46,861 nt of DNA from an uncultured delta proteobacterium (GCA_903911225.1 CAIWCT010000230.1:1-46861); one strand, 5' to 3'. Shown: positions 1 through 46,861, counted from the first letter of the stretch. Translations and numbers: made by a program. Notes: generated by a model from the sequence alone, not told the origin.

Positions 1-81
1 GTTGATGCCATGGAGTTTTTACTTGAAAAAATGAATGATACGGACAATAATGAACAGTTTCTTAATTCCATGAACAAGTAA
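1..81 (+). CDS. rho: Transcription termination factor Rho, C-terminal end (partial)
   Basis: The first 78 bases encode 26 residues, ending in [23 protein letters not shown] before TAA. This matches the conserved C-terminal tail of the hexameric RNA helicase Rho, in which an E/D-A-M-E-F-L-L block precedes a short acidic/Asn-rich segment and a terminal S-M. The start and the ATPase core lie upstream of the window. The next gene is rpmE, and rho-rpmE-prfA is a common bacterial order, which supports the call. Only the tail is visible, so the intactness of the gene cannot be judged. Confidence 0.85.
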
Positions 82-106
82 ATTTAGTTGCAAGGAGTAC
101 AGAATC

Positions 107-313
107 ATGAAAAAGGACATCCATCCCACATTAGCCCCAGCGTCGGTAACCTGCGCCTGCGGCAACACTTTTGAGACGCGCTCCACAAAAAAAGAGATCC
201 GGGTTGAAATCTGCTCCGCCTGCCATGGCTTTTTTACCGGCAAGCAGAAGCTGATTGACGCTGCCGGTCGCGTGGAGCAGTTCAATAAGCGCTATGGCAA
301 GGCCCAGAAGTAA
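107..313 (+). CDS. rpmE: 50S ribosomal protein L31 (zinc-binding form)
   Basis: This 68-residue protein has the normal size for bacterial L31, a 50S subunit protein near the subunit bridge. It starts [11 protein letters not shown]. Four cysteines (C16, C18, C36, C39) form a CxC...CxxC zinc ribbon, so it is the zinc-containing 'C+' type and not the Zn-independent paralogue. A good ribosome-binding site (AAGGAG) lies about 10 bases before the ATG. It sits 25 bases after rho and is followed by a strong intrinsic terminator, so rho-rpmE probably ends one transcript. Confidence 0.95.
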
Positions 314-379
314 TTCAGGCAGACCCAGCGCATGCACTAGTCCGCGCACGGGCGAATAGCGCCTCGGCATTTTAGGAGA

Positions 380-412
380 ACGGGATTGCAACAATCCCGT
401 CTTTTCTTTTTT
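380..412 (+). terminator. Rho-independent terminator after rpmE
   Basis: A perfect 9-bp stem (ACGGGATTG / CAATCCCGT) closes on a CAA loop and is followed at once by CTTTTCTTTTTT. It ends transcription from rho-rpmE shortly before prfA, so prfA probably has its own promoter or depends on read-through. Confidence 0.85.
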
Positions 413-435
413 ACAGCACACGAGGAATTCCCTTC

Positions 436-1524
436 ATGTCAATTTTTGATAAACTCGAGGAAGTCATTCTCCGCTACAGGGAAATTGACGTTCAGTTGAG
501 CGACCAGTCAGTGTTTAATGATATGAAGAGGTATCAGGGGCTGACCAGCGAAAGGTCAAAACTTGCGCCCATTGTTGAAGGCTATGAGCGTTTCAAGGAA
601 ATTTCCCGGCAGCTTGATGATAATAAAAAGCTTCTAAGTGACAGCGATGAAGAAATCCGGGAGCTTGCCCGTGAAGAAATAGGCCCGCTCACCGAACAAA
701 AAGAAAAGATAGAGCAGGAGCTGCAGGTGCTGCTGCTGCCGAAAGACCCGCGAAATGACAGGAATGTCATCCTTGAAATACGCGCCGGCACAGGCGGCGA
801 TGAAGCGGCCCTTTTTGTGTATGACCTTTTTCGCATGTATTCAAAGTATGCCGAGTCCAGGGGCTGGCGCATTGAAATCATGAGTCAGAGCGTCACAGGG
901 CTTAAAGGGTTTAAAGAAGTTATTGCACTTATTGAAGGGCAGGGAGCCTACAGCCAGCTGCGCTATGAGAGCGGCGTGCACCGCGTGCAGCGTGTTCCCG
1001 ATACTGAAACTCAAGGGCGGATTCACACCTCTGCAGTTACTGTTGCCGTGCTGCCCGAGGCCGATGATGTAGAGCTTGACTGCAATCCTGCTGATTTTAA
1101 ATATGATGTCTATCGCTCGTCGGGCCCCGGTGGACAGAGCGTTAACACGACAGACTCTGCGGTGCGCGTCACCCATATTCCCACCGGCCTTATCGTTACC
1201 TGCCAGGACGAAAAATCCCAGCTCAAGAATAAGACCAAGGGCTTAAAGATTCTCAAATCACGCCTGCTTGACCTGGCCCAGCAGAAGCAGCACGATGAGA
1301 TTTCCCGTGAGCGCAAAAGCATGGTCGGCTCCGGCGATCGCAGCGAGCGCATCCGCACCTACAATTTCCCCCAGGGCCGCGTAAGCGACCATCGCATCAA
1401 CCTGACGCTCTACAAAATAGAACAAATCATGCTTGGCGATTTGCAGGAAATAATTGATTCACTTGCTGCCCATTATCAGGCCGAAGCCCTGCAGGCCTCT
1501 GCAGAATCAGCCGCCCATGCTTGA
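436..1524 (+). CDS. prfA: Peptide chain release factor 1
   Basis: This 362-residue class I release factor has the normal RF1 length. RF1 recognises UAA/UAG in the ribosomal A site and triggers peptidyl-tRNA hydrolysis. The catalytic GGQ is at residues 232-234 in SSGPGGQSVNTTDSAV. The stop-codon recognition loop reads RVPDTETQGRIHTSA, so the tripeptide is PDT, in the position where E. coli RF1 has PAT. RF2 would have SPF there, so this is RF1. The N-terminal helical domain 1 covers about residues 1-100. A GAGGAA Shine-Dalgarno lies upstream of the ATG. The usual partner prmC, which methylates the GGQ glutamine, does not follow; gatB comes next after 190 bp in which I see no gene. Confidence 0.96.
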   Translation: MSIFDKLEEVILRYREIDVQLSDQSVFNDMKRYQGLTSERSKLAPIVEGYERFKEISRQLDDNKKLLSDSDEEIRELAREEIGPLTEQKEKIEQELQVLLLPKDPRNDRNVILEIRAGTGGDEAALFVYDLFRMYSKYAESRGWRIEIMSQSVTGLKGFKEVIALIEGQGAYSQLRYESGVHRVQRVPDTETQGRIHTSAVTVAVLPEADDVELDCNPADFKYDVYRSSGPGGQSVNTTDSAVRVTHIPTGLIVTCQDEKSQLKNKTKGLKILKSRLLDLAQQKQHDEISRERKSMVGSGDRSERIRTYNFPQGRVSDHRINLTLYKIEQIMLGDLQEIIDSLAAHYQAEALQASAESAAHA

Positions 1525-1714
1525 TGCTATCCCGCCTTTTTTAACCACGATGAAATGACTTGAGCCGCCCGAATAAACAAGCACTGAACCACAGCTGCTG
1601 CGCGCATACAGTGTTTTTCCTGATGCCTTTTTGATTGTCTTATGTTATCATTTGTCTTCTACTTTATTAATAAATAGCAATAAATTATTATATCCACAGT
1701 GAAACGGAGTTACC

Positions 1715-3154
1715 ATGGATTTTGAACCGGTGATCGGTCTTGAAGTGCATGCCCAGATGCTCACCGATACCAAGATTTTCTGCAACTGCTCAACGCAGTT
1801 CGGCGGGGAGCCCAATACCAGAACATGCCCGGTGTGCCTTGGCATGCCGGGAGTGCTGCCGGTTGCAAACCGCAGGGTTGTCGAATTTGTCTTAAAAACC
1901 GCTCTGGCGACAGGCTGCACCATCCAAAAGTACAATCAATTTGCCCGTAAGAATTATTTTTATCCCGATCTTCCCAAAGGCTACCAGATTTCGCAGTTTG
2001 AGCTGCCCATAGCAACGGCTGGTTATCTTGACCTTGAGCTTGAAGGCGCAGTGAAAAAACGCATCGGTATTACGCGCATCCACATGGAGGAAGACGCGGG
2101 CAAGCTCATGCACGAGATAAACGGAATAGCAGGAGACAGCAGCTTTGTTGATCTGAACCGCACGGGCGTGCCGCTTATGGAAATCGTAAGCGAGCCCGAT
2201 ATCCGCAGCCCCCGGGAAGCCGTGGAGTACCTTAAAACCATGCGCTCCATTGTGCAGTACCTTGAAGTCTGCGACGGCAATATGGAGCAGGGCAGCTTTC
2301 GCTGCGACGCCAACATCTCGCTGCGGCCCAAAGGCCGGGAGAAGTTCGGCACCAAGGTTGAGCTGAAAAACATGAACTCGTTCAGGCATGTTGAAAAGGC
2401 TATAGAATTTGAGATTGAGCGGCAGCGCGACATGCTTGAAGACGGGATAGAGATCATGCAGGAGACTCGCCTGTGGGATGAAAAGCGCGAAGAGACATTC
2501 TCCATGCGCAGCAAGGAAGAGGCCCATGACTATCGCTATTTCCCTGATCCGGATCTCGTGCCCCTGGTTATAGATGAAGACTGGATTGCGGCCGTGCGCG
2601 CGGGGCTCCCGGAGCTTCCGCGGCAGAGGCGGCAGCGATTCATTGATGAGTATGGCATTCCCGGATACGATGCCGATGTTCTGACCGTGACAAAGCAGGT
2701 TGCCGACTATTTTGAAGCGGCGGTAAAGCTACACAATCAGCCCAAGGCCGTGAGCAACTGGATCATGGGCGATATTATGCGCAGTCTTGCCGATTCACGT
2801 GATATTGCGTCGTTTGCTGTAACCCCGGTGCATCTTGCCGGTATGATCGCCCTCATCGACAAGGGAACCATCAGCGGCAAGATCGCCAAAAAAGTTTTTG
2901 AGCAGATGGCTGAAACAGGCAAAATGCCTGAGTCAATCGTGCATGAGCAGGGGCTGGTGCAGGTGTCCGATTCCGGTGAGCTTGAAAAAGCCGTGCAGGC
3001 GGTGCTTGACGCCAATCCGCAGATGGTTGAAGATTTCCGCAGCGGCAAGGATAAGGTGTTCGGATTTCTCATGGGCCAGGTGATGAAGTCCACCAAAGGC
3101 AAGGGCAACCCGCAGCTTTTAAACGATATATTAAGGAAACAACTTGCAGGCTGA
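1715..3154 (+). CDS. gatB: Aspartyl/glutamyl-tRNA(Asn/Gln) amidotransferase subunit B
   Basis: This 479-residue protein has the usual GatB length. GatB is the kinase/tRNA-binding subunit of GatCAB, which converts misacylated Glu-tRNA(Gln) and/or Asp-tRNA(Asn) to the cognate amide form in the cytoplasm. The N-terminus has the family signature [19 protein letters not shown] and zinc-site cysteines (CNCS ... CPVCLGMPG). The cradle contains [14 protein letters not shown] and [14 protein letters not shown]. The C-terminal YqeY-like helical tail ends [13 protein letters not shown]. Start: ATG at 1715 after ACGGAG. It overlaps the start of mtnA by 11 bases, which indicates translational coupling. 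gatA and gatC are not in the window. Confidence 0.96.
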
Positions 3155-4193
3155 TACAGTTCAGGCCATCGCCTGGTGCGATGACCATATACGGATTCTT
3201 GACCAGACTCTTCTGCCTGCGCAAGAAGTCTATATCGAGAGCCGCGATCTTGAGACGGTAGCAGACGCCATACGGCGTCTGGCTGTGCGCGGTGCGCCTG
3301 CCATCGGCATAGCCGCGGCCATGGCCCTTGCTTTTGAAGCACGAAAAGTACAGGCGGCAACCATAGAAGAGTGTATAGCAGCCCTTTTGCCAGTATATGA
3401 GCTTCTGCGCAGCACGCGGCCTACGGCTGTAAACCTGCAATGGGCACTTGACCGCATGATGGCAAAAGCACGCGCGGCAGGTGCCGCCTCGGTTGACGGT
3501 CTGAAAAGTATTCTGGTTGCAGAAGCCCTTGCCATTCATGCCGAAGATATTGAAAACAACCTGGCCATGGGCCGTTTCGGGCAGGAGGTCGTGCCGCAGA
3601 ATGCCACCATCATGACAATCTGCAATGCAGGTGCACTTGCCACGGGCGGCCACGGTACAGCCCTCGGCGTGATCCGCACGGCAGCCGGCAGCGGTAAAAA
3701 CATCAATGTCGTGGCCTGCGAGACGCGGCCGCTCCTGCAAGGCGCCCGCCTGACGGCTTGGGAATTGACAGCATACGGCATTCCGTTCAAGCTTATTACC
3801 GATGGCATGGCTGCGTTTTATATGAAAAAGCACCGGGTTTCACTCGTCATCACCGGGGCTGACCGCATTGCTGCAAACGGCGACTCGGCAAATAAAATCG
3901 GCACCTACAGCCTGGCAGTTCTTGCCCGTCAGCACGGCGTCCCTTTTTATATTGCAGCGCCCCGCTCCACGGTTGATCCGGCCATCGCCAACGGCGATGC
4001 CATTCCCATCGAGGAGCGTGCAGCCGATGAAGTGACGGGGTTTGGCGGTATCCTGACAGCACCTGTCGGCACGCCCGTCTGGAACCCGTCATTTGACGTA
4101 ACGCCTGCCGGCCTGATAGACGGCATCATTACCGATCGCGGACTGGTGCGGCCGCCGTATGAGGCAAACCTGAAAAAAATTTTCATGCACTAG
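3144..4193 (+). CDS. mtnA: S-methyl-5-thioribose-1-phosphate isomerase
   Basis: This 349-residue enzyme isomerises 5-methylthioribose-1-phosphate to the ribulose form in methionine salvage. Conserved blocks are [65 protein letters not shown] and [19 protein letters not shown]. The catalytic pair sits at Cys160 and Asp240, exactly the numbering described for the Bacillus enzyme. The start is a TTG inside the gatB stop region, with AAGGA six bases upstream, which fits translational coupling to gatB. No other methionine-salvage gene is adjacent. In organisms lacking the full pathway, MtnA-type enzymes can also feed 5'-deoxyadenosine/MTA disposal, but the sequence does not decide that. Confidence 0.95.
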
Positions 4194-4318
4194 CAGGCTG
4201 TTGAAAAACGCTCATCTGCTTCGTTACGCTCATCATGCTTCACTGCGGCGTACGAAACAGTACGCCTCATGTCGCATGATCTCGCGCGCCTTGCATCTGA
4301 GCATTTTTGAACAGCCTG
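4194..4318 (+). repeat. 125-bp palindromic intergenic element
   Basis: It begins on the base after the mtnA stop codon. The arms are CAGGCTGTTGAAAAACGCTC and, inverted at the far end, GAGCATTTTTGAACAGCCTG. An inner hairpin, GGCGTAC-GAAACA-GTACGCC, is perfect. The element is followed by TATTTTTTTTAT, so it can act as a terminator for gatB-mtnA. From memory, elements with CAGGCTGTTGAAAAA ends are dispersed in many deltaproteobacterial genomes. It encodes no protein and I see no target-site duplication. Confidence 0.8.
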
Positions 4319-4336
4319 TATTTTTTTTATGCTATG

Positions 4337-4354
4337 TTGCAGCATATACTGCAA
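4337..4354. promoter_or_regulatory. Possible operator: TTGCAG-N6-CTGCAA
   Basis: A perfect 6-bp inverted repeat with a six-base ATA-containing spacer lies about 34 bases before the ATG of the small sensor kinase at 4388. Its size and position fit a dimeric repressor or activator site. No regulator gene is adjacent, so this is a pattern-based suggestion only. Confidence 0.3.
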
Positions 4355-4387
4355 GGAGCTTTTTACGGTGCATGAAGGAGAGGACAT

Positions 4388-5146
4388 ATGCTTAAAGATC
4401 TTTCGGCAGACCAGATTTTAAGCCTTGCTTTCATAGGTTCGCTTTTCGGCGGTGTGGCGCATAATATCAACACGCCCCTTTCATCGATTGTCGGCAGGAT
4501 GGAGTTGTTGGAGATGCGCCTTGCCAAAATTCACCCGGCTGCAGGCGATGAAGCTTCTCATGCAGAGCTTCAGAAGTGCCACCATGATCTTGATGTGATT
4601 GGCCAGAGCTGCTCGAGGATTGACGATACGCTGAAAAACTGCATCAGGACAACCCAGGCGGTTCTTAAAAATCAGACCGCCGAACTACAGCTCGACATGC
4701 TGCTGAAAAGCGTGCTTGCCTTTTTGAATGCCGATATGGAATTCAAGCACCAGACGCAAAAGGCCTATGAATTTCAAGAAAACATCCCATCTATCACGGC
4801 CGATCCGGTGTCTTTCTCTCTGACGTTTCTGGAGCTTTTGTATAATACCCGCTGCGCCATGCTCAATGCCCCTGAAAAAAGGCTTACCGTGGCCATGTCG
4901 GTTGCCGATGGCTGCATTGCTATCTGTTTCCGGGATACGGGCTGCGGCATTGCCCCGCACAGCCGGCAGGAGCTGCTTGATTTGCTGCACAAGCCCTTTA
5001 CGGACGGCAGTGAGCTCTCCCGGGAAACCGGTTTGCAGCGGGTCGGGCGGTTGATGCAGCCTTACGCCGCAACATTTGATATCCAGAGCACCCCGGGGGA
5101 TACATTATTCAGACTTTGTATTCCGCTTGAACAGACGCGCAGATAA
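4388..5146 (+). CDS. Small soluble sensor histidine kinase
   Basis: This 252-residue protein has a histidine kinase core and no sensor or membrane domain. The H-box is SLFGGVAHNINTPLSSIVGR, with the phosphoacceptor probably at His25. A helical dimerisation segment follows, then an ATPase domain with N-box-like FLELLYNTRCAML (about residues 155-167) and G1 box RDTGCGIAP. It would autophosphorylate and pass phosphate to a response regulator encoded elsewhere, since none is adjacent. A strong AAGGAGAGG ribosome site precedes the ATG. The start is reliable because the upstream sequence is the palindromic element. Input could come through a protein partner, but that is unknown. Confidence 0.82.
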   Translation: MLKDLSADQILSLAFIGSLFGGVAHNINTPLSSIVGRMELLEMRLAKIHPAAGDEASHAELQKCHHDLDVIGQSCSRIDDTLKNCIRTTQAVLKNQTAELQLDMLLKSVLAFLNADMEFKHQTQKAYEFQENIPSITADPVSFSLTFLELLYNTRCAMLNAPEKRLTVAMSVADGCIAICFRDTGCGIAPHSRQELLDLLHKPFTDGSELSRETGLQRVGRLMQPYAATFDIQSTPGDTLFRLCIPLEQTRR

Positions 5147-5201
5147 TTTTTTGAAATGACAAAAAAATAAATCTTGTTTTAGCAGTATTAGAGGAATTAT
5201 C

Positions 5202-5663
5202 ATGATCGAGAATAAAAATTCCGACACAGCCAGTATCCTGGCTGTGTGCACAAGCCCCAAAACCGGCATGCGGAAGAAAAATGTCGGCCAGGCAAAATTT
5301 ATCGAGCAGTTCGGCATCGAAGGTGATGCCCATGGCAATTGCGCAACCCATCGGCAGGTAAGCCTTCTTGCCATGGAGAGCATCAAAAAAATGCAGGACA
5401 TGGGCCTTGATGTCGGGCCCGGCGATTTTGCGGAAAATCTCACCACCAAAGGGGTGGATCTTTTGGCCCTTCCAATCGGCTCGAAAATTGGAATCGGCGC
5501 AAACGTCGTGCTCGAAATATCGCAGCACGGCAAAGAGTGCCATACTCCCTGCGCTATTTACCATCAGGCGGGCACCTGTGTTATGCCTACGGAGGGCATA
5601 TTCGGCAAAGTACTGTCCGGCGGCACGGTGAAAGTGGGCGACCGGATCAGCCGTATTGACTGA
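5202..5663 (+). CDS. MOSC domain protein
   Basis: This 153-residue, single-domain protein fits the MOSC fold (molybdenum cofactor sulfurase C-terminal type). Visible signatures are GIEGDAHGNCATHRQVSLLA near residue 43, GDFAENLTTKGVDLLALPIG, and the cysteine segment EISQHGKECHTPCAIYHQAG with a third Cys at GTCVMPTEGIFG. MOSC proteins are associated with sulfur or molybdenum-cofactor chemistry, and the conserved cysteine is thought to carry sulfur. Stand-alone forms are generally uncharacterised. The ATG follows AGAGGA. The 3' end overlaps the TTG start of the next gene by eight bases, which implies co-translation. Confidence 0.88.
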   Translation: MIENKNSDTASILAVCTSPKTGMRKKNVGQAKFIEQFGIEGDAHGNCATHRQVSLLAMESIKKMQDMGLDVGPGDFAENLTTKGVDLLALPIGSKIGIGANVVLEISQHGKECHTPCAIYHQAGTCVMPTEGIFGKVLSGGTVKVGDRISRID

Positions 5664-6411
5664 AGGCACGGTGGCCGTGGTAAGCCCTGTTTTCAGCAGC
5701 ATAGACATTGTGCTGGTCGGCACTCTCAATTCGGGCAATACAGGCTCTGTTGCCCGGGCCATGGCCAATATGGGTTTTCCCCGCCTGAGCCTTGTCAACC
5801 CGCGCTGCAAGATCGATCAGCAGTCATATGCCATGGCAACCCACGGCGATAACATTCTGCGCAGCGCCCGAACATTTCCATCCCTTCGCGATGCCCTTGC
5901 CGATGCGGTCTATGTTTACGGCACCACTGCACGCAGCAGACGATGCAGGGATGCTTTGGAGCCTCGCGAGATGGCATGTCGGGCGGTTGAACATGCTCAA
6001 AGGGGCAATGTTGCCATAGTGTTCGGGCCTGAAGACATGGGCCTGTCCAATGATGAACTTGAGCTGTGCAACGAGGTTGTAAACATTCCTACAGCCCCTG
6101 GCGCGTCTTCCTTGAATATTTCTCACGCCGTTCTTCTTATCTGCTATGAGCTTTTCTCGGCATGCCCTGAAATTAAAGCTTCCGATGTCGCACTCAGCGA
6201 CCCTGCCCCTGTTGCCATGGTCGAGGCCATGTACGATCATATGCGCGAGTCGCTGCTTGAGATCGGTTTTTTGAATCCTCAAAACCCGGAGTATACGCTG
6301 GGGATGATCAGAAGGCTGCTGTCGCGCACAGGGCTTTCAGTTCCCGAGGTCAGGATGCTGCGCGGGCTATTCAGGCAGCTTGTCTGGTATATCCGAAAAA
6401 AGAACAGCTGA
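5656..6411 (+). CDS. TrmJ-like tRNA/rRNA 2'-O-methyltransferase (SpoU/SPOUT)
   Basis: This 251-residue SPOUT-class methyltransferase is close in length and layout to TrmJ, which methylates the ribose at position 32 of tRNAs with SAM. The trefoil-knot motifs are clear: VLVGTLNSGNTGSVARAMAN (motif 1), VFGPEDMGLSNDELELC (motif 2) and IPTAPGASSLNISHAVLLIC (motif 3, SAM binding). The C-terminal helical extension ends LRGLFRQLVWYI, as in TrmJ-type enzymes. The likely start is TTG at 5656, coupled to the MOSC stop. GTG codons at 5671 and 5677 are alternatives that would still keep motif 1. Confidence 0.88.
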   Translation: MTEGTVAVVSPVFSSIDIVLVGTLNSGNTGSVARAMANMGFPRLSLVNPRCKIDQQSYAMATHGDNILRSARTFPSLRDALADAVYVYGTTARSRRCRDALEPREMACRAVEHAQRGNVAIVFGPEDMGLSNDELELCNEVVNIPTAPGASSLNISHAVLLICYELFSACPEIKASDVALSDPAPVAMVEAMYDHMRESLLEIGFLNPQNPEYTLGMIRRLLSRTGLSVPEVRMLRGLFRQLVWYIRKKNS

Positions 6412-6455
6412 ATAAAAGAGTTAAACCGGAGAAAAATTCCGCGCCCATATTTGCC

Positions 6456-6484
6456 TTGACACGCAACCATCATCAATTTATATT
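6456..6484 (+). promoter_or_regulatory. Sigma-70-type promoter for ilvE
   Basis: A perfect -35 TTGACA is followed by a 17-base spacer and a -10 TATATT, 57 bases before the ilvE ATG. Geometry and sequence are close to the housekeeping consensus. Confidence 0.75.
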
Positions 6485-6541
6485 CTATCGGCATCACAAC
6501 AGGCGCCTATTCATTAATTAAATCAACAGTACGAGACGTTT

Positions 6542-7579
6542 ATGAAGACTCAAACAACTCAAAAAGCAGACCTTGACTGGAAGGACCTTCCTTTCGGATA
6601 TATCAAAACCGATTTTAATATCCGCTACCATTACAAGGACGGTGCATGGTCGAAAGGCGAGCTGACAAGCGACGCAACGGTAAAAATGCACATAGCCGAT
6701 CCCTGCCTGCACTATGGTCAGGAAGCATTTGAAGGGATGAAGGCATTTGAAACAAAAGACGGGCGCATTGTGGTATTCAGGCCGATAGAAAACGCAAAAA
6801 GGCTGCAGGTAAGCTCGGACCGCATACTGGTTCCCCGAATTCCGGTGGAAATGTTTCTGGAGGGGATTCAAAAAGTTGTAGCGGCTAACGCGCGATTTGT
6901 TCCCCCGTATAATACTGGCGCCAGCCTTTATATTCGGCCTGTCGTTTTCGGCGTCGGCGCTCAGATAGGTCTGGGGCCTGCGAAAGAATATGAGTTTATT
7001 ATATTAGTTACGCCGGTCGGGCCCTATTACAAGGGCGGATTCAAGCCTGTAAAGGCATTGATTGTCGACGAATATGATAGGGCAGCGCCGCTCGGGATGG
7101 GCGCCTACAAAGTAGGAGCAAATTATGCAGCCGGACTGCTGGGCTACGAATATGCCCATCAACAAGGGTACCCGATAGCTTTATATCTTGATCCGAAAGA
7201 AAAGAAATACATAGACGAGTTTGGCACGTCAAATTTTATAGGCATCGCCGGCAATAAATATATTACGCCTAAATCCAGCTCTATTTTGCCGAGCATTACA
7301 AACGACAGCCTCGCGATTATGGCAGCTGATATGGGCATGGTTGTCGAGAAGAGGCCGATCGATGTTGAAGAGCTGAAAAATTTCGATGAGGTCGGAGCCG
7401 TAGGAACAGCTGCAGTCATTACCCCGATTGCCTCCATTCAGTACAAGGACAGAGCATTTACTTTCGGCGACGGAGCAACCGCCGGTCCGGTATCGACAAA
7501 ACTGTATGAAAAGCTCACGAAAATTCAGACCGGAGAAATCGACGACACATTCGGATGGCTTGAAGAAATAAAAGCATGA
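6542..7579 (+). CDS. ilvE: Branched-chain amino acid aminotransferase
   Basis: This 345-residue, class IV PLP aminotransferase belongs to the longer BCAT type. It interconverts Leu/Ile/Val and their 2-oxo acids with glutamate/2-oxoglutarate in the cytoplasm. Visible blocks are LHYGQEAFEGMKAFETKDGR, VFRPIENAKRL, SLYIRPVVFG, the PLP-lysine loop MGAYKVGANYAAGL (Lys190), FGTSNFIGI and the C-terminal EVGAVGTAAVITPI. It stands alone behind its own sigma-70-like promoter and is closed by a bidirectional terminator, so it is probably monocistronic. Confidence 0.95.
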   Translation: MKTQTTQKADLDWKDLPFGYIKTDFNIRYHYKDGAWSKGELTSDATVKMHIADPCLHYGQEAFEGMKAFETKDGRIVVFRPIENAKRLQVSSDRILVPRIPVEMFLEGIQKVVAANARFVPPYNTGASLYIRPVVFGVGAQIGLGPAKEYEFIILVTPVGPYYKGGFKPVKALIVDEYDRAAPLGMGAYKVGANYAAGLLGYEYAHQQGYPIALYLDPKEKKYIDEFGTSNFIGIAGNKYITPKSSSILPSITNDSLAIMAADMGMVVEKRPIDVEELKNFDEVGAVGTAAVITPIASIQYKDRAFTFGDGATAGPVSTKLYEKLTKIQTGEIDDTFGWLEEIKA

Positions 7580-7633
7580 AGGAAATATCGGCTCATAGCG
7601 CCGGGTTTTCTTTAGTGTGGTTTGAAGATTGAC

Positions 7634-7665
7634 AAAAAAACAGGAGCATATGTTCCTGTTTTTTT
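7634..7665. terminator. Bidirectional intrinsic terminator between ilvE and the PHP gene
   Basis: AAAAAAACAGGA and TCCTGTTTTTTT form a perfect 12-bp stem around an eight-base loop. T-runs are present on both strands. It serves the convergent genes ilvE (+) and the metallohydrolase (-). Confidence 0.85.
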
Positions 7666-7719
7666 ATTGTCCACAGATAAGAACAGCTGCGCCCTCTCGT
7701 ATTCTCTCATTCCTGCCGC

Positions 7720-8967
7720 TTATTGTATAGGCGGGTCGATATAGACCGGGTTGGTGACGGCAATTGTGTAGCCGTAGAGCAATCGAAGGGGCAATGGCAT
7801 TTTTGGAAGCCCCATGAGCTCGGCGCGAAAATAGTCTCCGGCCTGCACCGGCGCGCTGAATGCAATCGATGCCGCTCCGTTCATGCGCCATGCCTTGTAG
7901 AGCCTGCCGTTTTTATAGACACAGGCAAGATAGCGTTCATCGCGCCTTATGTTGCTGCTTTTATTTTTTTTAACTGAATTCGCAAAAAGATTCCCGCCCT
8001 TTCTCAGGGCTTGTATCTCCTCACTCCCCAGTTCCCGGGCAATTCCGCTGGTAGGTGCTGTTTCATTGTCGGGCGCTATCACGGAAAGCTTCATGCTCAG
8101 TTCTGCGTCCGAGGGTTCAGGGGCGGCATCTCCCATCATAATTTCAAACTGTCCATCGCCGTCGGCGTCGACAGCAAGTTCAAAGCGGGGCGAGTCGACC
8201 GAATAGCTGATTGTTACATGCCCGTTTTTTATACCTGCAAGAATAGCCTCTGCCGTGCGCTCCTGCGCCCAGACCCAGGTGGTTGGCATGGCCAGGTCGT
8301 AAAAAAGCGAAAAAACTTTTTTCAAATGATGCGTGTCGCTGCCCCCAACGGCTGTAAGCCGCCGGCCATCCTGCAGCAGATTATCCCAAAACACGTGCAC
8401 AGCCATACGGCTCATGCTGGGCAGGCTGTACAGGGCATTCCAGACCTCGATGCAGTCGGTGTCTTCAGGCACAGGGTATTGCCAGGGGCAAATCACGAAC
8501 TCTTCCGGATGATTTATTGAAAAAAGCCCGCCCTGTTCATGCATGGCTGCGGCTGTCGCTGCAGGGTCATGGTTACGATGGGCTTGCCACAGCGGAGCGT
8601 AATCAAACGGCGCCGCAGCCCAGACATTTGCGTGCCCGCTGATAGTCGTCCATTCCATGCCGTAGAGCAGCACCAGTTTATCTGAGGTATAGCCCGGGTC
8701 GCTCCAGTGCAACGGCACACCTTTAAGGCTGCCGTCATGATCGGTAAGGGCAAAGAAATCAAGCCCCAGCCTCTCCGCCTCGGCAACCAGGGCTGCGACT
8801 GGGCTGTCGCCATCGCTGTAGTTTGAATGAGCATGCAGATCTCCGCGGCACCAGACCCCCGCCCGGGCAGTGCCTGGCTGGCCGCACAGGCTCAATAAAA
8901 ACGCCAGGCAAAACAACATGCGTATTGCCGGGGTCATTGCAGGCTTAAAAGTCTTCAACTTTTCCAT
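7720..8967 (-). CDS. Secreted CehA/McbA-type PHP metallohydrolase
   Basis: This 415-residue protein has an N-terminal signal peptide (hydrophobic MLFCLAFLLSLCG, about residues 17-29; cleavage near TARAG). A PHP domain follows with metal ligands in CRGDLHAHSNYSDGDSP (His45, His47), FFALTDHDG, SINHPEE and GGSDTHH. PHP proteins are metal-dependent phosphoesterases. The CehA/McbA subgroup is secreted and includes the carbaryl hydrolases for which it is named, but most members have unknown substrates. The C-terminal third is beta-rich and contains DADGDGQFEIMMGD, which could bind calcium. The translation start has only a weak ribosome site. It has no partner in the same orientation and converges with ilvE. 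Confidence 0.85.
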   Translation of the reverse strand: MEKLKTFKPAMTPAIRMLFCLAFLLSLCGQPGTARAGVWCRGDLHAHSNYSDGDSPVAALVAEAERLGLDFFALTDHDGSLKGVPLHWSDPGYTSDKLVLLYGMEWTTISGHANVWAAAPFDYAPLWQAHRNHDPAATAAAMHEQGGLFSINHPEEFVICPWQYPVPEDTDCIEVWNALYSLPSMSRMAVHVFWDNLLQDGRRLTAVGGSDTHHLKKVFSLFYDLAMPTTWVWAQERTAEAILAGIKNGHVTISYSVDSPRFELAVDADGDGQFEIMMGDAAPEPSDAELSMKLSVIAPDNETAPTSGIARELGSEEIQALRKGGNLFANSVKKNKSSNIRRDERYLACVYKNGRLYKAWRMNGAASIAFSAPVQAGDYFRAELMGLPKMPLPLRLLYGYTIAVTNPVYIDPPIQ

Positions 8968-9536
8968 TGTGATCTGTCCTGTCGTCTTAGTATCGCTGGT
9001 GGCGCAGTGTGCGCTTTAAAATTTATCCCATGCGGTTGCCGGCATCGCTTTTTCAGGCACCGTGCTGACCGGTAAAGGCCGGTTCGAGAGATCGTCTTAA
9101 AGTTCGCACGACCTGAAACAGACTCAGACAAACCCCTAAGGGGATAGGCTGAGTATGTTTATATCTACCACGTAAAAGTCGTTTGGGCAAAAAACGACTT
9201 TCATTTTATGTTCATTGTTGGATTTCTTATTGCAAATAAATATGGCAGGAAAATTTTTTTATCTGCGTTCACACTTATACAGGCAAAGAATTTTGCTGCC
9301 TTCTTGCCATTATTGATAAGTAAAAGGCTGTTATTCCAGCTACACACCCACATTTAAAACAAATAGATATTGAACAAAATTAATATTTATAATATTTACA
9401 TAAATTGAAATATTAAGGAAATGAATTTAAAGCACTTCTGCCGGATATATGTTTGCTGGAAGGGGTTTGCTGACAGAACTTAAAAAAAGTATTATATGAT
9501 CAAAAGGGGTCTTATAGCGCCTACGGGTCGCAGAAC
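8968..9536. other. 569-bp intergenic region between divergent genes
   Basis: No protein-coding gene is supported here. It lies between the start of the PHP gene (-) and the start of the hybrid kinase (+). It holds a short GC hairpin (ACCGG-CCGGT near 9068) and the structured element at 9116-9201. From about 9230 to 9430 the sequence is very AT-rich and probably carries promoters, but I cannot pick one out with confidence. Confidence 0.6.
9116..9201 (+). ncRNA. Candidate structured RNA ending in a terminator-like hairpin
   Basis: A 12-bp outer helix with one mismatch (AAACAGACTCAG 9116-9127 / CTGAGTATGTTT 9149-9160) encloses an asymmetric internal loop (ACAAA / ATAGG) and a CCCC-TAA-GGGG hairpin. 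After 14 mostly unpaired bases comes a perfect 10-bp hairpin, AAAGTCGTTT / AAACGACTTT (9175-9201), followed by CATTTTAT. The arrangement of a compact fold and then a terminator is typical of a small RNA or an attenuating leader. It does not match the c-di-GMP, TPP, SAM, cobalamin or fluoride consensus as I know them. Its 335-bp distance from the kinase argues for a free RNA over a leader. Strand is inferred from the T-run. Confidence 0.35.
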
Positions 9537-12077
9537 ATGATTAAAATCGACCACAAAACCCAGATCAATGCGGGTTATGTCATCGGGATTGCGCTGCTGA
9601 TAGCGGTGGTGGCGGTGGCTGTACTCCAATTCAAGGGCTTTGCCGATACGCTCAAGCGCCTCACTAACGAGGTTGCCGGCGAAGTTAACCTGGCTAACGA
9701 GATTCGCTCGGAAATTCTCTCCATGCGCATATCGGTCGAGAAATTTATAATGCGCGAAAAAGACGAAGACCTGCACGATGCCGATGCCCACATTCGCGGA
9801 GTCAAGGAGCTGATGGAAGTAGCGCTGCGCAGCACTGGCGACCCGCACCGCAGGGAGCTGCTGAAAAAAATCGAGTCGCGCGCGCTGCAGTACATCGAAA
9901 AGTTCAACAACGTCGTCATACGGATAAAAGCGCGTGAAGACAACAAGCGCGACCTGCTGGCTGTAACCAAAAGAATAACCGACAAGCTCTACTCCCGTTC
10001 CCAATCCGCCAAAGACAACCCGCAGCTGTTCACCCTGAGCATGGCGTTGCTGAAGCAGCATGTCGATGTTGAGCAGGCCATGAATCGCTTCTTTCTCGAA
10101 CCCGCGCACGATAGCGCCGACAGGGTCATCCGGATGCTTGAGGCCATGATAGAAATGGAGAACCGCGGCGCAACACAGGGGGATATAGCAGTCGATATCG
10201 ACAAGCTCCGTGACGCTTTTGAAGGGCAGGCAGCCCTTATGCTGAAGATGGATGAAGAGATCCGAAAAACCATCCTGCCCCTTGCGCCCGAGATTGTCGC
10301 CCTGTCCGACGAAGTGATACGGTCGGGCTGGGATGAAATGAAAAAAACGTCGCGGGAGGTTGATGTGCGGGGCGAGCGCATGCAGCGGCTGCTGTTTATC
10401 GCAAGCGCTTTTGCGGTGCTGATCGGGTTCGTTATAGGAATGCTGAAAAAACGGCGCGAGACCGACGAGCTGCGCGTTTTAAAAGATGCTGCCGAGCAGG
10501 CCAATATGGCTAAGAGCCAGTTCCTGGCCAACATGAGTCATGAAATCCGCACGCCCATGAACGGCATCATCGGGTTTGCCGACATCCTGCTGGGGACCAG
10601 CCTTATGCCCGAGCAGAAGGACTACACCCACACCATCAAAAAAAGCGCCGAGTCGCTGCTGTCGCTCATCAACGATATTCTTGATCTGTCAAAAATAGAG
10701 GTGCATAAGATTGAACTTGAAGAGCTGCCTTTTGACATCGAACTGCTCGCCCATGACGTCTGCGAACTTATTCAACCCAGGCTCGACGGCAGGAATGTCG
10801 AACTCATGCTGCGGATCGACGACAATCTGCCCGCCATGATAAGCGGCGACCCGTACCGGTACAAGCAGGTGCTGGTGAACCTCATGGACAATGCCGCAAA
10901 GTTCATCAATACCGGCGAGATCGAGCTGTCGCTGCTGGTTGATGAGGAGTGCGGTGACAGGTTGAAAATTCATGCGCAGGTGCGGGATACGGGCATCGGG
11001 ATTCCGGCCGATAAGCTGGAGAGCATTTTTGCAGTATTCCAGCAGGTTGACACCTCCACCACGCGTCGTTTTGGCGGCTCGGGCCTGGGGCTTTCTATCT
11101 GCCGCAAGGTTGCCAACCTGCTTGGCGGCAATGTCTGGGCTGAAAGCCAACCGGGCACGGGCAGCGTCTTCCACTTTACCGCATGGCTTCGCAAGGCCGA
11201 CGCCACGCATGCCAGGCGCTATCTGCCCGTGTCGCTTGCGGGCAGTACCGCAATGATTGTTGATGACAACTGCAACAACCTGAATATTCTTCGCAGCGTG
11301 CTTGAATCTGCCCGGATGCAGGTAACGCAGGCAAGCGACGGTGAGAGCGCGCTGGAGGAGCTGGCCAAACGAAGCGCAGCCGGACCGCAGTTCGACCTTT
11401 GCATCATCGATTTTATGATGCCCGTTATGAGCGGCTACCAACTGGCTCAGGCCATACGATCGGTATACGGAATAGCGATGCCCTTGCTTGCCTATTCATC
11501 ATCAACGGACACAGAGGGCGCGCGCAGATGCCAGGAGGCGGGCTTCAACGGCTATTTGCTCAAGCCGATCAGCCGCGGGAAGCTCTACAGGATGATCGAG
11601 CGGCTCCTTTCTTTGTCTGCCGACGAGTTGCAGCAGCAGGCCATCGGGGAAAGGATTGTAACTCAGCGCTCCATGCGCGAAGATGCCAGGCATGCCGTCA
11701 GCATACTGCTGGTTGAAGACAATCCCGTGAACCAGAAACTTGCGGTGACCTTTCTTACCAAGGCCGGCTACACGGTCACAGTGGCTACCGATGGCCAGCA
11801 GGCAATCGATATGTTTTGTGCCAAGCCCGATTTTTTCGACATCATTTTTATGGACATCCAAATGCCGGTCATGAGCGGCATCCAGGCCACGCAGCTGCTC
11901 CGGTACAAGGGCTTCACGCGTGTGCCCATCATCGCCATGACGGCAAACGCCATGAAAGGCGATCGCGAAAAATGCATAGAGGCGGGCATGAACGACTACA
12001 TCGCCAAGCCAATCAAGCGCGAGGCGATTTTTGAAGCGCTCAACACGTGGGTGTTTGAAAAGCCGGAGGATCAGTAA
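9537..12077 (+). CDS. Hybrid sensor histidine kinase with two receiver domains
   Basis: This 846-residue membrane kinase has TM1 at about 13-32, a helical periplasmic sensor of roughly 250 residues and TM2 at about 286-304. A HisKA domain follows (FLANMSHEIRTPMNGIIGF, phospho-His335). The HATPase has N-box KQVLVNLMDNAAKFI, G1 RDTGIGIPADKLESIF and G2 GGSGLGLSICRKVANLLGG. Receiver 1 has Asp625 in CIIDFMMPVMSG, and receiver 2 has Asp773 in IFMDIQMPVMSG. Both keep the acidic pair (VDDN, VEDN) and the KP lysine (LLKPIS, IAKPIK), so both look active. No Hpt domain is fused, so output presumably needs a separate phosphotransferase. The sensor is predicted four-helix-like and its ligand is unknown. 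The ribosome site is weak, so the start is less certain. Confidence 0.92.
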   Translation: MIKIDHKTQINAGYVIGIALLIAVVAVAVLQFKGFADTLKRLTNEVAGEVNLANEIRSEILSMRISVEKFIMREKDEDLHDADAHIRGVKELMEVALRSTGDPHRRELLKKIESRALQYIEKFNNVVIRIKAREDNKRDLLAVTKRITDKLYSRSQSAKDNPQLFTLSMALLKQHVDVEQAMNRFFLEPAHDSADRVIRMLEAMIEMENRGATQGDIAVDIDKLRDAFEGQAALMLKMDEEIRKTILPLAPEIVALSDEVIRSGWDEMKKTSREVDVRGERMQRLLFIASAFAVLIGFVIGMLKKRRETDELRVLKDAAEQANMAKSQFLANMSHEIRTPMNGIIGFADILLGTSLMPEQKDYTHTIKKSAESLLSLINDILDLSKIEVHKIELEELPFDIELLAHDVCELIQPRLDGRNVELMLRIDDNLPAMISGDPYRYKQVLVNLMDNAAKFINTGEIELSLLVDEECGDRLKIHAQVRDTGIGIPADKLESIFAVFQQVDTSTTRRFGGSGLGLSICRKVANLLGGNVWAESQPGTGSVFHFTAWLRKADATHARRYLPVSLAGSTAMIVDDNCNNLNILRSVLESARMQVTQASDGESALEELAKRSAAGPQFDLCIIDFMMPVMSGYQLAQAIRSVYGIAMPLLAYSSSTDTEGARRCQEAGFNGYLLKPISRGKLYRMIERLLSLSADELQQQAIGERIVTQRSMREDARHAVSILLVEDNPVNQKLAVTFLTKAGYTVTVATDGQQAIDMFCAKPDFFDIIFMDIQMPVMSGIQATQLLRYKGFTRVPIIAMTANAMKGDREKCIEAGMNDYIAKPIKREAIFEALNTWVFEKPEDQ

Positions 12078-12114
12078 CGGTACGCAGGGAAATTTGCTGC
12101 TTCTGCCACTTCGG

Positions 12115-12786
12115 CTATATAATCAGATATACGAGAAGAGTTATTTCGATTGATAAATGGGCAAGAAACGGCAGCAGCACGTTTTTGCGCTTATACGTCC
12201 AGTAGGTGAGCACCATCGATAAAAGAAGCATGCCCAATGCCTCCGGAATTGATTTCTGCAAATGAAAAATGAATTCAAAGGCGGGAATAAAGCAGGGGCC
12301 GATTCTGCCCAGCACTACCTGCAGATACCGCATAAGAAAAACACGATGTAAAAATTCCCACCCGATCAGCCACGATGAGAGCCAGATAAGATTACCGATC
12401 GCATAGGACCACTTCATGGAAGCGCTGAGATGGGATTGCGACTGATAGTACTGATTGAGCACCGGTATGAATTTGATCAAGCAAACGCCGCAGGCGCCAA
12501 GCAGGATTAAAGCAATCAGCAGCCAGGCATCAATTTTTTTCCATCGCGCAAATGTAAAAACCCGGATATCAAGATCCCGCCACATAAGCAGCACGGGAAT
12601 TCCCAGCCACAAAATTGCCGTAGACATTTCAAATCCGCTTTTAAATCGCCAGTAAAAGCGTGACCAGTTAATTAACCAGTGGGAGTGATTTGTGGATAAC
12701 GAGTCCGCCGTAAGGGCAAAAACGGCGTAGACAACCATCATGATAGCGTAGGCTTTATTGGTATCACGCTGTTTTAAGCAAGTCAT
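12115..12786 (-). CDS. CPBP-like polytopic membrane protein (divergent)
   Basis: This 223-residue integral membrane protein has about six or seven hydrophobic segments. The segment IGWEFLHRVFLMRYL resembles motif 1 (EExxxR) of the CPBP/Abi intramembrane protease family, but Trp replaces the first Glu. Downstream, FEFIFHLQKSIPEA and LPFLAHLSIEI would supply the histidines of motifs 2 and 3. CPBP proteins include prenyl-protein proteases, bacteriocin-immunity factors and membrane adaptors. With a key glutamate missing, catalysis is doubtful. It lies 68 bp downstream of queC on the same strand and converges with the hybrid kinase. The function is not known. Confidence 0.55.
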   Translation of the reverse strand: MTCLKQRDTNKAYAIMMVVYAVFALTADSLSTNHSHWLINWSRFYWRFKSGFEMSTAILWLGIPVLLMWRDLDIRVFTFARWKKIDAWLLIALILLGACGVCLIKFIPVLNQYYQSQSHLSASMKWSYAIGNLIWLSSWLIGWEFLHRVFLMRYLQVVLGRIGPCFIPAFEFIFHLQKSIPEALGMLLLSMVLTYWTYKRKNVLLPFLAHLSIEITLLVYLII

Positions 12787-12854
12787 ATTTAGCCGATAAA
12801 AACACGTATAGCGGATGTCATGATTTCGCCATCAAGAAGTGGCGCCGCATATTT

Positions 12855-13541
12855 TTACATTGCATCCTTGATGCCTGCTTCGTCGAATCCTTTTTTGCGA
12901 AGCATGCAGCTGTCGCACTGCATGCAGGGGCTGCCGTCAGGCAGCGGGTCGTAGCAGCTGTGGGTCATGCTGTAATCCACACCCAGGGCAGCGCCGGTGC
13001 GGATAATCTCGGCCTTTGTCATGTTCAGCAGCGGCGCATGAATCTTAATTCTTGTTGTGCCCTCAACCCCGGCCTTTGTTGCAAGATTTGCCATAGCTTC
13101 AAATGAGGCTATATATTCAGGCCTGCAGTCGGGATAGCCCGAATAGTCAAGAGCATTGACACCGATAAAGATGTCGGCAGCGCCGAGAACCTCAGCCCAG
13201 GCAAGGGCATATGACAGGAAAATCGTATTGCGCGCGGGCACATAGGTGATCGGAATTCCAACGGACAGAGCAGCCTGAGTCCGTCCTTTCGGCACGTCGA
13301 TTGCGGCGGTTAGAGCTGACCCGCCGATTTTATCAAGCTCGATAGTCAGAACAAGGTGTTGCAGTGCGCCGAAATGCCGGGAAACCCTATCAGCCGATTC
13401 AAGCTCAATATGGTGGCGTTGGCCATAGCGGAAGCTCAGGCTGTAGATATCATAGCCCTGATTTTTTGCCATAGCCATGACGGTTGCAGAATCAAGGCCT
13501 CCGCTGCACAGCACTACGGCGGATTTTTTTTCATATGTCAT
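12855..13541 (-). CDS. queC: 7-cyano-7-deazaguanine synthase (preQ0 synthase)
   Basis: This 228-residue protein has the normal QueC length. QueC converts 7-carboxy-7-deazaguanine to preQ0 with ATP and ammonia, in queuosine biosynthesis. The PP-loop is [17 protein letters not shown] near the N-terminus. Other blocks are [40 protein letters not shown] and the zinc cluster Cys196, 206, 209 and 212 ([18 protein letters not shown]). No queD, queE or queF is adjacent, and I see no preQ1 riboswitch-like element upstream. Confidence 0.95.
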
Positions 13542-13974
13542 GAGAGGTCTCCCTGATTAAACTGCAAACCCTGCTGGATTGCTGAGTTGTGAATTTTATC
13601 GACATGCACTGGCTGCGCTCAAATACTTTTCCATCATAAAACCGATTCGTATTAATTAAAACAAATTTTTCGTGTTTTATGCACACGATCAATAACAGAT
13701 TTATTCAAACAATAGATACTGCTTCTTATAGGGGCTTGTCTGATTTTACAAAAACCTGAATGAAAATTCAGACAGTTTTAAGTGCCACTTTTTTTCTGTG
13801 CTTTAAATAATTAAGCATTTTTAGGGCTTTATAAATTTACCAGCTGTTGGCATGCCGCTTGTATTACTTAATTATCAGTACTGCAGTTGTGCGATAAGAC
13901 AGCTAAAAGATTTTGTAAAGCGATCTTTTCTAAACACAGCTAAAGCAGCACTTAAACTCTAGAAAGGAGTTAAC
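13542..13974. other. 433-bp intergenic region
   Basis: It separates divergent queC and the first small secreted-protein gene. A perfect 6-bp hairpin with a GAAA tetraloop (CTGAAT-GAAA-ATTCAG) sits at 13755-13770. A sigma-54-like site is at 13848-13863. The rest is AT-rich with no supported ORF. AGAAAGGAG before 13975 is the ribosome site of the next gene. Confidence 0.5.
13848..13863 (+). promoter_or_regulatory. Sigma-54-like promoter upstream of small secreted protein 1
   Basis: TGGCATGCCGCTTGTA has the -24 TGGCA, the invariant GG and the five-base spacing to TTG of RpoN promoters. The -12 element reads TTGT, not TTGC. The ATG is 127 bases from the start of the site. A near copy occurs before the next gene (2 differences in 19 bases), which raises its credibility. 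Confidence 0.5.
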
Positions 13975-14313
13975 ATGAAAAAATATATCTCGATCATTAT
14001 GTGTGTTTTTGTTTTGTGTTTTACCGGTCTAGCCTTTGGTGAAGGCAGAAATCATGAAGGCGGACATTCTGGAGATCACGGAAGCTATGATGGAAATGGT
14101 CATGGATATGACCATAACAGTCACCACGGCAACAACTATAACGGTTACCACAACAACAACCATAATGATTGGGCTTATGGGTTTTACTCGCCGGGTGGAG
14201 CAGTAATAGTGCAAAGTTACCCGGCTTATTACCCCCCGGTTCAACGATGCAGATATATTAACGTATTTGACTCATGGGGAAACTATATGGGCCAGGAAAG
14301 GATATGCTACTAA
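13975..14313 (+). CDS. Small secreted His/Asn/Gly-rich protein
   Basis: This 112-residue protein starts with a clear signal peptide (MKKYISIIMCVFVLCFTGLA, cleavage near AFG). The mature part opens with about 45 residues dominated by His, Gly, Asn, Asp and Tyr (for example GHGYDHNSHHGNNYNGYHNN), a composition that could bind metal or form a low-complexity surface layer. An aromatic stretch follows (SYPAYYPPVQ). The C-terminal module is RC-x5-VFDSWGNYMGQERICY, with two cysteines likely to be disulfide-bonded. The protein at 14457 carries a similar module. No family is recognised. A strong AAGGAG site precedes the ATG. Confidence 0.7.
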   Translation: MKKYISIIMCVFVLCFTGLAFGEGRNHEGGHSGDHGSYDGNGHGYDHNSHHGNNYNGYHNNNHNDWAYGFYSPGGAVIVQSYPAYYPPVQRCRYINVFDSWGNYMGQERICY

Positions 14314-14322
14314 TATCCTTTC
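14296..14322 (+). other. Perfect 10-bp hairpin over the stop codon
   Basis: GAAAGGATAT and ATATCCTTTC pair perfectly around the loop GCTACTA, which includes most of the TAA stop of the preceding gene. No T-run follows, so it looks like an RNA-stability or processing hairpin more than a terminator. Confidence 0.55.
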
Positions 14323-14344
14323 AGGAAGGAGTCTCGCAAGGGAG

Positions 14345-14360
14345 TGGCATACCACTTGTA
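14345..14360 (+). promoter_or_regulatory. Sigma-54-like promoter upstream of small secreted protein 2
   Basis: TGGCATACCACTTGTA is nearly identical to the site at 13848 and has the same -24/-12 spacing. The ATG of the next gene is 112 bases from the site start. The -12 element is TTGT, not the consensus TTGC. GTGG-CATA-CCAC could also fold as a small hairpin. Confidence 0.5.
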
Positions 14361-14456
14361 TTAAAATTATTTGCAGAATAGTTTTTTTTGCGTTAAAATA
14401 TATAATATATTTAAAAAAATGGTTTTAAAAAAACCAAAAGAAAGGATGGCGGAGAC

Positions 14457-14846
14457 ATGAAGAAAAACATTATTGTAATCGGTTTTTGTTTGCTGACCTG
14501 CGCCGGAAGTCTTTTGTACGCGCCCAGCGTAGAGGCTAATGGCTGGGCAAATGCAGGCAAAATACTTGCTGGCGTGGCAGGCGCAGACCTCCTGTTTAAC
14601 GGAAGCAATTCTATGGTAGGTAGAACCGTTACAGGCGTCGGCAATGTTTTTACTGGTGGCAATTCTTATAATCAGCCCACTACCTGTGGATATGGTTACG
14701 CGCAACCTACTTCCTATGGATACGGCTATAGCCAGCCTGCGCCGCGCAGATGCTGGGAGGAAATCAGACGTACTCCAGCATATGACTCCTATGGGAATTT
14801 CGTTGGTTACTTTGACAAAAGAGCTACTGTTTGCACCGAATATTGA
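14457..14846 (+). CDS. Small secreted Gly/Tyr-rich protein, C-terminal paralogue of the previous gene
   Basis: This 129-residue protein has a signal peptide (hydrophobic IIVIGFCLLTCAGSLLY; cleavage near SVEA). The N-terminal part (NGWANAGKILAGVAGADLLF) is small-residue rich. Next comes a Gly/Tyr/Gln-Pro segment with a repeated YGY-x-QPT-like unit (CGYGYAQPTSYGYGYSQPAP). The C-terminal module is RC-x8-YDSYGNFVGYFDKRATVC, which parallels RC...FDSWGNYMGQERIC of the protein at 13975. The shared cysteines and the D-S-aromatic-G-N-aromatic core suggest one fold with different low-complexity linkers. The function is unknown; proximity to CsgG-like genes suggests a surface or matrix protein. Confidence 0.68.
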   Translation: MKKNIIVIGFCLLTCAGSLLYAPSVEANGWANAGKILAGVAGADLLFNGSNSMVGRTVTGVGNVFTGGNSYNQPTTCGYGYAQPTSYGYGYSQPAPRRCWEEIRRTPAYDSYGNFVGYFDKRATVCTEY

Positions 14847-14998
14847 ATGTAAATTAAAACAATAGTGCTACCCCTTTTTAGAATAAAAATAATCATTTTA
14901 TTTTTATTGACAATGCTGCAAATGTGAAATATTTTATGTCCATTATATAAAAAGGGGGAAGCAATGTATTTTAATAGCTTAATTTTTTGAATTAAGTG

Positions 14999-15014
14999 TG
15001 GCATAAGGCTTGTC
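14999..15014 (+). promoter_or_regulatory. Weak sigma-54-like site before the CsgG-like gene
   Basis: TGGCATAAGGCTTGTC keeps the -24 TGGCAT and the spacing of the two sites upstream, and lies 94 bases before the ATG at 15093. It overlaps the left arm of a terminator hairpin, so the match may be accidental. Confidence 0.3.
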
Positions 15015-15033
15015 GTGTAGACAGGCCTTTTTT
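15006..15033 (+). terminator. Intrinsic terminator before the CsgG-like gene
   Basis: AGGCTTGTC and GACAGGCCT form a 9-bp stem (one G-U pair) with a GTGTA loop, followed by TTTTTTATTTC. It should end transcripts of the small secreted-protein genes. An AT-only inverted repeat at 14882-14908 may assist. Confidence 0.7.
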
Positions 15034-15092
15034 ATTTCTTTTTTTGAAGTGAGCCCGGCTTTATTATCCTCCATTATTGAAAGGAGTTATAC

Positions 15093-16037
15093 ATGCAAAA
15101 AAATTTCCGGCCTTTTTGGGGCAAACACCATTTCTTAATCACATTATTAATTCTCTCCGCTTTGCTTTTGCCGGTGCTTTCGCAGGCACAAAATCAAGGG
15201 CAACCCCCGCCTCAAGATCAACCACTAAAAAAGAAGGTCGTTGCGTTAAAGCTGCCAACACTGGGTGACGGAGTTGGCAAAAACAGTCAAAAAAATCTCA
15301 ACTTGGGTGAGTTACTTGCTGAGATGGAGGCCTCAATACTAGCCACAAAAAAATTCGAAGTAGTTACACGACAAAAAGATAAGCTTGGCGCAATTCGCGA
15401 GGAACAGGGATTTGCAGATTCGGGTTTTGCAAAGGGCGATGCAGCGGAGGAAGGCCAGTTCAAAAACGCGAATTATCTCATCTTACCGGTGGTGCAGCAT
15501 TTTGCATACGGTCGCTCCTGCAACGCGGTGCCCAATATAGATAATAAATATTCCTGCGGGGACTCGGGCGGGCTTGAAATAGGCGCGCAGCTTGTCGACA
15601 CCACGACCGGTAATATCTATACCACCTTTTACCTGAAGAGCTCATTCTCGACGGGCGCGTCCATCGTCAACTCGAGCGGCGGCGGCCCGGGCAGTAGTCA
15701 TTTCACAACCATGGCAAAAAGCGTTTCGGCGCAGATGGCAGACCAGCTCATTGACTGGGTGTTCCCGATGCAGGTGATCAATGTCGTTGGTACACAGGTG
15801 TGGATTAACCGCGGTTCCGATGGCGGGCTTAAAGCCGGTGACGTGCTCAATGTTTATCAACCCGGTACCGAACTGATCGACCCGTACACGAAGGAATCGC
15901 TTGGTTCTGCTGAGACACTTATCGGGAGAATCCAAGTGTCAAGGGTAAACCCGAAATCTACCATTGCCGAGATTTTGACAAAAGACACACAAGGACCTAT
16001 TAAAAATGAGTTTATTATTCGTAAGCCGCAAAAGTAA
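15093..16037 (+). CDS. CsgG-like exported protein (single unit)
   Basis: This 314-residue protein has a signal peptide (FLITLLILSALLLPVLSQAQ) and no lipobox cysteine. The CsgG-like domain runs from VVALKLPTLGDGVG to about residue 225 and includes SILATKKFEVVTRQKDKLGA and ANYLILPVVQHFAYG. A beta-rich C-terminal module starts at FPMQVINVVGTQVWINRG and contains DGGLKAGDVLNVYQPG. The same pair of domains is repeated three times in the next gene. Curli CsgG forms an outer-membrane secretion pore, but this protein lacks the lipid anchor and its membrane-spanning hairpins are not evident. Periplasmic or outer-membrane-associated assembly is inferred. It is 26 bp from the next gene. Confidence 0.72.
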   Translation: MQKNFRPFWGKHHFLITLLILSALLLPVLSQAQNQGQPPPQDQPLKKKVVALKLPTLGDGVGKNSQKNLNLGELLAEMEASILATKKFEVVTRQKDKLGAIREEQGFADSGFAKGDAAEEGQFKNANYLILPVVQHFAYGRSCNAVPNIDNKYSCGDSGGLEIGAQLVDTTTGNIYTTFYLKSSFSTGASIVNSSGGGPGSSHFTTMAKSVSAQMADQLIDWVFPMQVINVVGTQVWINRGSDGGLKAGDVLNVYQPGTELIDPYTKESLGSAETLIGRIQVSRVNPKSTIAEILTKDTQGPIKNEFIIRKPQK

Positions 16038-16063
16038 AAAAGCTCTAATACAGGGGAGAATTT

Positions 16064-18892
16064 ATGAAAAAACGTTTAAGTCTAATCGTTGGGCTGTTCT
16101 GTATCATCTCTATGGTCGCATGCTTTTCATGCAGCAAGGAACCGGAAAAGCCCAAAAATCTTTCAGCGCAGGGCAACAAATTAAAAATCGCCGTTATCGG
16201 GCACTCGGACTTCGTGCCTGATCAAACACAGATCAGCGCAGGCTCCTCCATTGGCCTTCCCGATGTGCTGACCGACCGCATATTGGAGAACCTTACAAAC
16301 AGCAAACGCTTCGTTCCGGTCGAGAGAAAAGCGCTGAGAAGAATTGTTCTTGAGCAGCGCTTCGGCAAGGATTTACAAAAAACCTATCTTGACCGCACGC
16401 TTGACAGCGCCATCACCAATATGAAAGAAGTCGGCGGCGGATTTGTCGTGGGCGCTCCGGTTGTCGCGCCGGGTGCTACCGGCGGCGGCATTGCAGCAGG
16501 CGGGGGTGATGTGGGAACAACAGGCGCTCTTGCAAACTATAATGATATTTTAAAAGACTTCAAAGATCTTGGCTCCGCAGCAGGCGCAGACTATATTGTG
16601 CTCGGCAATCTTGAAAAGCTGACAAAGACAACCCAGCAGACAGCTGTGCCCTACAGTGACTCGGGCCGGACAGTACAGAAAAACTCCATCGAAGCAAGGA
16701 TGAACATCCGCATTATCGAGGTGAAATCTGGAATAATCGCAGGCGCGGCAAGCATCAAAACAATGGTAACCGAAACGGCTTTTACCGGCGGGGCTCCAGC
16801 CGGCGATGAATTCTCATTCTTTGACCATTTGGGCCGCCTGGCTGCCGTTAAGATCCTTGATGCCACATTCCCTGCCCGTATCGCAAGCCTTCAGCCTATG
16901 GTTATATCACGAGGTCTTAATGACGGCGCAAAGGCGGGAGATATTTATCTTATTCAGCGCGAAGGCAAAGAAATAAAAGATGATGCCGGTGTTTCAATCG
17001 GCAAAGTGAAATCAGATATAGGACGTGTAGAAATCGTCACTCCTCAGGAAACATTATCAATCGTAAACCCGATAGCCGGACAGGGGTTTACAAAAGATGA
17101 TCTTGCGGTTCTTGATATACAGGCAGGTGACGCAAAAATGTCAAACGTTCCGGCAAGCGCACCGGTTAATCTTGCTGGCAAGCCTACAGACAATAAGCAG
17201 CTTCCGCGCCTTGCCGTCGGGCTGATAAAGTCGCGGTCCACAGCCCGGACCGGCCAGGGTGCCGAGGAACATACGCCATTATTCACCGATACGATCATCT
17301 CCAAGCTCACCCAGTCAAAACGTTTTGAGATGATTGACCGGCAGGAAGTCGACCAGCTGCTCAATGAGCAGACAGCCCAAGCCCTTGCTGAAAACCGCGA
17401 TCTGCCCAGCGCCATGGGAACTCTCAAAGGTGTGGACTATCTCGTGTACGGCAATCTTGCCAACTTTAATATTGAAGACCAGACCACACAGCTTCCCAAC
17501 TCATCGCGGGTGTTCAAGCAAAAAATCGGCTATGCCGAAGGTAATATGCGCATCGTTGATGCACGAAGCGGAAAGATTATGGAATCAAGAACCGTCTCGG
17601 TCAAGGAAACCCTTGATGCCGAAGGCGATTGCAGCAGAATTATTTCAGCTCTTGCAAATGCCTATGCCGAAGTAGTTGTTCTGAATCTTTTGAATGCTAT
17701 TTACCCGATCAAGGTCGCGGCTGTAAGCGGTGACTGCCTGGCATATGTAAACAGGGGAACTGACGGCGGCCTTTTTGCCGGCGAAACACTTGATGCATTT
17801 AAGCCCGGGAAACCGGTCATTGATCCTGATACAGGTGTGCAGCTTGGTTTCGAAGAAACAAATGTCATTGGGCAGGTTGTGCTCAGCGAAGTTGAAGATG
17901 CACGCAGCAAGGGCACGCATACAAGGGGCTGCCCGCTTCAGCCCGGCGATCTCCTGAAAAGAACGGCAAAGAATAAGGGCCTGAGGACTGCTGAAGGTGG
18001 AAAAGAAGAACCAGCCAGCACAGGCGGCTCTCTGCCTGACGGGGCAGACAAGGCAGGGGCGCGTAGCGGCAAGGCAACGCTCGCCGTTGGCCTCATCAGA
18101 CTAAATCAGAGCGCGGTCACGGATGGCATAGATCAGGGCCACATGAAGCGCATAACAGATGACTTTATTGTAAAGCTCACCAACACCAACCGTTTCAAGG
18201 TTATGGAGCGCCAGGAGGTGGACCAAGTGCTTGATGAAAAATCATTTGCTGCGGTTACTTCCGGAGGCAACATTCAAGACCGGCTCAAGCAGCTTGTGGG
18301 CGCCGATTATCTGATCCATGGCGAAGTCTCAAATCTTTATACAGATACTGAAAGAAAAACAATTAAGGCTCTTGGTGAAGAGCAGGTCAGGACCTTCGGA
18401 ATAGCCGAAGGCACGGTTCGCATTGTTGATGTCCATACCGGTGCAATTGTAGCGGCTGATAAAATCCGCCTTAATGAGCGCATCAAACAATCGGGGGATG
18501 CAACGCAGGCATTGAGCAGCCTCATGGATCGTTTCACTACTGAATCAGTGGCTATGATTCTCGGCAGGCTTTACCCCATAAAGGTGCTTGGATCGACCGC
18601 AGAGGGAACTGTGTATGTTAACAGGGGCATGGATGCAGGCCTAAAGATCGGCAGCACTTTTGATGTCATGCGCCCAGGCCAAGACCTTGTTGACAAGGAT
18701 ACGGGTATTTCATTCGGCAAAGCCGAAACAAAGGTGGCATCACTTGAAATTACTTCTGTTGAAGCATCACGATCAATTGCCCGCATTAATTCCGGCAGCG
18801 ATGTCAGAGAGGGAGATATTTTGCGTGTTCCGCAAATTGACACCAGAAGAGAAGCGGCGGAAAAGCCGAAAGTAATGCAGCCTGCATGGTGA
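16064..18892 (+). CDS. Lipoprotein with three tandem CsgG-like units
   Basis: This 942-residue protein has a signal ending in a lipobox (ISMVACFSCSKE). Three repeats follow. Each has a CsgG/TolB-N-like alpha-beta domain starting KLKIAVIGH, LPRLAVGLI or ATLAVGLIR (about residues 44, 380, 669), with FVPVERKALRRIVLEQ, FEMIDRQEVDQLLNEQ and FKVMERQEVDQVLDEK, then ADYIVLGN, VDYLVYGN or ADYLIHGE. Each is followed by a beta module: FPARIASLQ, YPIKVAAVS, YPIKVLGST, then V-N-R-G-x-D-G/A-G-L (from about 268, 547, 837). Curli CsgG is a nonamer with one such domain per chain; a three-unit chain could assemble with fewer subunits. I know of no characterised protein with this layout. Confidence 0.75.
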   Translation: MKKRLSLIVGLFCIISMVACFSCSKEPEKPKNLSAQGNKLKIAVIGHSDFVPDQTQISAGSSIGLPDVLTDRILENLTNSKRFVPVERKALRRIVLEQRFGKDLQKTYLDRTLDSAITNMKEVGGGFVVGAPVVAPGATGGGIAAGGGDVGTTGALANYNDILKDFKDLGSAAGADYIVLGNLEKLTKTTQQTAVPYSDSGRTVQKNSIEARMNIRIIEVKSGIIAGAASIKTMVTETAFTGGAPAGDEFSFFDHLGRLAAVKILDATFPARIASLQPMVISRGLNDGAKAGDIYLIQREGKEIKDDAGVSIGKVKSDIGRVEIVTPQETLSIVNPIAGQGFTKDDLAVLDIQAGDAKMSNVPASAPVNLAGKPTDNKQLPRLAVGLIKSRSTARTGQGAEEHTPLFTDTIISKLTQSKRFEMIDRQEVDQLLNEQTAQALAENRDLPSAMGTLKGVDYLVYGNLANFNIEDQTTQLPNSSRVFKQKIGYAEGNMRIVDARSGKIMESRTVSVKETLDAEGDCSRIISALANAYAEVVVLNLLNAIYPIKVAAVSGDCLAYVNRGTDGGLFAGETLDAFKPGKPVIDPDTGVQLGFEETNVIGQVVLSEVEDARSKGTHTRGCPLQPGDLLKRTAKNKGLRTAEGGKEEPASTGGSLPDGADKAGARSGKATLAVGLIRLNQSAVTDGIDQGHMKRITDDFIVKLTNTNRFKVMERQEVDQVLDEKSFAAVTSGGNIQDRLKQLVGADYLIHGEVSNLYTDTERKTIKALGEEQVRTFGIAEGTVRIVDVHTGAIVAADKIRLNERIKQSGDATQALSSLMDRFTTESVAMILGRLYPIKVLGSTAEGTVYVNRGMDAGLKIGSTFDVMRPGQDLVDKDTGISFGKAETKVASLEITSVEASRSIARINSGSDVREGDILRVPQIDTRREAAEKPKVMQPAW

Positions 18893-18903
18893 TCTACTTA
18901 AAG

Positions 18904-18924
18904 GATTCTTGCAGCAAAAGAATC
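18904..18924 (+). other. Hairpin downstream of the triple CsgG-like gene
   Basis: GATTCTT and AAGAATC pair perfectly around a seven-base loop, 12 bases after the stop codon. No T-run follows directly, so its role as a terminator is uncertain. The next gene starts 137 bases later. Confidence 0.4.
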
Positions 18925-19060
18925 AGCAAAAACATGCTTGTACAGAGTATTGTTTGCCTCTTAATTATTTTTTTTCTGGAACGATGTCAGAAGAGCGCTT
19001 AAATAAATAAGTCCTCCATATGACATAATTAAATAGAAGGTTTTTTTATAGGGGGAACGT

Positions 19061-20584
19061 ATGAAAACTAAAAATTGCAAAATATTAATGTTGACTTGCT
19101 TTTTAGCGTTTGTGCCTTTCATTTCTAAAAATTCTGTATCTGCCGAAGAGTTGGTTGAGTCGAAAACAATAACTTATGCTGGTTATGGCGAAACCTTTAT
19201 ACCAGTTAAAGATTTGCATAGGTCTGGCTCTGTAAGTGATGCTTATCAAATGCACCTGCAAAAAGCTAAATCATTTGATGATAACCCATTATCTAATCTT
19301 GAAGCCGCATTTCTTGCGCTTGACGCAGGAAAAAGCTCAGATGCCGTTAATTATTTGGCTAAATCCGAGATGATTTTTGCAAAAAATGACAGTGGCTCTA
19401 AAATAGGGGGTTGGTTCAGCGCCACAGGTGATTTTCTTGGAGAAACAGTTACGGGTAATGAAGAAAAGCATCAATATAGTGGGGAAGGCTATGAAAAAGT
19501 TTTAATGCTTAACTTAAAAAGCATAGCATACCTTCTTGATGGAGAGCGCAAGGCGTATAATGTTACACGACGCGCTATTAACTGGCAGGATGTTGAAAGA
19601 AAAAGATTTGAAAAAAACATACAAGAGGCAAAGGCGGAATTAGAAAAAGAGAAGAATTCATTAAACGCAAAAAACAAATCGGCTGATTTTAATTTTTCGT
19701 CAATTATTTTACAAGAGTATGCGCCAATGGAAAAGAAAGCCATGAAATTACCAAGCGCTTTTGTTAATCCATTTGCATATTATGTTGCCGGTATGGTGCA
19801 GGAGTTTGATAGCTTTGATGATAAAAGCCTGCGTGATAATGCTTTAATTTCATACAAGAAAGCACTTGAGTTGAATCCTGAAAGCGCGGTACTTAAAGAA
19901 GCGGTTAATGACCTTCAAAAACCCAAAGCAAGTGGTACACGGTTGGTGCATATCGTCGCTGGCGATGGTTATGTCCCTGAAAAAAAACTTCTTACTATTA
20001 ACAAAGCCATTCCAATTGATACCCAACAGGGCAGAAAATATGTTATTGCTCCGATGAAAATAGCCCTATATGTGCCAAATGATGCGGATGTGCATCGCAT
20101 TGAAGTCTCAAACATGAGTGGAAAAAAACTAGCTACTCTTTCAAATGTTGCCGATATTGAGGCAATATGCTTGCGCTACCAGAAAGACAGCTCTACCGTG
20201 AGGGCATTAAGAGCGGAGCTTGCTCACTTCCGTACAGTAATGGAGCAGACCGTCTTTCAAGGACTTCAAGAGTCTTCCAATCAAAATAGTGGCAAAGATC
20301 CAAATGCTGCCGGGTTTTTTACCATGCTTGGCGCTTGGCGCGATAGTGCGACACATCCGGACATGCGATCATGGATGACCTTGCCCGCAAGTATGCAGGC
20401 CGCAAGATTTTACATTCCTAAAGATTTAGATAAAGTTAAATTGACTTCCTATAATGCCTCTGGCAAGGTTGTGGCTTCAGCTACGGTTTCGCTTGACAAT
20501 AAAGATCATAACTTTATATATGCCCGCAGCCTGAATCAAAACTTGTATGCTTACAGCAATAAAAAGATGTGGTTTTCAAAATAG
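19061..20584 (+). CDS. COG3014-like secreted TPR protein
   Basis: This 507-residue protein has an N-terminal signal (ILMLTCFLAFVPFI, cleavage near SVSA). The N-terminal half is helical, with TPR-like repeats: FDDNPLSNLEAAFLALDAGK, then KVLMLNLKSIAYLLDGERKA and a long charged coiled coil (about 185-215). Next comes FVNPFAYYVAGMVQEF and a TPR with SYKKALELNPESAVLKEAV. The C-terminal half is beta-rich, with RLVHIVAGDGYVPEKK and DMRSWMTLPASMQAARFYIP. This layout, immediately before ycfL-like and lpoB-like genes, fits the uncharacterised COG3014 family found beside lpoB in gammaproteobacteria. The base composition is visibly poorer in GC than the preceding gene, which may indicate separate acquisition. 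The biochemical role is unknown. Confidence 0.72.
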   Translation: MKTKNCKILMLTCFLAFVPFISKNSVSAEELVESKTITYAGYGETFIPVKDLHRSGSVSDAYQMHLQKAKSFDDNPLSNLEAAFLALDAGKSSDAVNYLAKSEMIFAKNDSGSKIGGWFSATGDFLGETVTGNEEKHQYSGEGYEKVLMLNLKSIAYLLDGERKAYNVTRRAINWQDVERKRFEKNIQEAKAELEKEKNSLNAKNKSADFNFSSIILQEYAPMEKKAMKLPSAFVNPFAYYVAGMVQEFDSFDDKSLRDNALISYKKALELNPESAVLKEAVNDLQKPKASGTRLVHIVAGDGYVPEKKLLTINKAIPIDTQQGRKYVIAPMKIALYVPNDADVHRIEVSNMSGKKLATLSNVADIEAICLRYQKDSSTVRALRAELAHFRTVMEQTVFQGLQESSNQNSGKDPNAAGFFTMLGAWRDSATHPDMRSWMTLPASMQAARFYIPKDLDKVKLTSYNASGKVVASATVSLDNKDHNFIYARSLNQNLYAYSNKKMWFSK

Positions 20585-20601
20585 TGCAGAGAGGAGGATG
20601 T

Positions 20602-21060
20602 ATGAATTTTTTTAAGTTATTGGCAATGGTATGCGCTATTGGTTTTGTTATGATGAATGGCTGCTCATCCATGCCCGATTCAAACCAGCGCACCGTACCA
20701 CAATCTATGATTGATACAAGCAACCCAAGAGCTAAATTAATAGTGGGGTCAAAAAAGCTTGTAAATAAAATTGTCTTACTTGATCCGCGCTTCCGTGTCC
20801 TGGGACAAATGACTCAGGCCGAGGTAACAGTTCAAAATCTTACCGATGACCGTTATACACTCGAATATAAGTATGACTGGGAAGACAGCCAGGGCTTTTC
20901 AGTAGATAGCCGCAGCATGTGGCACCGCTTCACGCTTACGGCGAGGCAGACGCAGAGGTTTCAGTCTACAGGCAAAACACCGGAGGCCGTAAATATAATT
21001 TTCACCATCAGGCTTCCTGATGATGCATTTATAGAAATGTATAAACAAGAAGAAAAATAA
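20602..21060 (+). CDS. YcfL-like lipoprotein (DUF1425)
   Basis: This 152-residue protein has a lipobox (GFVMMNGCSSMP). The body has AKLIVGSKKLVNKIVLLDPR, AEVTVQNLTDDRYTLEYKYD and W-E-D-S-Q-G-F-S-V near the middle. A beta sandwich follows, ending FTLTARQTQRFQSTGKTPEA. This matches the YcfL/DUF1425 pattern. In E. coli ycfL sits directly before lpoB, as here. The chosen ATG has GAGGAGG four bases upstream; an earlier in-frame ATG at 20569 lies inside the previous gene and lacks a ribosome site. Probably an outer-membrane lipoprotein facing the periplasm. The exact role is not established for the family. Confidence 0.78.
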   Translation: MNFFKLLAMVCAIGFVMMNGCSSMPDSNQRTVPQSMIDTSNPRAKLIVGSKKLVNKIVLLDPRFRVLGQMTQAEVTVQNLTDDRYTLEYKYDWEDSQGFSVDSRSMWHRFTLTARQTQRFQSTGKTPEAVNIIFTIRLPDDAFIEMYKQEEK

Positions 21061-21081
21061 TTACAAGGGAGGACAAGGGAA

Positions 21082-21624
21082 ATGCAAAAAATGTATCTTG
21101 CAACACTTAAAAAAGTATGTGCAATTGGTTTACTCTGTATGGTTTATGGTTGCGCATCCGGCACATTCGGGCAGCAGGGCGATGTGGCCATACTTGATTC
21201 GGGCAATAGGGCACATCTTCAGGCCGATTTGACAGGGGGGGATTATCTTGCCTTCGCCGAAAAGGTCACCGATAAAATGCTCAAATCACCCGTAGTGGGA
21301 AGCTGGGGTGCAAAAAAACCCAAGCTTATTGTCGGCAGACTCAAAAACAACACCGACAATGAAGGCATCCGTGTGCAGGATATTCATGACCGTATACAGG
21401 AAACCATTTTTGGCTCTGGTCTTGTGAGAATTGTTGACGAATCGGCCACCTCTTTTGACTATATTATAAAAACCGAAATAACCAACACTCGCCAGCTCGG
21501 CAACGACGGCCAAGAGCTGGCGTATTTTACTCTTCAGCTGAAGATGTTTACACTCAGCGGCGAGCTAATGGGCCAGTGGTCCGATGACCTGCCGCTGGGG
21601 AAGGCAAAGAAGCGGTTGTTTTAA
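21082..21624 (+). CDS. LpoB-like penicillin-binding-protein activator lipoprotein
   Basis: This 180-residue protein has a lipobox (GLLCMVYGCASGTF). The body resembles LpoB/YcfM: GGDYLAFAEKVTDKMLKSPV, PKLIVGRLKNNTDNEGIRVQ, IQETIFGSGLVRIVDESATS, FDYIIKTEITNTRQL, FTLQLKMFTLSGELMGQWSD. E. coli LpoB is an outer-membrane lipoprotein that reaches through the periplasm to activate PBP1B. This one lacks the long Pro-rich linker, so its reach or partner may differ. LpoB shares a TolB-N/CsgG-related fold, which links it to the CsgG-like genes upstream. A GGGAGG site precedes the ATG. The gap to the YcfL-like gene is 21 bp, so they form an operon. Confidence 0.8.
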   Translation: MQKMYLATLKKVCAIGLLCMVYGCASGTFGQQGDVAILDSGNRAHLQADLTGGDYLAFAEKVTDKMLKSPVVGSWGAKKPKLIVGRLKNNTDNEGIRVQDIHDRIQETIFGSGLVRIVDESATSFDYIIKTEITNTRQLGNDGQELAYFTLQLKMFTLSGELMGQWSDDLPLGKAKKRLF

Positions 21625-21816
21625 GATCAGCACAGAGCGCTACCGTCACACCTCTGGATTTCTGAAATTGTGAAATAACTTTGGTTAAGATGGATAATCA
21701 CGCATGCGCCAGGGAAAAAGCATTCAACATACGCAGGATTCATCTGGTGCGCGCACGTAATCTGTGACTGCATAGATGATAGTATTTTGTTCAATGAACA
21801 TCCAGGGAGGAAAGGT

Positions 21817-22176
21817 ATGCCAAAACTTACTGTCAGTATAAAACTGGTGCTCGCAGCTATTATTTTCAGCACGGTCTGCTCGGGCTGTATTACCAAAAGC
21901 GCCTCTGTTGCCCCTTCATCAACTCCTATTACTGCCGATAGAACCTATACGGTTATCAATGAAACTTCGGGGTCTTCCTCGGGGTTTATTATCCTTGGCC
22001 TGATTCCCTTGGCCTCGCTGGAGCCTACAAAAAGTGCCCGTGATGCTGCAATTGATCAAATCAAGGCTGATGCAATCATTGACTGTCAGATCGAGTATTC
22101 CGTATTTGATATTTTTTCTATTTTTACTTTCATTAAAACTACGGTATCGGGGAAAGGCATAAAATTTCATGAATGA
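21817..22176 (+). CDS. Small lipoprotein A of a tandem pair (TRL-like)
   Basis: This 119-residue protein has a lipobox (IIFSTVCSGCITKSA). The mature part reads VAPSSTPITADRTYTVINE, then SGSSSGFIILGLIPLASLEP, then SARDAAIDQIKADAIIDCQI and a beta-rich end finishing VSGKGIKFHE. The pattern of a Gly/Ser-rich hydrophobic hairpin followed by a helix and a short beta domain is reminiscent of TRL-like lipoproteins, but I cannot assign a family firmly. The ATG at 21817 follows GGGAGGAAAGG and was preferred to an in-frame ATG at 21787. The end overlaps the next gene, a clear paralogue. Confidence 0.62.
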   Translation: MPKLTVSIKLVLAAIIFSTVCSGCITKSASVAPSSTPITADRTYTVINETSGSSSGFIILGLIPLASLEPTKSARDAAIDQIKADAIIDCQIEYSVFDIFSIFTFIKTTVSGKGIKFHE

Positions 22177-22567
22177 ACTAATTGTTATAAACAGGAAGGG
22201 GCTTCTGCATATCCATATAACAATCTGCGCCTGCATAGCCTGTATACTGATCCTGCCAGGCTGCATCACAACGCCTGTAGGCATGGCTCCATCAACGATC
22301 CCGCTAACCAGTTCGGACCAGTATACAGTCCTTAGCCAAGAGGAAGTAAGCGGTACATCCTCGGGTATAAGCTTTTTAAATATGTTTGCTCTCAAATCTC
22401 TGAACACTGAAGATGCAAAAACAGAGGCCATAAAATCCGCTGCTGCCGATGCACTGATTGATGTCACCGTTGACTGTAGCAGCTTTAATTTTCCGCTGCG
22501 GTTATTTCCCGTAATTACCATTGACAGCGTGACGGTCAGGGGAAAGCCCATTAAGCTGAACCGATAA
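22169..22567 (+). CDS. Small lipoprotein B of a tandem pair
   Basis: This 132-residue protein has a lipobox (ACILILPGCITTPV). Its mature part follows lipoprotein A step by step: MAPSTIPLTSSDQYTVLSQE, SGTSSGISFLNMFALKSLNT, DAKTEAIKSAAADALIDVTV and an end VTVRGKPIKLNR. The two are therefore tandem duplicates that have diverged. The ATG overlaps the preceding stop by eight bases, so translation is coupled. The hydrophobic hairpin after SGxSSG may insert in a membrane. The function is unknown. Confidence 0.62.
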   Translation: MNELIVINRKGLLHIHITICACIACILILPGCITTPVGMAPSTIPLTSSDQYTVLSQEEVSGTSSGISFLNMFALKSLNTEDAKTEAIKSAAADALIDVTVDCSSFNFPLRLFPVITIDSVTVRGKPIKLNR

Positions 22568-22633
22568 ATAAAAATTAGAACGAATAAAGGAATGTGTCCT
22601 CTGAACCTTTATGTATGAGTTAGAAAACAATCA

Positions 22634-23524
22634 ATGAGCATGCAGCAAAGACTCCACCTGAGGTTATTTCTTGTAGCAGCACTATTTTCTCTTTCTGCCT
22701 GTGCTGACAATATTATCGCGCTGAATCCAAACAGCCCCCCTGAATATCAGGCGCCTTCTGATGCTAAGCGTGTCCACATCCCGGTAAAGGTTGTGGTGCA
22801 GGGAACCGACAATATGGTGTTCTTGTTCAACGGTGTTTTTGAAAGCGGTAAATACAAGCTGCCCTATCGAACCGCCCTTGAAAAAATAATTTCCGCGAGG
22901 GCAACTGCAACCTTTGACAATCCAACGCCAAACCCGGTTAACTCCTGTCTGCTTGAAGTAGCAGCCCAATCCGCAGTTCTGAAGCTTCGCGGCAAAGATG
23001 AACCTGCAGAGTTTTCAACCCAGATCATAACAAAGCTTAAAGCGCCAACAGGCCAAGTTCTGGCAGTGAAAATTTTCGATACTCAAAAAACTGCTGTGTT
23101 TGACGGTCAAAATGTTCCTGCGGCAGTCTGGGATTCCTGCGATGAAATCGGCAATCAGATCATGCGGTTTTATAGCACCCATCCGGATGTTCTGGCCTTT
23201 GCCCAAGCTTCCAAGTCCAAGGTCATTGCGGAAAGACCTCCGGAGGTTGAGACTACCTCGAAAATTGAATTTTTTGAGCCTAATCAATCCGAACCTCAGC
23301 CAAAGCCTCCAGCAAAGGAACTTAGCACCCATCAACCATCTTCGCAGCAGCAGTCCAAGCCAAAACCTGCAGCAAAGGAACTTAGCACCCATCAGGCACA
23401 GGCACAACAAGAGCACCAGGCACAGCCACAACAAGAACCACAACCACAACCACAACCACAACCACAACATAAACCCTCGCGCGATTCAGAGGAAGTATTG
23501 CCGCTTTTTGGCCCTAAAAATTAA
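22634..23524 (+). CDS. Lipoprotein with Pro/Gln-rich repetitive tail
   Basis: This 296-residue protein has a lipobox (VAALFSLSACADNI). Residues of about 45-200 form an apparent alpha/beta domain (KRVHIPVKVVVQGTDNMVFL, RTALEKIISARATATFDN, ILE-type strands, VWDSCDEIGNQIMRFYSTHP) of unrecognised family. The domain might resemble the LpoB/CsgG partner folds, but this is not clear. The last 80 residues are low complexity: two copies of PAKELSTHQ-like units, then a run of Gln and Pro. The tail could span peptidoglycan or bind a partner. The ribosome site is poor; ATG at 22640 is an alternative start. It is the last plus-strand gene of the lipoprotein cluster. Confidence 0.6.
   Translation: MSMQQRLHLRLFLVAALFSLSACADNIIALNPNSPPEYQAPSDAKRVHIPVKVVVQGTDNMVFLFNGVFESGKYKLPYRTALEKIISARATATFDNPTPNPVNSCLLEVAAQSAVLKLRGKDEPAEFSTQIITKLKAPTGQVLAVKIFDTQKTAVFDGQNVPAAVWDSCDEIGNQIMRFYSTHPDVLAFAQASKSKVIAERPPEVETTSKIEFFEPNQSEPQPKPPAKELSTHQPSSQQQSKPKPAAKELSTHQAQAQQEHQAQPQQEPQPQPQPQPQHKPSRDSEEVLPLFGPKN
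23310..23467 (+). repeat. Direct repeats and CCACAA microsatellite inside a coding tail
   Basis: A 25-base unit (CAGCAAAGGAACTTAGCACC plus CATCA) occurs twice, 60 bases apart, near 23311 and 23371. It is followed by five exact CCACAA hexamers at 23438-23467. The units are multiples of three, so changes in copy number would lengthen or shorten the Pro/Gln tail without a frameshift. Confidence 0.85.
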
Positions 23525-23671
23525 ATTCTAAAATAGCTCAATCTCTGCATCTCGGGTAATCAAAGACATTATAACTTTCATGGGCAAGTCGCAGCAAGCT
23601 TTGGTGAATCAACCGATCGCTGATAAAAAAGTTGCTTTTGAAGCAGGCAGAAGCTATATGAAAAATTTATT

Positions 23672-25417
23672 TTATTTACTGCTTAATTTGAAAAGAGCTT
23701 TTTTGTAATATTCGTTTGAGGTTACGGGCATTATTTTTAATACTTCCCTCCACCTTTTTGTTGCTGCATCCATATTGCCGATATCCTCATATACAAGGCC
23801 TTCCTGATAGAGTATCCGCGCTTTTTCTCCAAGATTTTTTTCTATTTCAAACATGAGCTCATTTGTATTTTTATAGCCCGGATAAACCTCGACAACCTGC
23901 TTGAACGACATCAGGGCTTTATCATAATCCTGCAAATTATAGTATTTAAGACCTGTATTATAGCTTGCTTCAACTCCACTTAGAAGTTTTGCTTTTATAT
24001 CCTCGACCCTCCTTTGTGCCCGGGTAGTTTCATCACAGGGAACATTCAAAGCAATAATATTATTAAATGCTTTGAGGGCCTGATAATACTCATTCTGTGC
24101 AAAAAAAGCTTCTCCCCTTGCATAGAAATCCTTCACATCGCTAAGATACTGCGCCTTTCTTTTTTCCTCTTCTTCAAGCTTTGCCTTAAATGCATTTTGC
24201 TCGGCATCAATTTTTTGAAGAAGGCCGTTAATTTCACTGTTCGAGGGATCAAGATTTTTTGCTTCTGCAAGCAAACTGCGGGCTTCAGCATATTTTCCGC
24301 TTTGACAAAAACCGGCTGCCTCTGCGAACAGAGCCTTTATTTTGTCTTTCTTTTCTTCCAGCTTTAATTTTTCACGGTTTTCTTTGTCAACAGCAATCTC
24401 GCACTGTTTTACATAGCTAAGGGCTTCAGTATCTGTTGGTGAAATATCAAGCACCGCCTGGAACCTGGTTAATGCCTCTCGATAATTATTTTTTTCAAAA
24501 TAGTCCTTTCCCCGCTTCATGTGTAAATTTATTTCCCTTTGCTTCCCCGGCTCAACCATAACTGCGCCGGTTTTTTCTGCTAAAGAGAGCGTTTCATCCT
24601 GTCCAGACTTCATTTCCATCGATGTAAACAGCACAGCCAGAAAGACAACAAAAAGCAGCGCAGGGAGTCCAATAGTTATGAACTTTCTATTAAGCCCTGT
24701 GCTGAAAGGCTTTGATCCTGCAAGAGTTTTCTGCTGCGATCCACTTAGTGTGACCTTAAGCGTTGTGTCGCCTATTTTGATAATCGCATTTGTTGCCAGT
24801 GGAGCAAATTTTTTTATGATTTTACCGTTTACTTCAATACTGTTGTTTTCATTTAAATTTTCCACGCTGTAGCTTTTTCCGCTGCGGCTGATTTGCATAT
24901 GTTCACGCGACACGGCCTGGTCTTCAATCACAAGATCACAACCCGGTTTGCGGCCTATAATCATAGAATCGCAAAACGATTTCGACAGTCCTTTTGCCTT
25001 CCCTGCTATGACTTCAATTCTGTTTTCTCCCTGCATTGCAGCGCTTCTTGGCATAAAAACTGTGCCACCAGGAGAACCCGGCTGCTGTACTGACTCGCTT
25101 CGTACAGCAGATGAAGAATCCTGAACAGCTGGCTGCTCAATGCGAATTGTAAAGTCACAAAGCTTGATGGTGTCTCCACCTGCCAGCACTGTCTCAGCTA
25201 TCTTCTGGCCATTAACCATTGTTCCAGCGGGGCTTTGAAAATCTTTGATTTTCCACTGCCCTGCTTCAAAATATATCGTACAATGGTTGCGTGACAACCT
25301 AGAGTCGTCCAGCATGAGATTGTTCTGGCGAGACCGCCCGATATTGAGCGTTTCATGATCCTGAAGGTCAATATCCTTAAAAGGCAGCTCGTTTTTTAAA
25401 ATTTTTAAGCTAATCAT
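23672..25417 (-). CDS. Double-FHA membrane protein with TPR domain
   Basis: This 581-residue protein has FHA domain 1 at about 1-90 (LNIGRSRQNNLMLDDSRLSR, N-H-C-T) and FHA domain 2 at about 130-215 (IIGRKPGCDLVIEDQAVSRE, H-M-Q-I). A single TM segment spans about 232-252 (FITIGLPALLFVVFLAVLF). The C-terminal part carries TPR units (REALTRFQAVLDISPTDTEA, YYQALKAFNNIIAL, YDKALMSFKQVVEVYPGYKN). FHA domains bind phosphothreonine; the N-terminal placement suggests they are cytoplasmic, with the TPR region across the membrane. It is the last gene of the minus-strand Tad operon, five bases after the previous FHA gene. The kinase-FHA gene at 44563 is the obvious candidate partner. Confidence 0.85.
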   Translation of the reverse strand: MISLKILKNELPFKDIDLQDHETLNIGRSRQNNLMLDDSRLSRNHCTIYFEAGQWKIKDFQSPAGTMVNGQKIAETVLAGGDTIKLCDFTIRIEQPAVQDSSSAVRSESVQQPGSPGGTVFMPRSAAMQGENRIEVIAGKAKGLSKSFCDSMIIGRKPGCDLVIEDQAVSREHMQISRSGKSYSVENLNENNSIEVNGKIIKKFAPLATNAIIKIGDTTLKVTLSGSQQKTLAGSKPFSTGLNRKFITIGLPALLFVVFLAVLFTSMEMKSGQDETLSLAEKTGAVMVEPGKQREINLHMKRGKDYFEKNNYREALTRFQAVLDISPTDTEALSYVKQCEIAVDKENREKLKLEEKKDKIKALFAEAAGFCQSGKYAEARSLLAEAKNLDPSNSEINGLLQKIDAEQNAFKAKLEEEEKRKAQYLSDVKDFYARGEAFFAQNEYYQALKAFNNIIALNVPCDETTRAQRRVEDIKAKLLSGVEASYNTGLKYYNLQDYDKALMSFKQVVEVYPGYKNTNELMFEIEKNLGEKARILYQEGLVYEDIGNMDAATKRWREVLKIMPVTSNEYYKKALFKLSSK

Positions 25418-25422
25418 TTCCG

Positions 25423-26346
25423 CTAACGCCCCTCCAGTTCCTTGATCTCTTTTAAAGAATTAACATAACGTTCATCTTCCTTGTTGCGCGACATTTCGCT
25501 AACAATTATAAATTCTTTAACTGCCTCACTATATCTCATGTATTTCTTATGCAATAGAGCATTTTGATAATGTTTATCAATGAGCTCTTCAAGTTCGCCT
25601 TCAGCTTTCAATAAACGTTTGCGCGCATTAGCGTTCTCCCTGTCAAGGGTGAGGGCATGATCCCATTCATCAATAGCCTTCCCCATATTGCCAGCATCGT
25701 AAAAGAAAACGCCATTTCGGTAATGCTCTGCTGCTTTATCACGATCTGCAGTTAAATTATCCGGTGATGATTCAGACTCGGATTGAGCTGTAGTTGTTGT
25801 GGCAGTAACGGCAGGGAATGGCGCCTTCGGCTTTTCCCCTTTGCGGGAGTCTGGATTATCAGCCACCAGATGATTGGGCTTGTTTATCGCAGGTGACGCA
25901 ATGTCAGACTTTGTACGCATACTATATGAAGTAAAGATGATGAAAAGCAACATTAGCAACGCTGCTGCAATAAGCATTTTAAAATTTCTTGATTTTTTTT
26001 GATGTCCGGAGGTGCCATTGCCTTCGACGACAAAAACCGTAGCATCTATTTGAAACTGCCCCCCCGGTTTTAGGCTTACTTTATCGATGGGGGTCCCAAG
26101 CACCAGGGTTGTATTGTTTTTATTCAAGTTCTCAAGGATAAGTCCTTTGGCTTCGACAGTTAGCATGGCATGCTTGCCGGAGGCATGAATATTTTTTGCA
26201 TCAATTGAAATTTCACACGTTTGAGACCGCCCAATTATATATTGAAATCCACGGTACAACGAAAACTGCTTTCCGGCATCTATTCCCTGCACTATTTTAA
26301 GCCTGTAGTGTGGCTGAAGTTTGTAAATCGTTTGATCATTATTCAT
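25423..26346 (-). CDS. FHA membrane protein with TPR domain
   Basis: This 307-residue protein has an N-terminal FHA domain (about 15-105: FQYIIGRSQTCEISIDAKNI, H-A-S-G-K-H-A, LENLNKNNTTLVLG), one TM at about 118-135 (MLIAAALLMLLFIIFTSY), a Ser/Thr/Pro linker, then TPR-like helices (AEHYRNGVFFYDAGNMGKAI, DEWDHALTLDRENANARKRL). The chosen ATG at 26346 has AGAGG nine bases upstream; an ATG three codons earlier would be too close to it. The start overlaps the stop of the preceding gene by eight bases. It is a shorter sister of the double-FHA protein encoded next. Confidence 0.82.
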   Translation of the reverse strand: MNNDQTIYKLQPHYRLKIVQGIDAGKQFSLYRGFQYIIGRSQTCEISIDAKNIHASGKHAMLTVEAKGLILENLNKNNTTLVLGTPIDKVSLKPGGQFQIDATVFVVEGNGTSGHQKKSRNFKMLIAAALLMLLFIIFTSYSMRTKSDIASPAINKPNHLVADNPDSRKGEKPKAPFPAVTATTTTAQSESESSPDNLTADRDKAAEHYRNGVFFYDAGNMGKAIDEWDHALTLDRENANARKRLLKAEGELEELIDKHYQNALLHKKYMRYSEAVKEFIIVSEMSRNKEDERYVNSLKEIKELEGR

Positions 26347-27754
26347 GAGCGGCATCCTCTAAAACAAAAAGCGCCACTGCGGGCCTGTCCTGCACAGCCG
26401 ATTGCCTGACAATATAGGCTTTCCCAGAAGGTGCGATTACTATACCCTCATTTTTGCAATCGTCATCAATCATGGAAGAAATAATTTTGACTGTCTGGGG
26501 GTCATCGAATGCTTCAAGCAGATGGATTCCCGGCTTGATCTTTAAACAGCACAGTATATCAACAAACTCCTGGCTGTACTGCTCTATGGCAAACATATCC
26601 CTGTTAATGATGCACCAAGGCGCTTCAAGCTGCGCAAGGTTGCTCATGATGATGCGGGGTGATCCCATGCCGGGAGCCACAGATGGCTGATGCCTGTCGT
26701 GCAGATCTATCGTGCCCTGCGCCAATGGCTGCTCTTCTTTGCATCCAGAATTCATAAAAAGCAACCTGTTAAAGGTAGTTACAAGGTTGTTAATTGCGCC
26801 TTCACTGGAGGTGAAATTGATATGCTGTTTTCTTTCTTTCATGGCAATGTTTACATCTTCATCAAGTTTTTGCAGCGGCATAGAGAATAGCCTGAGCAAA
26901 AAAACCCCCAGATATATCCCTGCTGCAAGAAGAGCAAGAAGAATCAGGTTGGCATATACTTTTATAACACTAACGCCTGCTTTTTCGGCGCGTTCCGCAT
27001 TAAACCCCACAACTGCGGCGCCCTTTGCAACGCGCACTCCTTTTATCGGGTATATAAAAATTTTCTCTCCCGCATTGCCTTGCGCACTCTTTTCCTTGCC
27101 CTCGCGCAAAGCAGCGACCACTTCTGGGACATCAAGAAGTGTCCCCATTTTTTCTTCTGGCGCCAGAATTTTTCCTAAGTCGTCTACAATGAATGCATAC
27201 AGAATGCCCTCTTCACCGGTTATGGAATCAACGGTGACAGAGCCTGACTCCAAAAGGTATTTATTTGTATCAGCCAAATATTTTGCATACATGCGCCCGC
27301 GTTTTAAAATTTCTTCACTCTGAAAAGATTTAACAGAACTGCTTAATGGAAAAAAGACGGCTGCAAAGGTCAGGATAATCAGTATAACCAGCGCTAAGGA
27401 TAGTGTCAGCTTCATGTTTACAAGAGCAAAGCCCTCCAATAAGTTCTGGTATTTCCCCGGAGTCTGCTGCTTTTCAAAAGTTCCCTGTATGCCGAAGGGG
27501 GCAATTTCAAGATCGAAGTTCTGCCCAAAATTTTTCTCTCGTATCTTTTCCCCATCGCAAAAAACCCCGTTCATGCTGTCACAGTCGCTGATTGTTGCTC
27601 CTTCGGGATGCACCGTAAGCAGGGCATGTTTTTTAGACACACTTGCATGGGCAAGAACAATATCTGCCTGCTCACGGCCAATAACGTAACTCCCCGGCGC
27701 AAGCAGGAGGGTTCTGTCCAGAATCCCATTGTTTTTTATTTGAACACGCAGCAT
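26339..27754 (-). CDS. FHA-sensor membrane protein with HAMP/PAS-like C-terminus
   Basis: This 471-residue protein has an N-terminal FHA domain at about 10-85 (YVIGREQADIVLAHASVSKK, H-A-L-L, SMNGVFCDGEKI). TM1 spans about 116-137 and TM2 about 270-292 (NLILLALLAAGIYLGVFLL). Between them lies an extracytoplasmic sensor of roughly 130 residues (GEEGILYAFIVDDLGKILAP). After TM2 come a HAMP-like linker and a PAS-like domain (LEAPWCIINRDMFAIEQYSQ ... GIVIAPSGKAYIVRQ). No kinase, cyclase or receiver output is present, so it may sense a signal and tune the Tad machine through FHA-phosphopeptide binding. It is eight bases after tadC. Confidence 0.8.
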   Translation of the reverse strand: MLRVQIKNNGILDRTLLLAPGSYVIGREQADIVLAHASVSKKHALLTVHPEGATISDCDSMNGVFCDGEKIREKNFGQNFDLEIAPFGIQGTFEKQQTPGKYQNLLEGFALVNMKLTLSLALVILIILTFAAVFFPLSSSVKSFQSEEILKRGRMYAKYLADTNKYLLESGSVTVDSITGEEGILYAFIVDDLGKILAPEEKMGTLLDVPEVVAALREGKEKSAQGNAGEKIFIYPIKGVRVAKGAAVVGFNAERAEKAGVSVIKVYANLILLALLAAGIYLGVFLLRLFSMPLQKLDEDVNIAMKERKQHINFTSSEGAINNLVTTFNRLLFMNSGCKEEQPLAQGTIDLHDRHQPSVAPGMGSPRIIMSNLAQLEAPWCIINRDMFAIEQYSQEFVDILCCLKIKPGIHLLEAFDDPQTVKIISSMIDDDCKNEGIVIAPSGKAYIVRQSAVQDRPAVALFVLEDAAHE

Positions 27755-27761
27755 ACGGTTG

Positions 27762-28643
27762 TTATCTGTAAATATATTTTAAAATAAATGGCCCCAAAGT
27801 TATAATGAAAATGATCGGGAATATGCATACGATCAGTGGCAGCAAAAGTTTTTGTGAAATAACAGCGCCCGCCTGTTCAGCCCGCATGAAGCGCTCCTCC
27901 CTCATGCGAATCGCCTGCGCCTTGAGCACTTCAGAGATACTTGATCCCATTTTCTCGGACTGAATAAGGATTGTGGTAAAAGCGTACAGCTCCTGGAGGT
28001 CTACCCGTTTTCCCATGTGCAGAAGCGCCTCCTCCCGCGACCGGCCAAGTCTGATGTTTTTGTTCATAAGGTAAAGCTCAGCAACAAAAGGGTCATTATC
28101 CCGCATGTACATATCGCACACCCTTTTGGAGGCGGCATTGAAGTCAAGGCCGGCAGCTACCGCCAGGGCAAGGGTATCGACCACATCAGGCATGCTGGCA
28201 AGAATTTCAGCCTGGCGAGCTTTTTTTCTTTCATAGATCCAAAGATACGGATAGGCAAAGCCGGCAACAATTCCGACAAGAGAAATAGGAATACTTTTAA
28301 ACAGGATGGCCAGCATAACAGCAAACAACAGGGCCGTGGTTATCTGAAACCCAATAAAGTCATCACCCGTAAACTCCTTTTCCATGCCTGCGGTTACCGC
28401 ATACTGTTCAACTGTAGTTCTGTACCCTGATAGGGGAAGCAGTTTAATAAGGGGTATGAAAATCTCAAAAAAAGGTCGAAACAAGTTAACAAACCTTGCG
28501 CCCTCTCCGAGGTTAACTTCCTCATCCTGAAGCTTTTTTTTAGCGTCCTGCTCCTTTTTTTTCGGAAGCATGCTATAGACGATATAAAATGCCGCGCCGA
28601 AAAAAAGAGGAAAGCCCATTACTTTTAAAAGGGTTGTTGTCAT
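27762..28643 (-). CDS. tadC: TadC-type inner-membrane platform protein (T2SF family)
   Basis: This 293-residue protein has a T2SS-F domain: DEL-type core MPDVVDTLALAVAAGLDFNA, ELYLMNKNIRLGRSREEALL, QELYAFTTILIQSEKMGSSI and LKAQAIRMREERFMRAEQAG. Hydrophobic segments lie near the N-terminus, around residue 110-145 and at the C-terminus (LLPLIVCIFPIIFIITLGPF). TadB and TadC form the inner-membrane platform that couples the cytoplasmic ATPase to pilin assembly. ATG at 28643 has GGAG seven bases upstream and was preferred to ATG at 28658. It is separated from tadB by about 6.4 kb containing rhs, a thioredoxin-like gene and a GspE-type ATPase, which is unusual. Confidence 0.85.
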   Translation of the reverse strand: MTTTLLKVMGFPLFFGAAFYIVYSMLPKKKEQDAKKKLQDEEVNLGEGARFVNLFRPFFEIFIPLIKLLPLSGYRTTVEQYAVTAGMEKEFTGDDFIGFQITTALLFAVMLAILFKSIPISLVGIVAGFAYPYLWIYERKKARQAEILASMPDVVDTLALAVAAGLDFNAASKRVCDMYMRDNDPFVAELYLMNKNIRLGRSREEALLHMGKRVDLQELYAFTTILIQSEKMGSSISEVLKAQAIRMREERFMRAEQAGAVISQKLLLPLIVCIFPIIFIITLGPFILKYIYR

Positions 28644-28678
28644 AAAATCTCCATACATTCAAACTTTTGATACTCTTA

Positions 28679-30388
28679 TCATATGTCAACGGTTACCCGC
28701 AGCACCTCTTCAATTGTCGTGCACCCTGCAGCAAGTTTTTTTAAGGCCGCTTCTCGGAGCGTCGTCATGCCGCCTTCTATTGCAGCGGCCTTGAGCACGC
28801 TTGACGGCTCCCTGGCAAGAATGAGCTCAATCATTGGGTCGCTTATCTCAAACAGTTCGTAGATGCCTTCCCGTCCATTGTATCCTGTGCCGGAGCAGTC
28901 AGCGCATCCCCTGGCGCGATAGTACGTAGCGCCTTTATGCGCAAGCCCCAGAGCCGTCAGACTTTTCGGGTCTGGCGCATACTCTTCTTTGCACCGGTTG
29001 CAGAGCTTGCGCATAAGGCGCTGGGCAATAATGCTTATCTGCGCCGAAGCAGCCAGATAGGGGGGTATTCCCATATTCAACAGGCGGTTGACCGCACTTG
29101 CAGCATCATTGGTGTGCAGGGTGCTGAGCACCAGATGGCCTGTCATCGCTGATTTCAGGGCAATATCCGCAGTCTCGACATCCCGTATCTCTCCGACCAT
29201 AATAATGTCGGGATCCTGCCGGAGAAATGATTTCAGCGCATCCTTAAACGTCAGCCCGTTCTCGCTCGTGCAGCTTACCTGCGTAATGCCTTTAAGCTTA
29301 TATTCAACCGGGTCCTCTGCCGTGATAATGTTGACAGAGTCCGTGTTCAGCCTGTTCAGAATGGCGTACAGCGTTGTTGTCTTACCGCTTCCCGTCGGTC
29401 CGGTGAGCAGTATCAGCCCATTGGGCCTTTCGATAATTCTCTGTAGCCGGGCATCCTCTTTCTCATCCATCCCGAGATCATTGAGGCTTATTCTTTCCTT
29501 GCCCCGGTCAAGAAGGCGCAGAACAATTTTTTCGCCGTATATGGAGGGAAGCGCCGAGACTCTCAAATCAATATCCCGGTCCTTAATAAGGCTGTAGCTG
29601 ATGCTGCCATCCTGGGGCATGACGGTTTCATCAAGGCTCATGCCCGAAATAAGTTTAAGGCGTGGAATAAGCGCTTCACGCAAGATAACCGGGCATGACC
29701 ATGCGGTTTGCAAAACACCGTCTATACGGTAGCGCACTTTGAAAGCATCCTCCTGGCATTCAAAATGCAAATCGCTCGTGTTTTTTGCCGCAAGGCTGTT
29801 AAGCATAAACTGCAAAAGCCGAATAACCGCAACGCTGGTAATAATCTCCATTACGTCGGCATTTGCCATCTTTATTTTTATTACTGCAGTCACCGCAGTA
29901 TCAATAAGCGTTTTCGCATCATCGGGCAGCCCATCCGACGTGGAAGCAGCATCCTCGCCGTACACTGATTTGATAGCCTCAATTATGCCTCTGGTATAAC
30001 AGCAGTAGGGTTTAATTCGTGAGCCCGTGACATATTCCATTCGCTTGATGCATGCCGCATCCGTGGGGTTAGACATCACCAGATGAACGACATTACCCAC
30101 ATGCTTTACGGGAAAAACTTTTTCCTTGAGCGCTATCGCAGCGGGCACAAGCTGTTTGATATGCTCCGTGAAATCATCTCCAAAAAAGACAATAGTCGGA
30201 TCAAGATAGGGAGCACCCGTTGCTTCCTCAAGCACTGCATTGGCTGTTGCAGCGTCGGTTTTGCCGCTCTCAAACATGCTGTCAGACAGAAGCCTGCCGT
30301 CTGCGGCGCAGGTCTCTATACACTGAATGCCCCGCGCACTAAAAGATTTTTCAATCTTTTCGTTCAAATATGTTATCGAATCTTCCAT
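28679..30388 (-). CDS. GspE/PilB-type secretion ATPase
   Basis: This 569-residue protein has an N-terminal GspE-N domain (about 40-150). The hexameric ATPase domain carries Walker A LTGPTGSGKTTTLYAIL (about 334), Asp box EDPVEYKLKGITQVSC, Walker B DPDIIMVGEIRDVETADIAL (about 394) and His box STLHTNDAASAVNRLLNMG. A tetracysteine zinc motif (CNRC ... CADCSG) sits at about 463-496. The zinc motif and GspE-N domain place it with type II secretion/type IVa pilus assembly ATPases, not with TadA. A second ATPase class inside a Tad operon suggests either a dedicated second motor or a hybrid machine. No GspF-like gene other than tadB/tadC, and no GspD/G, is nearby. Confidence 0.9.
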   Translation of the reverse strand: MEDSITYLNEKIEKSFSARGIQCIETCAADGRLLSDSMFESGKTDAATANAVLEEATGAPYLDPTIVFFGDDFTEHIKQLVPAAIALKEKVFPVKHVGNVVHLVMSNPTDAACIKRMEYVTGSRIKPYCCYTRGIIEAIKSVYGEDAASTSDGLPDDAKTLIDTAVTAVIKIKMANADVMEIITSVAVIRLLQFMLNSLAAKNTSDLHFECQEDAFKVRYRIDGVLQTAWSCPVILREALIPRLKLISGMSLDETVMPQDGSISYSLIKDRDIDLRVSALPSIYGEKIVLRLLDRGKERISLNDLGMDEKEDARLQRIIERPNGLILLTGPTGSGKTTTLYAILNRLNTDSVNIITAEDPVEYKLKGITQVSCTSENGLTFKDALKSFLRQDPDIIMVGEIRDVETADIALKSAMTGHLVLSTLHTNDAASAVNRLLNMGIPPYLAASAQISIIAQRLMRKLCNRCKEEYAPDPKSLTALGLAHKGATYYRARGCADCSGTGYNGREGIYELFEISDPMIELILAREPSSVLKAAAIEGGMTTLREAALKKLAAGCTTIEEVLRVTVDI

Positions 30389-30392
30389 AGGC

Positions 30393-30896
30393 TCAGTAAT
30401 TGCTCACGTTAAGTGTATAGCCATTTACGAACAGATACCGGAACTTGCCGCAATACTTGCCTCCTTCCAGCCCCAGCACATTCTTCATCAGCCACAGGTC
30501 AATATCATCGTTAAACTTAAGCAGGTCCTTTTCCTCCAGCGGTATGCCCCAGATCCGGTCTATCTCAATACCACCTTTATAAAGCACCACCGTGGGCAGC
30601 ATCTCAAGAGCATAGGGGCGCTCATCTGCACCTATCTGCCAGTGAAACCTGCAAAACTTTGCCGACTCGCCGTACTTCTGCGCAAAGTGTTCAAACCGCT
30701 TGTCCATGTCCTGGGATTGTACGTACTGGTTATTATAAAAAAGAACCAGCGCAAAACCACCGTATCCTGTAACCTCGCTTGCAAAGCTCCCGCTGTCTAT
30801 GCTGAGCGCCCCCGTCTGCACGGGCCGCACGGCCTGATGGGAGCAGGAGGCAAACATGAGTGAAACCGTAATCATCATGACAATGTATAAACGCAT
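30393..30896 (-). CDS. Thioredoxin-fold lipoprotein without CXXC
   Basis: This 167-residue protein has a lipobox (VSLMFASCSHQA). Residues of about 30-130 fit a thioredoxin fold: FALVLFYNNQYVQSQ, FEHFAQKYGESAKFCRFHW and the cis-Pro strand LEMLPTVVLYKGGIEIDRIW. The usual CXXC after the first strand is absent (N-N-Q-Y-V-Q instead), so it cannot act as a normal disulfide oxidoreductase. A chaperone or binding role is more likely. Two cysteines remain, at FCRF and KYCGKF. ATG at 30896 has AGGA eight bases upstream and was preferred to 30902. It lies 19 bp after rhs and four before the ATPase gene, so it may serve the Rhs protein or the machine. Confidence 0.65.
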   Translation of the reverse strand: MRLYIVMMITVSLMFASCSHQAVRPVQTGALSIDSGSFASEVTGYGGFALVLFYNNQYVQSQDMDKRFEHFAQKYGESAKFCRFHWQIGADERPYALEMLPTVVLYKGGIEIDRIWGIPLEEKDLLKFNDDIDLWLMKNVLGLEGGKYCGKFRYLFVNGYTLNVSNY

Positions 30897-30915
30897 ATGC
30901 ATTTTCCTATTACTG

Positions 30916-33900
30916 CTATTTCGACCATGCCGGTGCGTATTTTACGGGCGGCTTCACCGTTGGTGGTGCGTATTTTACGGGCGGCTTCACCGTTGGTGGT
31001 GCATATTTCACGGGCGGCGGACTTGCAGAATTTGCGGGGACCGCCGTCGCCGGGATCTCAAGCTGGTCTGGAATACCGTTTCCGTTCGCATCAATGTAGG
31101 GCACATCCGGCCTGCCATCGCCATTGGTGTCAAAGCCGCCAGCCACCGCAACATCTGGCACCCCGTCTCCATTAACGTCAACTGTTGGCGCATTTGCCGC
31201 TGAGGGATAAAACAAATAGTCGAGAGTAGAACTAAAAAATTCACCTATCGTCCCATCCACCACAGTGTGGACAAACAATTTTCCTGCGGTATCCGTAGCC
31301 CCTGGAAGGACGGGGATAAATCCACCGATAGCACCTTTTACGGTATCCCACACAAGCCCTCCTGCAAAAGAGCCCCAATCCCATGGAACCTGCTCTTTGC
31401 CGGTTGCCGCGTTCACGCCATAATCAACGCCGTAAGAGGTAACTTGTTCCACAAAGCTATTCGCAAAGCCTGCTGCCGCCCCTGCGGCAATAGGATTGCC
31501 CCACGACGCCGCCCCGACGTAGTATCCTGCCTCAGCGCCTGCTGCACCTCCTAATGTCGCGCCGACATAGGCTCCCGCACTAGACCATTTGTTGTTAACT
31601 ATAGCGCCACTAGCTATATCATGCACGAACACGGTACCGAAACCCACTAGTGCTCCTCCGCCAGCAACGACCGCATCATCGTAACCAAAAAATCTTCCCG
31701 TCGGATCAACATAGTTAACCGGGTTGTTTGCAACATAGGCATACTGGACTGGCCCCTGGGAAAGGCCGAGCGGATCCTTGGACAGGAATCGCCCGATGTG
31801 TGGATCAAAGAAACGAGCGCGGTAGAAATATGAATTGGCCACGCTGTCCCATTCTCGACCGGTGTAGGTGAAGGGATTGACAATACCCGAGGACGAATGA
31901 ATTGGGGCTCCGAATTCGTCGTACTGGTAGTCAGCCAGAGCCTTACCACCCGAGTCCGTCAGTCTTGCCGTGCTGCCCAGGCCATCCGGATGATAGTAGC
32001 CGACCTTGCTACCGCTGCGAATAGCCAGCGGTTTGTCTATGCCGTAGCCGAAAACCGCTGTCCAAGTCCGGTTGTCACCCTGGAGCATGGCAATCTCATC
32101 CGCCTGGTCAAATACAAAGCGCGAGGCTGCTCCGTTTCCCTCGCTCCGGCTGACCCGCGAGCCGTTAGGGGCATAGCCGTAGGTTACGACTCCGTCCGGC
32201 CCTTTTGCTTGGATCAGCCGATTCTGAGCATCAAATTGGTAAGAGTAGGACTTCCCGTCTCCCTGTGTCCGAGTGACAATGTTCCCATCAGCATCGTAAT
32301 TAAACTCCGCCTTGCCGGCTTTTAAAAGACGATTGTCCCGGCCGGTGATATATTCCTCCTTGACGCCATTAATCGTGACACTCGTCCGGTTACCGACCGA
32401 GTCGTAGACGTACTCGGTCACATTCATACCCTGCATGACCTTGACTAACTGGCTCTTGGCGTCATACTCATACTGCGTCACCTTATCCTTACCCTCAATG
32501 ACGGATGTGCGATTGCCAAGGATATCGTATGTGTAGCGATAGCGGGTGACTTCCGCCCCATCCTTCGCGACCGCTCGAATTTCTGTCAGACGATTGAGTT
32601 TGTCGTAGGCATAACTGGTTTGCACGCCGTTTGGATACGTCATCGCGCTGCGCCGACCAACACCGTCATATGCAAAGGTTATGTCTCCCAACGAACTTCT
32701 GATCGCCGACAGGCGGCCCTGTGCGTCGTATTCGTAGCCCACCTTCTCGTCTCCGGCGGTCATCTGCGTTCGCCGGCCAGCTGCATTGTACTGATAGGAA
32801 ACGGCCAGGCCTGTGACACCATCAACGACGCTCCGAATCAACCCGTCGGGATCGAAACTGAACTGGTAATCGCTGTCGCCGTCTTTCATCCGCACCATCC
32901 GTCCAAAAGCGTCATAGGCAAAGGAAGCCTGATCGCCGCTACGATCCGCAGCAACAACTTTTCCTCCTTCGTCATACTCAAGCGTGGTCTTCTGCCCCCG
33001 GGCGTTGACCAGCTTAGTCAATTCATTTTTCGAGTTGTAACTGAGAGACCTTTCGCCCCCGGCAGAATCCTTTTCAGCAATCAACCGGCTGGCATTGTCA
33101 TGCGACCACTCGGCGGTGTTGCCGTTGGCATCTGTGAACGAGGCCATTTTGCCGACGGCATCGTATGCCATTTTCATCGCAGCGCCGATCGGGTCCTGTA
33201 CAGTCGTCAACAGCCCTGCGGGGTCATACTCAAAGGCTGTCTGCTTGCCCGCCGGATCCACCACACGGACAACCTGGCCCCATTGATCCCGAATCAGAGC
33301 CATCTGCTGGCCTTCGGAATTACTCATCGTGATGACTTGTTCCAAAGGATTGTACATGTAGGTAAATTTCACCCCAGTGGGCAGCATCACATTGCGCAGG
33401 ATACCGGCAAGCGTGAAGTCGAACTCCCATTTCCTGCCGTCACCGGCGAGAATGCGACTCACATGACCATATCGGTCATATTCATATTTCGCCGACTGAC
33501 CGGAGGGCGTGGACATGGATTCGAGTTGTCCCATACTATTCCAGACAAAGCTGCTCACCCCACCCCTGGCATTCTCAACCCTCGTACAGTTACGCCGTCC
33601 GTCGTAGGCAAACTTCACCACGCCAGCGGTATCGGATTTGAGGGACTGGATTGTGTCATCAGGCCCGTACACTAACTCCGTAGTCGCGCCGTTATTGTTG
33701 ACCCAAACTGCATTGAAGCGTTCGTCATACCGAACCTCTGCCGATCTTCCGTTTGCCCTAACGACCCTGAGAGGCAGTTCCCGTTCGTTCAGCCACAGCA
33801 TGTTCTTCGCCCCCGCAGGGTCGGTTACGGTAATCAACCCGTTTGAGGTGAATTCATACTTGGTCACCGCTCCCACCGAATTGGAGACCGCCACAGCCGT

Positions 33901-34770
33901 CCGGTCTTTTGTCACCGTGAAGTCATACGTGGCGGCAGTTCCGAGCAACGTGCCCTGAGACGCGATTTTCCCTCGACTGTACTTGATATTATATGAACGA
34001 GGTCCTTCGGCGCCAACTTTCGTAAGGCGATGGTCACCGTCATAGGCAAACTCAACAGTGCCACCCGCTCGTGATCTGAAACTGACCAGGTTCTGCTGCT
34101 TATCGTACCCGTACAGGCAACTCCGATCCCCGACATCGCTCATCCGGACAGCCCGACCGGCCGCATTGCAGTTAAGCGTGATATAGCGCCCGTAGCGGTC
34201 CTCCACTCTGATGGCAACGCCATCTTTCTTCGCTGTTCGTGTGATCCGGAGAAATCGCCCGTTTAAATCGCGAACCTCCCTAAGCTTTCCTCTGGCGTCG
34301 AAATCGTAAGAGGTGCCATCCTTCAGTTGGCGTGAGTACGTCCCGTCCGGCTGCTTTATGATCACCTCATACTCGTACTTGGTGGAACCATAGGTCCCTT
34401 CCTTTTGCACCACATAGTCACGACTTTGCCCCAACTCATCTGTCAGACGCAGCCCTTTGTCCTTTGTCGCAATCTCCATGTCCAGCAGGCAGTGCCACTT
34501 GTGACCAAAAACACCGGGCTTGGACTGCTCCATGTTGCTGCGGTACACACGGGTAATGGCTAAGGGTAACTTGTCAATTCCCACCTTGAGGTCTTCTGAG
34601 GCAAGCACGAGTTCCCCTGTGCGCAGATCCACGGGTAAAGGCCGTCCCGGCAATGACGATGGCCGACCTTGTCCCGCCGCAAACGCCACGCTCGCCGGCA
34701 AATATTGCATAACCATAAGACCCACCAGCGCCATCGCGATGATTTTTTTGTATAACTTTATTGCGCTCAT
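30916..34770 (-). CDS. Rhs/YD-repeat secreted protein
   Basis: This 1284-residue protein has a signal peptide (IIAMALVGLMVMQYLPASVA). A DUF6531-type opening follows (PVDLRTGELVLASEDLKVGI, TRVYRSNMEQSKPGVFGHKW). There are many YD repeats from about 190 to 950. The Rhs core is at about 960-1022 (FTYTGREWDSVANSYFYRAR, FFDPHIGRFLSKDPLGLSQG, YAYVANNPVNYVDPTG). After the core come glycine-rich hydrophobic segments (about 1025-1110), three calcium-type repeats (DVNGDGVPDVAV, DTNGDGRPDVPY, DANGNGIPDQLE) and PPVKYAPPTVK repeats. No nuclease or other toxin domain is recognisable. YD repeats form a closed shell around cargo in related proteins. It is richer in GC than the tad genes and splits tadB from tadC, suggesting insertion. 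Confidence 0.88.
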   Translation of the reverse strand: MSAIKLYKKIIAMALVGLMVMQYLPASVAFAAGQGRPSSLPGRPLPVDLRTGELVLASEDLKVGIDKLPLAITRVYRSNMEQSKPGVFGHKWHCLLDMEIATKDKGLRLTDELGQSRDYVVQKEGTYGSTKYEYEVIIKQPDGTYSRQLKDGTSYDFDARGKLREVRDLNGRFLRITRTAKKDGVAIRVEDRYGRYITLNCNAAGRAVRMSDVGDRSCLYGYDKQQNLVSFRSRAGGTVEFAYDGDHRLTKVGAEGPRSYNIKYSRGKIASQGTLLGTAATYDFTVTKDRTAVAVSNSVGAVTKYEFTSNGLITVTDPAGAKNMLWLNERELPLRVVRANGRSAEVRYDERFNAVWVNNNGATTELVYGPDDTIQSLKSDTAGVVKFAYDGRRNCTRVENARGGVSSFVWNSMGQLESMSTPSGQSAKYEYDRYGHVSRILAGDGRKWEFDFTLAGILRNVMLPTGVKFTYMYNPLEQVITMSNSEGQQMALIRDQWGQVVRVVDPAGKQTAFEYDPAGLLTTVQDPIGAAMKMAYDAVGKMASFTDANGNTAEWSHDNASRLIAEKDSAGGERSLSYNSKNELTKLVNARGQKTTLEYDEGGKVVAADRSGDQASFAYDAFGRMVRMKDGDSDYQFSFDPDGLIRSVVDGVTGLAVSYQYNAAGRRTQMTAGDEKVGYEYDAQGRLSAIRSSLGDITFAYDGVGRRSAMTYPNGVQTSYAYDKLNRLTEIRAVAKDGAEVTRYRYTYDILGNRTSVIEGKDKVTQYEYDAKSQLVKVMQGMNVTEYVYDSVGNRTSVTINGVKEEYITGRDNRLLKAGKAEFNYDADGNIVTRTQGDGKSYSYQFDAQNRLIQAKGPDGVVTYGYAPNGSRVSRSEGNGAASRFVFDQADEIAMLQGDNRTWTAVFGYGIDKPLAIRSGSKVGYYHPDGLGSTARLTDSGGKALADYQYDEFGAPIHSSSGIVNPFTYTGREWDSVANSYFYRARFFDPHIGRFLSKDPLGLSQGPVQYAYVANNPVNYVDPTGRFFGYDDAVVAGGGALVGFGTVFVHDIASGAIVNNKWSSAGAYVGATLGGAAGAEAGYYVGAASWGNPIAAGAAAGFANSFVEQVTSYGVDYGVNAATGKEQVPWDWGSFAGGLVWDTVKGAIGGFIPVLPGATDTAGKLFVHTVVDGTIGEFFSSTLDYLFYPSAANAPTVDVNGDGVPDVAVAGGFDTNGDGRPDVPYIDANGNGIPDQLEIPATAVPANSASPPPVKYAPPTVKPPVKYAPPTVKPPVKYAPAWSK
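30932..31019 (-). repeat. 33-bp tandem repeat encoding PPVKYAPPTVK units
   Basis: Almost three copies of a 33-base unit, starting at 30932, 30965 and 30998, encode an 11-residue Pro/Val/Lys/Tyr repeat at the end of the Rhs protein. The period is a multiple of three, so expansion would keep the frame. Confidence 0.9.
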
Positions 34771-34876
34771 CAGTAACCCTCCTTAGTAGTGTGATCAAGG
34801 GGTGCAGCGGGTCCCGTGCGAATCACTGCTGCATTAGATAACAGAATATCTGCTTTTCCGTACGGTGAAACCCTCT

Positions 34877-35080
34877 TCAGGCCTGAACTGATCCGTAAAA
34901 ACCTTCAAAACCATAAAACCCTGTTTCAATGGTAAAGTCGTATTCAAGGGAAGCCCCTGCGTCAAGGTCTTTAAAAATAATTCTATTATCGAGGCAGGAT
35001 AACTTAAAGTCTTCCCCATGGGCGCTTGTACCGAACCCGTAGTCTCCTGAAATAGTACAGGCAGGGCTGGATTGCAGCCC
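34877..35080 (-). pseudogene. Orphan open segment downstream of tadB (gene remnant or read-through tail)
   Basis: Directly after the tadB TGA, the same frame stays open for 67 codons before the next TGA. It encodes a plausible beta-type sequence with CTISGDYGFGTSAHGEDFKL, then IIFKDLDAGASLEYDFTI and ETGFYGFEGFYGSVQA. Its amino-acid composition is protein-like, with regular aromatic and glycine spacing. No start codon or ribosome site was found, so as it stands it is either the tail of a gene truncated by the rhs insertion or part of an ancestral longer TadB. The whole 310-bp gap between tadB and rhs holds nothing else I can identify. Confidence 0.4.
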
Positions 35081-36304
35081 TCATATTTTCATCCTGACCA
35101 TTTTATACATCCATAACAGCCCAACGGCATCCATAAGAAGCATGGCTATAATGAGCAGCCAGCCGATTGGCGTTTTATACATCAGAGAAAATGTTGCCGG
35201 CATGAGCTTGTTGAGAATAATTGCGAGCACAAACGGCAGGATCGTTAAAATTATCGCCTGGGTTTCTCCCTCGGCGGTCATGGTTTTAATCTTCTGCTGA
35301 ACCCTTTTTCTTTCATGCACGGTATTGGCAATGGTGTCAAATATTTCAGTGAGGTTACCTCCCGTTTCCCTGAGGATCAGAACCGAGTTTACAAATATCT
35401 TCGTGTCTTTTGTCGGCATACGCTCGCCGAGATGACGAAGCGCTTCTTCAAGGCTTGAGCCGAGATTGATTTCGTTCTGCACAAGTCTGAATTCCTGGCT
35501 CAGGGGAGGCTGTGCGTCCGTGCAGACAACCGCCAGGCACTGTTGCAGGCTTAAGCCCGCCCTCAGGCTGTTTGACATCATGGTAAGGCCGCCGGCAATC
35601 TGGCTGTCGTATTTTTTCATTCTCCGGCTTTGAAGAATTTGCACGGTAAGCCGGGGGATCCTGTAGCCTGCAGCAAGCATAATGACTGCACAAAGGAGCC
35701 GTATAAGCATGCCTTTAAAGCCGCTTTCCGTTGCACCATAAAGGGCATCTTCGGAAATCGGATACTTGGCGGTTTCACTAGCCCGCGTTTCTGCAAAAGA
35801 AGCTTTATCAAATCTACCCTGCTTTGAGTAAACAACCACCAGATTAGAGTAGGCTTTTGAATAATAAGGAAGCAGGCTCACTGCGCTTTTAAACTCCTGC
35901 TCAGCAATCTCTGTGCTGCCCTGGCATAAATATGCATAGCCAAGCTCATTATGGGCCAGCGGCGCGTTCAAATCCCGCAGCTTTTCAGCCTGCTCAGTTA
36001 CAGCGCTATAGTCTCCCTGCCTGTTAAGCTCCAGTGCTTCTGAAAGAATAAATTTTTTATTCAGATGCGTATAGGTATCAGGGAGAATAAATCCAACAGC
36101 TCCAGCCGAAATGACACAGGCAAAAAGAGCCCGGTATATAAACCTTTCGCTCAAATTGTAAAACATATTGTCAAGGCTGGCCTTTAACCATAAGATATAG
36201 GCAGACAGCCTTCCCGCGCCCTCACCTGCCCTGCTTCTCAGCGCTGCATACAATGCAGCCCAGAAAGCGAAAAAAACAAATGCCAGCAAAGTAATTTTCA
36301 TCAT
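35081..36304 (-). CDS. tadB: TadB-type platform protein with an inserted TPR region
   Basis: This 407-residue protein has N-terminal TM segments, then about 95 residues of TPR-like helices, a further TM, the T2SF domain and two C-terminal TMs. Counting from the in-frame GTG at 36343, the TMs lie at 17-35 and 72-88, the TPR at 97-190 and the third TM at 212-227. T2SF signatures are QIAGGLTMMSNSLRAGLSLQ, EINLGSSLEEALRHLGERMP and LILRETGGNLTEIFDTIANT. TadB normally has no TPR domain. TPR units here include LAHNELGYAYLCQGSTEIAE and YSKAYSNLVVVYSKQGRFDK. They may replace TadD, the TPR lipoprotein absent from this locus. ATG 36304 was chosen; GTG at 36343 is an alternative. Confidence 0.85.
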   Translation of the reverse strand: MMKITLLAFVFFAFWAALYAALRSRAGEGAGRLSAYILWLKASLDNMFYNLSERFIYRALFACVISAGAVGFILPDTYTHLNKKFILSEALELNRQGDYSAVTEQAEKLRDLNAPLAHNELGYAYLCQGSTEIAEQEFKSAVSLLPYYSKAYSNLVVVYSKQGRFDKASFAETRASETAKYPISEDALYGATESGFKGMLIRLLCAVIMLAAGYRIPRLTVQILQSRRMKKYDSQIAGGLTMMSNSLRAGLSLQQCLAVVCTDAQPPLSQEFRLVQNEINLGSSLEEALRHLGERMPTKDTKIFVNSVLILRETGGNLTEIFDTIANTVHERKRVQQKIKTMTAEGETQAIILTILPFVLAIILNKLMPATFSLMYKTPIGWLLIIAMLLMDAVGLLWMYKMVRMKI

Positions 36305-36419
36305 AAGTGTTCTACCCTGTTTAATTTCTTCGTAAAAAGTCACCCGTAGCGGCGGAAAATCGGAGTCCAGTTTTTTTAACGATATTGTGCACCTTTATTT
36401 TTTTTGAAATCTATTTATA

Positions 36420-36615
36420 AAAAATCCGTCGCTCCCGCAAAGCTTGTCCTCAACCAGATCGGGGAGCGGGAGCCCGGTTTTTGAGCGTTTTATGGATTCC
36501 TACTTTCACAGGAATGACTTTCCCTGAGGTTCTTTTTATTAAGTTGCACAGTACAGTTACACTGTTCTACATTTCCGGATACCGGCTCCTGCCCCGAACC
36601 CCGATCCGGGGTATG
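36420..36615. repeat. Dispersed-type intergenic repeat between tadB and tadZA
   Basis: This 350-bp gene-free stretch contains inverted GCTCCCGC ... GCGGGAGC arms, TGGATTCCTACTTTCACAGG and a final CCCCGATCCGGGGTATGACG. From memory, GGATTCC...GGAATGAC modules are frequent intergenic repeats in deltaproteobacteria. No gene is supported. The break may weaken transcription between tadZA and tadB. Confidence 0.5.
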
Positions 36616-36657
36616 ACGATTTTGTTAAGTTTTTGATTTTTCACAAGAGCATCATAT

Positions 36658-38730
36658 TTAATTGGTCCAGAATATTTCCCGCGGGATAGTTATGCCCCTT
36701 TCTGTAAATTTCTCCAGACACCGCGGCACATAACCTGTCGAGGCAAAATTGCCGACTACCTTGCCGTCTTTCTCGCCCGTCTGTTCATAGGTAAAAACAT
36801 CGCCCATGGAAATAGCAGTTCCCTCCATTCCGGTAATTTCAGCGATCTGCATTATTTTTCTTGATCCGTCTTTATACCTGTTTAGATGAATAACAAGATC
36901 AATGGCGCCAATAATCTGCTCCCTGATTGCTTTTGACGGCAGCTCAAAACCTGCTAACATAACAAGTGTTTCCAGCCGCGAAAGCGCTTCCCTGCAATTA
37001 TTGGCATGTATTGTTGTCAGTGAGCCATCATGGCCGGTATTCATGGCTTGCAGCATGTCCAAAGCCTCTGCCCCCCTGCATTCTCCGACAACAATCCGAT
37101 CAGGCCTCATTCTGAGGCAGTTCTTTACCAGATCACGTATGGTTATATCGCCCTTTCCTTCAATATTGGGTGGGCGGGACTCAAGCGTTATAACATGGCG
37201 CTGCTTAAGCTGTAGCTCGGCGGAATCTTCAACAGTCACTATCCGCTCATCAGAGGGTATGAAGCTTGAAAGTATATTCAAAAATGTCGTCTTCCCGGTG
37301 CCTGTGCCGCCCGAAACCAAAATATTGAGCCTTGCCTGCACCGCCGCCTTTAAAAATTCCAAAATCTGTTTATTTGCGGTGCCCAACTGTATCAGCTCCG
37401 GAATGCCGATTCGGTCGCCCGCAAACTTTCTGATCGTAAGAGCCGCACCCTTGATGGCAAGGGGTGGGATAATGGCGTTCACCCGTGATCCATCCGCAAG
37501 CCGTGCATCTACCATGGGAGTGCTGGTGTCTATCTTCCGGCCGACAGGAGAAACAATCCTATTTATTATATTCATCAAATGCTGCTCAGAAAAAAATCTA
37601 TTTGGAATTTCTTCAATCTTCCCCTTTCTTTCAATATATATCTGGTCCCACCGGTTAACCATTATTTCTGATATGCTGGTATCAGCAAGAAGATCTTCCA
37701 GCGGGCCAAGGCCCAGCGCTTCCTGAAGCGCCTCCCTGAGAAGTTTATCGCGGAATTCTCTTGATGTGATTGTTGTTTCATTGTCGATAATTTCGACGAT
37801 TTTTTCTGAAACCCTGGCGTACAGCTCCTTCATCTTTTCCGGCGAATTCTGCACCTCCGTATCAATCTTCTTAAAGTCGATCGATTCAAGCAGTTTGCTG
37901 TGAATAATGGACTTGAGCTGATAGGTATCCTGAAGGGCTTCTATTTCATCGGGAAGCTGAGAGGGTGGCAATGAAGCCCCTGCAGAGGTGGCTACCTGCA
38001 GGTGATTAATAACTTCGAAAGTAAGAGTATCAAATGCCTTGGTAACCGGATGGCGGGGAAAATTTTGAGGATAGACACCCTCGGCCATCTTTGATGCGGC
38101 CTCGCTGTCATGGGGAATAGATACCGATAGATTTTTCCCCAGCTGCTGCTCAAGGAGCTCCTGGCTGATGCAATCGCTTTTACCAACCATGTTTGCAGCC
38201 AGCAGAATCATATCTTTTGTAAAATTTTTATTTCTGAGAAGCTTGAGGTCGTTTCGTGTCTGATGGATAGATAGAGAATCAGGCAGCACGGGAAGGATAA
38301 TCAGCGATGAAAGGTCAAAAATTTTCTCAACAATGGGGCTGTATTTTATTCCGATGTCCACAACAATAAAATCATATATCAGCCGAAGCTTTGTGAATAG
38401 CGCCTCGACTGACGCATTGTTTAAGCTATCATCGGCAAAACTATTGGTTCTTGACAGACAGAGGGCGTAAATACCTGATGAGTGTGGGGTGGCAAAGCTT
38501 TTCAAAAGGGCGGTGCTAATTTCCCCTGCTGCAGGAAAAATATTTTCCATGGACTTGATATCGTTTACATTCAGAAACTGCGCAATATCATTTGAAAAAG
38601 GCAGGCTGAAATCAATAAGCAGGACTTTTTTCTTTGTGTTCAAGTGAAGATCAACAGAAAGATTGACCGCGATGAAGCTTTTACCAACACCACCTTTTGA
38701 GCTATATATGGTTAGTATGTTGCCGACCAT
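36658..38730 (-). CDS. TadZ-TadA fusion: MinD-like domain joined to CpaF-type ATPase
   Basis: This 690-residue protein joins two Tad components that are usually separate. Residues of about 1-245 form a ParA/MinD-like TadZ (CpaE) domain with deviant Walker A YSSKGGVGKSFIAVNLS and F-I-V-V-D-I-G. Residues of about 275-690 form TadA/CpaF: GLGPLEDLLADTSISEIMVN, VNAIIPPLAIKGAALTIRKF, Walker A ILVSGGTGTGKTTFLNILSS (about 475), LRMRPDRIVVGECRGAEALD and GSLTTIHANNCREALSRLET. TadZ localises the machine to a pole and TadA powers pilin assembly, so the fusion would fix the motor to its landmark at 1:1 stoichiometry. The CpaE-type pseudo-receiver domain is absent. Start: ATG 38730 with GGAA upstream. Confidence 0.92.
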   Translation of the reverse strand: MVGNILTIYSSKGGVGKSFIAVNLSVDLHLNTKKKVLLIDFSLPFSNDIAQFLNVNDIKSMENIFPAAGEISTALLKSFATPHSSGIYALCLSRTNSFADDSLNNASVEALFTKLRLIYDFIVVDIGIKYSPIVEKIFDLSSLIILPVLPDSLSIHQTRNDLKLLRNKNFTKDMILLAANMVGKSDCISQELLEQQLGKNLSVSIPHDSEAASKMAEGVYPQNFPRHPVTKAFDTLTFEVINHLQVATSAGASLPPSQLPDEIEALQDTYQLKSIIHSKLLESIDFKKIDTEVQNSPEKMKELYARVSEKIVEIIDNETTITSREFRDKLLREALQEALGLGPLEDLLADTSISEIMVNRWDQIYIERKGKIEEIPNRFFSEQHLMNIINRIVSPVGRKIDTSTPMVDARLADGSRVNAIIPPLAIKGAALTIRKFAGDRIGIPELIQLGTANKQILEFLKAAVQARLNILVSGGTGTGKTTFLNILSSFIPSDERIVTVEDSAELQLKQRHVITLESRPPNIEGKGDITIRDLVKNCLRMRPDRIVVGECRGAEALDMLQAMNTGHDGSLTTIHANNCREALSRLETLVMLAGFELPSKAIREQIIGAIDLVIHLNRYKDGSRKIMQIAEITGMEGTAISMGDVFTYEQTGEKDGKVVGNFASTGYVPRCLEKFTERGITIPREIFWTN

Positions 38731-38760
38731 CTTGCATTCCTATGACAGTAGAACAATTAG

Positions 38761-38777
38761 CCGTTCGTGGCGAACGG
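38761..38777. other. Hairpin upstream of tadZA
   Basis: CCGTTCG-TGG-CGAACGG is a perfect 7-bp stem with a three-base loop, 30 bases before the tadZA start. T-richness on the plus-strand side only suggests a structure in the cpaC-tadZA message, not a terminator for it. Confidence 0.45.
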
Positions 38778-38815
38778 ATTTTATAGCAGTTATTTTTTTA
38801 CGAGCCCTTAGATTA

Positions 38816-38941
38816 CAGCACCACAAAATAAAGGGTTCGGTGGTGGGGGCACGCTCCGTCGTGGCCGCATGATAATAAGATTTAAAGCGGACGCGTCAAA
38901 GCGCATCCCTCCATTCATAAAGCAACCGGCCCTTTATTTTA
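38816..38941 (+). repeat. Fold-back intergenic element, copy 1
   Basis: It starts with CAGCACCACAAAATAAAGGG and includes GCTCCGTCGTGGCCG at 38853-38867. AAAATAAAGGG near 38825 pairs with CCCTTTATTTT near 38931. The first 57 bases recur in inverted orientation at 42121-42176. No ORF is present. Confidence 0.6.
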
Positions 38942-38957
38942 AAAAATTGTTTTAGCT

Positions 38958-40406
38958 TCATTTTTGTTTTATATTTTCCTGCTCCTGCTTTTTAAATGAA
39001 TCATTGACTTTATCCCCAATTCCCTTGCCTGCTTCACTGCTGCTTGCAAGAATTCGGGGCGTCACAAAAATAAGGACCTCTTTTGTTTCGCTTTCCTGCC
39101 TGGTGCCTTTATTTGACTGAAACAGAGACCATCCCTTATTTGGTGGCGATTTGGAAAGAAGGCTTGCTTCTTTTTGCCCCATAAGACCGCCCAAAACAAT
39201 GCTGCTGCCGCTTTCCACGGTTAGCATGGTTTCAAGCTGGGTTGATCCTATTATGGGTGCGCCATTCGGGCCTTCTCCTGTAACCGTGCTAGACTCTATT
39301 TTTACAGGGCTGCTGATAGTGTTTATATTAATTACCGGGGAAAAATTCAGAGTGACCCCTACTTTCTTATACTCTGTCGACATTGTTCCGCCTTCCTGGG
39401 CGGTTGTAATAGGAAGTTCAGATCCGGCAAAAAAGTTGGCATTCCCGCCATTGGTTGTAATAAGGCTTTGCTGCATAAGCGTTCTGCCCTTACCGTCTTC
39501 CTGTATTTTTCTCATTTTCGGAAATAGATTCGAGATGGTCCCGGCAAGGCTCCCGGACAATGAAGGTGAAGAGCCTTTGCTGCCGCCGTATGTGCCGCCG
39601 CTTGCGAGGTCGCCGCCCGGATTCCAGGCAATGCCGATATCTTTCAAGGCATTCTTTTCAACCTCCATGACGGTAAGCGTCATTTCGATAATTCCCGTTT
39701 TTGCAGTCGCAGGGCCTGCGACTCTCTGGTCGATGTCAATGGCATTGGTGACATCCTGATTGAATGCAAGAGCTATTTTTTCAGCACGCTGCGCATCCTC
39801 GGGCTTGTAGACCTTCCCGGTGAGCACAAACTTGTCTTTCCCCGGCGTAACAGTAACACCGCCGAGGCCCTGTTTTTTGAGAGCGCCTTCGATTTCCGAC
39901 TTTACAATATTTTTCATAAGGGGGCTGATCGATACAAGGTTCACCACGCCCGGCATGCCGGCAACTATTTTATTTATTTTCTCCATGCCAGCATGGGTAA
40001 GAACCTCTCCCTCAACAAAAATACGCTGACCTGCAGTTCTGACCTGCACCCCTTCAATATCTTTCAGCATCTGCTGCAGTTCATAGGCAGTGGCATTCCC
40101 GCTGAGCACCGTAACCGCGCGCTCCACTCTATTGTTGCCGGAGCCCCAGACGATAACATTTGTCCGGCCTTCTTTTTTAGCATTTATGAGAAGCTCCTTA
40201 TCGCCGGTTTTTAGTGCAGCGCAGATTTCAGGATTGCCTGTTGCAATCTTTTCTATACTAAAATCAACCGTCATGACCTGACTTTTTCCCACAATAATTT
40301 CAATGCCTTCCATGGATGAATCCTGGCTGAAAACATGTGTTAAATTTGCCGCCATGAATGAACAGCATACAAGCAGAGCAGCTATAATGCGAAGAAAATA
40401 TTTCAT
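38958..40406 (-). CDS. cpaC: CpaC/RcpA-type secretin (Tad outer-membrane channel)
   Basis: This 482-residue protein has a signal peptide (LRIIAALLVCCSFMAANLTH). The N-terminal pilus/secretin domain has IIVGKSQVMTVDFSIEKIAT and LLINAKKEGRTNVIVWGSGN. Next come BON-like/N1 repeats with RIFVEGEVLTHAGMEKINKI and VTPGKDKFVLTGKVYKPEDA. The secretin domain (about 240-455) has EMTLTVMEVEKNALKDIGIA, VGVTLNFSPVININTISSPV, TMLTVESGSSIVLGGLMGQK and EVLIFVTPRIL. It forms the ring through which Flp pili or substrates cross the outer membrane. Strong AAGGAG start. No CpaD/RcpB-like gene is adjacent. Confidence 0.93.
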   Translation of the reverse strand: MKYFLRIIAALLVCCSFMAANLTHVFSQDSSMEGIEIIVGKSQVMTVDFSIEKIATGNPEICAALKTGDKELLINAKKEGRTNVIVWGSGNNRVERAVTVLSGNATAYELQQMLKDIEGVQVRTAGQRIFVEGEVLTHAGMEKINKIVAGMPGVVNLVSISPLMKNIVKSEIEGALKKQGLGGVTVTPGKDKFVLTGKVYKPEDAQRAEKIALAFNQDVTNAIDIDQRVAGPATAKTGIIEMTLTVMEVEKNALKDIGIAWNPGGDLASGGTYGGSKGSSPSLSGSLAGTISNLFPKMRKIQEDGKGRTLMQQSLITTNGGNANFFAGSELPITTAQEGGTMSTEYKKVGVTLNFSPVININTISSPVKIESSTVTGEGPNGAPIIGSTQLETMLTVESGSSIVLGGLMGQKEASLLSKSPPNKGWSLFQSNKGTRQESETKEVLIFVTPRILASSSEAGKGIGDKVNDSFKKQEQENIKQK

Positions 40407-40578
40407 ATTTATATAACTCCTTTGGCTAAATTATCTTATTTCTGTAGAAAATTTCTTAAGTCGGAATTTATAATATTCTTTCGTTAATCATATCTTCTTT
40501 CCCTGCTGACTTTCGACTCCTGAAATTTCTTCGTTCCCTATTCTGAATTCCGACTACTGGATTCTGAATTTCAACTTT

Positions 40579-41439
40579 TCAATATCGTGATTTCTGCGAT
40601 GCCCCCTGAATATCTATCCATGCAGGAGCTGATTTTGGGATTACAGTTTTTTCAATGCCCAGAAAGTCACGGGCTTTCAGCTGCGGCAGGCTCATAACCT
40701 TGCCTGTATCCCACCGGGAACGCAGAGATACGGAAATGGAGCCTATTTCCTGCGCAAGGTTCATTCGCTGAACATCATCAGGCTTTAGGGCAAGAGTAAG
40801 CGTCCGAAGGATGTTGCCGCTCTCAACGGGTTGCGATTTTCTAAAAAGGCTTCCGGGGGCACTCTGTTCTTTAGATGCTTCAGCCCCAGCCCCTTCTGCT
40901 TTTGATGATATACGGTTAACAGCTAAAACAAGAATATTTTCAAGAATTGTCTTTGTAAAGGTATCCTCGCTCTTGCTGCGGCCCTGCTCATACGACCCCA
41001 CTTCAAAGGTAGCCATGACATCAACATAGTCTCCAGGCTGAACAAGACCTGCCACTGCTGTGACCTCGGTTGCAGGGGAGGTGAAGGCCCGCATGTCTTT
41101 TGGAACCCTTGTAGCAATGCTTGCTGTCTCTGCCGACATGAGCATGGACTCTAGTATCTGAGTGTTTTTTAATATCGGAATAGAAACAAACCGGTCTGCG
41201 ATATCCGTTAGGTTTCCCGCCGCACCGGGCTGGACATATTTTTTAGGAATAATTTTTTCTTCGATATAGGTGTCATCAAGCCGCGTGCCAAGGGGAATAT
41301 CCTTTAAGGCGACAACAACCTTTATGGGTGTTGCAAGATCAAGGAGTTCTTTTTCTCTGCCTGAAATATAGGAAAAGACCATCATGAGCGCAAAAAGCGC
41401 CACGCCAAATGCTATGAGCAATGCTTTTTTATCCTTCAT
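40579..41439 (-). CDS. cpaB: CpaB/RcpC Flp pilus assembly protein
   Basis: This 286-residue protein has one N-terminal TM (ALLIAFGVALFALMMVFSYI). A SAF domain follows (VVVALKDIPLGTRLDDTYIE, KKYVQPGAAGN), then an RcpC domain (VTAVAGLVQPGDYVDVMATF, TFTKTILENILVLAVNRISS, TLTLALKPDDVQRMNLAQEI, SVSLRSRWDTG). RcpC/CpaB is a periplasmic protein that stabilises or gates the secretin; the SAF domain may bind peptidoglycan or carbohydrate. ATG 41439 has GAGG just upstream; GTG 41445 is possible. The gene follows a TadE-like gene by 14 bp. The 172-bp gap to cpaC contains short ATTCTGAATT-type repeats. Confidence 0.9.
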   Translation of the reverse strand: MKDKKALLIAFGVALFALMMVFSYISGREKELLDLATPIKVVVALKDIPLGTRLDDTYIEEKIIPKKYVQPGAAGNLTDIADRFVSIPILKNTQILESMLMSAETASIATRVPKDMRAFTSPATEVTAVAGLVQPGDYVDVMATFEVGSYEQGRSKSEDTFTKTILENILVLAVNRISSKAEGAGAEASKEQSAPGSLFRKSQPVESGNILRTLTLALKPDDVQRMNLAQEIGSISVSLRSRWDTGKVMSLPQLKARDFLGIEKTVIPKSAPAWIDIQGASQKSRY

Positions 41440-41453
41440 GTTCACCTCAAAAA

Positions 41454-41876
41454 TTATTGTATTAGTTGAAATACTTCATCTCGGCTTGATGCTCTCCCGC
41501 CATTTCTGTACCGGTTTGGAAATCGATCTGAAAACCGTTCGGGAAGACCTTCTTCACGATAGCTGCCGGTGTATCCGCTGAGCATTTGTTCACGGCGCAA
41601 TAATCCTGATCCAAGTATTTCTTTCATGATGCCCGAAATCTCCACTTCGACAAGACCTCTTGTTTCAACAAGATGAAATGCGCCGAAAGACTCCGTATCA
41701 ATTTTATATCGCAGTGCATACCAATTCGTCTGCTCGCATTGTATCATTTGGTCGATGAATTCATAGGTTAGCAGTAGGAATATAAGAACACACACCATAT
41801 AAGGAAGCATAAGAGCAAATTCTACGGTGGCTGCCCCCCGCTGGTTTTTTATAAGTTTTAAAATAGTACCTGCCAT
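41454..41876 (-). CDS. TadE-like pseudopilin 1
   Basis: This protein of about 140 residues has the TadE pattern. A short basic leader ends in NQRG, followed by the cleavage-type motif AATVEFALMLP (Glu at +5, Phe at +6) and a hydrophobic helix YMVCVLIFLLLTYEFIDQM. The C-terminal part is soluble and Arg-rich. TadE and TadF are pseudopilins processed by the prepilin peptidase and needed for Flp assembly. The start is uncertain: ATG 41876 or GTG 41888, neither with a strong ribosome site. The nearest upstream gene is separated by repeat-bearing sequence, so it may have its own promoter. Confidence 0.8.
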   Translation of the reverse strand: MAGTILKLIKNQRGAATVEFALMLPYMVCVLIFLLLTYEFIDQMIQCEQTNWYALRYKIDTESFGAFHLVETRGLVEVEISGIMKEILGSGLLRREQMLSGYTGSYREEGLPERFSDRFPNRYRNGGRASSRDEVFQLIQ

Positions 41877-41974
41877 AAATGCTTTCACTGAAAAATATTT
41901 TTTTATAAATTTTCAGGCACCCTGTTAATTAGAACAATATCCTTTTTACTATAGACGGCTTATCTATTCAAAAA

Positions 41975-42093
41975 ACCTCCTCGCCCCCGGCACGGGGGAG
42001 AGGATCGAGGTGAGGGGGCCGTGTTTCTTTGCTGTTTTTTCAACCCCCCTCATCCTGACCTTCTCACCTCAAGGGGAGAAGGAACTCTTAAAT
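41975..42093. repeat. Large imperfect inverted repeat of CCCCTCA-type
   Basis: The left part has CCCCGGCACGGGGGAGAGGA and GAGGTGAGGGGG. The right part has CCCCCCTCATCCTGACCTTC and CTCACCTCAAGGGGAGAAGG in opposite orientation. This matches the widespread class of proteobacterial intergenic hairpins built on CCCCTCA...CTCTCCCC. No coding content. Confidence 0.65.
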
Positions 42094-42120
42094 GAACAAC
42101 ATTGGTTTTAATTGATATGG

Positions 42121-42176
42121 TCACACGGCCACGACGGAGCATGGCCTTCCACAGCCCCATTTATTCTGTGGTGCTG
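42121..42176 (-). repeat. Intergenic element, copy 2 (inverted)
   Basis: On the minus strand it reads CAGCACCACAGAATAAATGG ... GCTCCGTCGTGGCCGTGTGA. It matches the first 57 bases of the element at 38816 with differences concentrated in the middle. It ends three bases before the stop codon of the TadG-like gene. Confidence 0.65.
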
Positions 42177-42178
42177 AA

Positions 42179-43069
42179 TTAAAGGGTGTCTGAAATTAAA
42201 ACAGGCCGGTACTCTGGCCGACATTCAAAAATATTTCCACCGGCGGGCTTGGCAGCGGCCCTGGCTGTGATTGTTGGATTCACCGCAATGGCAGTATCAA
42301 AAACACGACTGCCAAGAACCAATCCCTCTATATCGAGTGCAAGCTCTACGGCTACATATGTCATGCTGCTAGATTTTTCCAATCGCTCGTATGCTTTATA
42401 GTGATCACTTTCGACCTCTTTTCTGTGGGCCAAATGATTTTCGCTGCCGTCAGGGTCGGGGCCGTATGCATTACGGGCATGAGGGTCTTTTTCCCAGTAA
42501 TAAGCTTCAACCATACAATTTTCGCAGTGGGAATCATAGTAGTCATAATTTATTTTTTTTGTTTTCGTAGAACTGAAGACAGCCAGCCCCCCCCCGCCTG
42601 GAACATAAAGCTGTTCAAGCCTGCTTTCGGGCAGATTGATTTGTTTTATCGTGTTGGCAAGATTTTTCAGCATTGCACTTTTTCCGTACAGCCGATTCGC
42701 ACTTTGTTGATACTGGAAAATATTTTTCAAAACATCATTGTAAAAATCAATACACTGCAAGGCTTCTTTATCATCATGCCAGATCGTAGTGTTTTTTTTC
42801 ATTATGGTCTCCAGGTTTTTCAATTCCATCTTATAATCGTAGTTAAGATCAGCGATTTCATTGAGACCTGCCGCCTGGACGCTTGCAGCAGCAAGGGCGC
42901 AGGTGTTTGCTGTAATTTGAAGTCTGATTTTAGCATATATGAGCTGGCCGATACTTGCTACAAGCACCACCATAAGGCACATAACAGGGATTAAAAAAGC
43001 AATAAGAACGGAGATTGATCCTTTTTCTGATCCAGGATGGTTGCCGGGCCTTATATTAATTATCGTCAT
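42179..43069 (-). CDS. TadG-like pilus assembly protein
   Basis: This 296-residue protein has an N-terminal TadE/G-like membrane segment (EKGSISVLIAFLIPVMCLMV, VLVASIGQLIYAKIRLQITA) and a 240-residue soluble domain of unrecognised fold, probably periplasmic. The Ser-Ile-Ser-Val lead resembles the pseudopilin motif but Leu replaces the +5 Glu, as expected for TadG-type proteins that are not assembled like pilins. A Cys-x2-Cys pair (HCENCMVEAYYW) may bind metal or form a disulfide. ATG 43069 was chosen because it overlaps the previous stop by 14 bases; an upstream ATG would overlap more. Confidence 0.75.
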   Translation of the reverse strand: MTIINIRPGNHPGSEKGSISVLIAFLIPVMCLMVVLVASIGQLIYAKIRLQITANTCALAAASVQAAGLNEIADLNYDYKMELKNLETIMKKNTTIWHDDKEALQCIDFYNDVLKNIFQYQQSANRLYGKSAMLKNLANTIKQINLPESRLEQLYVPGGGGLAVFSSTKTKKINYDYYDSHCENCMVEAYYWEKDPHARNAYGPDPDGSENHLAHRKEVESDHYKAYERLEKSSSMTYVAVELALDIEGLVLGSRVFDTAIAVNPTITARAAAKPAGGNIFECRPEYRPVLISDTL

Positions 43070-43511
43070 TATCAGGATCCAGTTCCGCAAATACATCAAT
43101 TTGCTTTAAAAGCGTAAAACTGCCTGAACCCGACGGATTATAAATATTGTTGAGGTCAATGGGAAGGTCGAGCAGCTCCTTTCGAAAACATATGGTAATG
43201 CCCTTCAGTGTTTCTGTTGCATCTCCGTTTTTAAAAACACGAGAAGGATAGGCGCCTGCAATTTTGTATGCAGATGCTTGAGCCTCACTATCTTTGCCGA
43301 CAGCATATTTTTGTGAAGCTGCAAAGGCTGCAAATGACAGCTGCTCATGCGCAAGAAAAATGCCGGCAAACTCCATAAAAGCGACAAAGAAAAAGAACAC
43401 AAAAAGCATTGCAAACGCAAATTCAACCAACACTGCGCCACGCACCCCCCAGGCAGGAGGTGTGAAGGTTTCTTTTCGTCTACTTAAACGAACCTTGATG
43501 CAATGCATCAT
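43056..43511 (-). CDS. TadE-like pseudopilin 2
   Basis: This 151-residue protein has a basic leader ending WGVRG, then AVLVEFAFAMLFVFFFFVAF with Glu at +5 and Phe at +6, the standard TadE cleavage and N-terminal helix pattern. A soluble domain follows (FLAHEQLSFAAFAASQKYAV, VFKNGDATETLKGITICF). It overlaps the TadG-like gene, so the two are translationally coupled. ATG 43511 was chosen; a TTG nine codons upstream is possible. It pairs with TadE-like 1 as the minor pseudopilins of the machine. Confidence 0.8.
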   Translation of the reverse strand: MMHCIKVRLSRRKETFTPPAWGVRGAVLVEFAFAMLFVFFFFVAFMEFAGIFLAHEQLSFAAFAASQKYAVGKDSEAQASAYKIAGAYPSRVFKNGDATETLKGITICFRKELLDLPIDLNNIYNPSGSGSFTLLKQIDVFAELDPDNDDN

Positions 43512-43538
43512 ACATACCCGGTTCCAGTAGGGGCACAA

Positions 43539-43833
43539 TATGTTGTAAAAAATAAGGTGGCAAATTTAATGGTTTCACAAAAAATCCGCCATAGTGGTCG
43601 ACCACTTTTTATACATAGCGTTAAAAATTTTAGCGCATAAAAAAATCTAAAATGTCTTTAAAATAAGAATTTAACAAGACTATATGCACAACTATTTATG
43701 TCGCTGTGTATAGCACGCACAATTATCACCCCGCTATCAGATACTGCCATTAAAAAGCGGGGGCGGAAATCAATGCAGGCGACAATGCCAGAAAAAACCA
43801 ATCATTCAGCAAGCAATAGTCTATAGCCTGCCA
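43539..43833. other. Intergenic region between flp and the TadE/TadG genes
   Basis: No gene is supported. It contains the 14-base palindrome at 43593-43606 and the inverted repeat CCCCGCT (near 43727) / AGCGGGG (near 43757). On the minus strand that repeat could fold into a hairpin downstream of flp. Partial termination here would favour pilin over machine-subunit expression, which is an inference. Confidence 0.4.
43593..43606. promoter_or_regulatory. 14-base perfect palindrome AGTGGTCGACCACT
   Basis: The palindrome is 82 bases before the start of TadE-like 2 and is followed by TTTTTA on the plus strand. It could be an operator for a dimeric regulator of the tad genes, or a short hairpin (AGTGG-TCGA-CCACT). 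Confidence 0.3.
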
Positions 43834-44076
43834 CTATTGACCTTTAGAAGTAAGATAAGTCTTAACTTGCGCAATGGCAGTTGTAAAAAAATCCTTCAAG
43901 GGGTCATTCATAGCAGTTGCAGCACCGATTACCAAGACGGTTATAACGCCAACCAACAGTGCATATTCAACAGTAGTGGCGCCTTTTTCATTTTTTAAAT
44001 AGTTTCGAGAATCGGAAATAATCAACTGGCTCTTCACATAGGACTTCACACATGCGTTAAAAAAATTCTTTTTCAT
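43834..44076 (-). CDS. flp: Flp/Fap-type major pilin
   Basis: This 80-residue prepilin has a 32-residue leader ending NEKG and a mature chain that begins ATTVEYALLVGVITVLVIGA. Gly at -1 and Glu-Tyr at +5/+6 are the hallmark of Flp pilins cut by TadV/CpaA prepilin peptidases. The mature part is 48 residues: one hydrophobic helix and a short polar tail (DFFTTAIAQVKTYLTSKGQ). A very strong AAGGAGG ribosome site fits abundant expression of a structural subunit. It is the most likely filament subunit of this Tad machine. Confidence 0.92.
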   Translation of the reverse strand: MKKNFFNACVKSYVKSQLIISDSRNYLKNEKGATTVEYALLVGVITVLVIGAATAMNDPLKDFFTTAIAQVKTYLTSKGQ

Positions 44077-44093
44077 TTGTTGCCTCCTTCTGG

Positions 44094-44303
44094 TTATGGA
44101 TATGTCTGTAAGAGTTTGAGGAATTTGTTAAAAACATCCAATGACATCCTCGTAAATATTTCCAAAACTCCCAGCATGATGAGTGCGGCAATAATCATGC
44201 TAAAGGCGTATTCAACACTTATTGCCCCCCGCATATTTAAAAGAGCAATTTTATTTTTTTTTAAAATACCAAAGCAATGGCACTTTTTAAAGCGTAATAA
44301 CAT
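44094..44303 (-). CDS. Second Flp-like (pseudo)pilin
   Basis: This 69-residue protein has a basic leader ending LLNMRG, then AISVEYAFSMIIAALIMLGV with Glu-Tyr at +5/+6, the Flp-type processing pattern. The tail is MSLDVFNKFLKLLQTYP. It is 17 bp upstream of the main pilin gene. ATG 44303 gives a leader of about 25 residues; ATG codons at 44351 and 44396 would give much longer leaders. The helix differs from the main pilin, so it could be a minor or tip pilin. Confidence 0.72.
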   Translation of the reverse strand: MLLRFKKCHCFGILKKNKIALLNMRGAISVEYAFSMIIAALIMLGVLEIFTRMSLDVFNKFLKLLQTYP

Positions 44304-44562
44304 ATAAATACATCCAGCATCAAGCAGTTTATTTTTTATAAAATAATTCATAATATATTTTGCATATTGCCTAAAACAGTTGTGATAAGTCAACAAAAAA
44401 ACAATAAAAATATTTTGTAAAAATTTGAAATTCGTTTAATGAAAGGGAAATTGCTCAAACAAATTTCTACCCGCTGTAATAATTATATTGATTTCAGAAT
44501 TTAATTCAATAAAATAGTATTATAAAATTTGCAAAACAATAAATTGGAACGGAATATTCACA

Positions 44563-45738
44563 GTGGAAAAAACAGAAAGCAATCTTGTCGGTTTGATGCT
44601 CGACCAGTATGAAATAAGCTCCTTTATCGGGAAAGGGGGTATGGGGGAGGTTTATAAAGCCCGGGATACTGCTTTGAACCGAGATGTGGCCATCAAGGTT
44701 ATCACTTCAAAGCTTGCCTGCGAAGCAGCCTTGATTAAACGATTCAAGCGCGAGGCGCATATGGCCGCGAGCCTTGAACACAGTAATATTATCCCTATTT
44801 ACACGATTGGCATGCAAGATACCATGCACTATATCGTGATGCGGTATGTCAATGGAGAAACGCTGCGAAATCTTATTAATTGCACGGGACATCTTCCGCT
44901 AAAACGCATTGTGGAAATCTTGAGACAGCTTGCTGAAGCCTTGAGCTATGCCCACTCAAAAAACATTATTCACCGGGATATTAAACCATCGAACATAATG
45001 ATCGGCCACAACGATTTTGTTACCTTGATGGACTTCGGAATCTCCAAGCCGTCCCAGTGTAACAGTTTTGATGGCAGTATGGATGCAACCTGCGCTGATA
45101 TCCTCGTTGGAACTTTTGAGTACATGGCGCCTGAACAGTTTACCGGCGGACCAGCTACAAGCTCTTCAGATATTTATGCTTTGGGAGTGGTTGTTTATGA
45201 AATGCTGGCCGGGCGTGTTCCCTTCCCCGGCCTTACACCTGTTGCAGTTTCACATGGCCATGTCTACGAGCAGCCGCCATCTCTCCTGAACCTAAACCCG
45301 CAGCTTTCCGCTGAAACTGAACAGATTGTCCTGCAATGCCTTAACAAGCACCCGGATCAGCGCTATCAAAACGCCTCGGAATTTTACTCTGCTCTGAAAG
45401 CCACAATCATGATGGATGGAGCCACGGAACCAGCCTGGACGGATAATTTAAAACTGGTTCTGGACGACGGGCAGTTCTATAAAATTAAGCCCGGCGTAAT
45501 GAAGATTGGCAGGACAGATGAAAATGAGATCATGGTTAATGATCAGGGGGTATCCCGCTACCATGCTGAAATCAGACACAACGGCAGCAGCCTTGAGATT
45601 ATTGATCTTGGCAGCACGAACGGCACCTTCGTTAACGGCCAGCAACTCACGGCTCATATTCCACGGCAGCTTAGCCGTGACTCTAAAATCTGTCTGGGCA
45701 TGAAGATTTGCATGATTGTCAAGCAGGATGATGCGTGA
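44563..45738 (+). CDS. Ser/Thr protein kinase with C-terminal FHA domain
   Basis: This 391-residue protein has a PknB-type kinase domain at about 14-275: GKGGMGEVYKARD, catalytic Lys in VAIKVI, HRDIKPSNIM, DFGISKP and GTFEYMAPEQF. An FHA domain follows at about 298-388 (KIGRTDENEIMVNDQGVSRY, H-A-E-I, LGSTNGTFVNGQQL). It has no TM segment, so it is cytoplasmic. The start is GTG. It is transcribed away from the flp genes across a 166- to 259-bp AT-rich divergent region that must hold both promoters. With three FHA proteins at the far end of the tad operon, it is the natural kinase for phosphothreonine signalling in the machine. The activation loop is long (SFDGSMDATCADILV). Confidence 0.93.
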   Translation: MEKTESNLVGLMLDQYEISSFIGKGGMGEVYKARDTALNRDVAIKVITSKLACEAALIKRFKREAHMAASLEHSNIIPIYTIGMQDTMHYIVMRYVNGETLRNLINCTGHLPLKRIVEILRQLAEALSYAHSKNIIHRDIKPSNIMIGHNDFVTLMDFGISKPSQCNSFDGSMDATCADILVGTFEYMAPEQFTGGPATSSSDIYALGVVVYEMLAGRVPFPGLTPVAVSHGHVYEQPPSLLNLNPQLSAETEQIVLQCLNKHPDQRYQNASEFYSALKATIMMDGATEPAWTDNLKLVLDDGQFYKIKPGVMKIGRTDENEIMVNDQGVSRYHAEIRHNGSSLEIIDLGSTNGTFVNGQQLTAHIPRQLSRDSKICLGMKICMIVKQDDA

Positions 45739-45764
45739 TCACTCCCCCCCGCTTTTTTTCACAG

Positions 45765-46733
45765 CTAATTTGCTGTAATCTGCCTGACCTTGAAATTGTA
45801 ATCGCCTTTCACCTGAAATATAGAAAGGCCGATATTCTCTTTTTTTGAAAAGGCAAGAGCCGATCTGTAAGCATCCTCTTCCTGTGCAAACACACTATCG
45901 ACATTCAGGCTGTAGCCAACAGCACCCTTGAGCATCTTCACCGGCATAAGAAAGACCCTATACCCTTTTGCTATCAAGCCCCGGGCATTTTCCTCTGCGG
46001 TCGTCCTGTCTCTGTACGTGCTCACATTGACCGTATACATAAATTTTTCAGGCGGCTCAATAAGAGTGACCAAAACAACTGGTTTTGCAACCGAAGCCAC
46101 CTGCACCGGCGCTGTACCGGCAGCGCCTCCCTGTGCTGAAGGGTCAGTGGATGCGGGCTGTGCCGATCCTGCCTGCATGTCAGGCGGCCTTATTTCCGAC
46201 GGTTCTCCTGCCGAAGCCTTTGGGGTGCCGGGTTCAAGCCCGACAGTTGTTGTTGGGGGTTCTGGAGAAGGTGGCACAATGGGTTTAGCCTGTGTGCCAT
46301 TGTTTTCCGATGTCTTTTCTGCCGGGGTTGTTGCCGCAGCGGTATCACTGGAGCTTATAATAGATGTGGTCGAAGTTACGCGGGGCTTAACATCATTCAA
46401 TAATGGCCCATATATATAACCATCTTTACCATTCTTTAATTTTGTATAATACCAATCATCTTTTTTTCCATACACCTTAATCAACTGCCCCTTTTTTTCG
46501 GAGGCAATAGCAGCATTCTCTTTTCCTGGACCCGAGCGGATATTCACACTACCATTTATTACATAAAGCTTTAGAGGCGGGCTATAAGTCGTATAATTAC
46601 TATTATTGCTAATAGGTTCTTGAACCGGTTCATTTTTTAATGATTTATTTGATTGCGTACATCCAAATGAGCAATATACAATAAAAAAAATAAATATTGC
46701 TATTTTGATTGATTTAGTTATATTTATTTTCAT
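45765..46733 (-). CDS. SH3-SPOR domain lipoprotein
   Basis: This 322-residue protein has an N-terminal signal with lipobox (FFIVYCSFGCTQSN). A bacterial SH3 domain lies at about 53-112 (LYVINGSVNIRSGPGKENAA, KVYGKKDDWYYTKLKNGKDG). A Pro/Thr/Ala/Ser-rich linker spans about 115-220. A SPOR-like domain lies at about 230-310 (YTVNVSTYRDRTTAEENARG, YRVFLMPVKMLKGAVGYSLN). SH3b and SPOR domains bind peptidoglycan, the latter denuded glycan. A role in anchoring or cell-wall remodelling for the neighbouring Tad machine is plausible but inferred. It converges with the kinase gene, and the ribosome site is weak. The 128 bp beyond it hold nothing I recognise. Confidence 0.78.
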   Translation of the reverse strand: MKINITKSIKIAIFIFFIVYCSFGCTQSNKSLKNEPVQEPISNNSNYTTYSPPLKLYVINGSVNIRSGPGKENAAIASEKKGQLIKVYGKKDDWYYTKLKNGKDGYIYGPLLNDVKPRVTSTTSIISSSDTAAATTPAEKTSENNGTQAKPIVPPSPEPPTTTVGLEPGTPKASAGEPSEIRPPDMQAGSAQPASTDPSAQGGAAGTAPVQVASVAKPVVLVTLIEPPEKFMYTVNVSTYRDRTTAEENARGLIAKGYRVFLMPVKMLKGAVGYSLNVDSVFAQEEDAYRSALAFSKKENIGLSIFQVKGDYNFKVRQITAN

Positions 46734-46861
46734 TTTATTAAAATATTATAACTATTATTGCCAAATTTTGAATTAAAACCATTAAAAACCGCTTCTAGCG
46801 CATTAGACGGCACTGGTCAGAATCGGGTTTAAAACGATGGATTGATGTGAACATCCAAACA

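Follow-up and report, generated by a model that had tools for sequence, protein, structure and literature searches.

A Tad pilus locus with a conserved triad of FHA membrane proteins and a lineage-specific linked Ser/Thr kinase

Introduction

In Bdellovibrio bacteriovorus, Tad genes are split between the hit locus, with bd0109 (RHS), bd0110 (TadB), bd0111 (TadA), bd0112 (RcpA), bd0113 (RcpC) and flp genes (PMC3818213, PMC5430801), and a second operon in which TadC (bd0470) is encoded with the FHA protein bd0473 and with bd0474, whose product has two FHA domains and TPR (PMC6561027, PMC12034629). A TadC mutant is unable to attach (PMC6561027, PMC12034629), whereas one in Bd0474 still attaches to prey, yet neither kills nor rounds it (PMC6561027). 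Seef et al. assigned Kil-like systems to predatory orders alone (Myxococcales, Bdellovibrionales and Bradymonadales) and proposed FHA-based signalling for Kil by analogy with the T6SS (PMC8460266), so that FHA signalling in a Tad machine is not, as a general idea, new. Our literature search returned nothing joining FHA, tight adherence and a threonine kinase, the FHA–Tad link appearing only in Kil and in class III CpaF, and no report of threonine phosphorylation in Kil/Bdellovibrio-type Tad systems. Kinase–FHA control is known from the Pseudomonas aeruginosa T6SS.

Here we describe a Tad locus on a 46,861-nucleotide stretch of DNA (hereafter the window), which makes up an entire contig (G000:C230) of a 4.86 Mb MAG that is 85.5% complete and comes from an apparent relative of the sulphate reducers.

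Locus organization

A sequence-only reading of the window had reported four FHA-bearing proteins and one kinase bracketing the Tad genes, and Pfam finds each of them at the position given there; the four proteins hold five FHA domains, FHA3 having two. Read 5' to 3', the minus-strand cluster within 23672–45738 encodes Flp, TadE, TadG, a TadF-like protein, CpaB, CpaC, a TadZ-TadA fusion and a TadB with TPR, then RHS, a thioredoxin-like lipoprotein, a PilB/GspE-type ATPase, TadC, FHA1, FHA2 and FHA3. The divergent kinase-FHA gene of the same reading is borne out at the pilin end of this cluster. The features, from the pilin end, are:

45765..46733, minus strand: SH3-domain secreted protein, convergent with the kinase (Pfam)
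44563..45738, plus strand: Ser/Thr kinase (Hanks-type, soluble) with a C-terminal canonical FHA domain (Pkinase 2e-54, FHA 2.9e-18)
44094..44396, minus strand: Flp-type prepilin, motif RG/AISVEY (GAISVEY), without a Pfam match
43056..43538, minus strand: TadE-like minor pilin (weak Pfam match; ortholog in G304)
42179..43099, minus strand: TadG-like minor pilin (Pfam Tad 4.3e-9; G304 102 bits)
41454..41888, minus strand: TadF-like minor pilin (weak Pfam match; G304 41 bits)
40579..41445, minus strand: CpaB/RcpC (Pfam 1.6e-24; G304 253 bits)
38958..40406, minus strand: CpaC/RcpA secretin (Pfam; G304 365 bits)
36658..38730, minus strand: TadZ-TadA fusion, N half MinD/ParA-like with KGGVGKS, C half CpaF/TadA (Pfam)
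35081..36343, minus strand: TadB inner-membrane platform protein with extra TPR (Pfam; G304 338 bits)
30916..34770, minus strand: RHS/YD-repeat protein, directly downstream of tadB (Pfam RHS 1.3e-78)
30393..30902, minus strand: thioredoxin-fold lipoprotein without CxxC (Pfam 0.0088; NCBIfam 1.9e-7)
28679..30388, minus strand: second motor ATPase, PilB/GspE type (Pfam; PilB is the best model, below its curated cut-off)
27762..28658, minus strand: TadC inner-membrane platform protein (Pfam T2SSF)
26339..27754, minus strand: FHA1, cytoplasmic FHA, two TM segments and a C-terminal PAS-like part (Pfam, E 8.7e-12)
25423..26355, minus strand: FHA2, FHA, one TM segment and a C-terminal tail resembling that of its orthologs (Pfam, E 6.4e-9)
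23672..25417, minus strand: FHA3, two FHA domains, one TM segment and TPR beyond it; Bd0474 type (Pfam, E 1.8e-32)

The Tad (type IVc) components found are the TadA/CpaF ATPase, TadB, TadC, secretin, Flp pilin, CpaB and TadE/F/G, the weak Pfam matches of the minor pilins being backed by orthologs in the related genome G304. The Flp prepilin probably starts near 44303, and flp genes occupy the equivalent place in G304 and a second relative, G242. A 'complete Tad core', as first claimed, is an overstatement: the main Tad genes are present, but no prepilin peptidase (TadV/CpaA) lies within the window. Two are encoded on contigs C343 and C103, one of them at the genome's second Tad locus. Because the Tad operon of B. 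bacteriovorus reportedly lacks the peptidase as well (PMC5430801), its absence from the window is not decisive for Tad membership. The single minus-strand operon of the same reading is firm only for RHS to FHA3, the last seven genes, where intergenic gaps are −17 to 20 bp; several gaps upstream of RHS measure 172–555 bp, so additional promoters are possible there.

Four parts of the cluster had gone unremarked: the TadZ-TadA fusion, the second ATPase, the RHS gene and the thioredoxin-like lipoprotein. The lipoprotein is kept in G304 and G242 (106 and 122 bits), as is the second ATPase (~497 bits). In the latter, a match to MshEN covers the second part of that domain only; control by c-di-GMP through MshEN was considered and set aside, the first part of the domain being unmatched. 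The RHS gene, directly 3' of tadB, occupies a slot common to seven TadZA loci that corresponds to the Bd0109-type slot in Bdellovibrionota, a comparison of position that does not imply orthology of the RHS proteins themselves. No RHS was found in G304, G242 or a third relative, G123, and a nucleotide search with the gene matched the window alone among 20 genomes.

Four of the nine FHA genes in the MAG fall within 22 kb of its 4.86 Mb (0.45% of the length), a clustering whose chance probability is ~5e-8 given the stretch and ~1e-5 over all stretches. The other Tad locus of the same genome (L031) serves as an internal control: TadZ and TadA are separate there, and no FHA gene is present on its 10.8-kb contig.

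The FHA triad within and beyond the phylum

Searches covered 297 genomes of the window's phylum for the TadZ-TadA fusion and 395 for FHA3 (E below 1e-18). The full-length fusion matched in G304 and G242 (54–55% identity, residues 3–689), and FHA3 was found only in the window's own genome, G304, G242 and G123, all of which have the fusion. The G304 locus starts with a kinase, a small lipoprotein, a Zn-ribbon FHA protein, two Flp, TadE, TadG, TadF, CpaB and CpaC, and continues through TadZA, TadB, a secreted, repeat-rich protein at the position of RHS, the thioredoxin-like and PilB-like proteins, TadC, FHA1, FHA2 and FHA3; leaving RHS aside, the cluster genes of the window have counterparts there, in order. 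To the extent that its contig covers the locus, G242 shows this layout too. In G123, TadZA, TadB, TadC and FHA1–3 are present, and the PilB-like ATPase is absent from the triad locus. An ATPase tree groups the window with G304 and G242 (SH-aLRT 99), joined by G123 (94), and recovers a Bdellovibrionota clade (95).

The order FHA1-FHA2-FHA3 was kept in all 13 genomes compared (these four plus nine of Bdellovibrionota type), which span at least two phyla, from Desulfobacterota-like relatives to Bdellovibrionota. TadC adjoins the triad in 11 of the 13, lying just upstream in seven of the nine Bdellovibrionota-type genomes; it was not found by the triad in L133 and L138, and in L134 only its end is seen, at a contig edge. 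Across those nine, FHA1 has 524–585 aa, FHA2 327–432 aa and FHA3, with two FHA domains, 666–830 aa, and most carry a small gene of 117–182 codons between TadC and FHA1. The expectation that the three FHA genes would recur with a Tad core is thus strongly upheld.

TadZ-TadA fusions are spread more widely. Among 80 named Tad loci they occur in Bdellovibrionota, a Deltaproteobacteria-labelled organism, WOR-3, Omnitrophota, Eremiobacterota and further bacteria, and the ATPase tree would be compatible with a single origin for all of them. Fusion and triad are separable, since no FHA match turned up in five Omnitrophota genomes that encode TadZA. In a second architecture FHA is fused to TadA, and further FHA proteins are often nearby. 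Counted over loci that are not phylogenetically independent and are in some cases incomplete, FHA proteins besides the motor accompany 8/23 TadZA loci and 8/26 FHA-TadA loci against 2/59 plain loci (p 4e-4 and 9e-4, respectively, versus plain), one of those two plain cases being a second TadA encoded within the triad locus of G123.

The locus is missing from the other members sampled in the window's family, and a distribution this patchy, which may reflect horizontal movement, would suit an ordinary adhesion Tad pilus whose FHA genes were gained by recent local rearrangement. A gene order common across phyla, co-distribution with the TadZ-TadA fusion and the ordered counterparts in G304 make that account extremely improbable. 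The FHA module almost certainly belongs to this Tad type as an integral and conserved component.

Pockets and topology of the FHA proteins

FHA domains contact phosphothreonine through the Arg of a GR motif, SxxH and an Asn. We read these residues from an HMM alignment of the 13 genomes, counting by eye. FHA1 keeps the Arg, Ser, His and Asn in 13/13; FHA2 keeps R, H and N (Asn in 13/13), with the Gly after the pocket Asn replaced in three genomes, the window included. The two domains of FHA3 differ: the pocket Asn is present in 0/13 for FHA3a and 10/13 for FHA3b. Because loss has been tolerated in FHA3a, retention of the pocket elsewhere suggests selection for phospho-binding, and on this sequence pattern at least one FHA domain probably reads phosphothreonine. 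A T-[VM]-[FLI] threonine motif in the FHA3 linker was rejected as a conserved feature; only some orthologs have it.

Topology prediction gives FHA1 two hydrophobic segments flanking a periplasmic loop in 13/13 genomes, the loop being ~135 residues in the window. The PAS-like part earlier assigned to this protein has no match in the window copy, but most of the orthologs scanned match PAS in their C-terminal part (best 2.6e-9). FHA3 has one predicted TM segment in 9/13, with TPR beyond it. Three consecutive FHA membrane proteins, as first described, are present, with TPR upheld in FHA3; the TPR attributed to FHA2 (25423–26355) has no Pfam match.

Membrane anchors and TPR would suit structural scaffolds of the Tad base, akin to the FHA-fold YscD-type ring proteins of the T3SS, for which phosphothreonine would be unneeded and the kinase incidental. 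The FHA domains of the window do also match the Pfam model for the YscD cytoplasmic domain, FHA3a has lost its pocket Asn throughout, and the triad persists in G123, whose genome has no Hanks kinase. Pure scaffolding sits poorly, however, with a pocket that never varies in FHA1 and seldom in FHA2 and FHA3b, whereas FHA3a of the same set has lost the Asn, and the sensor-like topology and PAS-like part of FHA1 would be unusual for such a role; we consider it possible, though rather unlikely.

The pilin-end kinase

The window kinase has intact VAIK, HRD, DFG and APE motifs, a canonical SRYH and STNGT pocket in its own FHA domain, and no predicted TM segment. A kinase with intact motifs and FHA proteins with intact pockets are thus encoded together, a linkage kept only in G304 and G242. 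The G304 enzyme has a kinase-TM-SH3 architecture (TM segment identified by eye). It is the reciprocal best hit of the window kinase and lies at the same end of the locus, but the kinase domains are only 34% identical, and architecture and orientation differ. In G242 the pilin-end kinase spans a contig break, the locus contig beginning inside the kinase's SH3 tail and contig C135 ending inside that kinase. As G304 and G242 are one genus, the linkage has essentially one independent confirmation.

The SH3 domain fused behind the kinase TM segment in G304 has a parallel in the window, where an SH3 protein is a separate, convergent neighbour of the kinase; the two window proteins may be functionally linked.

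Co-occurrence of the kinase with the Tad core, also anticipated by the sequence-only reading, holds only locally, in the window and two orthologous loci from one other genus. No kinase adjoins the triad in the nine Bdellovibrionota-type genomes, and G123 (99% complete, with a full triad) has no Hanks kinase in its genome even at E 10. Since G123 nevertheless keeps its FHA1 and FHA2 pockets, either the mark comes from another kinase class there, or the pocket has a different use. Kinase co-occurrence was discarded as a rule for FHA-Tad loci at large: kinases lie near 5/49 of them versus 2/59 plain Tad loci (p 0.24).

Might the triad be phospho-regulated by kinases encoded elsewhere, the flp-adjoining kinase-FHA serving another pathway and its proximity being accidental? 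The window's genome has seven Hanks kinase matches, most triad loci lack a kinase, and the window enzyme is soluble and divergent from that of G304. Yet the reciprocal best hits at one locus end in G304 and G242, the Zn-ribbon FHA protein that those loci also carry, and a chance of ~0.2% (estimated from genome kinase counts) for a kinase within 10 kb in both lineages render distant control with accidental proximity unlikely. Whether the adjacent kinase exerts control in this lineage is an even call. The original proposal, that threonine phosphorylation gates the Tad machine, survives in part: the FHA module is integral, and kinase gating is plausible, lineage-specific and unproven.

Discussion

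Building on the conserved gene module, predicted topology, pocket conservation and kinase linked in the nearest orthologous loci observed here, we propose that the window encodes a Tad machine of the Kil/Bdellovibrio type, in which three FHA membrane proteins encoded beside TadC make up a regulatory module, phospho-controlled by a local kinase; we see about as much reason to accept this as to doubt it. The loop and PAS-like part of FHA1 would detect a signal in the periplasm. On the cytoplasmic side, phosphothreonine, carried by motor or platform proteins of the Tad machine or by the FHA proteins themselves, would be bound by the FHA domains of FHA1, FHA2 and FHA3b, and the TPR part of FHA3, across the membrane, would hold partner proteins. 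Together these steps would control whether the machine assembles or fires once contact is made. The phosphates would come from the pilin-end kinase in this lineage (kinase-FHA here, kinase-TM-SH3 in G304 and G242), and from a distant kinase or another phosphate source in other lineages. We infer phosphothreonine binding, the kinase substrates and gating from these features; a role after contact has genetic support, because the FHA3-type protein Bd0474 is needed after attachment (PMC6561027). More tentative, and on balance doubtful, is the fullest version: a predation-type Tad outside known predators, with two ATPases, in which a phosphothreonine relay, formed by a local kinase and three membrane-bound FHA readers (one of them a TM sensor), would license post-contact firing.

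The window and its three relatives place the FHA-triad Tad form in a phylum outside the orders described for Kil-like systems, and one in which we know of no predation. The conserved triad places the uncharacterised predation protein Bd0474 within a defined module and sets likely phosphothreonine readers (FHA1, FHA2 and FHA3b) apart from a probable non-reader (FHA3a). In the kinase-linked loci, the kinase is a candidate for the contact trigger of Kil-type pili, and the switching-on of such a pilus becomes testable.

Among known systems, the P. aeruginosa T6SS resembles the window in encoding a kinase and an FHA protein with a contact-triggered machine (cited in PMC8460266). The window differs in its machine, its kinase architecture and its membrane FHA triad, and no phosphatase gene was found in it. 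Class III CpaF (FHA-CpaF, mostly in betaproteobacteria) likewise links FHA to a Tad motor (PMC12019362), but there FHA is in the motor itself, whereas the window has TadZ on the motor and FHA in separate membrane proteins. The Kil system of Myxococcus xanthus is also a Tad-like machine with several FHA proteins (PMC8460266); its KilF has its own N-terminal FHA, its genes are divided between two clusters and just one ATPase has been described, whereas in the window TadZ rather than FHA is fused to TadA and there are two ATPases.

Bdellovibrio shares with the window the CpaB-CpaC-TadA-TadB-RHS order (bd0113 to bd0109, within the hit locus bd0109–bd0119) and the grouping of TadC with FHA genes, including one for a two-FHA TPR protein, in one operon (bd0470–bd0475), a layout that recurs in other Bdellovibrionota examined here, B. 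qaytius among them. In Bd0474 the domains follow the same order as in FHA3, with TPR beyond the membrane segment (PMC12034629), and we equate the two by domain order and position, using the loci of B. qaytius and another Bdellovibrio, not HD100. The window lacks the small gene between TadC and FHA1; unlike Bdellovibrio, it unites both halves in one locus and adds a PilB-type ATPase, a thioredoxin-like lipoprotein and the pilin-end kinase.

Accessory genes of the Tad cluster and related loci

A second motor ATPase, of PilB/GspE type, lies inside the Tad cluster (window 28679-30388), next to a lipoprotein with a thioredoxin fold that has no CxxC (window 30393-30902); both are kept in G304 and G242, two same-phylum genomes of one genus. 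Instead of the PilB/GspE-type ATPase, G123, a further genome of the phylum, has a second, very divergent TadA adjoining FHA3. Elsewhere in the window, CsgG/LpoB/FlgT-like envelope proteins are clustered at 15093-22567, along with two small paralogous lipoproteins in tandem (21787-22567).

Loci of G304 and G242 encode an FHA protein that has a Zn ribbon. Its FHA pocket is degenerate, and its linker carries a conserved motif (TIFEPLG/TVFEPLG) reminiscent of the Thr motif found in FHA proteins of the GarA type.

L169:12269-13000 (approx.) and L172:968-1588, Zn-ribbon FHA protein, gene between kinase and flp

Within the phylum, two further Tad loci each have a gene for an NtrC-type regulator with FHA upstream of them and one for a Ser/Thr kinase downstream. 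Kinase, FHA and Tad may have been wired together independently there, through transcriptional control.

L041:1096-2931 and 14078-16267, regulator and kinase
L045:3281-4669 and 12464-14251, regulator and kinase

An RHS protein in the slot after tadB

30916-34770 (window), RHS/YD-repeat protein, immediately 3' of tadB

RHS matches are confined to two genes genome-wide. DxNGDG repeats and PPVKYAP repeats are present at the C terminus of the window protein, where no toxin domain could be recognised. The interval between TadB and the thioredoxin-like gene is occupied in G304 and G242 by a secreted low-complexity protein.

L170:917-2017 (approx.) and L172:8895-10691, secreted KAPEAKDI-type repeat protein

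Large RHS genes also lie 3' of loci whose motor ATPase is fused to FHA, in Massilia (L085) and Telluria (L110), and none was seen at the 59 plain Tad loci. The position of the window gene is that held, in seven Bdellovibrionota-type loci, by proteins of the type of Bd0109, the RHS protein of the Bdellovibrio bacteriovorus hit locus.
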